A stretch of 64,000 nucleotides of DNA from a virus. A program made the translations under genes and the position numbers. The notes beneath the pieces were generated by a model. The model was not told the DNA's origin, searched no databases, and worked only from the letters and a program-made list of their open reading frames with translations. The stretch lies in IMG/VR virus record IMGVR_UViG_3300032046_006283, positions 1-64,000 of that record, one strand, 5' to 3'. Below are positions 1 through 64,000 of this stretch, in pieces (position 1 is the stretch's first letter; each line of letters starts with the position of its first letter).

Positions 1-462
1 TTATATTGTTTGTTCTCTTAATACTTTCAAATAATCTAATGCTTTTTCACTATTTTTAAAAACTATACTCGCAGCCTCTACCACAAAAGCATGATTATGA
101 ATATTTCCATCTTCCATAACTACTACAGAATACTTACCTAAAATACAAGCCATAGCAAGCTCCATTACACAACCGATAGAAGTTATTTTAGAGTCAGTTA
201 AATCTAAATAAAGAATATCACATTGTCTTATCATCCAACTATCTCTTGACAAAATAGCGTGATTCGTTGCTACTTCTTCTCTATAATTTGCTGGCTTAAA
301 TCTCTCCTTTACATCTGTTCTTAAACACTTCTTCCCAGTCATAGGATGCAAAACTTCATATCCATAACTTTCCAATTCCTTTTTTACTCCTTCATAATAA
401 CTAACTACCTCATCATAAGTCAATCCTGAAATTGGATGTGCACAATAAATTTTAAAAGGCAT
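1..462 (-). CDS. Nucleoside 2-deoxyribosyltransferase-like protein (first of two)
   Basis: A 153-residue protein of the nucleoside 2-deoxyribosyltransferase/DUF4406 fold. The N-terminal strand reads YCAHPISGLTYDEV. A later segment, GCVMELAMACILGK, occupies the place where the family carries its catalytic Glu. Family members move deoxyribose between bases or hydrolyse (deoxy)nucleotides, so a role in nucleotide salvage or in making an unusual DNA base is an inference. The start at 462 follows a good AGGAGG. It lies just downstream of a second, diverged member of the same family, 9 bases away. The fold assignment is fairly secure; the substrate is unknown. Confidence 0.7.
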   Translation of the reverse strand: MPFKIYCAHPISGLTYDEVVSYYEGVKKELESYGYEVLHPMTGKKCLRTDVKERFKPANYREEVATNHAILSRDSWMIRQCDILYLDLTDSKITSIGCVMELAMACILGKYSVVVMEDGNIHNHAFVVEAASIVFKNSEKALDYLKVLREQTI

Positions 463-471
463 AATTCCTCC

Positions 472-951
472 TTACAATAAAACACCTTTTATTAAAGTTA
501 TAGCTTCTTCCATTGTATCTGTTAAAGCAATACAAAAAGAATTTATCCAAGGAGATCTGTTTTTAGAATCTCCAAAAACAAAAACAGGCCTTTTCAAAAC
601 ATAAGAAGTATAAAAAATTTCCATAGATGTTCCAAAATAAGGCCTTTGTACATTTTTTGGTAAATAAACTAAAATTCCATCACTACTTTTTATTTCTTTT
701 AAATCTTTCCACACAATATAATTACACGCCCATGGAGGATAGCTTTCAATTGAAGATTCTTTTTTAGGTATTCCTTTACCTTCCCACAAAAGTTTTATAA
801 TCATATTTTCTTTATCAAGAGGATTTATTGTTTCTATTTCTGGTTTTAACAATTCAGTAGCTTTTGATCTCCAAGCATTAGCATCAGCATAACTTAACCC
901 TTGAATACCTCCTGCTAAATATATTTTTGGCTTTTTTAATTTTGTACTCAT
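472..951 (-). CDS. Nucleoside 2-deoxyribosyltransferase-like protein (second of two)
   Basis: A 159-residue protein with the same fold as its downstream neighbour, recognisable from KIYLAGGIQGLSYADANAWR near the N terminus and GTSMEIFYTSYVLKRPVFVF near the C terminus (the ELG/GK-type substrate loop). The two proteins share little sequence beyond these motifs, so this is an old duplication or two independent acquisitions. The likely role is hydrolysis or transfer of a deoxyribosyl group on a nucleotide. The specific substrate cannot be read from the sequence. Confidence 0.65.
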   Translation of the reverse strand: MSTKLKKPKIYLAGGIQGLSYADANAWRSKATELLKPEIETINPLDKENMIIKLLWEGKGIPKKESSIESYPPWACNYIVWKDLKEIKSSDGILVYLPKNVQRPYFGTSMEIFYTSYVLKRPVFVFGDSKNRSPWINSFCIALTDTMEEAITLIKGVLL

Positions 952-966
952 TAAAATACTCCTACT

Positions 967-1671
967 TTAAAAACTCCTTAATAAATAAATACCGTATGAG
1001 TCTTGATACAAATACACCCCACCACAATATCTTCCTAAACCTAATCCTCCCATCAAACCAGGACCGAATTTTTTAGAATATCCCCCACCTAAATCGAACC
1101 TAAAAGTTTTAAAAATAGATTTCTTTTCTTTCGCTTTATAAAACTTTACATCTGAAACTTTTAGTGTAGAATCTTGAGTATCTACATACACTCTATTTAT
1201 ATCACCAAACTTAGTCTGTGTATAGTAAACGGCAAGTAAAATAGGATCTCTAACAATAGTTAAACCCCATTTTCCAGAAGGATACAAAGCATAACCATTA
1301 ATATTATAAGGTTTGCGATATGCATTCATTATAATCCGTCCAGTATTCCCAGTATCTGGTATCACTGTTCCTTGCTGTAAAACAAAAATTATAGAGTCTT
1401 GCATTAAAGTTAATTTAGTTAAACTTTGAATTTTTTCATCTCGTACTTTTAATAATACTTTTAAGTCTTTATTTTCTGCAGCAATAGAATTTTTTTCTTC
1501 TGCAAGTTTAGAATAAAGAGTTGAATCTTCTACTATAAGACGATTTTGTCTTTGAATTTCATCTCTTAAAGATTGTTCTGTTTTTCTATGTTGGTAATTA
1601 GTATATGCAATGATACCCGCAAATAATACAACCATAGATAGAAAAATTATAACAAAAGTTTTAAAAGTCAT
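967..1671 (-). CDS. Membrane-anchored coiled-coil protein, function unknown
   Basis: A 234-residue protein with one N-terminal hydrophobic segment (about residues 5-23), then a charged coiled coil (about 30-95). The C-terminal half is rich in aromatics and Gly and ends in a Gly-rich beta-like stretch (LGGGYSKKFGPGLMGGLGLG). The architecture (inner-membrane anchor, periplasmic coiled coil) resembles i-spanins and other phage envelope proteins, and the gene is in the same block as the amidase endolysin. No family is recognised, so a lysis role is only a possibility. Confidence 0.6.
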   Translation of the reverse strand: MTFKTFVIIFLSMVVLFAGIIAYTNYQHRKTEQSLRDEIQRQNRLIVEDSTLYSKLAEEKNSIAAENKDLKVLLKVRDEKIQSLTKLTLMQDSIIFVLQQGTVIPDTGNTGRIIMNAYRKPYNINGYALYPSGKWGLTIVRDPILLAVYYTQTKFGDINRVYVDTQDSTLKVSDVKFYKAKEKKSIFKTFRFDLGGGYSKKFGPGLMGGLGLGRYCGGVYLYQDSYGIYLLRSF

Positions 1672-1683
1672 TTTTTTTCTCCT

Positions 1684-1812
1684 TTATTTGATAAAATGTA
1701 TAAGAGCAATCAGAAGGCAAACCATAAAAGTAATGTCTCTAATTGCTTCTGGCCATTTCATATTCTGATCCTCACTTAACGTCATTTTATTGAGATCTAA
1801 ATTCTCTTTCAT
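1684..1812 (-). CDS. Small single-pass membrane protein (42 aa)
   Basis: This short ORF has an AGGAGG about 6 bases before its ATG and ends 12 bases before the next gene starts. The product has a hydrophilic N-terminal half and a hydrophobic C-terminal helix (about residues 27-41, ITFMVCLLIALIHFI). Small membrane proteins of this sort next to endolysin genes can be holin or spanin partners, but nothing in the sequence proves that here. Confidence 0.55.
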   Translation of the reverse strand: MKENLDLNKMTLSEDQNMKWPEAIRDITFMVCLLIALIHFIK

Positions 1813-1830
1813 TTTTCCTCCTATTCTTTT

Positions 1831-2052
1831 TTAATCTTTAATTCTTTTATAACATCTAAAACAAACTTTTTCCGGCGGGTAATCATCAGTTAAGAAAGTC
1901 TTTCTACTATGTCCAAAAATTGCACAAATAAATTTACCAAAAGTATCTTGTAAAACAAATTGCCTTGCCCATTCATACCCAAGAAGCCCACCCTCAAAGA
2001 AATTTTCTCTTCCGATCTTAGTGAATAAATTAAATCCTTGTCTATTATCCAT
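1831..2052 (-). CDS. Small protein with C-terminal CxxC, unknown function
   Basis: A 73-residue protein. The only distinctive feature is a C-terminal CFRC pair after a His-containing segment (FGHSRKT), which could form a small metal site. It is part of a close-packed run of short ORFs with good ribosome binding sites. No family recognised. Confidence 0.5.
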   Translation of the reverse strand: MDNRQGFNLFTKIGRENFFEGGLLGYEWARQFVLQDTFGKFICAIFGHSRKTFLTDDYPPEKVCFRCYKRIKD

Positions 2053-2067
2053 TTTTAGTTTTTCCTC

Positions 2068-2331
2068 CTAATCTTCTTCAACAACCTTTTTTCGAAGATT
2101 TTCTATTTGTTGAATTTTTTGAGCTTTATTCATAATTAATGTATAATCTAAACATTCCTCGAATGTAAATGCTTCTCCATTTCTATGATGTCCAGTATCA
2201 CACCAAGAACAAACATTAGTTCCTCCCATAGAAGCTTCAATTACTGGAAGACTACATATAATACAAGGTGCATTTTCATCATATTGAACTTCTATTTCAC
2301 CATCAGCTGTTTTATATTTTACAATTTTCAT
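2068..2331 (-). CDS. Small zinc-ribbon-like protein (87 aa)
   Basis: It contains two Cys pairs, CIIC and CSWC, and a nearby HH, consistent with a single zinc-binding knuckle, followed by a charged helical C terminus. Its first codon overlaps the stop of the upstream GDP-mannose dehydratase gene (ATGA-type overlap), so the two are probably translationally coupled. Function unknown. Confidence 0.55.
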   Translation of the reverse strand: MKIVKYKTADGEIEVQYDENAPCIICSLPVIEASMGGTNVCSWCDTGHHRNGEAFTFEECLDYTLIMNKAQKIQQIENLRKKVVEED

Positions 2332-3314
2332 TTTTTCTCCTTTCTAAGCCTTTCTAAATCTGATTCTACCATCATTTTCACTAATTCTTCAAATTTTACT
2401 TTTGGTTCCCAACCTAATTCTCTTTTAGCTTTACTATAATCTCCTTGAAGAACATTAACTTCAGCTGGACGATACAATGTCTTATCTAAAGATACATATT
2501 TTTTCCAATCTAAACCAACATAGTCAAAAGCTAATTCTACAAATTCTCTAATAGTATGTGTTTCTCCAGTAGCAATAACATAATCTTTAGGCTCCTTTTG
2601 TTGTAGCATCAACCACATAGCTTCTACATAATCTTTAGCATAACCCCAATCTCTTTTAGCATTCAAATTACCTAAAAATAATTTTTTAGATAATCCTAAT
2701 TTAATTTCTGCAACTCCTACAGATATTTTTCGACTTACAAATTCAAACCCCCTTCTTGGAGACTCATGATTAAATAATATTCCACTACAGGCAAACATTC
2801 CATAAGCTTCTCTATAGTTTCTCGTTAGGTCAAACCCTGCAACCTTAGAGATTCCATACGAAGATCTTGGATGAAAAGGCGTATTTTCATTTTGAGGAAC
2901 TTCTTCTGCCTCTCCAAACATTTCACTAGATCCCGCGAAATAAAACTTACACTTTGGAGCTCTTTCTTTTAAAGATGATAAAACTGAGTGCACTCCATTA
3001 ATATTTGTGTTAAGTGTAGAAAATTCATCTTCAAAAGAATAACTCACGAAACTTTGAGCAGCTAAATTATAGCACTCATTAGGTTTTACTTTCTCAACTA
3101 CACTAAATATGCTGGCATAACTCTCTAAAGAAGCGGGATGAAGAGTAATTTTGTTTAAAAGATGTCGAATACGATATAATCTATGTGCAGGATCTTCAAG
3201 AGCTACCCGGCGCACTATTCCATGGCATTCATAACCTTTTTCTAAAAGAAGTTCTAAAAGATAACTCCCGTCTTGGCCCGTGCATCCAGTGCAGAGGGCT
3301 ACTTTCTTATTCAT
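2328..3314 (-). CDS. gmd: GDP-mannose 4,6-dehydratase
   Basis: A 328-residue short-chain dehydrogenase that converts GDP-D-mannose to GDP-4-keto-6-deoxy-D-mannose, the precursor of GDP-fucose, rhamnose and related sugars. The Rossmann motif GCTGQDG is at residues 10-16. The catalytic set is visible as SSEMFG (about 129-134) and YGISK (153-157). The full length matches the family. It has no visible partner (fucose synthase, reductase or glycosyltransferase) in this window, so it may feed a host pathway to alter surface glycans or supply a sugar to a virion or DNA-modifying enzyme outside the window. Confidence 0.93.
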   Translation of the reverse strand: MNKKVALCTGCTGQDGSYLLELLLEKGYECHGIVRRVALEDPAHRLYRIRHLLNKITLHPASLESYASIFSVVEKVKPNECYNLAAQSFVSYSFEDEFSTLNTNINGVHSVLSSLKERAPKCKFYFAGSSEMFGEAEEVPQNENTPFHPRSSYGISKVAGFDLTRNYREAYGMFACSGILFNHESPRRGFEFVSRKISVGVAEIKLGLSKKLFLGNLNAKRDWGYAKDYVEAMWLMLQQKEPKDYVIATGETHTIREFVELAFDYVGLDWKKYVSLDKTLYRPAEVNVLQGDYSKAKRELGWEPKVKFEELVKMMVESDLERLRKEKK

Positions 3315-3323
3315 ATATTACCT

Positions 3324-3989
3324 CTAATTTATCTTCAATTTATCTTCAATTTCTTTTAAATTTTTTATAACAACTAATTTTAAATTTTTATAACCATATT
3401 CATTTAATAGTTTTCTTCTATCCTTATAATATTGTTTAAAAGATCTTTTTTCTAACCACCAACTACAAGGATGATATTCTAAAACTATTTTGTTATTTAA
3501 AAGAAAATCAAATCTTCCTAAGAAATTATGAATAACTTTATAACCTACCTTTATTAGGTAAATATAACAATTTCTTTCAGACAAAGAAGGAAAAAATTCA
3601 TTGTTGTAATGACATTTTTTACCATGACAATTTTTTAACACTTTTTGAATAATTTCTGGAGTATTATTCGTTTTAGTCATTTTTTCTCTCAATTTAGAAT
3701 CTTTCCAAGCTTTCTTTATTAAATTACTTAACTTGTTTAATACTTTAGGATCTTTCATTAATTCTTTCTGAGTTCTTAAATCATACCCATTTCGTTTAAT
3801 AATATTTCTTATAGTTTGAGGAGTACACCTATTTATTTTAGCTAATTCTAAAGTGCTTAATTTATTCTCAACATATTGTTTACAAATTTGTTGTTCTTTG
3901 ACATTTCTAAACATTTTAAGAGAATTTCTTACTTTTCTTTTATGTTCTTCTGTTTGTTTATATCCTTTTTTAGGACCTTTTTTTGACAT
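3324..3989 (-). CDS. Putative homing endonuclease: HTH plus PD-(D/E)xK-like domain
   Basis: The open frame reaches 4070, but the start chosen is the ATG at 3989, just after the amidase stop, which gives 221 residues. The N-terminal half has a helix-turn-helix that begins EQQICKQYVENKLSTLELAK and is shared with three other genes in this window. The C-terminal half has RFDFLLNNKIVLEYHP, which resembles the core of Vsr-like nucleases. The other family members carry a clearer EDxHD nuclease domain; this copy is more divergent. It sits between the amidase and gmd genes as a free-standing mobile gene would. Confidence 0.6.
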   Translation of the reverse strand: MSKKGPKKGYKQTEEHKRKVRNSLKMFRNVKEQQICKQYVENKLSTLELAKINRCTPQTIRNIIKRNGYDLRTQKELMKDPKVLNKLSNLIKKAWKDSKLREKMTKTNNTPEIIQKVLKNCHGKKCHYNNEFFPSLSERNCYIYLIKVGYKVIHNFLGRFDFLLNNKIVLEYHPCSWWLEKRSFKQYYKDRRKLLNEYGYKNLKLVVIKNLKEIEDKLKIN

Positions 3990-3993
3990 TTTT

Positions 3994-4623
3994 TTATTTT
4001 TTAAAAGATTGCAACCAATCATATATTTCCCGCCCTGGGCACTCCGTACTACAAACATCCCGGTGCCCAAAAACGTTTTGTTTTGTTAATCCAAATGTTG
4101 CAATTAAATATTTTAATAAAATATCCAAAGAAGCTAATTGTCTTTCATCTACTGCTTGGTCATTTAGACCACCTAGTAAACACACACCAAGGCCAATAAT
4201 ATTCGATCCTTTAGCGTGCCACGTAATATCTGTAAATTCATTTGTTTGGTATACATTTCCTACTTTATCCATTATCAGAGAATAACAGATCCCTGGACAT
4301 CCTTGAGGTGAGATGTGATTTGGAGAAGTATGGTATTTTGCAATTTGTTCTATATCTTTAAATCCATTTTCTGTTGCAGTAGTTGCAGAATGATGCACAA
4401 TTATTTTCTTTATATTTTGTATTTTTCTTTGACTCCATTTACGCGTTGGATGATGAGGAAGTTTATTTATAATGTTTTCAATAGAAGGTCTAATATAAAT
4501 AGTAGGTTGTTCATTTGAAGATTCATTAGAAGGTTTTGGAGAATTATTTTCATTAGATGTAGTTTCTTGATTTTTCGGATTCTTTTTAAGTAATGCAAAA
4601 AACAAATTAATAAAATTTATCAT
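3994..4623 (-). CDS. N-acetylmuramoyl-L-alanine amidase (endolysin)
   Basis: A 209-residue Amidase_2/PGRP-type zinc amidase that cuts the MurNAc-L-Ala bond of peptidoglycan. The catalytic domain runs from about residue 72 to 200. Zinc ligands are predicted at H77 (IVHHSAT), H187 (FGHRDV) and C195 (TECPG). The first 70 residues are a short hydrophobic start followed by a Ser/Asn/Pro-rich linker, with no recognised cell-wall binding domain. Its role is most likely host lysis, though a virion-associated lysin is possible. Confidence 0.9.
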   Translation of the reverse strand: MINFINLFFALLKKNPKNQETTSNENNSPKPSNESSNEQPTIYIRPSIENIINKLPHHPTRKWSQRKIQNIKKIIVHHSATTATENGFKDIEQIAKYHTSPNHISPQGCPGICYSLIMDKVGNVYQTNEFTDITWHAKGSNIIGLGVCLLGGLNDQAVDERQLASLDILLKYLIATFGLTKQNVFGHRDVCSTECPGREIYDWLQSFKK

Positions 4624-4656
4624 TTTTTATATTTAACTCCATCAATTGTTTTTGAT

Positions 4657-5103
4657 TTATGAAAAGTCCCATCTTTTCTTTATATATATTTTTCTTAATA
4701 TAAAAGGGCTGCAATTACATTTTTTAGTAGGAATCCAAAAACGTCCACACTTTTTACAACGCAACTTACTTTCTATCATTGTAGGAGCACTGCTCATAAT
4801 TATATTAATAGGAGTAATTGTACCTAATTTTTCATCTATAAGCTCAGTTTTATAATAAATAACATTCATTTGTATTTTCATATTTCTCTTTTTAAGCAAC
4901 CATTGTCCTAATTTACCATTCTTTTGAAAATATTGTTCATGTTTCCTAAACTTTGTATTTTCAGGAAAAGTAAAAACAAATTTCAAATAATTATTACTTT
5001 CTTCTCCAACAAAATGCACATATACAGGTACTAAACATTCAGCATAAAATGGAGCTTTACATATTTTTTCTTCTTTTGCTTTTCTTTTTAAAAAATTAAA
5101 CAT
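4657..5103 (-). CDS. Unknown protein with C-terminal zinc ribbon
   Basis: The frame opens at 5127, but the ATG at 5103 has the better ribosome site (GGAG) and overlaps the stop of the upstream gene, so I start there (148 residues). The C-terminal end has CKKCGRFWIPTKKCNC, a four-Cys zinc knuckle. The rest is a predicted mixed alpha/beta region with no recognised family. Confidence 0.55.
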   Translation of the reverse strand: MFNFLKRKAKEEKICKAPFYAECLVPVYVHFVGEESNNYLKFVFTFPENTKFRKHEQYFQKNGKLGQWLLKKRNMKIQMNVIYYKTELIDEKLGTITPINIIMSSAPTMIESKLRCKKCGRFWIPTKKCNCSPFILRKIYIKKRWDFS

Positions 5104-5765
5104 TATTGCTCCTTTTCTCTTTTCCAATTATAATCTTTCCATCCCCCATATCTAACTCTATCCTTCAAGCAACTTCCTACTAAAACGCCAACAGCTTCAG
5201 GAATAGATTTACATTGTCCTGTAGTTATTCCAAAAGTAGCATCATCACCACAATCCCAACTATTTTCTCCTTTTCCTGCATGCGGTATACCTTCTGGAAT
5301 TTTAATCTCACATCGTCTTATTACTTTTCTAAACCATCGTGGATATTTCCATGTCCAATCAGCTAAAATAGCTTTTGCTGAATACACTTTCTCTGACATT
5401 GGAATAAGTATATCCCGTTCTTCAATAACCCTTTTAGTTACTTTAGCTTTACCTTTCAAAGTTCCTAATATAGGAAAATACCAATTCAAATCTCCTCGTT
5501 TCCAACCCATTGTATCAGAAAACAAGTTAACGCTTATTGAACCACCATTGTTAAACCATATTGTCAAATCAAGAGCCTTATCATAAAAATTATGTTTATA
5601 AAGTAATGAGCTAATAGCCAGGAAATCAAAAGATAAATAAAATTGAACAAAGAAGCCTAAACTAAATGTTATATGTTCACCAAAAGATAAACCTATTTGA
5701 GCCATTGGTAAAAAAGAAACTTCTACTATTATACTATTTTTGTTAAAATATATGAATTTTCTCAC
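5103..5765 (-). CDS. Conserved-looking phage protein of unknown function
   Basis: A 220-residue protein rich in Trp, Gly and aromatics. Notable segments are FSLGFFVQFYLSFDFLAISS (hydrophobic, beta-like) near residue 35-55 and a C-terminal half with GENSWDCGDDATFG. No catalytic motif is evident. It is coupled to the downstream zinc-ribbon gene through a TAATG overlap. Confidence 0.5.
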   Translation of the reverse strand: MRKFIYFNKNSIIVEVSFLPMAQIGLSFGEHITFSLGFFVQFYLSFDFLAISSLLYKHNFYDKALDLTIWFNNGGSISVNLFSDTMGWKRGDLNWYFPILGTLKGKAKVTKRVIEERDILIPMSEKVYSAKAILADWTWKYPRWFRKVIRRCEIKIPEGIPHAGKGENSWDCGDDATFGITTGQCKSIPEAVGVLVGSCLKDRVRYGGWKDYNWKREKEQ

Positions 5766-5790
5766 TTATTTTTTGTATCTCCTTTCTATT

Positions 5791-6066
5791 TTACTTTTCA
5801 GTTTTTTCTATTTTCTTAACTTCCTCTTCATAAGCGTCTAAAACGGTATCTTCTAAATCTTGCCTCATAGTTGAATTAATAGGATGACAAATATCCCTGA
5901 ACTTTTCATCTTTTCCTTTCTTATTTGGCATAGCAACAAAAAATCCTTGTTCGCCATCAATAACTTTCATTCCATGAACTACAAAGCAATCATCAAAAGT
6001 AATGTCTATAAATGCTTTGAGCCTATCCTTGTCTTTCAAAGTAACTCGCACATTGGTGATCTTCAT
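5791..6066 (-). CDS. spoVG: SpoVG-family regulator
   Basis: A 91-residue full-length homologue of bacterial SpoVG, a small nucleic-acid-binding regulator known from Bacillus, Staphylococcus and Borrelia. The family signature is clear: MKITNVRVTLKDKDRLKAF at the N terminus, FVVHGMKVIDGEQGFFVAMP in the centre, then FRDICHPINSTMR. It has its own predicted promoter and about 50 bases of leader, unlike most neighbours, so it may be separately controlled. On a phage it could reprogramme host transcription or mRNA; that is inference. Confidence 0.93.
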   Translation of the reverse strand: MKITNVRVTLKDKDRLKAFIDITFDDCFVVHGMKVIDGEQGFFVAMPNKKGKDEKFRDICHPINSTMRQDLEDTVLDAYEEEVKKIEKTEK

Positions 6067-6113
6067 TGTAAACTACTCCTTTTTAAAAGTTTAAAGTTGT
6101 TTTTGTTAACACT

Positions 6114-6125
6114 ATAATATACAAA
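6114..6125 (-). promoter_or_regulatory. Predicted promoter of spoVG
   Basis: On the minus strand the sequence reads TTTGTATATTAT, with a -10-like TATTAT at 6114-6119, about 50 bases ahead of spoVG. It matches a TTTGTR-TATWWT box found before several other genes in this window. No good -35 is visible. Confidence 0.4.
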
Positions 6126-6144
6126 TCTTTCTAAATATTTGTAA

Positions 6145-6402
6145 TCAATTTTTTCGCTTTTTTATACATCCTATAATTTTTGAAATTATTGCACATAAAG
6201 TAGCGGCAACCCATACACTATTAAACATCCAAATAGACCAAGTACCAGTGTGTATACCTACTAAAATAAAAGAAAGTCCTCCTATTAATTGCAGCCATAA
6301 ATAAATCCAGTTTTTAGCTTTAAATATTCCTAATAATAATAATATATAGGCAACAAATAAAGAAACAAATGCACTCCATTGACAGATACTACTTAAATTC
6401 AT
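6145..6402 (-). CDS. Small membrane protein with about three helices (85 aa)
   Basis: Hydrophobic segments at about residues 9-28, 32-50 and 53-75, with a short basic tail (KKRKN). Its start overlaps the stop of the upstream 56-residue membrane gene. The repeated Trp-rich helices and length are compatible with a SemiSWEET/PQ-loop-like or holin-like protein, but no motif settles it. Confidence 0.55.
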   Translation of the reverse strand: MNLSSICQWSAFVSLFVAYILLLLGIFKAKNWIYLWLQLIGGLSFILVGIHTGTWSIWMFNSVWVAATLCAIISKIIGCIKKRKN

Positions 6403-6569
6403 TTTATCCTATCCTTTTTCTCCAAATCCTCCAATCTATCAAGTATTGCTGAACCAAAAAACATCACTCCCCCCATGACCATGTGAATTTCATCATTCCT
6501 AATCAATGCTGTCATAAATATCAAAAATCCCAATAACACTACTATCTTCCATATATGTATTCTTTTCAT
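6399..6569 (-). CDS. Small membrane protein (56 aa)
   Basis: The ATG at 6569 follows a GGAGGG ribosome site and is preferred over an upstream in-frame start at 6590. The product has two short hydrophobic stretches and a charged C terminus (LEDLEKKDRIK). A holin role is possible given the lysis gene nearby, but unproven. Confidence 0.5.
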   Translation of the reverse strand: MKRIHIWKIVVLLGFLIFMTALIRNDEIHMVMGGVMFFGSAILDRLEDLEKKDRIK

Positions 6570-6590
6570 TTTTTCCCTCCAACCATACAA

Positions 6591-6626
6591 ACAAAAACCA
6601 CAACTATTGCATTGTGGTTATTTTTT
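6591..6626 (-). terminator. Rho-independent terminator (probably bidirectional)
   Basis: An 8-bp perfect stem, AACCACAA at 6596-6603 and TTGTGGTT at 6612-6619, closes an 8-base loop. It is followed on the minus strand by TTTTTGTTT and on the plus strand by ATTTTTT. It lies about 70 bases past the SppA-like gene and would end transcripts coming from it. Confidence 0.7.
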
Positions 6627-6693
6627 AAATCTATTTTCTTCACTTTAAACCTCACTTTACTTTACTAATTTTATTACTCAAAACTTTTTTATT

Positions 6694-7581
6694 TTAAAGC
6701 TTTAAAAAATAATACATTTCTAATCTTTGAAAAGTATGTGTCATTTTTATAGCTTTCGGAATTTTAAACTTAGCATTTGACCCATCAAGCGCTTTAAAAA
6801 AAGCATTAGGATAAAATGTTTGTAAATAAGAAATAACATCTTCATACCATGCTATATTATCTATCAAACCATAATTTAAAGCTTCTTCTGGAAACAACTC
6901 TCTCCCATCACAAAAATCTGTCATTTGTGCAAGTAATTGTTCTGCTGTAGGAGTATATCCAAAATATTTAGTTATTTGTGTAACTATAACTTTTCCACGA
7001 GTAGCTAAAATTTGATTTAAAAATTCTTTATAAAATATATCTATCTCATACTGAATTCTATCTTTTTGGCATTGTTCTAAAGGAACATATGGAAAACCAG
7101 CTGCTTTATTTTTTCCACTTGTAAATAAATTATATGTAACACCTGCTTTAGAAGCTGCTTTTGAAAAATCTACATAAACAGCAAATACACCAATTGATCC
7201 TGTCATTGCTGATGGAGCACATATAATTTTCTCTGCAATTGTAGAAATCCAATATGCTCCAGAATATATTCCATTATCTGTATAAACATAAAAAGCTTTT
7301 CTATATTTTTTCTTTAATTGTTCAATTCCATGGGCCACTAATTTAGTTTCTGTAACTGAACCTCCAGGAGAATTTATTACTGCAAGAACAGCACATCCAG
7401 GTTTAGCAAAAGCATCTTCTAATAAAGGAAGCCAATCTAATGACACTACATCATCAATAGATACAACAGTAATTGTACTAAAAGCAATAGTAGTAGTAGT
7501 TTCAGTATTTTCTTTTAATTGAACATTACAACTTACTAAAAATAAAAAAAGTAAACAAACAATACAAAGAACCTTTCTCAT
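6694..7581 (-). CDS. sppA: SppA-like serine protease (S49), lipoprotein
   Basis: Starting at the ATG at 7581 (GTG at 7587 is the alternative) gives 295 residues. The N terminus is a lipoprotein signal with lipobox LVSC (Cys18). The S49 protease core follows, with the NSPGG motif near residue 70, nucleophile Ser107 in YSGAYWIS, TGSIGVF near 127 and the general-base Lys159 in SGKNKAAG. Single-copy S49 domains in bacteria digest signal peptides; in phages S49-like enzymes can be prohead proteases, but those lack a lipobox. Here an extracytoplasmic, membrane-tethered protease is the best reading. Confidence 0.85.
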   Translation of the reverse strand: MRKVLCIVCLLFLFLVSCNVQLKENTETTTTIAFSTITVVSIDDVVSLDWLPLLEDAFAKPGCAVLAVINSPGGSVTETKLVAHGIEQLKKKYRKAFYVYTDNGIYSGAYWISTIAEKIICAPSAMTGSIGVFAVYVDFSKAASKAGVTYNLFTSGKNKAAGFPYVPLEQCQKDRIQYEIDIFYKEFLNQILATRGKVIVTQITKYFGYTPTAEQLLAQMTDFCDGRELFPEEALNYGLIDNIAWYEDVISYLQTFYPNAFFKALDGSNAKFKIPKAIKMTHTFQRLEMYYFLKL

Positions 7582-7598
7582 ATTCACCTTCCTTATCT

Positions 7599-7838
7599 TT
7601 ATAAGTATCTTAAAATATTTAATATACCTAAACCTATTAATATTCCAACAATAATATTAAAAATTGATCTAAAAATCTTATTACTTTTTAACTTAGAATA
7701 AAAAGCACACACTTCTTTATAAAGTTGTAAAGAACTAATTGATGCTGCACACACATATGTCCTAAAAATTATTCCTAACAAAAATCCTATTAAAAGTAGT
7801 ATTATTTGATACATTATAAAAGATATTTCTACAAACAT
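7599..7838 (-). CDS. Small membrane protein (79 aa)
   Basis: Two hydrophobic segments (about residues 5-28 and 58-78) separated by a Lys/Ser-containing loop. It lies between the lipoprotein protease and a trypsin-like protease gene, a small cluster of envelope-type genes. No family recognised. Confidence 0.5.
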   Translation of the reverse strand: MFVEISFIMYQIILLLIGFLLGIIFRTYVCAASISSLQLYKEVCAFYSKLKSNKIFRSIFNIIVGILIGLGILNILRYL

Positions 7839-7850
7839 TTAAAGCCTCCT

Positions 7851-8759
7851 TTACGAATCTTTTTGTTTTTCTTCTTTTTTTTCTTCTTTTTCTACCTCTT
7901 TTTCTTTTTCTGTTTCTTCTTCTTTATCTTCTAATGCTTGGTTGTTTTCTTCCTCTATTTTTTTTCTTTTTTTCTTTCGCATTTTAGAACATTGCTCCGA
8001 AGTAAATTTTGAATCAAAAATAAATTGATAACAAATTTCCTCGAGCCAATCACAAATTCTATCAATAGGAATCAAATAACACATATGAGCAACATCTTCT
8101 TCCTCACCTTTTTTTGTGTCTATTGTTTCAACCAAAGTTGATATCCCTACAAGTTCATAACTCTCTTCTTCTTTATCATTAATAACTAAAAATATACCTC
8201 CGCCAGAATTACCATCAATAATAGGGCTACTACTCATCCAATACTTTTGTTTCTCTATTTCATCATCCATAGAAGTAATTTCACCTTTAGTAGGGACTGG
8301 AGGATGCCCTAAACTACAACCACAAGCATAAACTTTATCATAAATATTTATATCTTTTACATTCTTTGAATGCATTTTTACCACATACTTAATTTGTTCA
8401 TTACTTCTTAACTTTAGTAATGCAACATCCTGGTCTCTATCATATGCAACAATATCAGCATCAATTGCAATACGCCCTACATTTCTACTAAAATTTTGAT
8501 ATTTAAAAAATTCAACAGTTATTGTTGCTCGTTTTTCTTTCTTAATATCTTTTTGAAAAACAGTATTCCATTCTTTTTTAACTTCAATTGCTTTCTCAAT
8601 CACATGATAATTAGTTAAAACATAAGTCTCGTAATCTTCAGAATCCTTCTTTATAGGTTTAGAATAAATTACAGCACCACTTCCGCAATCTTCAGTAGTT
8701 TTAATAAGAGATAAAGTATATAACATTTCTTCATGCTTTTTCTTTGTAAATTTATTCAT
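7851..8759 (-). CDS. Trypsin-like serine protease (S1/DegP-type fold)
   Basis: A 302-residue protein with a complete catalytic triad: His52 in LTNYHVIE, Asp111 in DQDVALLKL and Ser185 in DGNSGGGIF. GSGAVIY (26-32) opens the fold. There is no signal peptide, so it would act in the cytoplasm or virion. The last 50 residues are an almost pure Lys/Glu coil. Proteases of this type with no PDZ domain could process phage proteins; the three giant modular proteins further upstream are obvious candidate substrates, but that link is inference. Confidence 0.85.
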   Translation of the reverse strand: MNKFTKKKHEEMLYTLSLIKTTEDCGSGAVIYSKPIKKDSEDYETYVLTNYHVIEKAIEVKKEWNTVFQKDIKKEKRATITVEFFKYQNFSRNVGRIAIDADIVAYDRDQDVALLKLRSNEQIKYVVKMHSKNVKDINIYDKVYACGCSLGHPPVPTKGEITSMDDEIEKQKYWMSSSPIIDGNSGGGIFLVINDKEEESYELVGISTLVETIDTKKGEEEDVAHMCYLIPIDRICDWLEEICYQFIFDSKFTSEQCSKMRKKKRKKIEEENNQALEDKEEETEKEKEVEKEEKKEEKQKDS

Positions 8760-8772
8760 ACTTTTTAAACCT

Positions 8773-10110
8773 CTACTCTTCTAAAATTTCATTAACCTGG
8801 TCAACTATAGGGGTATTTACATCATAAACATAAGGATTTTTTATTTCTGGAATATTCTGTAAATTCAAATGATATCTAAAACTTAAACCATGTTCTTCAT
8901 GCACCCCAGCAAAAAATTGATTTGCATGAGTTCCCAAAAACAATTTGCCAACTGAAAATTCAGTTCCTCCAATTACACTTCCATTTATAATTGTTTCTCC
9001 ATCAACATCGTCTAAAGTTCCAGCGCTATGAAAGTGAGCCAAACAAACATAATCGATTTTTATATTTTTTGAACTTAGCAACGCTCTAAATCTTCCTATC
9101 ATTCTTTGAATTCCATACCACGGCATCCCTGCCCAACTATTTATATTATCTCCATGTAAAAATAAAAATGTTTTTCCTTCAATCTTTTTAATTGTCCAAA
9201 AGCTTTTAGGAAAATTAAACTTAATATTTTTTTGATCTTTTAATAATAAATTTAATAAATTGTAAGTTATATAATCCCAATTCACATATCTCTTTTTAAA
9301 TCTTATCTCTTTATGCATCCTTCCGTGATTACCTACAACACCATCTATTTCTATTTCTGGAAATACCTGAGCGAGGTCTAATAAAAACTGAGCTAATACT
9401 AAAGCAGTACCTTCTGACCATTCAATAGGAGTGTTTTCAGCAGTTTCAACCAATTCGTCGTGAATAATACCACTTACAATATCACCTAACATTCCGATTA
9501 CCAACTTTGGAAATTCATATCCTCGAAGTTTATTTAAAGTAATATCTGTAATACAATTTGCAAGGTATTTTAACCTATTTTTCATTATATCAAAATTATA
9601 AGCATTCAAATCTCCTATTTCTGCAGCCTGAACTACTTCACCAGAATGTAAATCTGATAAAAGCAACAAAGCTGTTTCTTTGGTTTTTTCAATTTTAATG
9701 GAAGGTTTTATAATTGGAATTTTAACGGTGGGCAATGCTTTAATAGTATTTCTAAGAACCTCTAAAATACTTTCTTGAAGATTTGTATCTTTATTAGCTA
9801 CTCTATATTTCGCAGCAACAATAAATAATTGAGATTTTAATTTCTGTATCTCCCTATCTTTTTCGACTAAAAGATCAATTTTTTGAGAAGGCATTTCTGT
9901 TACTTGTAATTCTTCATATACTTTTTTAGACTTTTCAGACTCACATTTATCATAAGAAATATTAAGCCTTATTAACTTATTAACAATTGCTATTGTAGTT
10001 CTATTACTTTTAAATTCTTTATTCAAAGAATCAACAAAATCTTCTGGATGAATTCCTTCTGAAATCTTCTTCTTTATAAAAGTAATTTCTTCTGGAGTCC
10101 ATTTACTCAA
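8773..10110 (-). CDS. Calcineurin-like metallophosphoesterase with N-terminal HTH-like region
   Basis: A 445-residue protein. The N-terminal 70 residues (WTPEEITFIKKKISEGIHPE) look like a Myb/SANT-type or helix-turn-helix DNA-binding segment. The metallophosphoesterase core starts near residue 150: LLLSDLHSGE (metal ligands D, H), MLGDIVSG (D), VVGNHGRMH (N, H), FLHGDNI (H) and LAHFHSAG (H-x-H). Phosphoesterases of this architecture occur widely in phages and are often annotated as DNA repair or ligase-associated, but the substrate is unknown. Confidence 0.8.
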   Translation of the reverse strand: MSKWTPEEITFIKKKISEGIHPEDFVDSLNKEFKSNRTTIAIVNKLIRLNISYDKCESEKSKKVYEELQVTEMPSQKIDLLVEKDREIQKLKSQLFIVAAKYRVANKDTNLQESILEVLRNTIKALPTVKIPIIKPSIKIEKTKETALLLLSDLHSGEVVQAAEIGDLNAYNFDIMKNRLKYLANCITDITLNKLRGYEFPKLVIGMLGDIVSGIIHDELVETAENTPIEWSEGTALVLAQFLLDLAQVFPEIEIDGVVGNHGRMHKEIRFKKRYVNWDYITYNLLNLLLKDQKNIKFNFPKSFWTIKKIEGKTFLFLHGDNINSWAGMPWYGIQRMIGRFRALLSSKNIKIDYVCLAHFHSAGTLDDVDGETIINGSVIGGTEFSVGKLFLGTHANQFFAGVHEEHGLSFRYHLNLQNIPEIKNPYVYDVNTPIVDQVNEILEE

Positions 10111-10137
10111 TTAAACCTCCTGGCTTTTGTTTCTAAT

Positions 10138-10167
10138 TAAATATACAATCTTTTTAATAAATTTCAA
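10138..10167 (-). promoter_or_regulatory. Predicted promoter before the phosphoesterase gene
   Basis: On the minus strand TTGAAA (10162-10167) is 18 bases from TATTTA (10138-10143), with ATTGTA directly before the -10. It is a variant of the TTTGTR-TATWWT box seen elsewhere here. The gene starts 28 bases downstream. Confidence 0.45.
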
Positions 10168-10170
10168 AGG

Positions 10171-11073
10171 TTAAATTTGGTTTAAAAGACTATTTTTTAC
10201 AAACTCTACATTATTTAAAATATCATTTTCCCAAAAACGTAAAAGAATGTAACCATTTTCTTTTGCTATTTTATTCACTTCTGCGTCTCGCTTCTTATTT
10301 TTTAATTGATATTCACTAAATTTCTTATAAAACTTTGGATTTCCATGGTGATAATCTCCTTCAACTTCTACTAAAATATTGGTGTTCAAAAAATGAAAAT
10401 CTACTAAATGATTACCTAAACGAAATTGTTTTTCATAAGGGATACCTAAAAATGTTAATATATCTTGCATCGCAAGTTCTGGTTTAGTATCTTTGTAAGG
10501 ACCTGGATGAGTTTGAATACGAACTAACGCAGCTTCACTTTTAGATCTTGAAGTAAAGTCATTTCTCTTAAGAATCTCTTTAATGGTCGTATTGTCACAT
10601 TTCCACTTTTTGCTTAAAATAAGAGTACTTGGTTTTTCTTTTGAAAAATACTCTTTACAAATTTGTAATTCTTGTTCTTTTGTAAATTTTTTATGTATAT
10701 CACTTGTTTTTTTACGTATTTCTAAATCTACCCAAGCCTCCTTAATAGTTCTTAAAGTACCTCCATTTCTTATAATAATATTTCTTATAGCAGAATTACT
10801 ACAATCCCATTTCTTAGCTAAAGTATAAATGCTTGGTTTTTCTTTAGAAAAATATTCTTTACAAATTTGTTTTTCTTCTTTTTTGGAAAATATTTTTCTT
10901 GTTTCCCATGAGTTTCTCAAAATACCTTTATTTCTTCGAATAATGTGTTCAATAGTTGTCGAATTGCACTTCCATTTCTTACCTAAAGTAATAATACTTA
11001 GTCTCTCATCGGAAAAATATTCATTACAAATTTGTTGCTCTTCTTCTTTTGTAAATTTATTATTACCATTCAT
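10171..11073 (-). CDS. EDxHD-type homing endonuclease with three HTH repeats
   Basis: Starts at the ATG at 11073 after a GGAG site (an upstream TTG at 11088 is less likely), 300 residues. Three tandem copies of a roughly 50-residue helix-turn-helix unit, each containing ICNEYFS or ICKEYFS then a KKW-x-C motif, read the target DNA. The C-terminal nuclease has KPELAMQDIL, VDFHFL, VEVEGDYHHGNPK and LLRFWENDIL, the pattern of the Vsr-like EDxHD family typified by I-Bth0305I. It is a selfish free-standing gene between the phosphoesterase and the giant protein. Confidence 0.82.
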   Translation of the reverse strand: MNGNNKFTKEEEQQICNEYFSDERLSIITLGKKWKCNSTTIEHIIRRNKGILRNSWETRKIFSKKEEKQICKEYFSKEKPSIYTLAKKWDCSNSAIRNIIIRNGGTLRTIKEAWVDLEIRKKTSDIHKKFTKEQELQICKEYFSKEKPSTLILSKKWKCDNTTIKEILKRNDFTSRSKSEAALVRIQTHPGPYKDTKPELAMQDILTFLGIPYEKQFRLGNHLVDFHFLNTNILVEVEGDYHHGNPKFYKKFSEYQLKNKKRDAEVNKIAKENGYILLRFWENDILNNVEFVKNSLLNQI

Positions 11074-11097
11074 TTTTAAAAACTCCAAAACTTCTTT

Positions 11098-14000
11098 TTA
11101 AATTTGTTTATCTTCTCCTCCAGGTACACCAGGAGTAACACCAAAATCAGGAAAAATATCTTCTTTGATTGGTTTCTTCTTTTTGAGCAAGTTGCTCTCG
11201 CCCCACTGATCTTCACCATAATCTGGAGCCTCAGATTGTGCTGGTTCTGAAGGATAACTTGGCCCTTGATCTTCTCTTAAAAGTAAAGAAGGGCTATTAT
11301 AATTTGTATCAGAAGGTTGACCATAAAACCCTTCTTTTTGTCTAAGATTTAAAGAACTAACTTTTAAATTTCCTAATTCATCAAGAAACGATTCATCAAA
11401 ATTTCTAATTAAATAATCTCCATAAACACCAGATATATGAGCTTCGTGTATTACTTTATCTATCGCAATCATTTTCTCTTGAGGAGTTTTAGCATTTTGT
11501 AAAACTTCTACTAAATATTTCTCTACTTCTATTTGGTTTTTTAAATCCTCGGAAGGAAATCCAGAAACTTCCCATCCATCCCATTCAATCCACCCTTCTA
11601 AAACAATAATAAAACTTGAAATAATTTCATCCATTAAAGAAATATCATAAAGACCTTTTGCTTCTTGTTTATATAATCTTATAAGATCTTGTTTTTTAAC
11701 ATATACTACTACATCCTCATATGCTTTTTTCTTTAAATTTAACGAAGCCATATCAATTCGAGGATCTAAATTATGTTCTACAATTGAATCATTTTTGTCA
11801 TGCCTTGGAGGATTTGTTCTACGTAATTTTTTATCTGTTTTATCAATTACTTGTGAATCTTCTGGAATTTCAGAGTCAGATATAATAGCTTTTTTCTTAT
11901 TTGTTACTTTTTTCTTTTTCGGCCAAGAATGAGGATAATCTAAAGACTTTAATATAGGATTTGAAACTGAACTTTTTCGAAATAAAAGAGAAGCTTCTTT
12001 CATTAAACCTTTAAATGTAGCTATTTTTTTCAAATTTAAACTTTTATAGAATGAGAATTCTTCAACTTCTTTAGGAGTATTAGGATTATTATCAGCATAA
12101 TAACGAACATCTATATCTTTATCTTTAGTCAACTCTGTTAATGTTTCAGAAGGAGTATTTGGATTCTCTGCAACTCTTGCACGAACACTTGAATATTTAT
12201 CTTTAGCTAATTCTGCTAATGTTTCTGAAAGAGTATTTGGATTCTCTGCAACTCTTGCACGAACACTTGAATATTTATCTTTAGCTAATTCTGCTAATGT
12301 TTCTGAAAGAGTATTTGGATTCTCTGCAACTAGAATGTGAACATTTCGGTTTTCATCTTTAGCTAATCCGGCTAAAGTTTCTGGAGAAGTATTTGGATTT
12401 TCTGCTACACATTGACGAATTCTCACCTTTTTATCTTTTGCTAATTCTGCTAAAATTTCTGGAGGAGTAGAAGGAGCTTCAGCAATTTCTAAGCGATCCC
12501 ACGCATCTTTCTCTTTTATAATCTCCAGAGGAGTAAAATATCTTTTAGGAGTTACAACTTCTTCTCCTCTTAATTTTAAATCTTCGGCAACAAGTTTTTG
12601 AAGATCCTTCGACAAATAAGACATTAGTTGTTCTGGAGTAGCTTGTGCTTTTATTTCTAAAGCATCTGAAAACCATTCTTTGATTCTAGGAAAATCATGA
12701 AACATTAAACCAGTGTTATGCTCAACGTCATTTATATGATCAATGATAGTTATAAGTTGGTTTGTATCAGAATTATTTTTAAGCTGAATTAAAGATTCAA
12801 CTATATGACCCCAAGGTTTACCACCATATTGAGAATACCATTTTCCTTTATTATATAATTCTTGAAGCTGTTCTAATGTTAAATCTTTAAAAGCAGGTAA
12901 ATTAAGTTTCTCTTTCCAATATTCCCATCCTAACAAAGTACCAAACCACTTTTTTCGTTTCAGTGATATTAATGCATCTCGATGTTTTGAGGCTTCTGCA
13001 TAAACCATTTTTGTAATTAGAGGAACATAAACTTCTTTAACTTGATTAACAATCATATCCTTATATTCTTTAGCATAAGAATTTGTTTCTAAATATTGAT
13101 CAGAAAGTAAAGAAACACCATAAAAGTCAAAGAAAAGTTGTTTGTCTATTTGAGCTATTTTACGAAGAGATAAAGATGATTTTACACTCATACCACTATA
13201 AAACAAAATAGAGTTTGCAAGATATTTTTGCAACTCTTTTAAATTATCAATTCTATTTACATTATTTATAATCTTTCGTTTATCGTCTTCATCAATATTA
13301 GATGGTTCAACTTTATCTAAAATAATTTGTTTTGCTGTTTCTAAATTTGTTGCGCTCCAAACATCTTGAGCAATATCTTCTAAAATAGATTTAACAGGTC
13401 CTTTATAAGCAGAATTAATTTTAGAAATAAAATCTTTCTTTGATTTTGTTACAAATTCAACGTTTTCAGCATAACTTCCCGCGATTATGTTAACACCCTC
13501 TGATAATCCTAAAGTGTCTATTAAATCTGAAAGATTGTCTGAAAATTCTTCAAATGAACCAGTACCTTCATACCATCTAATATATTGAGGTTTATAAATA
13601 TTGTATGTGCCTCTTGTTACTAAATCAAACTCTCTACCATTTGTAGGTAATCCAATAGTTTCAAACCAATGTATATGAGTCATCATAGGATCTGGATCAA
13701 AATAAATTTTTCCTTTATATATAGCCCAAAGTCCTTCATTTTCTCCAATATAAGAAAATCTTAAACTTCCAACAACTGGTGCCGGAGTTAAAGTAAAATA
13801 ACTTAAATCTACAAGTAACTGATTACGAATTGCCCAAGCAATATCTTCACTACGATCTTTTGAAATATTCAAATCGTCTTCTAAATGCAAAATTAATTCA
13901 AATATAAACACTGATCTATCTAATTCTTCATAAATTTCTCCAGCATCATTTAAACGTTCGTATTGTTTAACAAAACTTTCTACAAACTCTTTTTCTGTAG

Positions 14001-17000
14001 GTGTTAACATAACTTTTTTTATTATACCAAATTCATCTTGTGTTTTTTCTTGAGTTTTCTTTTTTAATGAACCGAAATGTGTTAATTTACCTTGTTCTTT
14101 CAAAAAAGTGATTAAATTATCCCAAGCTTCATAACTTTCTTTTTCTTGTTCTTTCGATATTCCTTCTTCAGCTGCTTTATCAAGATAATCTTCATATTCT
14201 ATTTTTAAATGCATAAGTATTGAAAAATCAATATGCATCATATTTATAACATTGTCAATAGCAATAATTTGTGAATTAATATCAAAAGCACTATTTAACT
14301 CTTCTAAACGTTGTTTCATTTCTTCTATAACTTGTAATTCACCTGCTTCTTCTCTAACACTTCCCGGATACCTTTTATACCATTTTAAATAATCTTCAAA
14401 AAAGAACATTAAATCTCGAACAACTTTATTTGTTAAACTATTTAACTTTTTTTCTATTTGTTCAAACTTCTGTATTTCTTTATCTGTTAAAGTTCCTTCA
14501 TTATATTTTTGTTCCAATTCTCGATATTGAATTTCAAGGTCATAAACTGCTTGAAGTTCATTAGGGGTAACAACTGCTTTCTTTCTCATACTTAAAGATG
14601 TTTTAAATTCTTTCATTTTTTGACTCATTGCAAATTCTATAATAGAAGCTTCATCTTCTGTTAATTGACCAAAATCTAAAGCTGTATTCATTTCTTTTTT
14701 GATTTGATTTATTTCCTCTTCATTTTTTGCTTTATCTATATTTTTAAAAAAAATACGTTCTTTCTTTTTGGAAGATACTTTTGTACCTGTAAAAAGTTTA
14801 TAAGCTTTTTCAACCCATTCTGATATATTTGTATCTCCCCAATTATTTATCAATTCATAAATAGATGCTTGTATTATATAAGCCGGAATTAATGTGTGTA
14901 AAGCCTTAGCCGCTTCAGTTCTATGAATACCATCAATTACTTTGTATCTGCCGTTGTCAGGCACCGTGATAATAGGTTTAATTGGTGTTCCTTCCTTGTA
15001 TAAAGCTACTAATTTTTGTACTTTTTTAGGATCAGCACCTAATTCATTCCATTCACTCGGATCTATTAAATTTGGATCTAACTCGGAAAGTTCTATATTT
15101 ATGTCTTTTATTCCTTCTTCTTCAAGGAATTTATCAATACCTTCTGGAGAATAATCTTCTAATAAATCTTCTTCTCTATTTGCTATTACTTTTCGAAAAG
15201 TTAAATTACTAACTTTTAAATTACCTAATTCTTCAAAAAAGGAGCTATAAAAATCTTCAACTAAATATTCTCCATATAATCCTGTTTCATGTGCTGTATT
15301 TATAGTGTGGTCTATTGCTATCATTTTATCTTGTGGTGTTTTAGCTAATTTCAACATATCAATTAAATATTTTTGATCCTTTACTAATTTCGGAGTGCTT
15401 TCATATTCAGGATAATATTGAACGTTTGATGCAATCAAAATTGTTAAAATTCTTATAAATTCTGAAATAATTTCATCCATTAATTCTTCATCATATATAC
15501 CTTTAACTTCTTGCTTATATAATTTTTTTAAATCCTGAGTTGTTATACTTGATGTTGGATATTCCTCAGGCACTTCTATTTTATAAAAATCTTTAAATTC
15601 TCTTTTTAATTTATCAGCAAAAACCATTTCTTTTATATCTGTTTCAAAAGTTAAATAACTTTCTTTTTTCAAAACTTCTTTTTTACATTCATCACAAATT
15701 CCATGACTTATATATGGTAAATATTTAGAATACTCTTCATTAGTTAAATGCTTAATAATATGTCTTGTACTTCTATCAAATATTCCTTTACACCAAGCGC
15801 ATATACCATATTTTGAATAATCTAAATTTTCTATGTCAATTTCTTTAGTTTCTTCTTGCGGAACTTTTTCCATAGGAAGGTCTTTCTGCATATCAGATCT
15901 CATATTTAAACTACCAATTTTTAAATTACCTAATTCTTCAAAAAAAGTTTCATCAGAATCTGTTAAAGTCTCTCCATATGTTCCAGAAGCGTGAGCAGTA
16001 TGTATTACTTGATCAATAGCAATCATTTTTTCTTGAAGTGTTTTTGCTTCTTCTAGAATCCTTATTAATTTTTTTGTTTGTTTTTCTTGTTCTGGATCGT
16101 ACCACTTATTAAATTCCTCTAACAAATAAATAAACTTTGAAACAATTTCATTTAACAATTTTTCATCATATATACCTTTAGCTTCTTGTGTATATAATCT
16201 TATTAATTCTTGTTTTGTAACTAAAGAAGATGCAATTCTATTAAGAAAAGTTTCTAAATCTTCTTCTTCTTGAGCTTTTCTTTTCATATTTAAACTACCA
16301 AAAGGTTTTGTAACGGGTCTTTGGAAACTTTTCCAAACTTCTTTTCCAAGTTCTTTCCAAGTAGGAAATTTTTTCTTTTCTTTTGGTTCTGGTTCACCAA
16401 ACTCTTCAACTGGAATAGGAATCTCTTCTTCTGGTTCTATATCTAATTCAAATGTTAAAGGTTTTGTTTCTTTCTCTTCTAAAGGTTTTTCAATAGGTTT
16501 TTTAACTTCTACAGGTTCTTCTTTTTCAATTATAGGTTCTTTCTTTAGCATCTCAACTTTAGGAACTTCTTTAACTTCTTCATGTTTTGTCATTCTTATT
16601 TCATCTGGTAAAAAAGGAGAAGTAAAACCTACTGTAAATACAGTAGCAATATTTCTAGAAACATTTGTCAACTCTGTAATTTTTACATCATAAGAACCAT
16701 CTGCATTTTTCTTCTTTATAATCCCTTTTCCTTTTAAAGTACCTCCTGGACCTTTTCTTGCAGCTCCAAAAAATCTGGTAGTATCAAAAACAACCTCATC
16801 ACCTACATTGAATTCTTTTCTTTCTGCAGCAACTTTATTTTGAGCATTTTTCTTAAAAATTTGAGAAATAGGTGAAAAAAATTCTTCGCTTTGTACTGGA
16901 AATTCATTAAATCGAAGTTTAAGTTGTTGTGGAATTATAAATTGTTCTTCAATATTTTTTCGTATAGTTTCTTTTAAACCTTTTTCATGTTTAAATTCAA

Positions 17001-18393
17001 AAGGTTTTTCAAAAGCTTTATATTTATCTTTTTGTTCTTCTTTATCCTTTTCTTTTTTTAGTTTTAATTTATCCATAAATGTAGGTTCTGAAAATACTAT
17101 ATCCATTTGTACAAACTCTTGAATTAAAGGTTCGTTAGCTTCTTTCTTTCTCATATTCAAACTCGCTGTCATTTGAGAAGCTGGATTATCTTCCCATAAC
17201 CAAGGACTTCTTTCTATCCTTTCAAGAGAAGGAAATACTATATTATAACCTTGATCCGCTTCTCTATCTTCCCACCTATCTTCTCCTTGTTGATAAGTAT
17301 GCCAAGATTGATGTTCTCCTTGAATTTCATCTAAAGAATTGTCTGGAATAGGTTCAGAAACGGTGGATGCTTGTCTCCTAATTACTTTAAAACTTTTTAA
17401 TCCTCTAAATACTTTAGCAATGATACCTCTTTGAATAACTTCTTTAGCTAATTCTATTTCTTTTTCAGTTACATCTGTCTTCTTACCTCTTGCTATATCC
17501 CATATTTCATCTGGACTGTATTTGTTCAAGAGGTCGGAGTAAGGAACATCTATTATATTTGGAATTTTTTCTTTTAAAGTTTCTTCTTCTTTCGTAATCA
17601 AAAGATCTTTTAATATTTCTTTTTCTTTTTTAGAAGGTTCTCTTAATCCTAAAGATTCAGCCATAGCTTCTTCAATTGCTTTTAATACTAAATCTTTTGA
17701 AAATGCTTCTTGTAAACCATATTCTTCCATAACATAAATTTCCCAATTTTTAATAAAAGATTGTGGAAATTTATTTGAAAAATCTGCAATTAATCCATTT
17801 ATAAAATGCATACTTACATTTTTCTTTTTCGCTATATGATTTACAAAATAATAAACATCTATTCGAGAAACAATTTCAGAACCATATTTATTAAGTTCCT
17901 TCAAAATTTCATCCACATATAATGACCAATCTTGAGCTTCTTTTTTCATATTTAAACTTCCACATATTCCAGGACCATAAGAAGGAGATCCTGGAGTTGA
18001 ATCATATTCCATTGGATTAGAAACATTTGGATCTATGTTAAATATATTACCTTGCTCATCTGGATAATTATGAAAAGGAAATCTTAGTTTTGGTTTTTTT
18101 GGACCTTTAGGATATTCATCAGACTTTCCTGGTTCATAAAAATTTTCTTGGAGTGTTTCAGCATCTGCTTTTTTAAAATTTAAAGAAGCGACTTTTGAAA
18201 TATAAGGTAAAATTGCATTCCTTAATTCATTTGGTGATTCAAACCAAGTACCTTGGAGTTTATCCAATATATATTTTTCATAATAAGGATAATTTGGATG
18301 TCCCGGAGGAACACCATATTCACCTAAAAGTTGAGAAACCAAATTAGGATCTGCAACAATCCAATTTGGTTCCCTTCCAAATCGCAATTTCAT
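11098..18393 (-). CDS. Giant modular protein (2431 aa), probable virion component or polyprotein
   Basis: No single family covers it. It is a chain of unlike modules separated by a recurrent basic motif of the type (A/G/S)-S-L-N-M-(K/R)-K-K-A, found near residues 69, 147, 412, 702, 830, 1064, 1268, 1443, 1546, 1745, 2118, 2217 and 2348. Recognisable modules are an SH3/KOW-like segment (about 527-592), a four-Cys zinc region (about 854-900), a ParB/sulfiredoxin-like domain with VIDGIHRTEAAKAL (about 1075-1180), leucine-rich-variant helical repeats (about 1965-2110) and a helical module of about 115 residues repeated at about 724-831, 949-1071 and 2231-2351, with weaker copies near 1324-1394 and 1841-1924. 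It is followed by the WYL and terminase genes, and has good coding character throughout. Injection of internal proteins or proteolytic processing are both plausible. Confidence 0.75.
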   Translation of the reverse strand: MKLRFGREPNWIVADPNLVSQLLGEYGVPPGHPNYPYYEKYILDKLQGTWFESPNELRNAILPYISKVASLNFKKADAETLQENFYEPGKSDEYPKGPKKPKLRFPFHNYPDEQGNIFNIDPNVSNPMEYDSTPGSPSYGPGICGSLNMKKEAQDWSLYVDEILKELNKYGSEIVSRIDVYYFVNHIAKKKNVSMHFINGLIADFSNKFPQSFIKNWEIYVMEEYGLQEAFSKDLVLKAIEEAMAESLGLREPSKKEKEILKDLLITKEEETLKEKIPNIIDVPYSDLLNKYSPDEIWDIARGKKTDVTEKEIELAKEVIQRGIIAKVFRGLKSFKVIRRQASTVSEPIPDNSLDEIQGEHQSWHTYQQGEDRWEDREADQGYNIVFPSLERIERSPWLWEDNPASQMTASLNMRKKEANEPLIQEFVQMDIVFSEPTFMDKLKLKKEKDKEEQKDKYKAFEKPFEFKHEKGLKETIRKNIEEQFIIPQQLKLRFNEFPVQSEEFFSPISQIFKKNAQNKVAAERKEFNVGDEVVFDTTRFFGAARKGPGGTLKGKGIIKKKNADGSYDVKITELTNVSRNIATVFTVGFTSPFLPDEIRMTKHEEVKEVPKVEMLKKEPIIEKEEPVEVKKPIEKPLEEKETKPLTFELDIEPEEEIPIPVEEFGEPEPKEKKKFPTWKELGKEVWKSFQRPVTKPFGSLNMKRKAQEEEDLETFLNRIASSLVTKQELIRLYTQEAKGIYDEKLLNEIVSKFIYLLEEFNKWYDPEQEKQTKKLIRILEEAKTLQEKMIAIDQVIHTAHASGTYGETLTDSDETFFEELGNLKIGSLNMRSDMQKDLPMEKVPQEETKEIDIENLDYSKYGICAWCKGIFDRSTRHIIKHLTNEEYSKYLPYISHGICDECKKEVLKKESYLTFETDIKEMVFADKLKREFKDFYKIEVPEEYPTSSITTQDLKKLYKQEVKGIYDEELMDEIISEFIRILTILIASNVQYYPEYESTPKLVKDQKYLIDMLKLAKTPQDKMIAIDHTINTAHETGLYGEYLVEDFYSSFFEELGNLKVSNLTFRKVIANREEDLLEDYSPEGIDKFLEEEGIKDINIELSELDPNLIDPSEWNELGADPKKVQKLVALYKEGTPIKPIITVPDNGRYKVIDGIHRTEAAKALHTLIPAYIIQASIYELINNWGDTNISEWVEKAYKLFTGTKVSSKKKERIFFKNIDKAKNEEEINQIKKEMNTALDFGQLTEDEASIIEFAMSQKMKEFKTSLSMRKKAVVTPNELQAVYDLEIQYRELEQKYNEGTLTDKEIQKFEQIEKKLNSLTNKVVRDLMFFFEDYLKWYKRYPGSVREEAGELQVIEEMKQRLEELNSAFDINSQIIAIDNVINMMHIDFSILMHLKIEYEDYLDKAAEEGISKEQEKESYEAWDNLITFLKEQGKLTHFGSLKKKTQEKTQDEFGIIKKVMLTPTEKEFVESFVKQYERLNDAGEIYEELDRSVFIFELILHLEDDLNISKDRSEDIAWAIRNQLLVDLSYFTLTPAPVVGSLRFSYIGENEGLWAIYKGKIYFDPDPMMTHIHWFETIGLPTNGREFDLVTRGTYNIYKPQYIRWYEGTGSFEEFSDNLSDLIDTLGLSEGVNIIAGSYAENVEFVTKSKKDFISKINSAYKGPVKSILEDIAQDVWSATNLETAKQIILDKVEPSNIDEDDKRKIINNVNRIDNLKELQKYLANSILFYSGMSVKSSLSLRKIAQIDKQLFFDFYGVSLLSDQYLETNSYAKEYKDMIVNQVKEVYVPLITKMVYAEASKHRDALISLKRKKWFGTLLGWEYWKEKLNLPAFKDLTLEQLQELYNKGKWYSQYGGKPWGHIVESLIQLKNNSDTNQLITIIDHINDVEHNTGLMFHDFPRIKEWFSDALEIKAQATPEQLMSYLSKDLQKLVAEDLKLRGEEVVTPKRYFTPLEIIKEKDAWDRLEIAEAPSTPPEILAELAKDKKVRIRQCVAENPNTSPETLAGLAKDENRNVHILVAENPNTLSETLAELAKDKYSSVRARVAENPNTLSETLAELAKDKYSSVRARVAENPNTPSETLTELTKDKDIDVRYYADNNPNTPKEVEEFSFYKSLNLKKIATFKGLMKEASLLFRKSSVSNPILKSLDYPHSWPKKKKVTNKKKAIISDSEIPEDSQVIDKTDKKLRRTNPPRHDKNDSIVEHNLDPRIDMASLNLKKKAYEDVVVYVKKQDLIRLYKQEAKGLYDISLMDEIISSFIIVLEGWIEWDGWEVSGFPSEDLKNQIEVEKYLVEVLQNAKTPQEKMIAIDKVIHEAHISGVYGDYLIRNFDESFLDELGNLKVSSLNLRQKEGFYGQPSDTNYNSPSLLLREDQGPSYPSEPAQSEAPDYGEDQWGESNLLKKKKPIKEDIFPDFGVTPGVPGGEDKQI
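12060..12500 (-). repeat. Tandem 26-residue (78-bp) helical repeats inside the giant gene
   Basis: About six tandem units of the type VAENPNTxSETLAELAKDK. The central units are almost identical at the DNA level: the 78-bp period that starts near 12154 recurs at 12232 with virtually no change. The sequence pattern resembles leucine-rich-variant/HEAT-like repeats that form a right-handed helical rod. The near identity points to recent unit duplication. Confidence 0.85.
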
Positions 18394-18395
18394 TT

Positions 18396-18587
18396 TTAGT
18401 TCTCCTTTGTGTATCTCACTTTCTTTTTATACTCATAACTTACTATCTTATTTTGATGCACAGTAATTAATGTTTCACTATACGGAGAACTAGACAAATC
18501 TTTTATTATATCCTTAATTTTCTTCAAATCCTCTTCAGATACTTGTTGTAATATAGTAGCAATTTCAGTTATAATCTTTTCTTTCAT
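18396..18587 (-). CDS. Small unknown protein (63 aa)
   Basis: Helical N-terminal half with a Glu/Lys-rich segment (SEEDLKKIKDIIKDL) and a basic C terminus. It is packed between the 215-residue gene and the giant modular gene, two bases from the latter. No family recognised. Confidence 0.5.
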   Translation of the reverse strand: MKEKIITEIATILQQVSEEDLKKIKDIIKDLSSSPYSETLITVHQNKIVSYEYKKKVRYTKEN

Positions 18588-18588
18588 T

Positions 18589-19236
18589 TTATTCCTTTAC
18601 CATATATAATTTAAACTTTTCCACTAAATGAAAGATGTTACCTGTTATAACAATTTGAGGCTTTAACATTTCTTCTACTTTTACAACTTTTGAATCTCTT
18701 TGGATTTTTTGTTCTTGTACTGCAATATCATTTAAAGCAGATGATATACTGGTAATTTCAGTAATATTAAAATCACTAGTAGTTATTTCTTTTTCGGTAA
18801 CCTCAAATTTTTCTACATTGCCAAGTGTAACTTTAAGTTTTGAAACTGGTTTATCATCTTCTACTTTATTTGTTCTAAGAGCACTCATTGCATCCAATTT
18901 TAAAAGATTCGTTTCTTCCAATGGATAAACTTCTACTCCTTCAGATTTTTGCACTTCTATTCCTTTCAATGAAGGTCTTTGTTTTTCGACTTTAACAGAT
19001 TTTCCCGTAATAGACGTATTATCTCCAGGTAACCCTTCAATGTTAAGGTCTACTACTAAAGAATTTTCAACATACTGAATTGTCAATGATTTTACATCCT
19101 TTGAGTCAACTTTTTTACCATTAATAATAACAATAATGGTATCATTGTAAAATTCTCCAGCTTTATGTGCTGGATTAACCTTTCCAACATTAATAGCAAC
19201 TTCTGTTGGATTAACACCTTTACTTCTTTTAACCAT
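18589..19236 (-). CDS. Unknown protein (215 aa), possibly structural
   Basis: A beta-rich protein with many short Thr/Val segments (for example VKSLTIQYVENSLVVDLNIE near residues 44-63) and a longer helical C terminus. Its position between the terminase/WYL genes and the giant protein suggests a virion role, perhaps a decoration or head protein, but no motif supports more. Confidence 0.5.
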   Translation of the reverse strand: MVKRSKGVNPTEVAINVGKVNPAHKAGEFYNDTIIVIINGKKVDSKDVKSLTIQYVENSLVVDLNIEGLPGDNTSITGKSVKVEKQRPSLKGIEVQKSEGVEVYPLEETNLLKLDAMSALRTNKVEDDKPVSKLKVTLGNVEKFEVTEKEITTSDFNITEITSISSALNDIAVQEQKIQRDSKVVKVEEMLKPQIVITGNIFHLVEKFKLYMVKE

Positions 19237-19279
19237 AACTCCTCCTTTACTTTTATTTAAAATTTTTAATTTCTAAATT

Positions 19280-19519
19280 TTAGAAGCGTGGAATAAAAGT
19301 TGTAGATAATAATACCACAGAATGTAAAACTTCTGGAGCTAAAAAGAAACATCTAACAGAATCTTTAGCTATATCCCAAGCATATAATTTCCCATCTCTT
19401 AGCTCAAGAGGTTCAATTGTACGAGTTGAGCGCTCATTTTTTTGATTTGTGTAGTCAATTTCTAACATTTGATGGTTTTGAATTGCGATATAAATATCTT
19501 CAACTGCCATAATTACCAT
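19280..19519 (-). CDS. Stand-alone WYL-like domain protein (79 aa)
   Basis: A small protein that matches the core of the WYL ligand-sensing domain: IYIAIQNHQMLEIDYTNQ, then a conserved RTIEPLELRDGKLYAWD and R-x-FFLA. WYL domains usually sit behind an HTH and sense nucleic acids or nucleotides; here there is no HTH. Two starts are possible (19519, and ATG at 19510); I keep the longer one. It overlaps the stop of the large terminase gene by a few bases. Confidence 0.65.
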   Translation of the reverse strand: MVIMAVEDIYIAIQNHQMLEIDYTNQKNERSTRTIEPLELRDGKLYAWDIAKDSVRCFFLAPEVLHSVVLLSTTFIPRF

Positions 19520-21426
19520 TTTCTCCTAAATGATTCTTTTCCGCCTATTCTATCTTTTGCACTGCTTTTATTACTTCTAAAGCCTTTAAATAAAGAATCA
19601 CCTTTTTGAGGATTTATAACTCTACCTAAAGATATAGGTGAACCTAAATTCTTATGTAACTCTCTAATAGTTTTACTTGACATTTCTTTTCTTATGGCTA
19701 ATCTATATACTAAATTTGCGGTGCAAACCGCAAAATCATCTGAAGTAATTGGACCTGAAGTAGGAGCTGCATAGTATACAGTCCCGCCGGCGATAATTTT
19801 TTGTAGATATTTAAGTTCTAATTTTAATTTATTAACCCAATTCTCAGTTGGATCAGAATCCATTTCATAACACAATACTTGCCCTTGATTTAATTTTTCT
19901 AAAAAAGTTCCAAATATTTCACCTTTATATTGATTCGTGAAAGTTGTTTCAAATGCGGGTAATTTCATCTTTCTTAATGTATGAATACTATTAACTGAAT
20001 TCCATTGATCATAACAAATCTCCATTACTTGTTTTCCAGCTGCGTTTAAATTCGAAATCAAATTTAATAAATAATTCATTACAATATCAGGATCAATTCT
20101 TTCCACAACAATATGGCCATCACCTAAATTCTTTGTAGTAGGTTCAAAACCTTTCAATCCATCCACCCAATACTTTTCAGAAGGGCGATCCTCTCTATGT
20201 CCCCAAGCAAGAGCATAAGTATCTGACTTGCTCGCGGGATCAATTGTAATAATATACAATTGTCCAGGTCTTCCTCGTAATAATATAGGAGCGCTCGGTA
20301 CAACCATTTCGTCTACTTTTTCGGGATTCAAGAACGAAGAAGCAGGTTCTCCAAAGTGGCCTCCATATTCCATCGAAGCAGATATTGGATCTTTAATAAA
20401 ATCAACATTAAAATCTTCTCTTTTAAATCTTGGATTTGCTTGCCAAGTTGATAATTGAAAAAGTAAATAATTTGGATTCGGTATAGCTTTTTCACCCTCG
20501 TTTTGTTCTTTACCACCAGCTAAACAATATAAATAGTAAAACTCTCCTGCTTTTTCTGCAGGACTCGAAATTGCAACAATTAATCCATCTTTTCCAAAAT
20601 CTTTTACAGAAGGTGTCAAAGCTGTCCACATTGCATGATCAGTTTGAGGAGATTCAATAACTTCTAAAGTTGAACGTTTATATTTAGATCGTCCAAAATG
20701 ACCGAATTCATCAAAAATAAGGATCAGGATTGCTTTTCCTCTTTTAGTTGCTGCAGATGTAGTAACCGATTCAATACAAACAGAACCACGCAGAATATTC
20801 TTTTTCATTACTCCTTTTTTACGTGACTCATTGTATTTACGAATTTGAGAATTCAAAAACAAATCATATGGAGAAAACAATCGCAATTCAGTTTCATTGT
20901 CTTTATCAAAATCAATATATTTTTGAAAAAATTCAAGTTTTTTGACATTATCTTTTATTAATTGGAAAGTTTCCTTAGCCTGCTCACCGTCCGAAGCACA
21001 ATTCATTATGTATATAGGATGTCTTTCTCTTATTTGATAATGCCTTTGAGGATTGCCCTTACATATTAGTTTGTAAGCTTCATAAGTTGCAATCCAAGAA
21101 ACTAAAGATGATTTACTTCCCCTTCTTCCAATAACAAGAATTAAAACTTCTATAATTTGATTTATATCTTTGCTATCAAAACGAAAATCAATTTCCCACT
21201 CAGTTTTTAAAGCATCAAGGAGATTTTTTTCTTCTTCAGTAAAAGGATACTTTTGCCACAAACCATATAATACTTTCAAAACAAGACTTTGAAATGGAAA
21301 TGGGTTTTCACTTAACCATTTATGAGAAGTGGCGAAGATTAAAGCATCAACAGGTTCAACAGGAGAAGTTAATTCTATTTTTTCATTATATTTTTCATTT
21401 ATAAAATCTTTAAACATTGATTTCAC
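19513..21426 (-). CDS. terL: Terminase large subunit
   Basis: A 637-residue DNA-packaging motor. The ATPase has a Walker A-like GRRGSKSS at residues 100-107 and a Walker B ending IFDE near 237-240. The C-terminal RNase H-like nuclease begins with IITIDPASKSD (D396), and a later acidic site, with ITSDDFAVC, is near residue 575. The C terminus is basic and Lys/Ser-rich. It binds the portal and translocates DNA into proheads. Its N terminus overlaps the end of a GIY-YIG endonuclease gene. Confidence 0.93.
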   Translation of the reverse strand: MKSMFKDFINEKYNEKIELTSPVEPVDALIFATSHKWLSENPFPFQSLVLKVLYGLWQKYPFTEEEKNLLDALKTEWEIDFRFDSKDINQIIEVLILVIGRRGSKSSLVSWIATYEAYKLICKGNPQRHYQIRERHPIYIMNCASDGEQAKETFQLIKDNVKKLEFFQKYIDFDKDNETELRLFSPYDLFLNSQIRKYNESRKKGVMKKNILRGSVCIESVTTSAATKRGKAILILIFDEFGHFGRSKYKRSTLEVIESPQTDHAMWTALTPSVKDFGKDGLIVAISSPAEKAGEFYYLYCLAGGKEQNEGEKAIPNPNYLLFQLSTWQANPRFKREDFNVDFIKDPISASMEYGGHFGEPASSFLNPEKVDEMVVPSAPILLRGRPGQLYIITIDPASKSDTYALAWGHREDRPSEKYWVDGLKGFEPTTKNLGDGHIVVERIDPDIVMNYLLNLISNLNAAGKQVMEICYDQWNSVNSIHTLRKMKLPAFETTFTNQYKGEIFGTFLEKLNQGQVLCYEMDSDPTENWVNKLKLELKYLQKIIAGGTVYYAAPTSGPITSDDFAVCTANLVYRLAIRKEMSSKTIRELHKNLGSPISLGRVINPQKGDSLFKGFRSNKSSAKDRIGGKESFRRKW

Positions 21427-22198
21427 TTTTTAAACAATTATATTCTCTTAATCTTGTAATAAGTGTGTCTGTAGAACATCCAAAAAAAGTAGCTGTCTTT
21501 TTCAAAGTATTATTTTGAATAATATAATAGTTAAATAATTCTTCTTTATTTATTTTATATTTAAAATGAGGACTGTTCTCTCCTATATTTGCCTTCCTTA
21601 TTTTTTCCTTTGCTTTATCAGAATGATGTTTACCATAAAAAGGATTGTTTTTGCCTTTTCGAGAGGCACTCATTTTTATCCTAGTGCTTAACGTCAATTT
21701 TTTACCTATATTTGCAATATATATTTTTCTTCTAGTTTCTTCAGAACGTTTTTTCCCTTTATTAGACAATTTTATTTTTTGTATAGTTTCTAAAGAACGG
21801 GGCTTACCAAAATTTGGATTCAATTTCCCTTTTTTAGACTTACTCATTTTTCTTTTACTTTTCTCAGAAAATTTCAAACCTGTGCACCCTTCTCCTCCTA
21901 ATGTTAAATTATAACCTTTACCATTACTTATAAAAGAATCATACTGATGAATAAATTCTTTTTCTTTTATTTTTAATTCCTCAAAATTATCAGAAAAATA
22001 AATTTCTTTATATTCAAAATTTTTTAAACCATATTCTGCAATTTTTCTATCAACCAATTGACTTTCTTTAACTTTACCCTCTTTACATTTCTGTGCCCAC
22101 CATATATGATCTTTCCATCGCCGTTGATAATTTGTAGAATCAATACCAATGTAGTATTTATTATTTATTTTATTTTTTATATAATATGTTACACCCAT
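21410..22198 (-). CDS. GIY-YIG homing endonuclease with NUMOD-type repeats
   Basis: Starts most likely at the ATG at 22198, right after the upstream terminase-subunit gene, 262 residues. The catalytic domain is N-terminal: YYIKNK and KYYIGID form the GIY-YIG pair, followed by R (QRRWKDH) and a Glu in the helix. The second half has repeated NUMOD3-like Lys/Gly/Asn units (such as KKGKLNPNFGKPRS and RKGKNNPFYGKH) and ends with an HTH for DNA recognition. It splits the two terminase genes, a typical insertion site. Confidence 0.88.
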   Translation of the reverse strand: MGVTYYIKNKINNKYYIGIDSTNYQRRWKDHIWWAQKCKEGKVKESQLVDRKIAEYGLKNFEYKEIYFSDNFEELKIKEKEFIHQYDSFISNGKGYNLTLGGEGCTGLKFSEKSKRKMSKSKKGKLNPNFGKPRSLETIQKIKLSNKGKKRSEETRRKIYIANIGKKLTLSTRIKMSASRKGKNNPFYGKHHSDKAKEKIRKANIGENSPHFKYKINKEELFNYYIIQNNTLKKTATFFGCSTDTLITRLREYNCLKSEINV

Positions 22199-22199
22199 A

Positions 22200-22967
22200 T
22201 TATTCTTCATCACTTTCATTGTCTATAATTTTTGCATCAGCAATTACCATATCTTTAGGATTTAACAATGGGGTTATTTTTTCATCTAATTTTTCAATAA
22301 ATCTTTCTTTAACTCTATCTCGAACTACAGGATCATCTATTTCTTCGATTAACACATCTACAAAATCTTCAATAAACTTTTTTATTCCTTCTTTAATGTT
22401 TTGTATCATAACAATGTTCACATTAACTACTCCAGGACCTTGTTCTATTTTCATGTGAGTCAACAAATCCTTAGTAAGGCCTTTCATAATTTCATCAATT
22501 GCAGATGTTACTTCTTGTATTTCTTTTCTATAAAAAAGACTTTTTTCACTTTCTGGTTTACTTTCCAAACTCTTTTTAAGTGCTAAAAGTTCCCAAAGAT
22601 TTTTAATACGTGCATCGTATAATAAGTTCACGGTTTTTATTTTATTCAGAGTTTCATTATATTTTTGTTGATACAATTCAACAACTGCTGGACTAAAATC
22701 TGTCAATGTAAGTTCCCGTTTCTTTTCTTCAATTTGAGCTGCCTTTTTTGGATCGCAATGATGTTTATGACTATTAATATTAGTGCCAGTCAAGCCTCCA
22801 GGAATCTGAGATCCCCACTTATCAATAATTTCATGATAAGTCATTGTACCTTCTAAAAGAACAATAGTAATTTCATTTAAAAAAGAAGACTGACAAATCT
22901 TACATCTTTTAGAAACTCTAAGGAGTCCTTTAACTTTAGGTTTTTCTTGATTTTTTGATTCCGCCAT
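22200..22967 (-). CDS. Probable terminase small subunit
   Basis: A 255-residue protein with an N-terminal putative zinc finger (RCKICQSS with later H-x-HHC) and an HTH-like stretch (MTYHEIIDKWGSQIPGGLTG), then long helices and an acidic C terminus. Such architecture (DNA-binding N terminus, oligomerising helices, acidic tail) fits small terminase subunits, and the gene directly precedes the large subunit apart from the inserted endonuclease. The call relies mainly on position and layout. Confidence 0.6.
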   Translation of the reverse strand: MAESKNQEKPKVKGLLRVSKRCKICQSSFLNEITIVLLEGTMTYHEIIDKWGSQIPGGLTGTNINSHKHHCDPKKAAQIEEKKRELTLTDFSPAVVELYQQKYNETLNKIKTVNLLYDARIKNLWELLALKKSLESKPESEKSLFYRKEIQEVTSAIDEIMKGLTKDLLTHMKIEQGPGVVNVNIVMIQNIKEGIKKFIEDFVDVLIEEIDDPVVRDRVKERFIEKLDEKITPLLNPKDMVIADAKIIDNESDEE

Positions 22968-22973
22968 AATTTT

Positions 22974-23126
22974 TTAGTTAAATTTAACTTTTTCTTTTAC
23001 TTTTTTTAAAAGGTTGCATCCCGGATCAGCGCATTTATAAAGTTTCATTTTTATGCCTTCTTTTAAATCACCAATCGTTACACCATTTTTACAAAGTATC
23101 ATTTCTTTACCGCATGTACATTTCAT
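22974..23126 (-). CDS. Small four-Cys zinc-binding protein (50 aa)
   Basis: This short ORF starts MKCTCGKEMI and has a second pair in KCADPGC, so CxC...CxxxxC could bind one zinc. The C terminus is Lys-rich. The ORF is 7 bases upstream of the terminase small-subunit gene and directly after the SpoVR gene's start region. Function unknown. Confidence 0.5.
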   Translation of the reverse strand: MKCTCGKEMILCKNGVTIGDLKEGIKMKLYKCADPGCNLLKKVKEKVKFN

Positions 23127-23134
23127 ACTTACAC

Positions 23135-24553
23135 CTACTTTCTTTCAAACTCTTTACCATTGTATCGAGCAATGATAGTATTTTTATTTTCATCACACGT
23201 CTCTAAATTTACAGGACGTGTCCAAATTTCATATATATATTTCAATGTATAATTCATATAATTTTCATGTAAAGGAATATTTTCGTGTCTATGTTTTAAA
23301 AATAATTCTTTTGTATTATTATAATTATCGTCAACAAGATCTATAATTGGTAATCCATGATTAGATAATAAAAACAAAAATTTTTGTTTTATATTATCAA
23401 AATCACGACTTGAAATTTTATATTGTTCATCTCTTTTGTCATAATCATATGTAAACAACTTATGTTCTTTACACATATCTTCTGTAAAGAATTCATCTAC
23501 AAAATTTACGTCGTCAAATAACTTAACAACTTCAAAAATTTTTTCTTTACCTTTGTTCCATTTTTTATCCCAATTTTTCTTCATTTCAATATCAATACAT
23601 AAATTCCAATCAGAACCAGTTCTACCTTTATTCCAACGGAGTTCAATATCTTGAAACAACATAAGACCTAATTTATAAGGATTAAAGATACTTGAAGAAA
23701 GAATGCGTGAACAATGATCTGCAAATTCTACTAAATCAGAATCGTTAAGATATTTTGGTGCTAATTTTGTATGAACATAAGTTGCAAACCCTTCATTCAT
23801 GATTTTAGTTTTTATTAAAGATAAAAAATATTTACTTTCTTCCCGAACCATAGCTATAATATCTTGTTTCCAATCATCAATAGGTGCATTTTTAGCTAAA
23901 AATAATAAAACATCTTGAGTAAATTCAAACTTCTTTTCTTTCTTCTTTGCTTTCATTTTTTCTTTTTGTTGCTCAATATATTCATGTGGATTTATATAAG
24001 AATCCATATATTTCTTATCAACTTGTATTTTTAGAACATCTTCTTCTTCTTCTTTAATTTGTTGATTTAACTTCAGAAATATATTTGGATCTATTAAATC
24101 TTCAATAGAAAGACAAAGAGTAATAAAGTGTTCAACCTCATCTATTCCATATTTTTCTATATAATTGTTAATTCTTTTTTCATGATTTTTTAATGCTTCA
24201 ATCATTAATGGATTTACTTTAGAACACCACAAATTATTTTTAAAAAAATGAGAATGTCCAAAAACATGCATAATTACCATTTTTTGAAGTGCATCAGAAT
24301 TTGCTTTATCCAAATACGCAATAGAAGGAGTTGTATTCAAAACCATTTCATATATATGACTTAAACCATAAACATGCAATTTATATAAATATTCAAATTG
24401 TTCTCCCCACCGCCAATGGGCATAACGATTAGGAAATCCTGAATATGCTGCTAAACTACAAAGTTCCTTATAATCAACAAATAAAAATTCTACAGGATGA
24501 AAATCTAATCCAAAATCTTGAGCAATAGATTCTAAGTCTTCAAAATTTATCAA
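23135..24553 (-). CDS. spoVR: SpoVR-family protein
   Basis: A 472-residue full-length homologue of SpoVR/YcgB. Family signatures are RYAHWRWGEQFEYLY (about residues 43-57), YEMVLNTTPSIAYLDK and MHVFGHSHFFKNN. In Bacillus SpoVR affects spore cortex; E. coli YcgB belongs to a stress system with the YeaG kinase. It is the last gene of a three-gene operon with a YhbH-like and a PrkA-like gene, the same order as in bacteria. The molecular activity of the family is not established. Confidence 0.92.
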   Translation of the reverse strand: MINFEDLESIAQDFGLDFHPVEFLFVDYKELCSLAAYSGFPNRYAHWRWGEQFEYLYKLHVYGLSHIYEMVLNTTPSIAYLDKANSDALQKMVIMHVFGHSHFFKNNLWCSKVNPLMIEALKNHEKRINNYIEKYGIDEVEHFITLCLSIEDLIDPNIFLKLNQQIKEEEEDVLKIQVDKKYMDSYINPHEYIEQQKEKMKAKKKEKKFEFTQDVLLFLAKNAPIDDWKQDIIAMVREESKYFLSLIKTKIMNEGFATYVHTKLAPKYLNDSDLVEFADHCSRILSSSIFNPYKLGLMLFQDIELRWNKGRTGSDWNLCIDIEMKKNWDKKWNKGKEKIFEVVKLFDDVNFVDEFFTEDMCKEHKLFTYDYDKRDEQYKISSRDFDNIKQKFLFLLSNHGLPIIDLVDDNYNNTKELFLKHRHENIPLHENYMNYTLKYIYEIWTRPVNLETCDENKNTIIARYNGKEFERK

Positions 24554-25668
24554 TTGACTTTCTCCTTTCTTGTTCCAAGAAAATCAATCAATGTTTGAAA
24601 AATACCATCTTTATCTTTCAATTTACTTATTAAATAATTATCAAAACTTCCTGTTAAATCTTCTAACTTTTCTGAAAACCTTTTGTTTTCATAGTATGAG
24701 GGTTCTCCAACTTCTGCATAACAAAAAAGATTTATATTAGGTAATATATCTTTTTCCAAATATCCTTTTGAATCTTTATCATCTTCTCCACCAAAAGTTT
24801 CTCCATCAGAAAAATGAAAAACATAAACATTTACTGTTTCTGGAGGAAATCTTTTTCTTAAAATTTCATTACATAATTTATAAGCATCAGAAAAATAAGT
24901 ACCGCCGCCAGTAGATAAAGAAAAAAATTGTTCTCGATTAACTTCTTTAGCATTTGTATCATGCACAATATATACAACATCCACTTGTTTATAATGAACC
25001 TTTATCCAAATATCTATCCAAAAAATTGTTTGTCGTATAAGTTGTTTTAATTCATCATCAATAGATCCAGAAATATCTTGAATTAAAACTATAACTGCTT
25101 GATTTATAGGTTCCTCAATAGTCTTCCAAGTTTTATAACGTTTATCCTTTTTTACTGGAATTATTTTTGGATCTTTAAAATCAAAAGTTCCTTCTACAAT
25201 ACTTCGTTTTAATGCTTCTTTAAATGTCCTTTTAGAATGTTTTAATGATTCAGGCCCAATACGCCCTATTCCTGTAAACTTATCTTTTATTACTTTAACA
25301 TTTTTACGTCCTTTAGGTTTTAATCGAGGTAAATTCAATTCCTTAGCTAAGATATTTGCTAATTCTTCAAAAGTAATATCTACTTCAATTGCATGATCTC
25401 CAGGAGAACTGCCTGCTTTTTTTTCACCTGTATTATCTGGGCTCATATCTAAAGGATCTCCAATATTTCCTTCTCCGGCACCTACACCACCTGTATTTTT
25501 CCTTCCATATTTAAAATGAGGAATATCAATCTGAGGAACTGGTATTTTAATAACTTTTGATCCTTCTTTTCCAACAAAATGTTCTGTTTGAATAAACTTT
25601 CGAATATTTGATTTTATATATCCTTCAACCAATTTTTTAAATCTAGACCTATCTCTTGTAATATTCAT
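24550..25668 (-). CDS. yhbH: YhbH/YeaH-family protein (DUF444, von Willebrand A fold)
   Basis: A 372-residue protein with the family's start (DRSRFKKLVEGYIKSNIRKF), a central Gly-rich linker and the HAIEVDITFEELA motif. The C-terminal VWA domain has the metal-site motif DISGS, and STGGGTYFSDAY further on. It overlaps spoVR by 4 bases and abuts prkA, so all three are almost certainly co-translated. In bacteria it works with the PrkA kinase; the mechanism is unclear. Confidence 0.9.
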   Translation of the reverse strand: MNITRDRSRFKKLVEGYIKSNIRKFIQTEHFVGKEGSKVIKIPVPQIDIPHFKYGRKNTGGVGAGEGNIGDPLDMSPDNTGEKKAGSSPGDHAIEVDITFEELANILAKELNLPRLKPKGRKNVKVIKDKFTGIGRIGPESLKHSKRTFKEALKRSIVEGTFDFKDPKIIPVKKDKRYKTWKTIEEPINQAVIVLIQDISGSIDDELKQLIRQTIFWIDIWIKVHYKQVDVVYIVHDTNAKEVNREQFFSLSTGGGTYFSDAYKLCNEILRKRFPPETVNVYVFHFSDGETFGGEDDKDSKGYLEKDILPNINLFCYAEVGEPSYYENKRFSEKLEDLTGSFDNYLISKLKDKDGIFQTLIDFLGTRKEKVN

Positions 25669-27695
25669 TATTTTTCTTCCCGCGCTATAATACTTCCTAC
25701 ATATGCTAGTACATTTTCAGCACATTCATCACAATATCCATAAACTTCTTTTAACCTTTTCTTTAGTGCATTTAATTTCTCAAGTGTATCATCATCTTTT
25801 ACTGTTGAAACAGCACCAGAAAGTTTAATATTGTGTTTCTGGTCCTTAAATAATTTCAACTCCAAAGCACGGTACAATCTTTCATTTGCCTTATAATCAA
25901 ATGTTTTCTTTTCAATAGTTAAACTTGCAATGTAGTTCATAATTTGAGTTCTAAATTCATCCTTTCGAGATTCAGATATATCAATTTCTTCCTCAATAGA
26001 TCTCATTAACCTTTCATCGGGTTCCTCATATTGTTTAGTAAATTCATTTCTAACCTTTTCTTTCTGAATATACGCTCTAACATTTTCTATATAACTATTG
26101 CAAAGGCGTGCTAAAGCACTATCATCTGCACACATTGCACGCTGTATTTCATTTTTTACAATTTCTGTATATTCCTCTTTGACAAGAGCAATAATTTCTT
26201 TGTACCTTTTTTTCACATCAATAGAAGAAATTAATGAATAGTGATCTAAGCCTTCTTCAAATTCTCTCAAAACTAAAAATGGATTTATACAATTTCCAGA
26301 TTCTACATGCACTAAAGCATTTGATATTTTATCTTGAACAAAACGAGGAGAAATTCCTTCCATACCTTCACCAATAGATTCATCTTTAATTTCATCTAAA
26401 GCTTCTTCATTAAAATCTGGAATTGTTTTTCCATTATATAACTTCATTTTATTTACTAAAGTCAAAGAAGCTTTCTTAGGATCTTTCAAACGTGTTAAAA
26501 TAGCAAACATCGCAGCCACTTCTAATGTATGCGGGGCCATATGTTTACCTACAATATTTTTCGGAGAAAAATCTTTTTCATAAATTTTAATTTCATTATT
26601 CAATTTTAAACAATATGGAATATCAATCTTTATTGTTCTATCTCTCAAAGCTTCCATATATTCATTAGATTGTAATTTTTTAAATTCAGCTTGATTTGTG
26701 TGACCAATTATTACTAAATCAATATCAGTCTGTGCAAAATTCTTTGACTTAATTTTATGTTCCTGACTTGCACAAAGCAAATCATATAAAAAAGCAACAT
26801 CTAATTTAAGAATTTCTATAAACTCTATAATACCTCTATTAGAAATGTTAAATTCTCCAGTAAAACTAAAAGCTCTTGGATCGGAATCAGAACCATAAAT
26901 TGCTAACTTTCTATAATTAACATCTCCTGTTAATTCTGTACTATCCTGATTCTTTTCATCTTTCGGTTGAAACGTCCCTATTCCTATTCTATCTTTTTCA
27001 GAAAATGTAATTCGTTTTACAGTTATATGTTCTAAAACTTTCGCCCAATCTCCTTTATAAAAATCCATCAAATTTTTAAATATATATCTACATGGAGGAC
27101 ATAATTCACTTTCTGCCATCAATTTTTTATCTGGAAACTTATCATAAAACTTTTGACGTAATTCTAAAGGAATCAAATGAACAGGGTCTTCATTCATTGG
27201 ACATCTAAATTCTTTATCAGGACCAAAAATATTCTCTGTTTCTGGAGTTGATTTCCAACCAAAAGTAAAAATAGCTCCTGCATCAGTTTTAGAATATTCT
27301 TCAAGACCTTTTTTCAAAAGACGGACAATAGTTGACTTAGAAGATCCTACAGGTCCATGCAACAAAATAATTCGTTTCTCAGGACCATAACCTAAAGAAG
27401 CTGAACGAAACAAATTTACTAAATTCATCAAAGACTCTTCTAAATCATAAATTGCGTCCTTTCCATTATTAAGGGGGTCACTAAAAAATTTATAAATTAT
27501 TACTCTTTTCTTACCAATTGTTTTTTCTTCGGTACCATAAAACAAAATCATATTATACAATCTACTAAAAGCTGTTTGTATCAAATTTGGATTCTCTTCA
27601 AGTTTTTCAATATAGTCTTTAAAGGAACCACGCCAGTGCAACTTTTTATAAAGCTCAGGATTCTGCGCTTCCTTCAGTTTTTCTACTATATCCAT
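25668..27695 (-). CDS. prkA: PrkA/YeaG-family AAA+ serine protein kinase
   Basis: A 675-residue protein. The AAA+ module has Walker A GPVGSSKST at residues 114-122; the first 100 residues carry the family's opening helices (FKDYIEKLEENPNLIQTAFS). The typical PrkA insert with ECPMNEDP-like CPMNEDPVHLIP and CPPC is present, and the C-terminal third is the PrkA-specific region. PrkA was first described as a serine kinase and later also as an AAA+ protease-like enzyme; both are reported for bacteria. It has a full set of domains, so it should be active. It is the first gene of the prkA-yhbH-spoVR operon. Confidence 0.92.
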   Translation of the reverse strand: MDIVEKLKEAQNPELYKKLHWRGSFKDYIEKLEENPNLIQTAFSRLYNMILFYGTEEKTIGKKRVIIYKFFSDPLNNGKDAIYDLEESLMNLVNLFRSASLGYGPEKRIILLHGPVGSSKSTIVRLLKKGLEEYSKTDAGAIFTFGWKSTPETENIFGPDKEFRCPMNEDPVHLIPLELRQKFYDKFPDKKLMAESELCPPCRYIFKNLMDFYKGDWAKVLEHITVKRITFSEKDRIGIGTFQPKDEKNQDSTELTGDVNYRKLAIYGSDSDPRAFSFTGEFNISNRGIIEFIEILKLDVAFLYDLLCASQEHKIKSKNFAQTDIDLVIIGHTNQAEFKKLQSNEYMEALRDRTIKIDIPYCLKLNNEIKIYEKDFSPKNIVGKHMAPHTLEVAAMFAILTRLKDPKKASLTLVNKMKLYNGKTIPDFNEEALDEIKDESIGEGMEGISPRFVQDKISNALVHVESGNCINPFLVLREFEEGLDHYSLISSIDVKKRYKEIIALVKEEYTEIVKNEIQRAMCADDSALARLCNSYIENVRAYIQKEKVRNEFTKQYEEPDERLMRSIEEEIDISESRKDEFRTQIMNYIASLTIEKKTFDYKANERLYRALELKLFKDQKHNIKLSGAVSTVKDDDTLEKLNALKKRLKEVYGYCDECAENVLAYVGSIIAREEK

Positions 27696-27745
27696 ATAAA
27701 GCCTCCTAAAAGGTTTTATGTTACTTTACTTAAAAATAATTCTTT

Positions 27746-30700
27746 TTACAAAGCTAATTCTAATTGATTTCCCTCTTCTACAATCTCACTTAAAGATTTA
27801 ATATATGCCCATAATCCTGATCCTAATTCTCGAATTGCATCAAATACATTAGCTTCTTTTGTAGAACCTTCTCGTTTTGGAAACATAGTAAGAACTCGTT
27901 GCTGAACCTCTTCATTCAATGAACTCGCTCCACGTTCTGCTTTTTCTAAATAGATCTTTGCATCTTCACCGAATTTTTCCAAAAGCTTTTCCACTCTCCA
28001 TTTATCCGAAGGTTTAAATTTCTTTTCTTTTACAGAAGTGTCTAAATACAAGAAAAATTCTCCAAGATCAATTACTTGAGTCTGAGCTTGTTCAACCAAA
28101 GAGGAGAGCTTTTCTATTCCTTCTTGTAATTCAGCGGCCTCTGTTACTGATCCATGTTCTTCCTGAATCTTTCTAATTTGTTCTTCTACTTTTGCCCTTG
28201 CTTCATCTACAAGAGATTTAATTTCGCCTAAGCGTTGTTTGTGATTTTGAACTTCATGAAAAGTTTTCTGCATTTCAGGAGTAGCAACAGGAGCTTCTTT
28301 TACTTCTTCTGATGAAGGTTCGCCGTGGGGCTTTGTTTTAAGTTCTTTAAACTCCGTTTTAGGTTTTTCTTTAACATCAACTTCTTCTAGTGCAAATCTT
28401 AATGAAGCTTCTTTTTCTAATAAATACTCACCACCTAAAATATCTAATTCTTCTTTATATTTGTCCAAAGTAGGCCGAAAATGAACTTGCGTTTGAGGAC
28501 TTAAAGTTCCAAACACACTTTCAACTTCTTCTATCCACTTAGAAATTCTTTTTGCATTTTTTGCAGGATCTAAAAGTTTAACTTTCCCTGAATCCCAACC
28601 AGATAATACATCTAAGCCTCTATTTATTTTATCTAATATTTCTTGTATTGTTTCTTCTGAAACACTTTCTTTCTTCATAACTGAAAGTTTAGAAGCTTCT
28701 TTTTCTGTTTCCTCTTCTGGTTCGTATTCAACAGCAGGTAATACAACTTCTTCTAACTTCTCTGCGTGTTCTGTTTCATCCTCTGCCATATCTTTAAGAG
28801 CTTTTTCTGCTTTAGGACATTCAACTTCTTTGGCCATATCATTATACATTTCAGCGCCTTCTTGTTCTTCTTCAATATGCTCCTCTACCATTTTTTCAGA
28901 AAGATCAGCTGTTTTCTTTATTGAAGCTTCTTTTTCTTCTGTTTCTTCTAAATTAGTAATTAAATCATCAATATCCTTTCTATACCATTTCTCCATTAAA
29001 CTTAAATGATTTTTAAAATAATCTAACACTGTCTGAGCAGCTCTTTCAAGAGCATCATAATTTCTTTCGTCTGTAAATTCTTCTAAATCTGAAGCAACTT
29101 TGTTCTTCACATTTTGAGGAACACTTCTAGACCTTGTGACTGCTTTAACAACATCAATAGCAAAATCTTCATCTGTAAGAACATAATCAGCAAAAATTTC
29201 AAATCTTTCTTCTGGAGTTTTTTCAAAAAGATCAGCTGTTTTTTCTTTTAAAAAAGCATAAGCAGCCTTTTCAAGATCAACCAAAGAATATAACATTTTT
29301 CTTCCATCTTCCAAAAGAACTTCATAAGCAGTATATACTATTCCCGTTCTTGGTGATTTATAATTTGGAATAATATCAACAACGCTTCCTTTTAAACCTG
29401 CAATAGTTTTTACCTCATCACCTACTGTAAAACTTTTTTCAGCCTTTTTTCGTATTTCTTGAACTATTTCGTTAGAAGATTTACCTTTTGTTGAATCAAA
29501 ATCTTTTTTCTGAACTATTTTTTCCAAATTTTCTTTCTTTGCATGCACTACAGGATAGTGTTGATCTTTAAGTTTCTTGTCAATAATTTCTTCTAACTCT
29601 TTTCTGGTCATACGAGAAACTTCTGAAGTAATTTTAGTTAAATCAAAATCTAAAGGAATTTGGCCTGCTCTTACATAATCTTCAACAAGCATTCTTAAAC
29701 GCTCTATTGGAATTTGTTTTCCTGTTTCGTCGGTTTCATGATAACCAGTAGGTTCAGCTTTTTTCTTTATTGAAGCTTCTTTTCCAAACTTTGCTTCTTC
29801 GTAATCTTCTTCTTTAAATTCAAATCCTGGATGTTTTTCTTCTATAATCTTTTTAATTTCATTAAATGATTTTCCTTCTTTCACGCCTTCAGTTACAATT
29901 TCATAAATAAAAGGTGCAATGCCTTCTGCTGGAGAAGCTTTTTTAACCTTTTTATTTGAAGAAGCTTTCTTAGAAAAAACAAAAGTATCTTTATCAGCAT
30001 GACCACAACCTATTAACTGACCTCCACAAATAGGGCATCTTTCAATATCGCAACCAAAATGATGAATGTTACCTAGTTTATTTACTATATTACAATCATG
30101 GCAGCGTTCATTCACATCGAAATATGATGTATCTCTAAGATATCCTTTTCCTTTCAAATTAATATATTCTTTTGTACAGGTTTCCGTTTTAGGATCTGTC
30201 ATTTCTAACATACACTCTTCACATTTCACTGCTCTTTTTTGTAACGAAGCTGTTTTATGTCTATCTCCTTTTCTATGCCAAATACCTCCAGCAACATAGT
30301 TCATACATTTATCATGACTCCAACCTTTTTCTCGCATACAGGTTTGAACCATACTTTCAAGTTCTTCTTTTTCTGGAGCGGTTTTGGTTAAAGAAGCTGC
30401 TTTTTCCATTTCTTCTATTCTTTCACTTCCACAATAAGGACATTTAAATTCATTTTCTACCCATTCTTCATGAGTCATAGTTTCTCCACAGTCTAAACAT
30501 AGGCCCAGTCTATATTCTTCTTCTTCTTCCTCTGATTCTTCTTCCGCAGCAGATTTAGTAGTAGTAGGTATTATAGAAGAACCTCCTCTAAACATTTTTT
30601 GAACAGCTCTATCTTCTTCAGGAAGAATTCCTTGATTTGATTCTTCATAAGGAACACCAAAATCTGGATCTACATCTGTTTGTTTTGCAACACTATAATC

Positions 30701-31984
30701 TGGATCTGGATCAGTAAAAGGAACTAAAGTCTTTTCGTCTCTTAAACTCTTTTTCACTAATTTATCAATTTTTTCATCAACTGAAGCCATAGGAGCTGTA
30801 GGAGCTACCATAGGTCCTCCAGGTAAAGTTTCTTGAGTAACACCTCCACCAGGAGTAGCTTGAATGTTTAAATCAGCACTTGGAATAGGAGCAGTTTTCA
30901 TTCCTGTTTCATCTGTTAATATAGCATCAATTCCTGTAGTAGAATCAATAGTATAAATCTTTCCTTGATATTCTACCTGCTGTCCCGGAACAGGAACACC
31001 AGCAGCTGTTTTCTTTTTAGTAGAAGCAATCTTTTTCACCTGAATTTGAGAATATTCTTCTTTTTCTCCATCCTCAAATTGAACAACAAAGTTTCCACTC
31101 TCAGGACTTATATAAGTAATCACTGCAAGTTCTCCATGTCTTTCAGTTCCTAGTGAATCGACCTGAATTGTTTCTCCTTCGTAATATAATTCCTCAGCTG
31201 TTTTCTTTTTAGCAACAATTTCTCTAAATCTTGTAAAATCTTTTTCACGAAAATGCATTTCAGGAACAATAAAGTTTGGTTCAGGAGCTCCAAAAACTTT
31301 ACCAGATGTAAAACTCTGAACGCCTTCTTTTGTAAAAGGAATTTCACTACCTTGTAAAGTCTTAAAAATCTTTGGAAGCATAACTTCTCCAGAAGGAGTA
31401 ATACCTGCAACAGCAACCACCCTAAATCTAACATCATTATTATCTACTGACTCTATAGTATATTCTGCATATTTAACATTTTGAGGCCCACCTTCATAAA
31501 TTGCTTCTCTCATTCCTCTTTGAAACTTTAATTGAGGATTAAACATACCAACAGAAACTGCAAACTTTCCTAATATATGTGCAACCCTTTCTAAAATTGC
31601 ACGATCCACCCACTGACTAGGAACATAGCCAGGGACTATATTTTGATTTAAGTATAAATCAGCATTCCTATTTATTTTACTTATATTTGTAGCTACTTTA
31701 ATTATACGATCTTTAATAAGAACAGAGCTACAAACAGGACAAGAAACAAAACTTTGGCCATTACGAACAGCTTCGATAAATTGTTTTCGTAATGAAGAAG
31801 CACCAAAAGATTTTTTACATCCTTGGCATGCATAAGATAAAACAACTTCTTTCATATTATCTTTAACATATTTTTTTGCTTCTTCTTTCTTTTGAGATTG
31901 TTTACTTGCAATCTTTTTTAATCTTTCAGCTTTAAACCACTTTCGGGTTCCTTTATTTCCTTTTTGTTCTTTAGGTATCAACAT
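27746..31984 (-). CDS. Giant modular protein (1412 aa) with zinc ribbons and a rubrerythrin-like segment
   Basis: A second multi-module protein with the recurrent basic linker, here of the form E/K-A-S-I/L-K-K-K/T-A (for example EASIKKKA and KASIKKTA), at ten or so places. Modules seen: an N-terminal zinc ribbon (CQGC...CPVC, about residues 55-84), a beta-rich region (about 140-330), three further Cys-rich zinc segments (about 494-519, 545-560 and 585-662), a ferritin/rubrerythrin-like helical pair with EEHIEEEQEGAEMY and ETEHAEKLEE (about 1027-1079), and a coiled-coil C terminus. It is probably a virion or internal protein; nothing supports a single enzymatic role. Confidence 0.72.
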   Translation of the reverse strand: MLIPKEQKGNKGTRKWFKAERLKKIASKQSQKKEEAKKYVKDNMKEVVLSYACQGCKKSFGASSLRKQFIEAVRNGQSFVSCPVCSSVLIKDRIIKVATNISKINRNADLYLNQNIVPGYVPSQWVDRAILERVAHILGKFAVSVGMFNPQLKFQRGMREAIYEGGPQNVKYAEYTIESVDNNDVRFRVVAVAGITPSGEVMLPKIFKTLQGSEIPFTKEGVQSFTSGKVFGAPEPNFIVPEMHFREKDFTRFREIVAKKKTAEELYYEGETIQVDSLGTERHGELAVITYISPESGNFVVQFEDGEKEEYSQIQVKKIASTKKKTAAGVPVPGQQVEYQGKIYTIDSTTGIDAILTDETGMKTAPIPSADLNIQATPGGGVTQETLPGGPMVAPTAPMASVDEKIDKLVKKSLRDEKTLVPFTDPDPDYSVAKQTDVDPDFGVPYEESNQGILPEEDRAVQKMFRGGSSIIPTTTKSAAEEESEEEEEEYRLGLCLDCGETMTHEEWVENEFKCPYCGSERIEEMEKAASLTKTAPEKEELESMVQTCMREKGWSHDKCMNYVAGGIWHRKGDRHKTASLQKRAVKCEECMLEMTDPKTETCTKEYINLKGKGYLRDTSYFDVNERCHDCNIVNKLGNIHHFGCDIERCPICGGQLIGCGHADKDTFVFSKKASSNKKVKKASPAEGIAPFIYEIVTEGVKEGKSFNEIKKIIEEKHPGFEFKEEDYEEAKFGKEASIKKKAEPTGYHETDETGKQIPIERLRMLVEDYVRAGQIPLDFDLTKITSEVSRMTRKELEEIIDKKLKDQHYPVVHAKKENLEKIVQKKDFDSTKGKSSNEIVQEIRKKAEKSFTVGDEVKTIAGLKGSVVDIIPNYKSPRTGIVYTAYEVLLEDGRKMLYSLVDLEKAAYAFLKEKTADLFEKTPEERFEIFADYVLTDEDFAIDVVKAVTRSRSVPQNVKNKVASDLEEFTDERNYDALERAAQTVLDYFKNHLSLMEKWYRKDIDDLITNLEETEEKEASIKKTADLSEKMVEEHIEEEQEGAEMYNDMAKEVECPKAEKALKDMAEDETEHAEKLEEVVLPAVEYEPEEETEKEASKLSVMKKESVSEETIQEILDKINRGLDVLSGWDSGKVKLLDPAKNAKRISKWIEEVESVFGTLSPQTQVHFRPTLDKYKEELDILGGEYLLEKEASLRFALEEVDVKEKPKTEFKELKTKPHGEPSSEEVKEAPVATPEMQKTFHEVQNHKQRLGEIKSLVDEARAKVEEQIRKIQEEHGSVTEAAELQEGIEKLSSLVEQAQTQVIDLGEFFLYLDTSVKEKKFKPSDKWRVEKLLEKFGEDAKIYLEKAERGASSLNEEVQQRVLTMFPKREGSTKEANVFDAIRELGSGLWAYIKSLSEIVEEGNQLELAL

Positions 31985-32027
31985 TTTAAAACCTCCAATA
32001 TTTTATATTTATATTTTATTTTCTTTT

Positions 32028-34256
32028 TTAAAAAACCTCAGGAGACTCAAGATCTGATTCTTCTTCTTCCACTTCTTCTGTTTCCTCTTCTTCTGGTTCT
32101 ATAGGTTGTTCTGAAGGAGAAACTTCAGCACCTTTTGGTTCTTCTTCTTCTTTTTTTTCTTCAGTTACTCCTTCTTGATCTCCAAAATTTATACTAAAAT
32201 CTTTAGTTTCTGGATTTAAAGTAATTGTTATTTCTTCAAGTTCTTCCTCTTCAGGTTCTTCTTCTCCATCTAATAATTTTTTAGGCTCTCCAGGTAATTT
32301 TGGATGACCTGTTTCTTTTACGGTCCAATTCATAGGCTGAAGTTTACTTGAACTTCCTGCGCCTCCCCCACCTCTTAACGCTTCCATTCCATCAGCTGTT
32401 TTCTTCAAATTCTCTTTTTTCGCTCTACCATATAATTGTACTACTCGTTTTGCTATTCCAAAAAGATGTTGAAATTCTTTTTCATTTACTAAATATCCAT
32501 TTTGATCTAACCATTCTCTTAAAGCTTGTTCAACATGTTTTATCTCATTACCAAGATACCCAAGAGTTTCAAGAAATTTTTCACTCTCTACTAATTCTCT
32601 TTCTACTCTAATTAAAGATATTTCAACTGCTGTTTTTATAGTTGCTTCTTTTATAATACTACTAATTTTTTCATTAATTGCTTCTAATGGAATTTCTTTC
32701 TCAATTCCTTCACCTTCTTCTTCCATCTTATATAAACGAGTATAATAATCAGGAAGTTCATTAAGATGGTCTAAAGCAATCTTTGCATAATTTGTAGCAT
32801 TGCCTTCACCAACAACTCCAGAGTGTTCAATTTCAACATTCATTCCTTTTGTAAATTCATCTAAATTCACGAGCTTCCAATCAACACCTAAAGAATCTCC
32901 TATACGTTTTGCTTCATCAGCTGTAAATATGTTTATAAGATTATCGTGTTCTGCTGTTTTCTTAGAAGCTTCTTTCAATAAAACAATACTATATTCTTCT
33001 TCATTATACCATAGTTGCTCGTCTTCGTTCCCAGATCCTGTAATTTCAATAGTTTCGTGCATATCACCATCATTACCAAGGTATTCATCAACTTGAGCAA
33101 TTGTTACACTTGGAGCAATAGTAGTATTCTCTTCTTTATCCATTATTTGAACTTTATCACCAACCTTAAATGAAATCTTCTTTATCGAAGCTTCTTTTTC
33201 AACTTCTTCTCCAAGTTCCTTTTCTATCTCTTCTTCTGTTTCCTCTTCAGGTTTTTCTAAAGATTCTTCAACAGGACTTGATGGAGTATTTAATTCTTTT
33301 AAATATTTTAAAGCTTTAGGATTGTCAAACCACATAATAACATTTTGAGATTTTTTATTTTTTGCAAATTTTAATAAATTTTTTCCTTTTAACCAAGTTT
33401 TAATTGCTTCACTATAATTACCAACACCTTCATTTTTATCTTTTTCAACTAAAAAATCATATAATTCTTTAGATGTTTCAGGTGTAAGATTAATACCAAA
33501 TGCATCTAAAACTTGATCGTGTAAATCTTCAACATCACTATCAACAAATTGTGCTCTCTTTTTTAAAGAAGCTTTTTCATTTACTCTTTTAGTATAAACA
33601 ACTTTTTCTAATTGATTTCTATTGTATGAAGCTTTGCACTTACACTGAATTTTTCCAACAGTCTTCAAACCTTGCAAAGAAATTTCTTTATTACAAACAG
33701 AACAAGAAGCAACTGCTCTTATGGTATTATCTTCAAACCATGAAGAAGGCATATCTTTAAAAATAACTTGAGAACGATCTGGAACAGCAGATCTAACTTC
33801 TCCTATCTTCCCATTATATTTTTCATAAAGATGACCAAAAGGAACATTTATTTGAACTACTGTTCCTGGAGTATAGGAAATTTTTTTGGAAGAAGTCTTT
33901 TCTATTTTTGTTCTTTCTTCAATAATTTCCTCTTTTTTCTGTATTGAAGCTTTTACTTGACGTATAATTTTATCATCTTCCCCTGTATAAACAACAACCC
34001 AGCGCTCATCTTTACCATTAGCATTTTTTATTGTTTCAATAACCCATATACTTCCAGCATCAGCATCTGTTTTCTTTTTATATATATCATAGCCTACTTT
34101 CTCAAAATCTTCTTCATTTCCTTTAAAAAGAATAGCACCTCGTTTTCGTAAAACATTAACTCTTTCATTATATTTTACTAAATTAAGAGCCTTATTAACA
34201 AAATTTGGAATTTCTTCCATTTTTCTTACCTGATTCAAATATGATTTATTTACCAT
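32028..34256 (-). CDS. Modular protein (742 aa) with the same basic linkers and a DUF5661-like segment
   Basis: ATG at 34256, 9 bases past GGAGG, is preferred to a TTG at 34262. Linkers of the type KASLKKRA, EASIKKIS, EASKKTA and KTADGM separate a beta-barrel-like segment, a four-Cys zinc ribbon (about 183-213), a DUF5661-like helical region (NVEIEHSGV...DHLNELPDYYTRL, about 445-515) and a very acidic C terminus of about 80 residues. It is a smaller relative, in design, of the two giant proteins on either side and may be processed or packaged with them. Confidence 0.7.
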   Translation of the reverse strand: MVNKSYLNQVRKMEEIPNFVNKALNLVKYNERVNVLRKRGAILFKGNEEDFEKVGYDIYKKKTDADAGSIWVIETIKNANGKDERWVVVYTGEDDKIIRQVKASIQKKEEIIEERTKIEKTSSKKISYTPGTVVQINVPFGHLYEKYNGKIGEVRSAVPDRSQVIFKDMPSSWFEDNTIRAVASCSVCNKEISLQGLKTVGKIQCKCKASYNRNQLEKVVYTKRVNEKASLKKRAQFVDSDVEDLHDQVLDAFGINLTPETSKELYDFLVEKDKNEGVGNYSEAIKTWLKGKNLLKFAKNKKSQNVIMWFDNPKALKYLKELNTPSSPVEESLEKPEEETEEEIEKELGEEVEKEASIKKISFKVGDKVQIMDKEENTTIAPSVTIAQVDEYLGNDGDMHETIEITGSGNEDEQLWYNEEEYSIVLLKEASKKTAEHDNLINIFTADEAKRIGDSLGVDWKLVNLDEFTKGMNVEIEHSGVVGEGNATNYAKIALDHLNELPDYYTRLYKMEEEGEGIEKEIPLEAINEKISSIIKEATIKTAVEISLIRVERELVESEKFLETLGYLGNEIKHVEQALREWLDQNGYLVNEKEFQHLFGIAKRVVQLYGRAKKENLKKTADGMEALRGGGGAGSSSKLQPMNWTVKETGHPKLPGEPKKLLDGEEEPEEEELEEITITLNPETKDFSINFGDQEGVTEEKKEEEEPKGAEVSPSEQPIEPEEEETEEVEEEESDLESPEVF

Positions 34257-34728
34257 AGTCAAATGCCTCCATTAATTTATTTTTAACTTCATCTATATTT
34301 CTTAAAATATCATCTTCCCAAAATCTTAAAACTACAAAACCTTTTTCCTTTGCTAACTGTTCATTTTTAACATCTCTTTCTTTTTGCCCTAATTGAATTT
34401 TATTAAAACTACTAAACTTTTTTGGATTTCCATGCCAATAGTCTCCGTCAACTTCTACAAGAAAAGGAGAATTTAGAATATGGAAATCAGCAACGTGATT
34501 ACCAACACGATATTGTTTCTCATAAGGAATATGTAGAAATATTAAAATTTCTTCCATTTTAAGTTCAGGTTTAGTATCTTTAAAAGGACCTTTATAATCT
34601 TTAACATATTGTAGCATATATTTCTGCTGTTCTTTTCTTTTTTGTATTCCTTTTTCACTTTTATAAAACTCTTTAAGAGAATTTTTTAACTTTTTTCTTG
34701 TTTTATCTAAAACAAATATGTCCTTCAA
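34246..34728 (-). pseudogene. Homing endonuclease, C-terminal (nuclease) fragment after a frameshift
   Basis: Carries the complete EDxHD nuclease: KPELKMEEILIFLHIPYEKQ, VADFHIL, VEVDGDYWHGNPK and VVLRFWEDDIL. The apparent start is a TTG with no ribosome site inside the upstream fragment, and the reading frame is +1 relative to the preceding 123-codon ORF. Together the two reconstruct one gene equal in layout to the intact relative at 53590. Either the gene is broken, or frameshifting or a sequencing error links the parts. Confidence 0.7.
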
Positions 34729-35074
34729 GAGAATTACTGGTTAATTGTTTTGCTTTTTCAGACCTAAATTTGCCTGTATTAATTCTTCGTAATTTTTCCA
34801 TTATCCATTTTGGACGTGGTATATCTTTTTTTGAATCACTTATTCTTTTAACACCTTTGTTTGTTTCTTTTGTCAATCCTTTATTCCATGCTTTTTGACC
34901 TATATGAGAATCCCTTTTATTTCTTAAACAATACCCATTTCTTTTAACAACATTACCAATAGTTGTTTGAGTACAATCCATTATTTTTGCTAATTTAATA
35001 GTACTTAATTTATCTTCAACATATTGTTTACAAATTTGCGTTTCTTGTTCTTTTGTAAACATTCTATTTGACAC
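34703..35074 (-). pseudogene. Homing endonuclease, N-terminal (HTH/NUMOD) fragment
   Basis: Starts MSNRMFTKEQETQICKQYVE, the helix-turn-helix shared by the other endonucleases here, then NUMOD-like units (KAWNKGLTKETN). It runs off frame and stops at 34703 just as the nuclease part begins in another frame. Without frameshifting the product would bind but not cut DNA. Confidence 0.7.
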
Positions 35075-35101
35075 TTTTTTATCCTAATTAAAATTAATAA
35101 A

Positions 35102-35236
35102 TTATTTTCCACCATTATTCTCGAGACATTCCGCACAAACTTTTTTTCCATCAGAATCAAAAAGAACACGAACTTTTTTGCCACATTTATCACATTTCGT
35201 CAATATTTGTGTTCCTTTGGCTTTCTTTTTTAACAT
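35102..35236 (-). CDS. Small zinc-ribbon protein (44 aa)
   Basis: A strong GGAGGA site precedes the ATG. The product has two CxxC pairs, CDKCGK and CAEC, 19 residues apart, a classic four-Cys zinc ribbon in a basic background. It has its own leader and predicted promoter. A role as a transcription or DNA accessory factor is possible but not shown. Confidence 0.65.
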   Translation of the reverse strand: MLKKKAKGTQILTKCDKCGKKVRVLFDSDGKKVCAECLENNGGK

Positions 35237-35303
35237 AATTTCCTCCAAAACAATAAAATAATATCCAAAAACTAAGATAACCTTAATTATATATTCATAT
35301 TAT

Positions 35304-35309
35304 ATTATA
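35304..35309 (-). promoter_or_regulatory. Predicted promoter before the 44-aa zinc-ribbon gene
   Basis: The 108-base gap between the HTH gene and the zinc-ribbon gene holds a minus-strand CCTATAATATAATATG, with a perfect TATAAT at 35304-35309 and a leader of about 60 bases. No good -35. Confidence 0.4.
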
Positions 35310-35344
35310 GGAAAAAAAGAGGAAAAATAGAAGAAAAGAGCTCT

Positions 35345-35626
35345 TTAGAGTGCTTTTTTAGAATTGTCTTCAGTATCTCTACTGTCACCCACAAGACCTA
35401 ACAAATCGTCAGCAGACAATTGAAGATACAAACACAATTTCTTGAAAGTCTTCAGAGAAGGATATTTTTTTAAATCTTCATACTGCTTAATTCTATTTCG
35501 ATGAATTTTTATTTCTTGAGCCATCTTTTTCTTTGTATTAAAAGGCTTAATCATTTGCTTCCTACGTTCTTTAAGTAGTTCATTATCAATGACTTTCCAA
35601 CCATCGAATTTATCCTTTATTGTCAT
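35345..35626 (-). CDS. XRE/Cro-type helix-turn-helix protein (93 aa)
   Basis: The HTH is at about residues 32-72, MAQEIKIHRNRIKQYEDLKK then SLKTFKKLCLYLQLSADDLL, the usual Cro/C1 layout. Its start overlaps the stop of the AAA+ ATPase gene, so they form a pair. It may control early genes or bind the phage's own promoter; targets are unknown. Confidence 0.8.
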   Translation of the reverse strand: MTIKDKFDGWKVIDNELLKERRKQMIKPFNTKKKMAQEIKIHRNRIKQYEDLKKYPSLKTFKKLCLYLQLSADDLLGLVGDSRDTEDNSKKAL

Positions 35627-37020
35627 TCAATTACTCCTGTGTCTTCTTCGTAACCTTTTTTACTCAATTCAGTAGGATTTTCTTGACAAACTTCTTCAAC
35701 CAAATTATCACGAAAACCTACAGGTTTTTTCATAGGACTAACTTTAATGTATTTTTTCAAAACATCAAGAGCAGCTTCAAAATATTGTTGCTTTAAAATA
35801 ACTTTATTGTTCTCTAAAGAATTACCATCAATAGCAAAACCTGCAGCAGTTATTATAAGTTCTTTTAAGAGGGCTGGAGTAAAACCTTCTGATCCTTCTA
35901 TAATCTTCTTCCAATTTATTTCACTATCAACTTTTAAATCTTTACAAAAACGAAAAAGCATTTTTTGTCTTTCTTCTCTATTAGGTAATTCCATTTTTAT
36001 TATTCTATCAAATCTTCCAGGTCTTTCTTTTATTGCTTCATCTAAAAGCTCAGGATGGTTTGTTGTCATTATTATCAATACACCTTCGTTCTCAATAAGG
36101 CCATCAACTTTATTAAGAAACTCTCCTAAAATCGATGAATTGTTTCCTTGGTTTCTACCCATACCATAAAAATCAGCATCTTCCATAAATAATATTGAAG
36201 GAGCAGTTTCTATAGCTAATTCAAATAACATTTCAATAGTTCTATAAGGATCATTACTAACAATATACTTCGGAGTAACCCAAATAAAAGTTGCACCTTC
36301 AATTGTACAAACTAAAACTTTTCCTAAAAGAGTTTTACCTACACCTGGAGGACCTGTTATTAAAATACCCCTCTTTGTAGGTAATCCATTCTCTTTATAT
36401 ATTTTAAAGTTTGCTAAATACTTTTCAATATTTCGAGTTATTTCATCTCTCAGTTCAGATGATAAAATTATATCATCCCAAGTATGAGATTTTACTTTTA
36501 AAAACTTTCCGTAAGGAGTAATTTTTTTATTTTTCAAAAAACTATGTTCACAAATATATATATTAAAATCTTTAACAATTTGAACCACTTCTTCTTTATT
36601 TTCTTCAGTAGAATAAACTTTTAAAAATCCTACAAAATCACTTTCTCCAAAATCTACAGAAACAATAAACTTTTTATTATCTTTAACTAAAAAATAAACC
36701 CCTTCAGTAACAACTTCCACAAAATTGTCAAGACTTATTTCAACTAATTGCCTAGAAACATTTCTAATCCCTTCATATCCACACCAAACTAATTTTTCTA
36801 CTTTAAAACCTTTTTGTTCTAACACTTTAGGTAAAAAATAACAAACAAGAGGTAACTTAAATATAGGATACGTTTGTTTAACATTATAAAGAGAACCTAC
36901 AGAAACTCCAAAATAATCACTTAGTATTCTTTCTTTAATATTAGGAGGATCATTCACGTCTCGTATTATTTCATATAATTCACCTAAAGTAGCATCTAAA
37001 AACTTTTTCTCTTCATCCAT
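35623..37020 (-). CDS. AAA+ ATPase (Bcs1/Cdc48-like)
   Basis: A 465-residue protein: about 210 residues of unrecognised N-terminal region, then an AAA core with Walker A GPPGVGKT (223-230), Walker B ending FMEDAD, sensor TTNH and the arginine motif RPGRFDR. Cdc48/Bcs1-type ATPases pull on or remodel protein complexes. Which complex this one acts on cannot be seen. Confidence 0.85.
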   Translation of the reverse strand: MDEEKKFLDATLGELYEIIRDVNDPPNIKERILSDYFGVSVGSLYNVKQTYPIFKLPLVCYFLPKVLEQKGFKVEKLVWCGYEGIRNVSRQLVEISLDNFVEVVTEGVYFLVKDNKKFIVSVDFGESDFVGFLKVYSTEENKEEVVQIVKDFNIYICEHSFLKNKKITPYGKFLKVKSHTWDDIILSSELRDEITRNIEKYLANFKIYKENGLPTKRGILITGPPGVGKTLLGKVLVCTIEGATFIWVTPKYIVSNDPYRTIEMLFELAIETAPSILFMEDADFYGMGRNQGNNSSILGEFLNKVDGLIENEGVLIIMTTNHPELLDEAIKERPGRFDRIIKMELPNREERQKMLFRFCKDLKVDSEINWKKIIEGSEGFTPALLKELIITAAGFAIDGNSLENNKVILKQQYFEAALDVLKKYIKVSPMKKPVGFRDNLVEEVCQENPTELSKKGYEEDTGVIE

Positions 37021-37022
37021 TT

Positions 37023-37448
37023 TTAGGCCTCACTTATGTTATTAAAACTTTTCCAAATTATTGACCCCACAACAAGCAATGGCGCTTCCGTCAATATTGT
37101 ACTTACATAAACTGGTATTTTTGCAATATATGTTATAGGTATCTTACCTTTATAAATTTGATTGAACATATCAAATGGAAAAGATACTTTTGATAATATA
37201 ATAGTATCAAAAATATCTTTACTTATAAAAATTGCAATAGGCTTTCTATTTTGTTTCAATAAAATAATTCTTTGTTTAGCCATAGCACTAAGTAAAATAT
37301 CATCATTTAAAATAATGTCTCTTACTTTATCAAAAAACTTTTGTAACATTACTTCACGTAATGTATCTTGTACATTACAAAATTCTTGCAATCTTTTCTT
37401 CACTAAACGATCAAACAAATCACTTAGGATTGGAATCTTTACTCTCAT
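37023..37448 (-). CDS. Unknown protein (141 aa)
   Basis: A largely helical N-terminal half and a hydrophobic C-terminal stretch with VSTILTEAPLLVVGSIIW. Its start overlaps the nuclease-like gene by 29 bases and its stop is next to the AAA+ ATPase start. No family recognised. Confidence 0.5.
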   Translation of the reverse strand: MRVKIPILSDLFDRLVKKRLQEFCNVQDTLREVMLQKFFDKVRDIILNDDILLSAMAKQRIILLKQNRKPIAIFISKDIFDTIILSKVSFPFDMFNQIYKGKIPITYIAKIPVYVSTILTEAPLLVVGSIIWKSFNNISEA

Positions 37449-37848
37449 TTTCTTTTAGCTCCTTTAAACGTTGATCTATTAACGATAAAATCTCTTCCGC
37501 AAATTTTGTATCACGGAATAGTAAATCAATTAATTTTATAAATTTAATGAGTAGGTCTTCATCACAAACAGTTATAATTGTTTTTGTATCTCCTACTAAA
37601 CGTTCAAAATGAATCCAAGGAACTTTGTTTTCTCCTGCAAGTTTTTTAGTTTCATATACTCTAGTAAAAACAGAATTTTTTCTGCGTGTTTTTCCTTCAA
37701 CTAAAGCATGTTTATATAAAACGTCACCTAAGCGTTTTTTACCAGAATCATCCCTATTGTTGCGACCAGACAATGGATTTCTACGAACTCCAAACCATTC
37801 CCCAATTTGAGCTTCAAAATTTTTAAAAATTGTGTTACGCTTACTCAA
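37420..37848 (-). CDS. Putative PD-(D/E)xK-fold nuclease (142 aa)
   Basis: The core RRNPLSGRNN followed by GDVLYKHALVEGKTRRK gives a plausible D42...E51-x-K53 catalytic triad. The pattern resembles small phage resolvase or nuclease proteins of the PD-(D/E)xK superfamily that begin with a GxRxPLSG motif. It neighbours the Rad50-like ATPase, so recombination or DNA end processing is a reasonable guess. Confidence 0.5.
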   Translation of the reverse strand: MSKRNTIFKNFEAQIGEWFGVRRNPLSGRNNRDDSGKKRLGDVLYKHALVEGKTRRKNSVFTRVYETKKLAGENKVPWIHFERLVGDTKTIITVCDEDLLIKFIKLIDLLFRDTKFAEEILSLIDQRLKELKENESKDSNPK

Positions 37849-38482
37849 TTGTACTCACTCCTTTTTCATTCAATTTTACATTAAAAGTCTTCATGGCATA
37901 CTCGGACAGTAATTCGTTATGAGTTATTAGTATAATTTGTCTCTTAAAAGTTTTTGTTACCTCTACTAAAAATTTACCAAAATTAGAAATATATTGAGAT
38001 GAAATCATTTTACCTGGCTCATCCAAAAATAAAGGGCCAGGGATTCCAAGTAATTCTAACACAACTAATCTCAAAATCAAAGATACAATATCTACTACAC
38101 CTCCACCATACGTTTCTGTAATTTGACCTTTAATTTTCTTCTCTTGATCTGTCCATTCTAAATAAAAATCTGCTTCTATTTGATTTCTACGAGAAACAAA
38201 TTCAACTTTAAATTCAATATTAGGATCTTCAAATACAGATTGCAAACCATGAGTAACTAAAATTTCTATTTCATCTTTTATTTTTTTTCGTGCAACGACG
38301 CTTGCTTTTTCAAATAAAAGAAGCACATTTTTATAAATTTCTATTTTCTCTTTATCCTCTTTAAGTTTATTAGTAATATTTTCAAAGAGCTTCTGTTTCT
38401 CTTCATACCGCCCTTTGATCCGTTCTAATTTTAAAACTTCTTGATTATAAGAACTTTTTAATTGCTCAAATTTATTTTTCAT
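37841..38482 (-). CDS. Rad50/SbcC-like ATPase, C-terminal lobe
   Basis: A 213-residue half of an ABC/SMC-type ATPase: a coiled-coil start (about 1-60), the signature region ETYGGGVVDIVS (123-134), Walker B ending FLDEP (150-155) and the switch His in ITHNE (H188). It has no Walker A. The missing N-terminal lobe with Walker A and half a zinc hook is encoded at 42569. It overlaps a coiled-coil ORF upstream and the nuclease-like gene downstream. Confidence 0.85.
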   Translation of the reverse strand: MKNKFEQLKSSYNQEVLKLERIKGRYEEKQKLFENITNKLKEDKEKIEIYKNVLLLFEKASVVARKKIKDEIEILVTHGLQSVFEDPNIEFKVEFVSRRNQIEADFYLEWTDQEKKIKGQITETYGGGVVDIVSLILRLVVLELLGIPGPLFLDEPGKMISSQYISNFGKFLVEVTKTFKRQIILITHNELLSEYAMKTFNVKLNEKGVSTIE

Positions 38483-38726
38483 TTATTATACCTAAAGATA
38501 TTTGAAGTTTTTGTTCAATTTCTAACAACTCAGATTCTATTGTCTTTTTAAGTTTTTCAATTTCATCTGGAAGGTTTTCTGGAGTATACCCTAATGTAGT
38601 AATATCTGATCTTAAATCATCTCGTTTTTGTCTTAAATTTCTTAATTGCTCTTCCTTACGAATTTTCTCAGATTTTAATCTCTCAAGGTCTTTTTTAAGA
38701 CTTTTTAATTTCTCTTCACTATTCAT
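38472..38726 (-). CDS. Coiled-coil protein (84 aa), probably part of the Rad50-like arm
   Basis: Almost entirely an uninterrupted charged coiled coil (LRNLRQKRDDLRSDI near the middle). It overlaps the start of the C-terminal Rad50-like lobe by 11 bases, so it would be made with it and may form the ascending arm of that ATPase. That pairing is inferred from position. Confidence 0.55.
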   Translation of the reverse strand: MNSEEKLKSLKKDLERLKSEKIRKEEQLRNLRQKRDDLRSDITTLGYTPENLPDEIEKLKKTIESELLEIEQKLQISLGIINEK

Positions 38727-38740
38727 TTTTTCTCCTTAAT

Positions 38741-38905
38741 TTAATTTTTCTTAACATATTTAAAAAAGCCTTTTAAATATTTTCTACAACCAGGACCAAC
38801 CATCATTGGATGTTGCCATTTATCTTTTGGATTAGCTCTTACTTGTATTTCTTTTAAATCTTCAAATTCTTGTAAACAATATTCACAAAATCTTGATTTT
38901 TTCAT
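38741..38905 (-). CDS. Small zinc-ribbon-like protein (54 aa)
   Basis: Starts MKKSRFCEYC and has one later Cys and several His, a plausible metal site. A ribosome site (AGGAGA) precedes it. It lies between the primase and the coiled-coil gene. Function unknown. Confidence 0.5.
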   Translation of the reverse strand: MKKSRFCEYCLQEFEDLKEIQVRANPKDKWQHPMMVGPGCRKYLKGFFKYVKKN

Positions 38906-38906
38906 T

Positions 38907-39587
38907 TTATACTTTCTCCTTACCTATCAATTTTAAAAAATTATCTTTACCATGTTTTAAAACAAAACTATCTGGGTCCTCTCCTTCAGGTAATTCTACA
39001 CTCTTTACTTTCACATCCACCTGTTGTAAAAGTTTTATAGCTTTTTCAGTTGCTTTTTGACCCGCAGTATCTGGATCAAAAGCAATAACTACTTCATCTA
39101 CATAACGACATATCAATCTTGCTTGATCCGAAGTAAATGAAGACCCTCCTAATCCTGAAACATTAGTGATTCCATTTTGAACTAAACTTATAACATCAAA
39201 TTGTCCTTCAACTAAAATAATATAATCTAATTTGTCTATTTCAGATTGTGCTTGGAATAATCCATATAACATTCTACCTTTTTGAAAAATTGGAGATTCT
39301 TTTGAATTTCTATATTTTGGTTCATCTTCATTAGACAAAGCTCTACCTACAAAACCACAAGGATTATCATAAATATCAAAAAAAGGAAAAATCAAACGGT
39401 CACTTAAAGACCATTCATAACGTGAATCTTCTGGAGCATAACCTAACTTAAAGAGCTCAATCATATCTTTATTAATACTTCTTTTCTGAAGATATTCAAG
39501 AGCTTTAGAAGACTTTAATAATTGCTGTTGAAAATACTCCATAGCAATCTTATTAGTTTCAATTAAATGTTCTAATACTTTATTCAT
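38907..39587 (-). CDS. dnaG: DnaG-like primase core (TOPRIM), lacking zinc domain
   Basis: Starting at the ATG at 39587 gives 226 residues; the frame opens at 39605 inside sbcD. The N-terminal RNA polymerase-like region has RLIFPFFD and GRALSN, the TOPRIM has VEGQFDV (Glu), GLGGSSFT and AFDPDTAG (D-x-D). The N-terminal zinc-binding domain and the C-terminal helicase-binding domain of bacterial DnaG are absent. It is either a shortened primase or one subunit of a split enzyme. Confidence 0.85.
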   Translation of the reverse strand: MNKVLEHLIETNKIAMEYFQQQLLKSSKALEYLQKRSINKDMIELFKLGYAPEDSRYEWSLSDRLIFPFFDIYDNPCGFVGRALSNEDEPKYRNSKESPIFQKGRMLYGLFQAQSEIDKLDYIILVEGQFDVISLVQNGITNVSGLGGSSFTSDQARLICRYVDEVVIAFDPDTAGQKATEKAIKLLQQVDVKVKSVELPEGEDPDSFVLKHGKDNFLKLIGKEKV

Positions 39588-40530
39588 TAACCATTGCCTC
39601 ATCAATTATATTAATTGCCTCTTTAACTATTTCCTCATCAACACTTTCCTCTTTAGCTATCTTTAATACTAAACTTTTAACATCTTGTCTTTCTAAATTT
39701 CCTGTTCTTTCGGAAAGTGTTTTCATAAATTCTAAAATTCTTCCTGACATTTCAGAACCTAACTTAGTAGCATTCTTAAATACTTTCTCGGAAGGTTCAG
39801 CACATTTTAACGGAACAATTTCATAATCAATATCTTTCTCTATATCTAAAATAACAACAGATGGTAACCATTTTCTTTCTATATTTTCTACTCTTCCTAA
39901 TGACCCTGGATTTATAAACAATGTATTGTTTATCTTTTGAGGTTCCCATCCAGGATGAAAATGAGCTGAAAGGAAAATATCTGCCTCAGTTTTTATATCC
40001 TTTATTAAAGTATATTCATCAAAAAAAAGTTTATCAACTACCATTCCATGTGCTACTTCTATTAAAACATCACTTGGATTGTCTTTCTTTACAAAATAGT
40101 TTTTAGGATTTGAATCAAGGTTATAAGAATGATGCGCTCCTTTTACAACTACATTTCTTCCTAAACTTTCTCCTACAATAGTTCCTTTCTCTTTATTTAA
40201 TATACAAGTTACACCAGAAGTTTCTAAAACACCTAATGCAGTTCTATACAAAGTATCATAGTTATAGCCGATAATTTCGTGAGATCCAAGGACTGAAAAA
40301 ATTGAGGCATTCCAACTTTTGAATATTCCCATAATTTCATTAACTAAAGACAGCGAAGGACAAGGTGAATGGAAAAGGTCACCCCCATTCAAAACGGCAG
40401 CTATTTTATTATTTCTAATTAACTGTCCAATTTCTTGTAGTTTATTTTGTAAAGTTTTAGGATAATCATCTATACGACTGCAAGGATTATTTCCTCTATA
40501 ATGGAGATCTGTAAAAAACAATATCTTCAT
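39580..40530 (-). CDS. sbcD: SbcD/Mre11-like nuclease
   Basis: A 316-residue metallophosphoesterase with FFTDLHYRG (D, H), NGGDLFHS (D), LGSHEI (H), VAHGM and SAHFHPG (H-x-H), in the order of Mre11/SbcD. It should work with the Rad50-like ATPase lobes encoded at 37841 and 42569 to process DNA ends for recombination. It overlaps the HD-domain gene upstream by 4 bases. Confidence 0.85.
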   Translation of the reverse strand: MKILFFTDLHYRGNNPCSRIDDYPKTLQNKLQEIGQLIRNNKIAAVLNGGDLFHSPCPSLSLVNEIMGIFKSWNASIFSVLGSHEIIGYNYDTLYRTALGVLETSGVTCILNKEKGTIVGESLGRNVVVKGAHHSYNLDSNPKNYFVKKDNPSDVLIEVAHGMVVDKLFFDEYTLIKDIKTEADIFLSAHFHPGWEPQKINNTLFINPGSLGRVENIERKWLPSVVILDIEKDIDYEIVPLKCAEPSEKVFKNATKLGSEMSGRILEFMKTLSERTGNLERQDVKSLVLKIAKEESVDEEIVKEAINIIDEAMVNE

Positions 40531-41126
40531 ACTTCCTCATATTCTAATTGAATATTTCCAAACGAATCCACATTTGTATTTAAGTCTTTACGACTTGCTA
40601 AAAAATCAGCCAAATAAACTATAAATTCCAATTTTGTATATTTTTCTAAAGGTTTTTTTACAGATTCAGGAGACCAAGGGCCCATATGATATCTAATCAA
40701 AGTAAAAATTTCTTGTTGCCACGGTTCTAATTTATCACCTGCATATCCTTTATAATATTTTTCAACTAATATAGGATGGTTTACATAATCCTCATAACTA
40801 CCTTTTCCTTTTCCACCTTTACACCCATCGTGTAAAATACAAGCTGCAATAACATTGTCTCGTGTTTCATCATTAATTTCATTTCCAAAAGCACTTATAA
40901 ATTTCAAAGCAAACCACACTACTCTTTTCGTATGAATAAGCAATCCTGAAGTTGAAAGAGCACAAGCTGGATGATACTTTCCAGTGCTTGATGCAGGTTG
41001 CGTCCAGAAATATTCTGGAAAAATATCTAATGTTTCTTTAACCCATTTACGAGTTTCGTTGTTTTTAATTAATGCTAAAGTCTTTTCAAATACTTGTTTT
41101 TTACTTTTTTCCGATAATACTTTCAT
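40527..41126 (-). CDS. HD-domain phosphohydrolase
   Basis: The ATG at 41126 has a GGGAGA site and is preferred over 41150, 199 residues. The HD motif is spread as LIHTKR (H), ILHDGC (H-D) and YLADFL (D), so a metal-dependent phosphohydrolase acting on nucleotides or a cyclic dinucleotide is likely. It lies between SbcD and a methyltransferase gene. Confidence 0.75.
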   Translation of the reverse strand: MKVLSEKSKKQVFEKTLALIKNNETRKWVKETLDIFPEYFWTQPASSTGKYHPACALSTSGLLIHTKRVVWFALKFISAFGNEINDETRDNVIAACILHDGCKGGKGKGSYEDYVNHPILVEKYYKGYAGDKLEPWQQEIFTLIRYHMGPWSPESVKKPLEKYTKLEFIVYLADFLASRKDLNTNVDSFGNIQLEYEEV

Positions 41127-41695
41127 TTTACTTTCTCCCAAATTAAACAAACACGAAACCTATGATTTGTACTACGTATAATACCAATGGTACCTACTAA
41201 ACGTAATTCTTCTTTTCTATACATAGGATATGCTTGGTCAAGCCAAACTAAAAAACCTCCAGGTTTCAATATTTTATAACATTCTTTAACAACTTTATTA
41301 CGTTTAATTAAAGGAGTTCCATAATGTAAAGCATCTTCTTCAGAATAAGGAGGATCTGCAACAATTAAATCAATAGAATTAGATTCAAAATATTTAGATA
41401 ATTCATGAGCATCTCCTACAATATCAGGATTCAAATCTTGATTTATATCAAATCGAATCCCTTTTACATCTTCAGAAAGACTTCCACTAAATAAATGAAC
41501 AATTTTTTCACAATCAGGAAACATACACATAACTCTTTTTAAAAAAGTAGGTGGATATTCTCCATAAAATTTATTTTTAGATTGATAATTATTACCTATC
41601 ATCCATACTCCATAAAGCCATCTGCCGGATACTACCAAAGGAGGATATTTAGGAAAACACTCGCTATACAATTTTGTTCTATCAAATAAATTCAT
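41123..41695 (-). CDS. DNA methyltransferase-like protein (DPPY type)
   Basis: A 190-residue methyltransferase with VHLFSGS as a degenerate motif I region, VADPPYSEED as motif IV and KILKPGGFLVWL. It looks like a class I N6-adenine methylase core without a recognisable target-recognition domain. The context of DNA modification genes makes DNA the likely substrate, but a non-DNA target cannot be excluded. Confidence 0.75.
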   Translation of the reverse strand: MNLFDRTKLYSECFPKYPPLVVSGRWLYGVWMIGNNYQSKNKFYGEYPPTFLKRVMCMFPDCEKIVHLFSGSLSEDVKGIRFDINQDLNPDIVGDAHELSKYFESNSIDLIVADPPYSEEDALHYGTPLIKRNKVVKECYKILKPGGFLVWLDQAYPMYRKEELRLVGTIGIIRSTNHRFRVCLIWEKVK

Positions 41696-41703
41696 TTTAC
41701 TCC

Positions 41704-41891
41704 TTATATTATGCTACATCCACAATTTTCGCAACTATATTCATCTCCAGCTTCTATCCTTCTAAAGGCATCTCTTCACAATCTTCATCCTCATAACCTG
41801 CTTGTTCTGCACACTCAAAACTACAAAAATAATGTTCAAAATCTGCTTCGCCAGCATCAACTGCATCGTAATCTGTTGCTCTAATTAACAT
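41704..41891 (-). pseudogene. Small Cys-rich zinc-finger-like gene with a probable frameshift
   Basis: From the ATG at 41891 (AGGAGG upstream) the frame runs 45 codons with FCSFEC and stops at 41754. The -1 frame then stays open to 41704 and encodes EYSCENCGC. The junction holds CCTTTA. The two parts together look like one four- or five-Cys protein of about 61 residues. It is either a broken gene or one decoded by -1 frameshifting; the first frame alone could be a real 45-residue product. Confidence 0.5.
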
Positions 41892-42204
41892 TTTCTATTC
41901 CTCCTTCAATAATTTTTTTCCTCTCTTCATTTGACATTAAAACAAAATCTTTTAAACTATATTTGGGTTTATCTTGAATTCCTGCTTTCTCTCTTTCTTT
42001 AAATTTTTGATAAGCTCTCTCTTCAGATGTTTCTTTCACTTTATCAAGAATTTCCCATTGCAGAATTCCTATGTCTGATCTACAATGTCTACATCGGGTA
42101 TTTCCGAAGCGCCCTTTTGGAAGATTCTGTCTAACATCGTTATAGTTTCCACACTCATCACACTCAATTCTTAACCAATAATATATGTGATTTTTACCTT
42201 TCAA
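41881..42204 (-). CDS. Zinc-ribbon protein (about 107 aa), TTG start likely
   Basis: A four-Cys ribbon, CDECGNYNDV...CRHCRSD, near residues 10-40, then a charged helical tail. The open frame reaches an ATG at 42249, but that overlaps the upstream gene and lacks a ribosome site, while a TTG at 42204 follows AAGGAGG by 7 bases, so I start there. No family recognised. Confidence 0.6.
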   Translation of the reverse strand: MKGKNHIYYWLRIECDECGNYNDVRQNLPKGRFGNTRCRHCRSDIGILQWEILDKVKETSEERAYQKFKEREKAGIQDKPKYSLKDFVLMSNEERKKIIEGGIENVN

Positions 42205-42229
42205 TTTTACTCCTCCTTTTTTCTTATCT

Positions 42230-42565
42230 TTAATCCCACCATAATTCAAAATAAATATGATGTTCCTTTATTGAAGTCCCTGAGTTTAACTCTACTTTAT
42301 CTGCACCATAATCTGATACCCTCATTCCAAGTCGGATCATTCCTATTGCATTAAATCTTGAAACATCAAATCCTAAAACAACTCTATCATTATGAACAGG
42401 ATTCCCTCCCGACTTAACATAAAACAACCCATATTCAGAACACAATTCGTCCAAATCATTTTTTAATGAATTATAACAAAACACGCGATCATCTCCACCA
42501 GTCAACTTTTCTAACTCCTTCATTAACTCTTCTTTTTCTTCATAAGAAAGTTCTCGATAAGACAT
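42230..42565 (-). CDS. Unknown protein (111 aa)
   Basis: An acidic helical N terminus then a beta-rich domain with GFDVSRFNAIGMIRLGMRVSD and a C-terminal ELWWD. It sits 3 bases from the end of the Rad50-like N-terminal lobe, so it is co-transcribed with it. No family recognised. Confidence 0.5.
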   Translation of the reverse strand: MSYRELSYEEKEELMKELEKLTGGDDRVFCYNSLKNDLDELCSEYGLFYVKSGGNPVHNDRVVLGFDVSRFNAIGMIRLGMRVSDYGADKVELNSGTSIKEHHIYFELWWD

Positions 42566-42568
42566 TTC

Positions 42569-43708
42569 TTATTCCTCCACTATTTTATTTATAACACTTT
42601 CGGATATTGGTTGTTCACAAATAGGACATATTTTTAAATTTTCTAAAAATAATTTTAATTCATTAGCTTTTGTTTTAACGCTTTTATCTAATTTCTCAAT
42701 ATCAGTTTCACATTTTGTTATCTCGTTAAAAACCTCTAATTGGTTTTCTAAATCAAAAGCTTTTTCTAAAAGTTTTAAATTAATCTCAATAGGTTCAAAA
42801 CTAATTTCTTGGTCAACTAAAGTTTTTAAACGTTTTACTTCCTCTTGCAATATTTTTTCTTCAGCATTAACATTATTAAAACTAACACTCAAATTATTTA
42901 TTTTCTGAAACAAAACAAAAGCTTTCTCAACATTTTCAAGAGAAATAGTATCAACTATTTTTAATTTTTCATAGTCCTCTTTTGTTTTCTTACCTTGCTT
43001 TACTACCTCTTTTAAATCAAGTTCTAAAGCTTGCAATTTTTCTAACAACAAAATATTTTTATCAACTTTCTCTAATCTTTGTTTTAGATCTTGTAATTCT
43101 TCTTCACACTTTTGAATATCAATAAATTCAGATATTTCTTTTTCTAAATTTTCAGCTACTTCAGTATTACCCTTAATTTCTGTAGACAATTGTCTTATAT
43201 GCTTATTTACTTGAATAATAGCACGATCTAAAATATCTACTCCAGAAAGCATTCCTAATACTTTAGCTTTTAAAGATGGAGGAGAATTCAATAAAAAGGG
43301 ACCATCAAGTTGGTCTGCAAAGTTCAAGTCTAATCGAATAGTTTCAAAATCAATTTCAGGTATTTTAAATACTTGAGTAATTTCAACAGGTATTTCTCTA
43401 CCAAATTTTCCAAAAGTTGAATTGTTTAAAATATATTCATTTGTCTTAGTTTCTCCTTTTGAAACAATTACTCTGCGTCCAATTTCATTATCATCATCTG
43501 TTACAACACTAATAACACATTCATTTTCATCTACATTTACAAAATTATTCCCGTCAGGAGTGTTTCTTATTATCTTCTTTAAAGCCCTTAGAATAGATGA
43601 CTTTCCTGTGTTTGTAGGACCTACAATAATATTTAGTCCCCCCACGAATTCCAAAACTGTATTTTTATGAGATTGAAAATTTTTAATTTTTAATTTTTTT
43701 ATTTGCAT
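42569..43708 (-). CDS. sbcC: Rad50/SbcC-like ATPase, N-terminal lobe ending at the zinc hook
   Basis: A 379-residue protein with Walker A GPTNTGKSS (30-38), the N-terminal ATPase lobe, a long descending coiled coil (about 160-350) and a C-terminal zinc-hook motif CPICEQP (C361, C364). It stops 15 residues after the hook, exactly where a Rad50/SbcC protein would turn back into the ascending arm. The rest of the molecule (signature and Walker B) is in the separate ORF at 37841. An intact SbcC would need both products. Confidence 0.88.
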   Translation of the reverse strand: MQIKKLKIKNFQSHKNTVLEFVGGLNIIVGPTNTGKSSILRALKKIIRNTPDGNNFVNVDENECVISVVTDDDNEIGRRVIVSKGETKTNEYILNNSTFGKFGREIPVEITQVFKIPEIDFETIRLDLNFADQLDGPFLLNSPPSLKAKVLGMLSGVDILDRAIIQVNKHIRQLSTEIKGNTEVAENLEKEISEFIDIQKCEEELQDLKQRLEKVDKNILLLEKLQALELDLKEVVKQGKKTKEDYEKLKIVDTISLENVEKAFVLFQKINNLSVSFNNVNAEEKILQEEVKRLKTLVDQEISFEPIEINLKLLEKAFDLENQLEVFNEITKCETDIEKLDKSVKTKANELKLFLENLKICPICEQPISESVINKIVEE

Positions 43709-43973
43709 TTTTGTTTTTCTTTTTCGGTAGTTCTATATTTACAAATGAATACATCTTACCATCTACAACGTGCATACTTAATGTAATAGTATAATTTCTA
43801 TAACCATTATTATACAAAAGATCATGCAACCGTTTCATTTCACCATTTAAAAGAAGATCACATTGAATATACATTTCATGACCACATGAACTACAAGTAT
43901 TAAAACCATTATCGCGTAATAATTTAACTATCGATCTAATTGGTTTTTCTATATATTCATCATACCAATTCAT
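43683..43973 (-). CDS. Unknown protein (96 aa) with CxxCGH motif
   Basis: The ATG at 43973 after a GGAG is preferred to 43994, giving 96 residues. It contains CSSCGHEMY, possibly a single metal site, followed by beta strands and a very basic Lys/Asn tail. It overlaps the SbcC gene by 26 bases. Confidence 0.55.
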   Translation of the reverse strand: MNWYDEYIEKPIRSIVKLLRDNGFNTCSSCGHEMYIQCDLLLNGEMKRLHDLLYNNGYRNYTITLSMHVVDGKMYSFVNIELPKKKNKNANKKIKN

Positions 43974-43986
43974 TATTTTTATTCTC

Positions 43987-44205
43987 CTAACCAAGCTTCT
44001 GTATTAAACGTTCAATTTTACTTTCTTCTTGAAATAATTTCTTTTTAATTTTTTCAAGCTCTTTAATTTTATTCTTCTTTTCCTTAATAGTATTCTCTAA
44101 TTTTTGAGTCATCTTCAACATCTCAGATATCAAAATTTCTCTTTCTTTTTCTAACCTTCTCACGTTAGCTTCTAAATTCTCTAATTTACTTGGAAACAAT
44201 GACAT
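43987..44205 (-). CDS. Coiled-coil protein (72 aa)
   Basis: The start at 44205 follows AGGAGG and is inside a frame open to 44268. The product is one charged coiled coil (EKEREILISEMLKMTQKLEN in the middle). It lies just upstream of the SbcC N-lobe region and might be a structural partner. Function unknown. Confidence 0.5.
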   Translation of the reverse strand: MSLFPSKLENLEANVRRLEKEREILISEMLKMTQKLENTIKEKKNKIKELEKIKKKLFQEESKIERLIQKLG

Positions 44206-44206
44206 T

Positions 44207-45148
44207 CTATTTTCCTCCTTTAATTTTTTTCTTCGGTGGTTTGCAAAACCACGGCATTGCTCTATCATAAGTAAAAAATGGAACTATTGCTCCAACAGGA
44301 TATTTTTTAGCATATCTTTTACAAACTTCATAATAATCAGATAAAGGTATTCCAAGCCATTTACCTTCGTTCCACAGTTCATTCAATTTTGTACCTTTCG
44401 CAGGGCGACAATACATTGCATGCACTTGAATAACATTTGGTAAAGATAAAGAAAGTTTAATAGACTCTTCAAATTCTTTTTTCGCAGTTTCATTATCAGA
44501 AACATAAGGCTTTGCTAATATATAAATAACATATTTAAAATTATCATTTTTACTTACTACTTCTTTAACCTTTTCAAAATTGAATCCTTTATTAATTTCT
44601 TTGCTCCTATTTGGAAATACCGTCTCTAATCCTATACAAACTTCCATTTCAATTTCTGGTTTTTCATCCGGAATAAATTCTGGACGTGATTCTACTCTTA
44701 GTTTCTCTACTCCATTTTGTTTTAAATACTTAACAATATCTTTCCAAGAAACTTGTAATTGTTCAAAATCAAAAAATGATCCAGAGTTAAAAATTTTAAA
44801 CCAAGGAGGAAAACCTCCATATTTTATTTTATAATCATCTAATTGTTCCCAAACATTTAATGCTGTAGTAGTTAAATCAGTACCTTTTTCAAAACCACAA
44901 AAACAACATTTTCGCCAACTGCAAGGTCTTACAGTTAAACAAATTGTTTGTATATCTGTCCAAACTGGCTTTATATATTTAGACACCTTTTGAACTTTCA
45001 ACACTTCAACTTTATCTGTTTCATGCCCTGCTTTTTTCAATCCTTCCATGAGTACTTCTGTTACGTGAATTTCATCTATTGCTTCTAATCTAATCCACGC
45101 AAGATTCCCTTTATAATTAATATTCACAGCAAACATAGACATAACCAT
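44207..45148 (-). CDS. Radical SAM enzyme of the archaeosine-synthase (RaSEA/TIGR01210) type
   Basis: A 313-residue radical SAM protein. The cluster motif is C76-SWRK-C81-x-x-C84. Family-specific segments are NSGSFFDFEQL, RVESRPEF, CIGLETVFPNR, INKGFNFEKV and ILAKPYVSDNET, which match the RaSEA/TIGR01210 pattern closely. In archaea this enzyme cleaves the lysine adduct made by ArcS on preQ0 in tRNA to give archaeosine. Here it is encoded next to an ArcS-core (DUF5591) gene and with preQ0 genes and a DpdA-like gene in the window, so a role in converting preQ0 in DNA to deoxyarchaeosine is a strong inference. It has a predicted promoter of its own. Confidence 0.85.
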   Translation of the reverse strand: MVMSMFAVNINYKGNLAWIRLEAIDEIHVTEVLMEGLKKAGHETDKVEVLKVQKVSKYIKPVWTDIQTICLTVRPCSWRKCCFCGFEKGTDLTTTALNVWEQLDDYKIKYGGFPPWFKIFNSGSFFDFEQLQVSWKDIVKYLKQNGVEKLRVESRPEFIPDEKPEIEMEVCIGLETVFPNRSKEINKGFNFEKVKEVVSKNDNFKYVIYILAKPYVSDNETAKKEFEESIKLSLSLPNVIQVHAMYCRPAKGTKLNELWNEGKWLGIPLSDYYEVCKRYAKKYPVGAIVPFFTYDRAMPWFCKPPKKKIKGGK

Positions 45149-45204
45149 ATTTCCTCCTTATTAACTCAATGAATATAAAACTGATATATTTCATCTTCCT
45201 CTAT

Positions 45205-45216
45205 ATTATACACAAA
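45205..45216 (-). promoter_or_regulatory. Predicted promoter of the RaSEA-type gene
   Basis: Minus-strand TTTGTGTATAAT (-10 TATAAT at 45205-45210), about 55 bases ahead of the gene. It is identical over 12 bases to the box before the 188-residue gene at 52380. Confidence 0.5.
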
Positions 45217-45218
45217 CT

Positions 45219-46022
45219 TTATATTATATCTTTTGTTTTTTCAGCTTCAGTTAATATATCTATATCACACAATTTAATAATTTCAAGAAAAGGTACATAT
45301 CTATGAAAATTTCTAAACACTTCATATTTATTAATTGAAAAATATTGTTTGCATCGTAAATACACTTGCCACAAATCTGGATAACTATTTGTATAAGATA
45401 AAACAAAAGGATCATTCCAAAATTCTTCTGGAACAACTCCTATTGTAGTTATTACTACTTTATGATAATCTTCTAAAGGATATGGAAAAATATTATTCAC
45501 TACACTTCCATAAATTTCTTGATGTGTTTTAGAAACATTATAAGGTCTCTTAGCAGAACAAGGTAATAACAAGCACTTCTTTTTATCAGTTTTAAAATTG
45601 CACATTTTATCTAACAATTCACGAACATAAGACCTATTATAAGAATGGAAACTTGACATTACAGTTTTATTTGTTAATTTATCTTTAGTAATACCGCTTA
45701 AATCCGCTTGCATTAAAATATCAGAACATATAGGTGTAAATGACGCAAACATTTCTATTAAATCTCTTAGACAATTATTTTCTTGTGCTCGTTTTATCCA
45801 TTCCAAAATCTCTTCAATAGAATAAATTGTCCACAATCCATAATCAATGTCTTTCCTGATAGTTTCTCTTTCAACATCATGGCCAAAATAAATTAAAAAT
45901 GGCACTTGACTTAATGGTGCATTTTTTATTAACCATCTTTCTTTACGCCCGCGCGAAGCAAAAGAGCGTAAAGCAGTTCCATTATAGGTAAATGGATACT
46001 TTTTAAAATCTACTATATTCAT
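45219..46022 (-). CDS. ArcS-core (DUF5591) protein
   Basis: A 267-residue protein. The DUF5591 core lies at about 148-230: LLPCSAKRPYNVSKTH (152-167), then TIGVVPEEFW. These match the ArcS active-site region that transfers lysine to preQ0 in archaeal tRNA. Archaeal ArcS also has TGT-like and PUA domains; those are missing, and the first 145 residues here are unrecognised. Its place directly upstream of the RaSEA-type gene matches the two-step archaeosine pathway. Acting on DNA instead of tRNA is inferred from the phage context. Confidence 0.82.
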   Translation of the reverse strand: MNIVDFKKYPFTYNGTALRSFASRGRKERWLIKNAPLSQVPFLIYFGHDVERETIRKDIDYGLWTIYSIEEILEWIKRAQENNCLRDLIEMFASFTPICSDILMQADLSGITKDKLTNKTVMSSFHSYNRSYVRELLDKMCNFKTDKKKCLLLPCSAKRPYNVSKTHQEIYGSVVNNIFPYPLEDYHKVVITTIGVVPEEFWNDPFVLSYTNSYPDLWQVYLRCKQYFSINKYEVFRNFHRYVPFLEIIKLCDIDILTEAEKTKDII

Positions 46023-46163
46023 TAGATTCCTTTAAATTATAAAGGGAGATGTAGGAGTAGGACGATATATTAATTATTTCAATATTAATTATTTCAATTA
46101 CTTTTTTATTAATTCTTTCATCAATTTTTCCAAACATCTCCCTCTCAAATAAAAACCTTAAAG
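46023..46163. other. Non-coding gap with inverted and direct repeats
   Basis: The 141 bases between the DUF5591 gene and the SSB-like gene hold a perfect 10-bp inverted repeat, AGGGAGATGT at 46043-46052 and ACATCTCCCT at 46134-46143, and a tandem direct repeat of ATTAATTATTTCAAT. A 44-codon ORF (46003-46137) crosses the gap but its start sits directly on the ribosome site, so I do not call it. Function unknown. Confidence 0.4.
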
Positions 46164-46646
46164 TTAAAAGTCAATATCATCATCCACAGCCTTAGGCTTT
46201 ACTTTCGGCTTCTCTTCTTTCTTTTCCTCTTTCTTTGGTTCTGCAGTTTGTGTAGCTTTCTTTAAAGCAGATAACTCTTCTGCCTTTAAAGCTCTGCACT
46301 TTACAACGTTACAATAAGTCTGTGTTTTTCCTTCTTTCTCTTCAACCAAAATACGACATACCTTTCCAACAAGAGAATCAAAAGTAAACGTAGCACCTAT
46401 TTCTAATTCAAAAGAAGAATCTAAAGCCTTAATCCAAGTTGACGTCTTATTATCTGGAGTCACCTTTTTACTGGTAATACCAGTAACTTTCTTACCTTCA
46501 TTATCAGGATCATTTAAGACTTCAAAAGTAAATTGCACAAGAGGACTAAATTGTCCTTCTTTCTCATTTACATCAAATAACTTCGCAGTAAAAGATCCTT
46601 CGGTTTCCAAATAATCATTCTTCTCAACTTCCCCTTTAATCACCAC
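46164..46646 (-). CDS. ssb: Single-stranded DNA-binding-like protein with acidic tail
   Basis: A 160-residue OB-fold-type protein: SFTAKLFDVNEKEG, then SPLVQFTFEVL, LVGKVCRILVEE and YCNVVKCR. After a Lys/Glu linker it ends DDDIDF, the acidic tail that SSB-type proteins use to recruit partners. It lies with RecA and two unknown genes, so it probably coats ssDNA during replication and recombination. Confidence 0.7.
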   Translation of the reverse strand: MVIKGEVEKNDYLETEGSFTAKLFDVNEKEGQFSPLVQFTFEVLNDPDNEGKKVTGITSKKVTPDNKTSTWIKALDSSFELEIGATFTFDSLVGKVCRILVEEKEGKTQTYCNVVKCRALKAEELSALKKATQTAEPKKEEKKEEKPKVKPKAVDDDIDF

Positions 46647-46681
46647 TATTGTTCACCTCCTTAATTTTTTAATTTTATAGT

Positions 46682-47263
46682 TTAAAAATTATCATCATAT
46701 TTTTTGCCAATTACTTTTCGTTGAATTTCTCCTATCTCTATTTGTGTTTGTATTACTGTTAATTGTCTTGATATGTTTTTATCTGTTTTTTCAAATCCTT
46801 TCAACTTTTCACGGCAAATTTCAGTATGCGCTTTCGCATCATTTAATGCTTTTTCAGCAAAAAACTTTAACTTTCCAATATCTTCAATTTTTTCTTCTGC
46901 AGCTGCTTGTCTTAAATTTTGATTTGAAAGAGCAGCTACATCTTCAGATCTGAGTTGAATTCTTAGATATTTCTCATAAAACATTTTTGTATCATTAAAT
47001 AAAGAATTAAACTTATTTTCATTTGCAATTGCATTCATTACAATAGTAACAATACGCTCCATATAACTATTAATTGCAGCTATTTTCGCATTCAATTTAT
47101 CTAAACCAACAGAACTAGGGTCTGGGTCTAATGCAATAATATAATTATCTAATTCTTTTTCTATTTCAGAATAATCTAAAGGTTCTGTATTCTCAAATTT
47201 CTCTTGTAATGTTTCTAATTTTGCAAACCAAGGAATATTTTCAACCTTACTTTGAATTGCCAT
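46682..47263 (-). CDS. Unknown helical protein (193 aa) in the RecA/SSB cluster
   Basis: Almost entirely helical with an Ala-rich middle and a C terminus ending KKYDDNF, an acidic-hydrophobic tail reminiscent of SSB-partner tails. It overlaps the next gene by 17 bases. A role in recombination is suggested only by position. Confidence 0.5.
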   Translation of the reverse strand: MAIQSKVENIPWFAKLETLQEKFENTEPLDYSEIEKELDNYIIALDPDPSSVGLDKLNAKIAAINSYMERIVTIVMNAIANENKFNSLFNDTKMFYEKYLRIQLRSEDVAALSNQNLRQAAAEEKIEDIGKLKFFAEKALNDAKAHTEICREKLKGFEKTDKNISRQLTVIQTQIEIGEIQRKVIGKKYDDNF

Positions 47264-47531
47264 CTGTTTTCTCCAATATTTTTTTCAAAGATAAATCTAA
47301 TTCTTTATCTTTTTCTCTGGTCATTTTTATATCTATATTAACAAGAGCCTTCACAGCTTGAAACATTTGATTATTAATTTCTTTTAACTTTTCTTTATCT
47401 TCCAGTTTATCTAAATCTAATTCAATTTCTGCTTCTAAAATTGTAGGAAGAAAATCCCAAAAACTATAACTTAAAGAACTCGCAATTTTTCTTCCATATC
47501 CTTTTGTTATTTTAATAATTTTTAAAGCCAT
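47247..47531 (-). CDS. Small helical protein (94 aa) in the RecA/SSB cluster
   Basis: ATG at 47531, overlapping the recA stop, is preferred to 47567 inside recA. The product has a short hydrophobic/basic N terminus and a charged C-terminal helix. No family recognised. Confidence 0.5.
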   Translation of the reverse strand: MALKIIKITKGYGRKIASSLSYSFWDFLPTILEAEIELDLDKLEDKEKLKEINNQMFQAVKALVNIDIKMTREKDKELDLSLKKILEKTDGNSK

Positions 47532-47532
47532 C

Positions 47533-48561
47533 TTAAAAATCCTCCTCTTTATTTTCTTGAATATCACTATTTCTCTTTTCCCAAATCTTAGTATAAACTA
47601 AATCATATGTTACAGGATCTTTTAACAAAGACATAAATCCATCTTTACCATTTGCAGTAACTCTGTCATCATCAATAAGAGTATATTTAGGTCCTGACTT
47701 ACGAATTACATTCCTACGTAATCCTTCTTCTAAAAGTAAAAGTTCAAAATTAACACCTTTTTCATAAAGAACAGGAAATTCACCTCTTCTTCTTGGAGGA
47801 GCTAACTTATTTTTTACAACACAAACATCAATACTATGGCCCAAAAGAATGTCTCCTTTTTTAACATCTGACTTCATTACTTTCTTTACTTTATATCTTT
47901 GAGAAGCATAAAACTTTAAAGCTCTACCTCCAGGAGTCTTTTCAGGGTCGCCCCACATAACTCCAACTGCATCTCTTACTTGATTAACAAAAACTAAACA
48001 AGTTTCTGTTTTATTCAATTCAGGTGCAATTTTTCGTAACCCTTTACCCATTATACGTGCAAGAAGTGCCATTTGTTGATCTTCCATAGCACCTTCTATT
48101 TCTGCTTGAGGTACTAATCCAACAACAGAATCAATAACTACATATGCAAATATATTACTTTGAACAAATTCTAAAGCCATATCAAAAGCTTCTTCAGCAC
48201 TTACTTGACCTACTGCTTCGATCATATTTGTATCTATTCCATAAATTTCCATCCACTCTTTTGGAGTGCCATACTCTAAATCAAAATAGACAGAAGGTTT
48301 ATTATACTTCTTTTGTGCATTGCCCATTGCTTGAAGTGTTAACAAACTTTTACCACTGCTTTCTGGACCAAAAATTTCTATCATATTACCTTGAGGAAAA
48401 CCTCCTATACCTGAAGCAATATCAACAGTAATAATACCAGTTGAATAAGCATTCTTAGAAACTTTATCTAAATTTATTATTTTGTCTTTATATTTATTCT
48501 CCATGTATTTCTTAAACACTTTTGGATCTTTTGGAACTTCACCTTTACTACTTTTAGTCAT
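47533..48561 (-). CDS. recA: RecA recombinase
   Basis: A 342-residue RecA with Walker A GPESSGKS (65-72), Walker B ending VVIDSV and the L2-type region VNQVRDAVGVMWGDPEKTPG. The C terminus is acidic (KEEDF). It forms the strand-exchange filament with help from the SSB-like protein encoded downstream. It overlaps the DUF2283 gene upstream by 4 bases. Confidence 0.94.
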   Translation of the reverse strand: MTKSSKGEVPKDPKVFKKYMENKYKDKIINLDKVSKNAYSTGIITVDIASGIGGFPQGNMIEIFGPESSGKSLLTLQAMGNAQKKYNKPSVYFDLEYGTPKEWMEIYGIDTNMIEAVGQVSAEEAFDMALEFVQSNIFAYVVIDSVVGLVPQAEIEGAMEDQQMALLARIMGKGLRKIAPELNKTETCLVFVNQVRDAVGVMWGDPEKTPGGRALKFYASQRYKVKKVMKSDVKKGDILLGHSIDVCVVKNKLAPPRRRGEFPVLYEKGVNFELLLLEEGLRRNVIRKSGPKYTLIDDDRVTANGKDGFMSLLKDPVTYDLVYTKIWEKRNSDIQENKEEDF

Positions 48562-48770
48562 TCTTTATCTCCTTTCTTTATCTCTAAATCGAAAGATGTT
48601 TCATACATAGAGAAATTCACAATAGTGTAACCAACTATTTCTCCAGTATCCATATCCCTTCTTTGCACTGCTCCAGATTTATGATCATAACCAATAGCTG
48701 ATTTGGGTTTATCGAAAGCAATATAAAGAACATCTGAATCCTTATCATAGTCTAAGTGTAATATCTTCAT
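48558..48770 (-). CDS. DUF2283-family protein
   Basis: A 70-residue protein of the DUF2283 type: MKILHLDYDKDSDVLYIAF at the N terminus and the later DMDTGEIVGYTIVNFS. The family's molecular role is unknown; it is common in bacteria and often stands beside toxin-antitoxin or DNA genes. Confidence 0.75.
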   Translation of the reverse strand: MKILHLDYDKDSDVLYIAFDKPKSAIGYDHKSGAVQRRDMDTGEIVGYTIVNFSMYETSFDLEIKKGDKE

Positions 48771-48773
48771 CTT

Positions 48774-49178
48774 TTACTCCTTTTCTTCTTTCCACCTTTT
48801 TGCAAAATTTTTAATTGTATCTAATCCATAAAATCTCATGGATTTGTAAATTAACAATGGTGTTCGTTCTTCGGCAATTGGCCCGCAAAGCACACAGTTA
48901 ACTCCGGACTTAAATAATTCTAAAACTGCTTCTTTATCTTCTTCACTTGTATTAAAGAATATCCTTGGAACATCTTCTTCCTTCTTCCTCTTAAATAAAA
49001 TCTTAGGAAATTTCATTTTTGAAATACCTCCAGGCATTGTTCTATTATCAACATCTAAATCTACTACAATACCTCCGCATACTGAACACCATCTAACAAC
49101 AGTTGAACAACCTACACCATTTTCTAATGTTTCATAAATTATTTCTAACTCATGATCTTTTCCATCAATACATGGCAT
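48774..49178 (-). CDS. Unknown protein (134 aa) with Cys pairs
   Basis: Contains WCSVCGG in the first half and NCVLCGP in the second, so a zinc site is possible. Three bases separate it from the DUF2283 gene, and 15 from the DpdA-like gene. No family recognised. Confidence 0.5.
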   Translation of the reverse strand: MPCIDGKDHELEIIYETLENGVGCSTVVRWCSVCGGIVVDLDVDNRTMPGGISKMKFPKILFKRKKEEDVPRIFFNTSEEDKEAVLELFKSGVNCVLCGPIAEERTPLLIYKSMRFYGLDTIKNFAKRWKEEKE

Positions 49179-49193
49179 ACTTTTTCTCCTTCT

Positions 49194-50003
49194 TTAACTT
49201 TCACTATTATATTTTTCCATCGTCTCTATATTCTTTAATACAAGTTTTTCAACACTTTCCGAAACAGTTTTAATACCAAAATAATCATCAGGCCTTTTCG
49301 GAGCTTCAAAATATAAATCGTGTGTTTCTTTAATATCAATATCATTCAAAGCACATATAAACGCTTTTGAAGAATCAGCACTTCTAATAAATTCAAAACG
49401 TTTCAAATACTTAATCTCAATAGGATGTCCTCCTATACCAAGACAATGAAATTGTTTATTATATTTTGAGAAATTAAAATGTTTATTCAAATAACTTATA
49501 ACTGCAATCCTTAATAAACTTTTAGGAATACCCCACGCTCGAAATGCTTCATTTATAGCACCATATGAAAAACCTATAGTATCTACTTCATTCATTTGTA
49601 ATAACTCTAAAAAACATTTTTCATACTCATCAATAGTTTTTCCTTGAGGAACTGCCATTAAACTTAATGACTGAATAATTGATGATGTGTTATTTGATAA
49701 TTCATTCAGAGCTTCTTTCACACGTTGAATAGTTATTGCACCATCAAGATAACAATCTGGTAAAACTAATTCTTTAGCCCAAACCAATTCAGTTGCTTTA
49801 ATAACATCATCTAAAGGAAAAGCATTACCATATTCAAAAGCACCATTATCCATTATAATAAAATCATTTCTGAAACTTTTTTCTCGATACACCTCTTCAT
49901 ACTGCTTGTTTTTCAAAACTTCAGGTGCAATTAAAAGATGTATAGTAGAATTTTGAGTACACATTCTTACATAATTTACAGGAACAATATGACAAATCTT
50001 CAT
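49194..50003 (-). CDS. dpdA: DpdA-like DNA transglycosylase (TGT superfamily)
   Basis: The ATG at 50003 follows AAGGAG, giving 269 residues; the frame opens upstream at 50054 inside the kinase gene. TGT-fold motifs are FIIMDNGAFEYG (catalytic-type D52), VLPDCYLDG (D83), MAVPQGKT, IGFSYG and CLGIGGHPIE. DpdA enzymes of bacteria and phages swap guanine in DNA for a 7-deazaguanine (preQ0 or derivative). No PUA or tRNA-binding extension is present. With FolE2, QueC, QueE, an ArcS-core protein and a RaSEA-type protein in the same window, insertion of preQ0 into phage DNA is the likely role. Confidence 0.8.
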   Translation of the reverse strand: MKICHIVPVNYVRMCTQNSTIHLLIAPEVLKNKQYEEVYREKSFRNDFIIMDNGAFEYGNAFPLDDVIKATELVWAKELVLPDCYLDGAITIQRVKEALNELSNNTSSIIQSLSLMAVPQGKTIDEYEKCFLELLQMNEVDTIGFSYGAINEAFRAWGIPKSLLRIAVISYLNKHFNFSKYNKQFHCLGIGGHPIEIKYLKRFEFIRSADSSKAFICALNDIDIKETHDLYFEAPKRPDDYFGIKTVSESVEKLVLKNIETMEKYNSES

Positions 50004-50004
50004 T

Positions 50005-50541
50005 TTAAAACTCCTTGCAAATAATATCTTCAATATGTTTAACTCTTTCTTCAACAGAGCCTCTTATTATAAAGTAATTAGGATACAATGAATAAAAAGT
50101 CTCTAATAATTTTTGTATCTCACTATCAATAGTTTTTTGATACTCAATATCTTCAGCTCTAACACCATCCCTAACTAATGGAAATTCTATTGGAAGGTAA
50201 AAAACAAAATCTGCAAAATGTTGTGCTTCTAATTGACACAATGCAAATAATAATCTCAATACATAATCAGGTAATTTATTATTTACTGCATAAGCAGTTT
50301 GCCGTATTATAGAACTTACAGAAATAAAATCTTGTTTTGTATTTGTATTTAATTGATTCAAATACCTTCTAATTGTTGTTAACTGACTTTCTATGTCATT
50401 AGTTTTATTTATTTGAAATCCTTCTTGCTGTGCATTACGATGAATACCATCAATAAGGTGTAAAGAAGGATGTCTCTTTTGAATTTCCTTTGCTAAAACT
50501 GATTTACCTGTTCCTTGAGCACCTACTAATAAAATTTTCAT
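50005..50541 (-). CDS. P-loop kinase-like ATPase (AAA_28/NadR-type)
   Basis: A 178-residue protein with GAQGTGKS (7-14) and FADFVFYLP as a Walker-B-like region. The family includes nucleotide and nicotinamide-riboside kinases. In a block with NDK and dUTPase a nucleotide kinase is the likely role. The downstream DpdA-like start overlaps its stop. Confidence 0.7.
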   Translation of the reverse strand: MKILLVGAQGTGKSVLAKEIQKRHPSLHLIDGIHRNAQQEGFQINKTNDIESQLTTIRRYLNQLNTNTKQDFISVSSIIRQTAYAVNNKLPDYVLRLLFALCQLEAQHFADFVFYLPIEFPLVRDGVRAEDIEYQKTIDSEIQKLLETFYSLYPNYFIIRGSVEERVKHIEDIICKEF

Positions 50542-50553
50542 ATTTTTTCCTTC

Positions 50554-50997
50554 TTAAACAATTCCTATAATATTTGGAAATAATATCATTAACTCTCTTA
50601 AAAAAGAGTCTTGAGAATCAGAAATATGAATAGCATTAGCTGGTAATTTTGAACCAAATAATTGTCTAATTGTTCCTTCTTCTGCTTTTTCTGGATCAGT
50701 ATCACCCGCAAGTCTTCTTAAATTAGAAATGAATTGAGAATATGAAATACCCGAAGTATCTTCAACAACTAAAACTAAAACAGGATCAGAACTCATATAT
50801 CTAACATTACGTTCAAAAAAATCTTTTCCTTTATGTTCTTGATAAAACTCACAAGCCCTTTCATAACTTAATAGCATTGTTTGTGCAATTGTAATACGAC
50901 TTTTTCCTAACCATTCTATTATTGCAATTATTCTTCCAACATTACCTTCTTTAACTGCATCTGGTTTAATAATACATAAACATAAACATTTAGACAT
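50554..50997 (-). CDS. ndk: Nucleoside diphosphate kinase
   Basis: A 147-residue NDK that makes NTPs and dNTPs through a phospho-His. Family motifs are CIIKPDAVKEG (residues 8-18), the central GKDFFE and the active-site NAIHISDS. GTIRQLFG precedes it. Full length for the family. It would keep triphosphate pools high for phage replication. Confidence 0.9.
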   Translation of the reverse strand: MSKCLCLCIIKPDAVKEGNVGRIIAIIEWLGKSRITIAQTMLLSYERACEFYQEHKGKDFFERNVRYMSSDPVLVLVVEDTSGISYSQFISNLRRLAGDTDPEKAEEGTIRQLFGSKLPANAIHISDSQDSFLRELMILFPNIIGIV

Positions 50998-51009
50998 TTT
51001 TATTTCTCC

Positions 51010-51321
51010 TCACGATGATATCTCATCTAATTTTGAACCTTCCACCCAAAGGTTTCCTTCTCTATCCTTATAAGCAATTATATGTTCAATAAAAACACTA
51101 TGAGCAACGTAAACAAAAAGATTAACTTCACCTAACTTTTTCAATTCACTTTCTGGAATCTCTTTTGTTTCATTTGTAGGAAAATATAAATCCTTGCCAC
51201 CTAAATCTAATATATTTAATCCAGTTTCTTCATAAAATTGATCCACATTATCCCATCCACCTTCTTGAGCATATAATTCTGCTCCTCCTCCCATTTCTGA
51301 TAATATTTTAACCATTTCCAT
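51010..51321 (-). CDS. Unknown protein (103 aa)
   Basis: ATG at 51321 has an AGAGGAA site; the longer frame to 51375 starts weakly. A small alpha/beta protein with GGGAELYAQEGGWDNVDQFY near the N terminus. No family recognised. Confidence 0.5.
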   Translation of the reverse strand: MEMVKILSEMGGGAELYAQEGGWDNVDQFYEETGLNILDLGGKDLYFPTNETKEIPESELKKLGEVNLFVYVAHSVFIEHIIAYKDREGNLWVEGSKLDEISS

Positions 51322-51337
51322 TTTTATTCCTCTTTTC

Positions 51338-51421
51338 TTATAGATCTCTGTGATGTCCAGGTTGAGGATTCCCAAAAAATAATTTACAACAGAACTGATA
51401 TAAACAACACTTGATCATCAT
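51338..51421 (-). CDS. Possible Cys-rich micro-ORF (27 aa)
   Basis: An AAGGAG site precedes tandem ATGs, and the product has two CC pairs (KCCLYQFCCKLFF). It overlaps the upstream end of the frame of the next gene. Very short, so coding status is uncertain. Confidence 0.3.
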   Translation of the reverse strand: MMIKCCLYQFCCKLFFGNPQPGHHRDL

Positions 51422-51436
51422 CTCCTTATTCAAATT

Positions 51437-51772
51437 TTAAAATTTACTCGGGAAAATTGATATTGGAAAAGTAAGTATCATATAAACTATGCATAACATA
51501 AATATTCCCATAATTGGTAAAAATATTCTACCGAACCAATCATTTTCTATTTCATATTCCTTCGGTGGAAATGGTGGGAAATCATCGTCACCAATTAATC
51601 CAGCAACTACAGCAGCTGCAGTAAACTCAGTCCCGCTATAGATACTATATAGAAGTTGAAACGCTTTTGGTATAAATGCTGATGAAATCAGAAGAACTCC
51701 GAATGCACTTACTAGTAAAAATATAAATATCAATGATACTCCCATAGCTATTTCTAAAATATGCCAAATCAT
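51437..51772 (-). CDS. Membrane protein with two to three helices (111 aa)
   Basis: Hydrophobic segments at about residues 5-30 and 83-105, with a central region containing GDDDFPPFPPKEYE. Good ribosome site. No family recognised. Confidence 0.5.
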   Translation of the reverse strand: MIWHILEIAMGVSLIFIFLLVSAFGVLLISSAFIPKAFQLLYSIYSGTEFTAAAVVAGLIGDDDFPPFPPKEYEIENDWFGRIFLPIMGIFMLCIVYMILTFPISIFPSKF

Positions 51773-51789
51773 TTCATAACCTCCTTTAC

Positions 51790-52356
51790 TTATTTATCCA
51801 CTATTTTAAATACACCTTTTTCAATCTTCTGAATTCTATACTTTTTCTTTAACTGCTGAATAATTCCATAAATAGTGCGATACTCCATTTTTAATATTTT
51901 CACCATTTCTTTCACTGGAGTTCCTTTTTTAAGTTCTTCAAGAATTTGTTGATTCTCAAATTTACCAGTTTTATTCCTATTTTCTTTTTTAGAACCTTCT
52001 TCCACTTCTTCAGTTTCCGGTACTTTTTTTAATTGCAGAATATACTTTTCAGAAACTTCATCATCATGTGAAATCTTAGCACCAGTTAATATAGAATTAA
52101 CATTCTTAACTGAAGGTAATGTTTGAAGGTCAGTAGCCTCCAAAGGATAATCTGGATCTAAAAATAATTCAGTTCCCCAAGAAGTATATACAACAACCTT
52201 TTTAAGAATACCCTCAGAATCATTTTCACGCCTTAAAATTTGAACCGGATAAAAACCCCAAAGACATTCTTTCTTGTTATTATCAAGTTGTTTACCACCT
52301 CTTGTTAAATAAATAGATCCTAATTGTGCGTCTTTTGCTGCAATTTTTTCTGCCAT
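51790..52356 (-). CDS. Unknown protein with C-terminal helix-turn-helix (188 aa)
   Basis: The N-terminal part is beta-rich (LWGFYPVQILRREND). After a Glu/Lys linker the C-terminal 65 residues form an HTH: IDLEELKKG-like LEELKKGTPVKEMVKILKME then YRTIYGIIQQLKKKY. It has its own strong promoter, and an inverted repeat flanks that promoter, so it may regulate itself. Target genes unknown. Confidence 0.6.
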   Translation of the reverse strand: MAEKIAAKDAQLGSIYLTRGGKQLDNNKKECLWGFYPVQILRRENDSEGILKKVVVYTSWGTELFLDPDYPLEATDLQTLPSVKNVNSILTGAKISHDDEVSEKYILQLKKVPETEEVEEGSKKENRNKTGKFENQQILEELKKGTPVKEMVKILKMEYRTIYGIIQQLKKKYRIQKIEKGVFKIVDK

Positions 52357-52406
52357 AACTATACCTCCTCTTACAATATATTATACACAAATTCAAAGGT
52401 ATAGTT
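52357..52406 (-). promoter_or_regulatory. Promoter with flanking inverted repeat (possible operator)
   Basis: On the minus strand TTTGTGTATAAT (52380-52391; -10 at 52380-52385) is followed by AGGAGG and the start codon. A perfect 9-bp inverted repeat, AACTATACC/GGTATAGTT, brackets it at 52357-52365 and 52398-52406. The downstream arm overlaps the space between ribosome site and start codon. The downstream gene encodes an HTH protein, so autoregulation is a natural guess. Confidence 0.5.
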
Positions 52407-52435
52407 GCATATTATTTTATACAATCTATATCTTT

Positions 52436-53527
52436 TCAATTTTCATTCAAAAAATGTTTTGTAAGCATTGATAATATTCTACCACCAATCGCTTGCAGTT
52501 GTAAAGAACTTCTCCATTCATATTTTTTACTACAATCAGTCACTCTATTATAAGCATCATAAACATTAACATCAGTAGCTTCCGGTTCTTTTTGACCTTC
52601 TGCAAACAATTGTCTATTATAAGATCTCTTAAAATCAACTAAATGAAGAATTGTTTTTCGTCCTTCTTCATCTTTTCCTATAACAGAATCGGCTTGTTCT
52701 TTACCCGCAATTCGATTAACAGCTTTCCAAACACTCTCAACTTGAAAATCAGTCAAAGAAGTTTCTGGTATTTTACTATAAACAGTACTTAGTCTTTCAA
52801 CGTTCACTTTTAAATTTTGAACATTCTGCATGAAATATTGAAAATCTTTATTCAAAGAAATATTCTTATTCGAATCCCTTCTTACACATCCCCAATCGCT
52901 TGTCATCGTAGCACCATTCTGGCAAGTAAGTCTGTAAAGATAAAGACGTGCCATCGCATCTCTATCTCCAGTATCTGAATTTAAAATACGAAAACCTATT
53001 TTTGTAATATCTCCAACTTTCGGTTCTAAAGGTTTTATTGCTGAATTTATTACATTAAGGTCAAAACCACGAGGCCCTATTCTCATTGATTCCCATTCAA
53101 TGGTAGTCATATTCTTAAAAAGTTTGTCAATTTCTGTCAAAAATTCTTTATTAGGAAAAGGTCTATATTTTGACTTAACAATATTTACAATTTCATTTTC
53201 TTTTCCTATAAGAAGAATTATACCTTCATCTTTTTTCTCTCGAAGTAACCGAGTAATATTCTTCTGTAACAAATCGATCGGAATCTTTCTTGCAAATGGA
53301 TCTGGAATTTGTAAAAACCTACAAAGAGATTGTAAACTCCATTGCGTCATCTTTCTAATGTTAGTATCTACAATTAAATTAGCAATACCATCTAAAGAAA
53401 CCTGAATGTCAGCAAAAGACACCTTCTGAGAAGTGGTATCAAATGGCTCAATTGATTGCAGTGCATTTTCCATATTTAACACATTTACACATTCTTTTTC
53501 TGGTGCAAAATCTAATTCTTCATACAT
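52436..53527 (-). CDS. DUF932-like phage/plasmid protein
   Basis: The ATG at 53527 after AGGAGGA is preferred over 53557, 363 residues. The middle (residues about 155-215) with RIGPRGFDLNVINSA and YRLTCQNGAT resembles DUF932, a family common in phages and plasmids with unknown function. It has a predicted promoter, so it heads its own transcript. Confidence 0.7.
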   Translation of the reverse strand: MYEELDFAPEKECVNVLNMENALQSIEPFDTTSQKVSFADIQVSLDGIANLIVDTNIRKMTQWSLQSLCRFLQIPDPFARKIPIDLLQKNITRLLREKKDEGIILLIGKENEIVNIVKSKYRPFPNKEFLTEIDKLFKNMTTIEWESMRIGPRGFDLNVINSAIKPLEPKVGDITKIGFRILNSDTGDRDAMARLYLYRLTCQNGATMTSDWGCVRRDSNKNISLNKDFQYFMQNVQNLKVNVERLSTVYSKIPETSLTDFQVESVWKAVNRIAGKEQADSVIGKDEEGRKTILHLVDFKRSYNRQLFAEGQKEPEATDVNVYDAYNRVTDCSKKYEWRSSLQLQAIGGRILSMLTKHFLNEN

Positions 53528-53548
53528 ACAAAATCCTCCTTTTACTTT

Positions 53549-53560
53549 TAAATACACAAA
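53549..53560 (-). promoter_or_regulatory. Predicted promoter of the DUF932-like gene
   Basis: Minus-strand AAATTTGTGTATTTAAAA, with TATTTA at 53549-53554 preceded by TTTGTG, the same box as at 45205 and 52380. It lies 22 bases from the start codon. Confidence 0.45.
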
Positions 53561-53589
53561 TTTTTTCCAAAACCAAACAATTATATTAA

Positions 53590-54351
53590 TTATTTTACTT
53601 TAACTTTCATTAACTCTTTAACAATTATATTTTTATTATTCAAAATATCACTTTCCCAAAACCTCAATACTATAAATCCATTTTCTTTTGCTAATTGCTC
53701 ATTTTTAATATCTCTTTCTTTTTGTTTTAATTGTATTTCATTTAATTTACTATAAATTTTCGGATTACCATGCCAGTAATCTCCATCTACTTCTACTAAA
53801 ACGTTAGTGTTCAAAAAATGAAAATCTGCTAAATGGCTACCTACACAGTATTGTTTTTCATAAGGAATGTTCAAAAATATTAGTATCTCTTCCATTTTAA
53901 GTTCAGGTTTAGTATCTTTGTAAGGACCTTTATAATTTTGAAATTGAAATAATGTTTTTTCGCGTATTTTATTTTTTGTTCTTTCAGAAAGTTTTCTTCC
54001 TTTAAGTTTTTCACTTCCCTTTTTTATTCTTTCATCTGTTTCCTTTGTTAATCCTTTATTCCAAGCTTTACGCTCCATATTCGCAATACTTATTTTTTTC
54101 TTTATAACATCAGAAAGGGGTTTCCTTTTTTTACCTTTTTTTAAATTGCTTAATTTTTTTCTTGTATCATTAGAACGTTTTTGACCTGTATTTGCAATTT
54201 TTATTTTTTTAATTACTTCAGGGCGATTCATTACCTCTTTTGTATGATTACTTATTAACTTTTTTATTTCATTTGCTTTTTCAGTTCCAAATATTTCTTC
54301 AAAAGTTTTACCTTTATTCCATGGAATATGCCCCTTTATATATTTACTCAT
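53590..54351 (-). CDS. EDxHD-type homing endonuclease with NUMOD repeats
   Basis: A 253-residue intact member of the family broken at 34246-35074. Lys-rich NUMOD3-like units (for example KGHIPWNKGKTFEE, KKGKKRKPLSD and KAWNKGLTKETD) precede the nuclease: KPELKMEEILIFLNIPYEKQ, LADFHFL, VEVDGDYWHGNPK and VLRFWESDIL. It overlaps the start-proximal end of the polymerase gene's stop by 4 bases, a typical insertion next to a conserved replication gene. Confidence 0.87.
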   Translation of the reverse strand: MSKYIKGHIPWNKGKTFEEIFGTEKANEIKKLISNHTKEVMNRPEVIKKIKIANTGQKRSNDTRKKLSNLKKGKKRKPLSDVIKKKISIANMERKAWNKGLTKETDERIKKGSEKLKGRKLSERTKNKIREKTLFQFQNYKGPYKDTKPELKMEEILIFLNIPYEKQYCVGSHLADFHFLNTNVLVEVDGDYWHGNPKIYSKLNEIQLKQKERDIKNEQLAKENGFIVLRFWESDILNNKNIIVKELMKVKVK

Positions 54352-56873
54352 CCCTTCTCCTTTAATTCTACCAATTTACCCCATCTATCACCTACAGAAA
54401 TATCAACACCCATCTTAACACGAATAGGACCTGCTATAGTATCATAGCCTCTTGCAACTTCCTCTTTTATTATTTTAATAAAATTATCTTTTTCTTCTAT
54501 TGGAACTTCATAAATTAAAGAGTCATGAATAGTAAGAACTAATTTTGCTTTACTCTTTATTTGTTTTAAACGATTATAAATTCTAATGCCAGTTATAGCA
54601 GTAATATCAGCAGCCATCCCTTGTATTGGACTATTAACAGCTTGCCTCATTGCATCACTTCGTTCTTTTCTATCATGCATATCCATATTATCATTCCAAG
54701 GAATTTGTGCTGCAGGAAGTCTTCTAATTCTTCCAAAAGCGTTTCTTACTTCACCATATTTTTGAGCTACTTTTTGAATATTAAATATCCATTCCTTTGC
54801 TTTTGGATATCGATCAAAAAATACTTTTCTAATATATTCAGCTTCTTTTTCTGTCATTCCATGCTCTTCTGCTAAACTTTTTGCACCACGGCCAAACATA
54901 ATTCCAAATACAGAGTTTTTTGCTTGCTGCCTTTCCTCTTTTGTAATCGTTTCTATTTTCTTACCAAAACAAACAGATGCTGTTTGTTTATGAATATCAA
55001 TACCAGATTTTATATCTTCAGTCATTTTTGGATCGTTAGAATAATGGCCCCAGCATCTAAATTCTGCTTGCCTTTGATCAATTTCTACTAAAACACATCC
55101 AGAATTAGGTATAAAACATTCTTTAATTTCACTGCCTCGAGGAATGTTTTGAAGATTAGGATTCGTACTCGAAAGTCTACCAGTTACTGTTCCATCTACA
55201 TGATAATCTGTATGAATTCTACCATTCTCATCTACTCTATTAAGCATTCCTATAACATAAGTACTATATAATTTACTTAAATCACGATGTTCTTTCAATT
55301 TAGTTAATTCTGGAGAGTATTCTACTAAAACATCTAAAGTTTCTGCATCTGTAGATAAATTCCCTTTTTTAGTTTCTTTTACCGGTTCAAGTCCAAGAAC
55401 ATCAAATAACAATATTCGTAATTGTGTAGGAGAATTCATATTAAAAACAATAGGTCTTACATATTTTTGCACATATTGTTCTTTAGTAAGTTTTGATTTT
55501 ATTTTTAAACTATCATACTTCTTTTCAACTTTTTTCGCAGCAATATCCCACAATCTTTTTTCAGTAATGTTCACTGCGTCTGTTTCTCTAAATTCTTTTT
55601 CAATGACTTTTAAACGTTCTGAATATTTAACTTCCAATTCTCTAAGGCGCTCTATATCTAATCGGACGCCATCATATTCAGTATCTATTAATACTTTCTG
55701 AAATGGTATGGTAATCTTGTTAAGCAGCCTCATTAATCCTTGTTCTTCAAGCATTGGCTTAAATTTCTTATAACAACAAAAAGTTGCATCAGCATCCATC
55801 GCAGAATATTTCCAAAGAATATCATTTGGAATAATTGCATAAGAAATATTTTTTGTTGTTAAATATTTATCCAACACATCTTCATATCGCCCCATATCAG
55901 GGAAATAGCGCAAGACCATAGGAGTTAATCCATGTCCTTCTCTTCCTGCATTCTCATCTAAAAGATGATGCGCAAGCATTGTATCAAACGCAAAATTATT
56001 TACTTCAATCCCAAAAGTTCTTAAAAACTGAATATCAAATGATAAATTTTGTCCTATTTTATAAACATTATTTTCTAACACTTTTTTTAGTTCACTCACT
56101 ACATATTCTTTTTCTTCGGAGTTCCAAAACTCTTGACAATATTGTTGCAATATAGGCAAAACTACTCCTGTTCTTTCTTTCCAAGAAAAACTACAACACA
56201 AAATTTTATCTTTTTTAGGATCTAAACCACTTGTTTCTAAATCCAAAGTAAAAGCTTCAGCACTGTTTAATTTCTCAAAAAGTGTTTTAGCTTTCTTTAT
56301 CGTATTCGCAACTACATATTTTGCAGGTTCTGGTTCTACAGGATTATTCAACCATTTTAAAACATTTCTTAAATGGTCTATCATTGTCTCTTGCATTCCT
56401 AAATTTCTACAAATATATGCGGGGTGATAAGTAGGCATTATCCAACAATTATATTTATCACTCCAATAACGAGATCCTGCATATTTTGTAATACCATCTA
56501 AATTAAGTAAATATTGAAGAGCAACATTACCTAAAGGAACAATAATTTTTGGTTTAGTTATTCTAATATCTTCTTCAAGGTAAGGAACACAAGCATTTAT
56601 TTCTTCTGGTTCGGGGTTTCTATTATCGGGAGGACGACACTTCACTACATTATCAATTCTAAAATCCTCTCTACGTGCTTTTATTAATTGTAAAATAATA
56701 TTAAGGCGCTTACCAGCAGCTCCTACAAAAGGCTCTCCTATTTCGTCTTCTTCTACTCCTGGGGCTTCTCCAATTAACATTATATTAGCGGGAGTAGGAC
56801 CTATACCTTTAATACAAGAGTTTTTACACTCTTTAAATAAAGAACACTTATTACAATTCATATACTTTACCAA
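54348..56873 (-). CDS. polA: DNA polymerase I with N-terminal uracil-DNA glycosylase domain
   Basis: An 841-residue fusion. Residues 1-190 are a UDG superfamily (family 4-like) domain with Cys ligands near residues 7-20 and later, GEAPGVEEDEIGEPFVGAAG, VVKCRPPDNRNP and TYHPAYI. A 3'-5' exonuclease follows (FTLDLETSGLDP, about 218). The polymerase has motif A near YHVDGTVTGRLSS and VEIDQRQAEFR, motif B AKNSVFGIMFGRG and motif C TIHDSL. There is no 5'-nuclease. UDG-Pol A fusions are known from other phages. It is the main replicative polymerase candidate here. Confidence 0.93.
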   Translation of the reverse strand: MVKYMNCNKCSLFKECKNSCIKGIGPTPANIMLIGEAPGVEEDEIGEPFVGAAGKRLNIILQLIKARREDFRIDNVVKCRPPDNRNPEPEEINACVPYLEEDIRITKPKIIVPLGNVALQYLLNLDGITKYAGSRYWSDKYNCWIMPTYHPAYICRNLGMQETMIDHLRNVLKWLNNPVEPEPAKYVVANTIKKAKTLFEKLNSAEAFTLDLETSGLDPKKDKILCCSFSWKERTGVVLPILQQYCQEFWNSEEKEYVVSELKKVLENNVYKIGQNLSFDIQFLRTFGIEVNNFAFDTMLAHHLLDENAGREGHGLTPMVLRYFPDMGRYEDVLDKYLTTKNISYAIIPNDILWKYSAMDADATFCCYKKFKPMLEEQGLMRLLNKITIPFQKVLIDTEYDGVRLDIERLRELEVKYSERLKVIEKEFRETDAVNITEKRLWDIAAKKVEKKYDSLKIKSKLTKEQYVQKYVRPIVFNMNSPTQLRILLFDVLGLEPVKETKKGNLSTDAETLDVLVEYSPELTKLKEHRDLSKLYSTYVIGMLNRVDENGRIHTDYHVDGTVTGRLSSTNPNLQNIPRGSEIKECFIPNSGCVLVEIDQRQAEFRCWGHYSNDPKMTEDIKSGIDIHKQTASVCFGKKIETITKEERQQAKNSVFGIMFGRGAKSLAEEHGMTEKEAEYIRKVFFDRYPKAKEWIFNIQKVAQKYGEVRNAFGRIRRLPAAQIPWNDNMDMHDRKERSDAMRQAVNSPIQGMAADITAITGIRIYNRLKQIKSKAKLVLTIHDSLIYEVPIEEKDNFIKIIKEEVARGYDTIAGPIRVKMGVDISVGDRWGKLVELKEKG

Positions 56874-57052
56874 TACTTTTTATCTGCTTTTTTAACTGAC
56901 TTAAAAGGATCAAAATTTAATTCTATCATACGTTCAATCTTATCAAATTCAGCTTGAAGTTCAATATACCGTAAGTATTTACGATATTTAAACGAAAATA
57001 CTATTTTAAACAAATGAATAAGTCGATATAAAATTTTCTTAAATTTATTCAA
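56867..57052 (-). CDS. Small basic protein (61 aa)
   Basis: A hydrophobic/basic N terminus (LIHLFKIVFSFKYRKYLRY) and a charged C terminus. It overlaps the polymerase start by 7 bases, so translational coupling is likely. Function unknown. Confidence 0.5.
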   Translation of the reverse strand: MNKFKKILYRLIHLFKIVFSFKYRKYLRYIELQAEFDKIERMIELNFDPFKSVKKADKKYW

Positions 57053-57061
57053 ACTTAATTT

Positions 57062-57223
57062 CTATTTTAACTTAAAAAATATTTGTTTCAATGTTTTTAA
57101 ATTAAGATACTTTCTTTCTTTTAAAATCAAAATGAACCTTTTAGTAATTCTATACCACCAATGCCAAAGATAAAAAATAAATCCAATCCAAAATATTAAA
57201 AACACAACGCTTAAATAATACAA
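57062..57223 (-). CDS. Small membrane protein with TTG start (53 aa)
   Basis: An open frame with no ATG but a TTG at 57223 after GAAGGA. The product has one hydrophobic Trp-rich helix (VVFLIFWIGFIFYLWHWW) and a basic tail. The lack of any other gene in this 170-base gap supports it, but the start is unusual. Confidence 0.45.
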   Translation of the reverse strand: MYYLSVVFLIFWIGFIFYLWHWWYRITKRFILILKERKYLNLKTLKQIFFKLK

Positions 57224-57430
57224 TTATTTTCCTTCAACAAATTTAGCTTTTTTTGAATCATTTCCAGGAAATCCAGAACCTTTAAAAATAATACCTCCAG
57301 AACCTCCTGTAATAAGACTGGGGATTTTCTCACCACATTGTGAACATTTATCAACATGTTCAACATTCATAGGCATTTCTTTTTCCCATTTAATATTGCA
57401 TTTTTTACAAAAAAATTCATATGTAGCCAT
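57224..57430 (-). CDS. FmdB-family zinc-ribbon protein
   Basis: ATG at 57430, giving 68 residues; a frame opens further up at 57475. MATYEFFCKKC then CSQCGE is the putative regulatory FmdB/CxxC zinc ribbon, followed by a Gly-rich KGSGFPGND tail typical of the family. Its role is unknown; related proteins often lie in replication or chaperone operons. Confidence 0.75.
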   Translation of the reverse strand: MATYEFFCKKCNIKWEKEMPMNVEHVDKCSQCGEKIPSLITGGSGGIIFKGSGFPGNDSKKAKFVEGK

Positions 57431-57443
57431 AAAATACCTTTTA

Positions 57444-57674
57444 CTACTTATTCTGGCTGAGTTTATAAGATGCATACATCTTTTGTAAATGTTCTATAAA
57501 TGAAGACAATTCCCTAACTTTAATAAAAAATATTCCAGTGTCAGAATCAGTTACTAAAAGATTCTCTTCTTTTAAATACTTGATAAATCCTTCATGCATT
57601 AATTCAACTCTAAGATCACTATTCTCTGTTGGAGTAATACACAATTCCAATTCTGGAATAAGAGTATTATCCAT
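57444..57674 (-). CDS. Unknown protein (76 aa)
   Basis: A small acidic alpha/beta protein with IPELELCITPTEN near the N terminus and a helical C terminus. It overlaps nothing essential and has a good ribosome site. No family recognised. Confidence 0.5.
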   Translation of the reverse strand: MDNTLIPELELCITPTENSDLRVELMHEGFIKYLKEENLLVTDSDTGIFFIKVRELSSFIEHLQKMYASYKLSQNK

Positions 57675-57684
57675 AAGTCACCTC

Positions 57685-58152
57685 CTATTTATTTTTATTT
57701 TCAATTAATTTTTGTTTCAATTTTTCCCAAAAAGCACATGGACTTGCAGCCATTATTTCATATTGCCAAATATTCTTTAACTCAAAAAATTTATCATTCG
57801 CAACACTATCTTCAAGATAGTTTTTAGTCATAAAAGTCCATATAATTAAAATAGAATTAGGATTATTTTCTAAAAATTTCTCTATTCTTCTTCCATAACT
57901 ATCTATTAATCCTGGAGAGCCTAACATTATTCCTCCATAATCTACTACTAAAATATCAAAATTTTCATTATCTAAAGAAAGGTCCCTAAGATCTCTAAAT
58001 ACAAAATCAATCTCCGGCATAAATTCTTTAAAATATTTCTTAATCGTTTTTCTCTCATCTTCTGGAGTTGTTTCTATAATTAATGGCCTCATAAAATCAA
58101 CAAATATTCCAACCGTTAATTTTTTTGTTTTACTTTTTTCTTTTTTACTCAT
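57685..58152 (-). CDS. Unknown protein (155 aa), Rossmann-like
   Basis: After a Lys-rich start, VGIFVDFMRPLIIE and FDILVVDYGGIMLG suggest a Rossmann or receiver-like alpha/beta fold; SILIIWTFMTKN supports another beta strand. No active-site motif. It precedes a small membrane gene. Confidence 0.5.
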   Translation of the reverse strand: MSKKEKSKTKKLTVGIFVDFMRPLIIETTPEDERKTIKKYFKEFMPEIDFVFRDLRDLSLDNENFDILVVDYGGIMLGSPGLIDSYGRRIEKFLENNPNSILIIWTFMTKNYLEDSVANDKFFELKNIWQYEIMAASPCAFWEKLKQKLIENKNK

Positions 58153-58299
58153 CTAATTTATCTCCTCTATTTCTTCATATTGAGTATCAAATTTTTGTAG
58201 ATCAATATCTTGGATTATCCCCATTGTTAACATTACTAAATATAAAACGATAAAGTAAATAATAATTCGCTTTAATATTTTTTTAATATTTATTTTCAT
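58153..58299 (-). CDS. Small membrane protein (48 aa)
   Basis: Starts in a 4-base ATGA overlap with the dUTPase stop. One hydrophobic helix (IIIYFIVLYLVMLTMGII) follows a basic start; the tail is acidic. The overlap with a real gene supports it. Function unknown. Confidence 0.6.
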   Translation of the reverse strand: MKINIKKILKRIIIYFIVLYLVMLTMGIIQDIDLQKFDTQYEEIEEIN

Positions 58300-58733
58300 C
58301 TACCACTACTTCCATATCCTTTTTTTCCTCTTTCACTCTTTGAAAGTTTATCAACTTGAATCAACTTAGTTTTTGGTAATCTAAAGAAAATAATTTGAGC
58401 TATCTTATCACCTTTTAAAATTTCCATAGCTTCTGCTTTATTCGAACATTGTGAACTATTCCGAATAAAAATAGACACTTCATTTCTATAACCAGAATCT
58501 ATAACTCCATGATGCACAACTTTACCTTCTTTTCCATAACTACTACGAGTAAAAACTATACCAACCCATCCAGGAGGAATTTCAAAGCACACTCTAGTAT
58601 GTACTTCAGTGCATTTACCAAAAGGAATTATAACATCTTCAGTCGCATACAAATCCCACCCAGCATCATATTCATACGCTTGAGTTGGCAACTTAGCATC
58701 TGGATGTAATAACTTACATTTTACTTTAATCAT
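58296..58733 (-). CDS. dut: dUTPase
   Basis: A 145-residue trimeric dUTPase. All five motifs are visible: DAGWDLYA, RSSYGKEG, GVIDSGYRNE, GDKIAQIIF and the C-terminal RGKKGYGSSGR. It hydrolyses dUTP to dUMP, keeping uracil out of DNA, which fits the UDG domain on the polymerase. Full length for the family. Confidence 0.94.
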   Translation of the reverse strand: MIKVKCKLLHPDAKLPTQAYEYDAGWDLYATEDVIIPFGKCTEVHTRVCFEIPPGWVGIVFTRSSYGKEGKVVHHGVIDSGYRNEVSIFIRNSSQCSNKAEAMEILKGDKIAQIIFFRLPKTKLIQVDKLSKSERGKKGYGSSGR

Positions 58734-58745
58734 AATTTTATCCTC

Positions 58746-59108
58746 TCATCTCATCATCGAATTAATTATACAAACTATTTCTTTCCAGTTATCTTCAAAT
58801 CTTATACCCCTGTCATCAATATAAACATCTGCAACTACTTTTCCTTCAATTCCTTCATCAACCTTATCAAAAGGAATATTATTTTCTCTCAAAAACTTTT
58901 CCATAATTTGTTTTTGAGCTGCTCTTTCAGTAATACTTGAATGTATCATAGCATTTGTTCTACAAGATGTAACAATAATGAAACATCCTAAATAATCTTT
59001 CAATAAATTAATACTATAAACAACATCTTCCTTCAAAGGTCCTATTTCAGGATATGTATCTTCAACTATAGTTCCATCAAAATCTATTGCAACATAAAAT
59101 GGTCTCAT
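58746..59108 (-). CDS. HAD-like phosphatase (120 aa)
   Basis: A small HAD-superfamily protein with the motif I nucleophile region AIDFDGTIVED (DxD), the motif II region IVTSCR and the motif IV ADVYIDDRG. Such small HAD proteins in phages resemble 5'-nucleotidases and polynucleotide phosphatases. The next gene overlaps its start by 4 bases. Confidence 0.75.
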   Translation of the reverse strand: MRPFYVAIDFDGTIVEDTYPEIGPLKEDVVYSINLLKDYLGCFIIVTSCRTNAMIHSSITERAAQKQIMEKFLRENNIPFDKVDEGIEGKVVADVYIDDRGIRFEDNWKEIVCIINSMMR

Positions 59109-59671
59109 TGTACACTCCTAACCTTATAACAAGCTTGTTGAATATTATCAAATTCTTCTGCAAAATTTTGCATTACAAACCTACTCCAAGAAGCTAAATC
59201 CAAATCTTTATCAAAATCTAAAAATCCAGTAGCCCTAACAGGACAATTTTCTCCTACTTCAATATTTAATCCTATATGTATAAGGCCTGAAACCAAAGAC
59301 TTTGTTGCAATTGAAACAGAAAACTTTTTATCATTAATAAAAATATCATCTCCTTTTCGTTCTATTGACATATCTTCCAAACTAGCTCTCCGTTGAAGAT
59401 GATCAACAATTATTGAAATAAAAAGTCTTTGAAAAGCAACTGTTTCTCTTAAAGAGGCATCAAAAATTTCAATAATAAAATGTAACATTTTTTCACTACT
59501 AATATAATCTCCGGCTAAACGATCTTCACAATCAACCAAATGTTCTCTCACTTTCGCAGGTCCTATAAAACAAACAATACTATTACCTACAAGATCATTT
59601 TCATAACCAAAAAGCGAATGCAGCTGTGTACCATCATACTTTAATTCATTTTCTAAAAATTTATATTTCAT
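59105..59671 (-). CDS. DUF366-family protein
   Basis: A 188-residue protein of the archaeal-type DUF366 family: LKYDGTQLHSLFG near the N terminus, CFIGPAKV, MLHFIIEIFD, QRLFISIIVDHL and the VSIATKSLVSGLIHIGLN core. The family is distantly related to lipoate/biotin ligase-fold proteins; its role is unknown. It is adjacent to queC, within the 7-deazaguanine gene group, and may be an unrecognised step or a partner in base modification. Confidence 0.8.
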   Translation of the reverse strand: MKYKFLENELKYDGTQLHSLFGYENDLVGNSIVCFIGPAKVREHLVDCEDRLAGDYISSEKMLHFIIEIFDASLRETVAFQRLFISIIVDHLQRRASLEDMSIERKGDDIFINDKKFSVSIATKSLVSGLIHIGLNIEVGENCPVRATGFLDFDKDLDLASWSRFVMQNFAEEFDNIQQACYKVRSVQ

Positions 59672-59673
59672 AT

Positions 59674-60375
59674 TTACTCCTTTTGATATTCTATTGTATC
59701 TTTTAAATTGTTTGCTTCAAACGCTGCTAACCTTTCAATACAAGCGGGACATTTACCACAAGAAGGTTTACCTTTATAACAGGAATGAGTTAAATGATAT
59801 GGAACACCTAATTTCATTCCTATATCAACGATTTCTATCTTTGTCTTTTCAACAAATGGTGTATGAATAAATACTTCCACTCCATGCGTAGAACCTAAAC
59901 TTAATGCCTTTTCTAAGCAAGTAAAGAAAGGTCTACGGCAATCTCTATATGATTCATAATCTTCTTTCACAGGAGTCATATAAATTTCAATAGGATTAAG
60001 TTCTAAAGATTCTCCGTATGCCGCTGCTAATGTAGCTAACATTACATTACGAAAAGGAACAACTGTTTGAATCTGATCTTCCATATTTTCAGGAACCTTC
60101 CAAGTATTATCTGTTAAAGCACTATGACCTATGTGAGTTAAATCAAAATTTAAAACCTTTAAATCTTTTACTACATAATCTCCATACCTTTTTTGATACT
60201 CTTCAACAACCTTTTTTGCAGCTTCCAATTCCACGACATGTTTTTGACCATAATTAACACTCAAAGAATAAATTTCACTCATTACAAATTCAAATTTAGG
60301 ATCTAACAAATAACCGAGTAAAGTTGCCGAATCCATACCACCTGATAAAAGAATTATACATCTTGGTCTTGTCAT
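59674..60375 (-). CDS. queC: 7-cyano-7-deazaguanine synthase (QueC)
   Basis: A 233-residue PP-loop ATPase that converts 7-carboxy-7-deazaguanine to preQ0 with ammonia. The PP-loop is LLSGGMDSAT (9-18). SVNYGQKH, VPFRNVM and MTPVKEDYESYRDCRRPFF follow, and the zinc site is at the C terminus: HSCYKG then CGKCPAC. No amidotransferase domain is fused (unlike the GAT-QueC fusions of some phages), so a separate ammonia source is expected. Confidence 0.93.
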   Translation of the reverse strand: MTRPRCIILLSGGMDSATLLGYLLDPKFEFVMSEIYSLSVNYGQKHVVELEAAKKVVEEYQKRYGDYVVKDLKVLNFDLTHIGHSALTDNTWKVPENMEDQIQTVVPFRNVMLATLAAAYGESLELNPIEIYMTPVKEDYESYRDCRRPFFTCLEKALSLGSTHGVEVFIHTPFVEKTKIEIVDIGMKLGVPYHLTHSCYKGKPSCGKCPACIERLAAFEANNLKDTIEYQKE

Positions 60376-60389
60376 TTTATTATTCTCCT

Positions 60390-60860
60390 TTATTTCTTAT
60401 TGTTTTCATAAGGAAATTCGATCCAACTATCTGCGTCTGCCCCTGCAATGAAATAATCAGGATCAAACTGCGAACCTCTTTTATAATATAATACACTTGT
60501 TCTAATATTATTGAACCCTTTTTCTTTATATAAATCAACTACTACCTGCATTGTCTTTCCCGTATCACATAAATCATCAATGATCAAAATTTTACTTTCT
60601 TTTGTGATATCAGGAAAGCACAAATATGAAGGTTTTCCAAGTTTTAACTTTGATTGTTTATTTTCTTTAGTATAAGAACTAGCAACAATTATGTCTAGTG
60701 GAACGTTATAAGCTTCAGATATTATAAGTCCTGGAAGAAGTCCTCCACGAGAAATCGCAACAACAAGATCAATTTCTTCTTGAGCATGAACCAACAACAT
60801 TTCTTTAAGTTTATTAATTAGTTGTAAATAATATTCCCAAGATACTTTTTCTATATTCAT
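60390..60860 (-). CDS. Purine phosphoribosyltransferase-like protein
   Basis: A 156-residue type I phosphoribosyltransferase. The PRPP motif is ILIIDDLCDTGKT; AISRGGLLPG is the preceding conserved loop. The layout is that of xanthine/hypoxanthine-guanine PRTases. It may recycle guanine released when DpdA exchanges it from DNA, an inference from its place among deazaguanine genes. Confidence 0.82.
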   Translation of the reverse strand: MNIEKVSWEYYLQLINKLKEMLLVHAQEEIDLVVAISRGGLLPGLIISEAYNVPLDIIVASSYTKENKQSKLKLGKPSYLCFPDITKESKILIIDDLCDTGKTMQVVVDLYKEKGFNNIRTSVLYYKRGSQFDPDYFIAGADADSWIEFPYENNKK

Positions 60861-61642
60861 TTATTAACCTCTAATAAACTATTTATTGTTTTTTCGCAAC
60901 ATTCTTTTTTTATATCTATAACAAAACATCTTCTACCTGTTTTTTCTGCCTCAACTAATGTAGTGCCGGATCCTACAAAAGGATCAAATATAATATCATT
61001 AATAACTGAGTACATTCGAATAAGTCTGTAAGGTATTTCATTTGGAAATGGAGACATTTTTTCATAATCTTTTTTACCTGCAATTGCCCAAATTTGAGAA
61101 AACCACTTATTTCTTTCTTCAAAAGTATAAGCACTTGCATATCTATTTTTATCTTTTGACAAAAACTTTCTAATATTTCCTTTTCTAAATAATAAAATAA
61201 ATTCACAGTCAAGAGTTACATAAGCATTAGTTGGAAGCATTCCACTCCCTAAAAAACTATTAGGTTTATTTGTTGGTTTTTTCCACAAAATATAAGGTAA
61301 AACATTAAAACCCAAATTTCTAAAATTATTCAATATTATAGAATGATTTTCCCATAATTGAAAATTATCATTAATTTTCCGTAACGCATCTCCTATATTA
61401 ATACAAACAATACCTCCTTCAATAACACTATCAAATAAACAATCCCATACTCTATTCAAATATAAATGTTGAGACTGAAAGTTTCCTTCCCAATTCCACT
61501 TTTCAAACATAGGATAAGGAGGAGATGTAACTACTAAATTAACTAAATGTGTTCCTAAAAGATATTTAATATGCGCAGGATTTGTAGCATCCCCCCACAT
61601 TACTCGATGTTTTCCATTAGTCCAAAATTCGCCAAAATTCAC
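60857..61642 (-). CDS. DNA methyltransferase (N4-cytosine/N6-adenine, beta class)
   Basis: A 261-residue methyltransferase. Motif IV is TSPPYPMFEKW near residue 38; the SAM-binding motif I, DPFVGSGTTLVEAE, is C-terminal, the order of the beta class. The TSPPY form is typical of N4-cytosine methylases. No restriction partner is visible, so a protective or regulatory role is likely. Confidence 0.85.
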   Translation of the reverse strand: MNFGEFWTNGKHRVMWGDATNPAHIKYLLGTHLVNLVVTSPPYPMFEKWNWEGNFQSQHLYLNRVWDCLFDSVIEGGIVCINIGDALRKINDNFQLWENHSIILNNFRNLGFNVLPYILWKKPTNKPNSFLGSGMLPTNAYVTLDCEFILLFRKGNIRKFLSKDKNRYASAYTFEERNKWFSQIWAIAGKKDYEKMSPFPNEIPYRLIRMYSVINDIIFDPFVGSGTTLVEAEKTGRRCFVIDIKKECCEKTINSLLEVNK

Positions 61643-62304
61643 TATACACCTCTTTTGTTTCCCCAGATTATTTTATGTATTTGAAGACTAAGTTTTACAT
61701 TAAGATTATCTTTTAAAATCCATTTCGCAAGATCTTTTGGATTCAATTTTTCCCAAACCGGAGAAAACAAAATACTTCCTTTAATATTAAAATTTGTAAT
61801 AATTTTCTTAGCAAAATTATAATCATTTTTATTAGCAATTACAAATTTCACCTCATCATCTTGACGAATATCTTTTAAATTAATCCAACACATTTTTTCA
61901 GTCATTCCAGTAGAAGGACATTTTATATCCATGCTAAAAGTCACATATGCTAAATACTTTTGTATAGGAATACTTCCGTTAGTTTCAATTAAAATAAAAT
62001 ATCCATTATTATATAATTTCTCAACAAGAACAAAAGAAGTAGGATCTAACAATGGTTCTCCTCCTGAAAGTAATATATTTTTACAATTATATTTTTTTAC
62101 TTGATTTAAAATGTCATTTATTGACATTTCTTTTCCTTGATTATAAGCATATGGAGTATCACAAAAACCTTTTCCATTATAATTACAACGTAAATTACAT
62201 CCTGTAGTTCTTATAACAATAATACGAGTTCCACTAGTTTTCCCTTCGCCAGATAAAGTATAATATATTTCATTAATTTTCAATTTATCATCTTTCAATA
62301 TCAT
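61642..62304 (-). CDS. queE: 7-carboxy-7-deazaguanine synthase (QueE)
   Basis: A 220-residue radical SAM enzyme: EIYYTLSGEGKTSGTR, RTTGCNLRC, LLSGGEPLL, ILIETNGS and a later VKFVI. It makes the 7-deazaguanine ring of CDG. The cluster Cys residues are C36, C40 and C48, spaced CX3CX7C because of extra residues between the second and third, rather than the usual CX3CX2C. The start overlaps the downstream end of RNase HII by 17 bases. Confidence 0.9.
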   Translation of the reverse strand: MILKDDKLKINEIYYTLSGEGKTSGTRIIVIRTTGCNLRCNYNGKGFCDTPYAYNQGKEMSINDILNQVKKYNCKNILLSGGEPLLDPTSFVLVEKLYNNGYFILIETNGSIPIQKYLAYVTFSMDIKCPSTGMTEKMCWINLKDIRQDDEVKFVIANKNDYNFAKKIITNFNIKGSILFSPVWEKLNPKDLAKWILKDNLNVKLSLQIHKIIWGNKRGV

Positions 62305-62914
62305 TAATTACTCCTTGTTTCAACCAACTTTTTATAGGTTCAAAAGTTTTTCTATGATATGGAGTAAGTCCATATTTTTTAATTGCTTCAAGATGCTGTT
62401 TTGTACCATATCCAATATTAGTTCCCCATCTGTATACTTTATACTTTGGATTTTCGCCAACTAACTTTTTTATATATCTATCTCTTAATACTTTTGCAAT
62501 AACAGAAGCAGCCATAATTGCAGAAATTTTTGTATCCCCTTTCACAATCCATCTTTGAGATGCTTGTAACTTTTCTATATGTCCTTTTCCATCTATTAAT
62601 ACTTTATCTGGAATTCCTTTTCTTTCAATTACTTTATCAATAGCTCTTTTCATAGCTAAACGTTCTGCATAATAAATATTCAATTCTTCAATTTCCTCAA
62701 CACTCGCATGACCTATTGCAAAAGTAATTTTTAAATCTTCAATTTGTTTAAAAACTTCTTCTCTTTGTTTAAAATTTAATTTTTTTGAATCATTTAATCC
62801 TTCGATATTATATTTTTTATCCCACCATATAGCACCTGCAACGACAGAGGCTACCAAACTTCCACAGCCACAAGCATCACATCCAATTATATGTTTAAAT
62901 ATTTTCATTACCAT
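62288..62914 (-). CDS. rnhB: RNase HII variant
   Basis: A 208-residue RNase HII-like protein with the family layout (LNDSKKLNFKQRE, VLIDGKGHIEK, SAIMAASVIAKVLRDRY and TPYHRKTFEP). The usual catalytic motif DEAGRG appears as DACGCG (D13, A14), so the second acidic residue is replaced by Ala and the Arg by Cys. This could weaken or abolish cleavage, or shift specificity. The active-site changes are clear in the sequence; the consequence is inferred. Another start at 62908 is possible. Confidence 0.85.
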   Translation of the reverse strand: MVMKIFKHIIGCDACGCGSLVASVVAGAIWWDKKYNIEGLNDSKKLNFKQREEVFKQIEDLKITFAIGHASVEEIEELNIYYAERLAMKRAIDKVIERKGIPDKVLIDGKGHIEKLQASQRWIVKGDTKISAIMAASVIAKVLRDRYIKKLVGENPKYKVYRWGTNIGYGTKQHLEAIKKYGLTPYHRKTFEPIKSWLKQGVINDIER

Positions 62915-63210
62915 CCATCTCCGCTATCTGGCCAAGGGTCCATCAATTCTTCTGTGGTTATTCCTAATAATCTCATCATTTGATTACTGCTCATACCCTC
63001 AGTTCCAGTATCTACTTTGATTGATTCATTTTTCCAACATTCATCTACAGAATTATTTAGATTAGTTTCTATTCCATAATTTAATTGTGCCCCTTCATAT
63101 CGCGCGTAAAATATCTTTCCAATGTCTAATTCTCCTTCCCATTGAGAAGGATACGCGCCAGAAGTTTTACGTAATTTTTTAAGTTTTAATCCAAGATTAA
63201 TTGATTCCAT
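62908..63210 (-). CDS. Unknown protein (100 aa)
   Basis: A small alpha/beta protein ending with SGDGW. Its stop overlaps the RNase HII start; a good ribosome site precedes it. No family recognised. Confidence 0.5.
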   Translation of the reverse strand: MESINLGLKLKKLRKTSGAYPSQWEGELDIGKIFYARYEGAQLNYGIETNLNNSVDECWKNESIKVDTGTEGMSSNQMMRLLGITTEELMDPWPDSGDGW

Positions 63211-63223
63211 TTTTATTCTCCTT

Positions 63224-64000
63224 TTAAAAATCCCAATTTCTTTTAAAATAAGCTACTGCATTATGTGCGTGAATACTTTCAAAAGAAATAACTTTAACAC
63301 TATAACCTTTAATATTAGATATTTTATCTAGAGCAAGAGCAGTATCCCTTGCAACATCTTCTACAAACTTTGGATTCTTAAAAGAAAATTCAGTAACATA
63401 CTTTTCATCTGGTCTTTTCAGTACAGGATAAATTCCACAACTACCCATTTTTTCTAATATCGAAACAACATCTTCAATCCATAAAGGTTTTCCAACAAAG
63501 TTCAAACGTGCTGTTACAAGCGCTCTCTGATTATGTGCTCCAAATTTGCTTATTTCTTTACTGCAAGGACATAAAGTAATTATAGGAACAGATACCTCTA
63601 AATAAAACTCATATTCTTCAGAAGTTAATCGTCCAACAAAAGCACATTCATATCCTTGAATTCCAGCAACTTTTTTTACAGGTGATTCTTTCGGAATAAA
63701 ATACTTAAATTTTATACTTGCATATGAATCTTTTGTTTTAAGGCTCCTTTTTAATTCTTTCAAAAATTTCTTTAACTTTTTCGAATTCATTGTTTTATAA
63801 CGATAATTCATTAAAGTAACAGCAAAACGGCTCATATTTATACCTTTTATATCTTCTGAAAGATCACCATACATTGATACAATCGCTTGAGTATGTTGAT
63901 ATTTTCTTTTTTCTTTCCTACCTACTAATATTGGAAAACTAACATCTTCTATACCAACTCTATGAAGAGGAATTCCGCGTTCATCTTTCGTAGCTTGCAC
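63224..64000 (-). CDS. folE2: GTP cyclohydrolase FolE2 (5' end cut by window edge)
   Basis: The last 258 residues of FolE2, which forms dihydroneopterin triphosphate from GTP, the first step to preQ0 (and folate). KDERGIPLHRVGIEDVSFP is at the N-terminal edge; TLCPCSKEISKFGAHNQRAL carries the catalytic Cys. Only a few residues (the usual M...VQ) seem to be missing beyond the window. With QueC and QueE it supplies the deazaguanine pathway. Confidence 0.92.
   Translation of the reverse strand: MQATKDERGIPLHRVGIEDVSFPILVGRKEKRKYQHTQAIVSMYGDLSEDIKGINMSRFAVTLMNYRYKTMNSKKLKKFLKELKRSLKTKDSYASIKFKYFIPKESPVKKVAGIQGYECAFVGRLTSEEYEFYLEVSVPIITLCPCSKEISKFGAHNQRALVTARLNFVGKPLWIEDVVSILEKMGSCGIYPVLKRPDEKYVTEFSFKNPKFVEDVARDTALALDKISNIKGYSVKVISFESIHAHNAVAYFKRNWDF

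Follow-up and report, generated by a model that had tools for sequence, protein, structure and literature searches.

Deoxyarchaeosine (dG+) in phage DNA has so far been known from phages with a Gat-QueC fusion, and the locus studied here raises the question of whether an uncultured bacterial virus could reach this base by a second, lysine-dependent route, employing the ArcS and RaSEA enzymes known until now from archaeal tRNA. The window analysed is a stretch of 64,000 nucleotides corresponding to positions 1 to 64,000 of the 73,124-base IMG/VR virus record IMGVR_UViG_3300032046_006283 (hereafter G000). An earlier note made from the sequence alone had listed FolE2, QueE, an unfused QueC, a DpdA-like transglycosylase without tRNA-binding domains, an ArcS-core DUF5591 protein and a RaSEA-type radical SAM protein in this window, and had proposed a near-complete, lysine-dependent pathway to deoxyarchaeosine acting on DNA. 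Our analysis confirmed that all these genes are present on the minus strand, with scores far from chance. QueC (59674-60375, minus strand; 233 aa) is a single-domain protein matching PF06508 with 180.6 bits, QueE (61642-62304, minus strand) matches TIGR04349 with 217 bits and TIGR03963 with 186 bits, and FolE2, GTP cyclohydrolase I type B (63224-64000, minus strand, continuing to record position 64114), scores 242 bits against NF010200, over the equivalog cut-off of 215. Furthermore, the record extends past the window and holds QueD at record positions 64065-64514 (PHROG 2389, E 7e-33), so that the set for preQ0 synthesis is complete, beyond what could be seen within the window.

The gene predicted to insert preQ0 into DNA is the DpdA-like ORF at 49194-50054 (minus strand), whose likely true start is at 50000, where a GGAG box precedes an ATG. 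It has no Pfam hit, but its AlphaFold2 model (pLDDT 90.5) has a predicted TGT fold without PUA domain, the top Foldseek hits being all tRNA-guanine transglycosylases, among them the archaeosine TGT 1iq8 and bacterial TGTs (prob 1.00, E down to 1e-7). An alignment of 12 sequences showed D69, D100, VPQG, H203-L-G and D227 as invariant (numbering of the 286-aa ORF), these including the two conserved aspartates and the PQG motif of the TGT superfamily. The tblastn hits are annotated as DNA guanine transglycosylase in Flavobacterium phage immuto, placing the transglycosylase with phage DpdA proteins. The DpdA ORF of a related phage (G001), at positions 9980-10795 of its locus L158, is likewise open.

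The ArcS-core gene (45219-46022, minus strand; 267 aa) scores 38.2 bits against PF17884/DUF5591, over the gathering cut-off of 26, and matches the archaeosine synthase family NF040592 (E 1e-14) over residues 68-201 only. It has no TGT-like N-terminal or PUA domain and its 53.9 bits fall well short of the 440 bits set for full-length archaeosine synthase, so the protein is a divergent homologue. It carries the ArcS signature PC-x3-(K/R)PY-x2-S-x2-H as PCSAKRPYNVSKTH at residues 154-167, and the best Foldseek hit of its AlphaFold2 model was 2q07 (AF0587; prob 1.00, E 1e-3), although this model is only moderate (pLDDT 72.5, residues 1-65 below 50). The signature is not rigid in phages: G001 has SCSAERPY, that is, SC for PC and ER for KK/KR. 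Degenerate DNA patterns of the signature, in KKPY and K-AGR-PY versions, found no viral contig, presumably because of this variability, and the K-K-P-Y version hit almost only archaea.

Lying 70 bases downstream of the ArcS core is the RaSEA-like radical SAM gene (44207-45148, minus strand; 313 aa), which is preceded by a strong Shine-Dalgarno sequence, AAGGAGG, before the ATG. Its best NCBIfam family is TIGR01210 (79.5 bits, E 2.5e-22), and phmmer retrieved Archaeoglobales RaSEA with 6.5e-29. TIGR01210 was also the best family for the homologues in G001 (105 bits) and in an unrelated phage (L209; 61 bits), but all three remain below the curated equivalog cut-off of 212 bits. Alignment with 14 archaeal RaSEA and 2 fusion proteins revealed the cluster cysteines in the RaSEA spacing C-x-W-x2-C-x2-C (C76, W78, C81, C84; the [4Fe-4S] motif being C76-x4-C81-x2-C84), together with the RaSEA motifs SGSF(F/L)D, ESRPEF, IGLET and NKGF. 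The window protein and its G001 counterpart keep all the family motifs, whereas L209 RaSEA keeps part of them, lacking the ESRPEF and SGSF letters, and L209 ArcS keeps only C..KKPY of its signature. A maximum-likelihood tree did not place the phage RaSEA within the archaeal family, and its position therein is unresolved. It could be argued that the gene is instead a queuine-lyase (QueL) or MnmL/YtqA relative not tied to archaeosine, since a PDB sequence search hit the queuine lyase 6p78 (E 1e-9) with the same cysteine spacing. However, TIGR01210 exceeds the next family, MnmL (28.7 bits), by 51 bits, Archaeoglobales RaSEA scores 94 bits against 41 for QueL, and ESRPEF is present in RaSEA and absent in the one QueL seen, which together with the gene context makes this alternative very unlikely. 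The two genes fall in the ArcS and RaSEA families, not in unrelated ones, and the interpretation given in the earlier note is supported, albeit on the basis of divergent homologues.

Is this pair a peculiarity of a single genome? Comparison with other phages showed that it stays together while moving, being located next to DnaB in G001 and between SSB and an ATPase gene in G000, and being absent from a third phage (G020) that has preQ0 genes and DpdA but in which those flanks abut. In the unrelated phage L209/L210 the order is FolE, one ORF, DpdA, ArcS, RaSEA (overlapping), PolA and then QueD, QueE and QueC, an arrangement that ties the pair to the DNA transglycosylase. Besides phages, Altiarchaeales and Diapherotrites encode RaSEA-ArcS core fusions (L142, L143) without TGT or PUA part, presumably for tRNA, showing that exactly these two modules belong together. 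A further TIGR01210 hit (L211/G032, 210 bits) showed no 7-deazaguanine genes in the 15.8-kb locus read and no DUF5591 in its contig.

Taken with published biochemistry, these findings favour, with moderate confidence, a DNA-modification pathway of a tailed phage of bacteria in which FolE2, QueD, QueE and QueC make preQ0 from GTP, DpdA exchanges guanines in phage DNA for preQ0 (dPreQ0), and the ArcS-core protein, in complex with the RaSEA-like enzyme, adds the amine of a free lysine to the nitrile of dPreQ0, the adduct being then cleaved by RaSEA so that the nitrogen stays to give dG+. That the substrate is DNA, the donor lysine, the product dG+ and the purpose protection from host restriction enzymes is inferred, no chemistry having been measured. 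It has been reported that only the ArcS-RaSEA complex transfers lysine, and that ArcS does not use free preQ0 but accepts preQ0 nucleoside 5'-phosphate, so a tRNA body is not required (PMC11298593), and that dG+ in phage 9g type DNA gives EcoRI resistance (PMC6884629). Enterobacteria phage 9g likewise has preQ0 genes plus DpdA, with predicted dG+ in DNA, but uses a Gat-QueC fusion. In our phage QueC is unfused and no QueF family gene (PF14489) was found in G000, G001 or G020, records that may be incomplete, so neither the Gat-QueC nor the QueF-like route is evident. As the characterised homologues of ArcS and RaSEA are tRNA enzymes (PMC11298593), the pair could alternatively make archaeosine in host tRNA during infection. 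We regard this as improbable given the lack of a tRNA-binding PUA domain in ArcS or DpdA, the absence of phage tRNA genes in the window, the location of the pair directly behind DpdA in L209 and the affiliation of the transglycosylase with phage DpdA proteins. With respect to the archaeal tRNA pathway (ArcTGT, ArcS, RaSEA), the same three activities by family and the same signature motifs are found on a bacterial phage genome, with a transglycosylase of phage DpdA type, an ArcS without PUA or TGT-like domain and, by inference, DNA as substrate. In the material searched here, this would be the first case of the full archaeal tRNA chemistry retargeted to DNA.

ArcS homologues in phages are not new in themselves, a point on which the earlier note, which left open whether the combination had been described, needs correction. 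Vibrio phage nt-1 carries DpdA2 and an ArcS core next to preQ0 genes, its role having been left unclear in the 2019 survey of phage 7-deazaguanines (PMC6884629). The new element is the RaSEA partner: tblastn with an archaeal RaSEA-ArcS fusion gave no RaSEA match in nt-1, no phage with both RaSEA and ArcS was found by tblastn among 50,697 deposited phages, and our literature search retrieved no RaSEA on a phage, although prior description cannot be excluded because a 2023 paper on further phage 7-deazaguanines (doi 10.1093/nar/gkad657) was not covered. The Sulfolobus virus STSV1, an archaeal virus, also has a TGT-like gene adjacent to an ArcS core (ORF18-ORF19), without a RaSEA hit in the virus. 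The DNA of nt-1 contains mostly dPreQ0, with dADG and a trace of dG+, and its authors raised the idea that the ArcS homologue works like DpdC (PMC6884629). In our phage this would mean nitrile hydration to dADG by the ArcS core and an unrelated function for the radical SAM gene, a possibility that we consider unlikely in view of the RaSEA adjacency in two phage lineages and the fusion in archaea.

Alternatively, the pair could make a different end product in DNA, either the lysine adduct itself or another radical-processed 7-deazaguanine. The phage proteins diverge strongly from the archaeal ones (25-36% identity), and Vibrio phages GR11A/GR7B pair an ArcS core and QueC with a lysine 2,3-aminomutase-like radical SAM and a GNAT gene, so lysine-based variants may exist. 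Nonetheless, the RaSEA-specific motifs and cluster cysteines kept in the window protein speak against such a product, which seems doubtful. In a broader and equally tentative view, it can be speculated that phages use a class of amino-acid-on-preQ0 DNA hypermodification in which an ArcS core couples lysine (or a lysine derivative) to preQ0 in DNA and a radical SAM partner, RaSEA here and a lysine 2,3-aminomutase-like enzyme in Vibrio and perhaps Pseudomonas putida phages, decides the final base, so that products other than dG+, including lysine-bearing bases, occur in phage DNA.

Other genes accompany the pathway. A P-loop NTPase of unknown role (50005-50541, minus strand) overlaps the DpdA ORF upstream, and this order is kept in G001 and G020. 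The gene order in phages phiST and BSP7 suggested a conserved kinase partner of DpdA across phages, but pairwise comparison gave no similarity and the order is kept only within G000, G001 and G020. A phosphoribosyltransferase (60390-60860, minus strand; PF00156, 68.6 bits) is embedded in the preQ0 cluster and is kept beside QueC in G001, G020 and L209. Finally, a DUF366 protein (59105-59671, minus strand; PF04017, 185 bits) is a companion of preQ0 genes, being also found next to QueC, QueE and QueD in methanogens (L183/L184).

The DNA under study represents the first 64,000 bases of a 73,124-base IMG/VR virus record with a GC content of 29%, and no tRNA genes were found in the window. The record holds ordinary tailed-phage genes, among them those for a terminase large subunit and an exonuclease, and PolA with a UDG domain, RecA and RNase HII were recognised from sequence. 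The host is most likely a bacterium, as indicated by an L,D-transpeptidase-like gene with the HGCVRL motif (L002:12637-13197, L002 being a locus of this same record), a bacterial-type FolE2 scoring over its cut-off and strong Shine-Dalgarno boxes.

Searches with curated models confirmed the presence of FolE2, QueE and QueC, whereas QueD, which is missing from the window, lies just beyond its edge and overlaps FolE2 (record 64065-64514). Therefore, the gene set for preQ0 supply is complete. QueE (61642-62304) shows an unusual cluster spacing, CNLRCNYNGKGFCD (C-x3-C-x7-C), whereas the orthologue in the related phage G001 has the usual C-x3-C-x2-C. QueC is a single-domain protein and no QueF family gene was found in this or the two related records, so the two other published ways from preQ0 to archaeosine in phages, Gat-QueC and QueF-like, are not evident. 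DUF366 (59105-59671), a family of unknown function with a known structure (2ddz), sits beside QueC in all three related phages and also occurs in preQ0 operons of methanogens, in the order QueC-DUF366-QueE-QueD in one locus (L183:1486-2061) and DUF366-QueD-QueE in another (L184:1492-2124), being an uncharacterised companion of preQ0 synthesis. A phosphoribosyltransferase gene of unknown role in the pathway likewise recurs in preQ0 clusters of unrelated phages (window 60390-60860; L209:15460-16101; L188:3840-4235). On the other hand, the N4/N6 DNA methyltransferase gene at 60857-61642 sits inside the preQ0 cluster of this phage only, with no hit in G001 or in the third related phage, G020, at the threshold used.

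The gene assigned to DpdA (49194-50054) matches no Pfam or NCBIfam model, but it hits phage genes that are either annotated as DNA guanine transglycosylase or located inside preQ0 clusters. Structure prediction with 11 viral relatives yielded a model of pLDDT 90.5, whose best Foldseek matches in the PDB are archaeosine and queuosine transglycosylases. Twelve sequences share two aspartates, a VPQG motif and an HxLG motif. The likely start of the gene is at 50000, where a GGAG box precedes ATG, and the 268-286 residues leave no room for a PUA domain.

RaSEA is the best curated family for the radical SAM gene (79.5 bits, the next family scoring 28.7). When compared with archaeal proteins fetched from 14 genomes with clear RaSEA plus two with fusions, the phage protein was found to keep the three cluster cysteines, W78, SGSF-D, ESRPEF, IGLET and KGF. 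It scores 94 bits against Archaeoglobales RaSEA but 41 bits against the queuine lyase 6p78, and the Elp3 and MnmL/YtqA paralogues score far lower. A phylogenetic tree keeps the protein on the RaSEA side, although weakly, and does not resolve its place. The curated equivalog cut-off of 212 bits is not reached, so this RaSEA-like protein is a divergent homologue.

The neighbouring gene carries DUF5591 over its cut-off and the archaeal ArcS signature (PCSAKRPYNVSKTH). A DNA pattern for the archaeal form of this signature, run over 257 billion bases of genomes, retrieved almost only archaeal records, an exception being a Tannerella bin. The homologous part spans residues 68-201 against archaeal-length models, the flanking TGT-like and PUA domains being missing. 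The predicted structure (pLDDT 72.5, N-terminus unmodelled) matches 2q07, AF0587 of Archaeoglobus. A different arrangement was noticed in a 683-aa haloarchaeal ORF (L038:2730-4778), which joins an intact-looking TGT domain and an ArcS core.

Three lines of evidence indicate that the ArcS core and RaSEA-like genes belong together and with DpdA. Firstly, G001, a 168-kb relative sharing 60 of 89 genes, has the same pair (75% and 67% identity) but next to DnaB, whereas in the window the pair lies between SSB and an SbcC-like ATPase gene. G020, which shares 48 genes including all preQ0 genes, DUF366 and DpdA (57%), lacks both genes, and its SSB and ATPase genes abut with about 50 bases between them. 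The pair thus comes, goes and moves as one unit on top of preQ0 and DpdA. Secondly, a profile scan revealed an unrelated phage (L209, a 53,965-base contig, with the near-identical L210) encoding GTP cyclohydrolase I, one small gene, DpdA, ArcS core, RaSEA (overlapping ArcS by 16 bases), PolA, and then QueD, QueE, QueC and a phosphoribosyltransferase, all on one strand within 11 kb; its DNA has no near match among deposited phages. Thirdly, in Altiarchaeales and Diapherotrites archaea the same two modules are fused in one protein of about 440 aa with no TGT or PUA domain (ORFs of 433 aa in locus L142 and 446 aa in locus L143).

In Thermococcus, ArcS adds lysine to preQ0 in tRNA and RaSEA converts the adduct to archaeosine; only the complex transfers lysine, and the free preQ0 base is not a substrate but preQ0 nucleoside 5'-phosphate is (PMC11298593). 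Therefore, a tRNA body is not needed and the step is expected to occur after base exchange. In E. coli, DpdA and Gat-QueC of phage 9g put dG+ into DNA and block EcoRI (PMC6884629). The natural reading of our findings is that preQ0 is made, exchanged into DNA by DpdA and then turned into dG+ by ArcS core and RaSEA with lysine, although substrate, donor and product are all inferred.

Phage ArcS homologues were already reported in 2019, the DNA of Vibrio phage nt-1 holding dPreQ0, dADG and a little dG+, and their function was then called unclear (PMC6884629). Our tblastn searches with the window RaSEA and with an archaeal fusion against 50,697 phage records found ArcS-core relatives (nt-1, STSV1/2, Synechococcus phages) but no RaSEA gene beside them, the few radical SAM hits lying in records such as Salmonella contigs and one unannotated phage sequence. 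In the 2.9 million IMG/VR contigs, and within the limited sensitivity of the scan, the pair was seen in G001 and in the L209/L210 lineage besides the window's own record. No paper naming RaSEA with a phage was found in the literature searched, which did not include the 2023 follow-up survey. The modification class and the DNA transglycosylase are therefore known, and what appears as new is the finishing module of inferred lysine type.

Other combinations around the ArcS core were also observed. In the Sulfolobus virus STSV1 (L192:5112-6453), ORF18 is a TGT-like protein with a VDSGGY motif and directly precedes an ArcS-core gene, ORF19, making up a minimal transglycosylase and ArcS pair in an archaeal virus. 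The Vibrio phages GR11A/GR7B (L005:11848-20365 and the same region of L006) cluster an ArcS core, two QueC genes, a lysine 2,3-aminomutase-like radical SAM and a GNAT gene, and P. putida jumbo phages carry the aminomutase near a QueC-like gene (L191:8863-10098), which may mean a beta-lysine DNA modification. Finally, beyond the window edge, L002:13543-14844 (record 71543-72844) holds a gene with dozens of tandem GNQI/VRNQ-type pentapeptide-like repeats that is also open in other frames on both strands.
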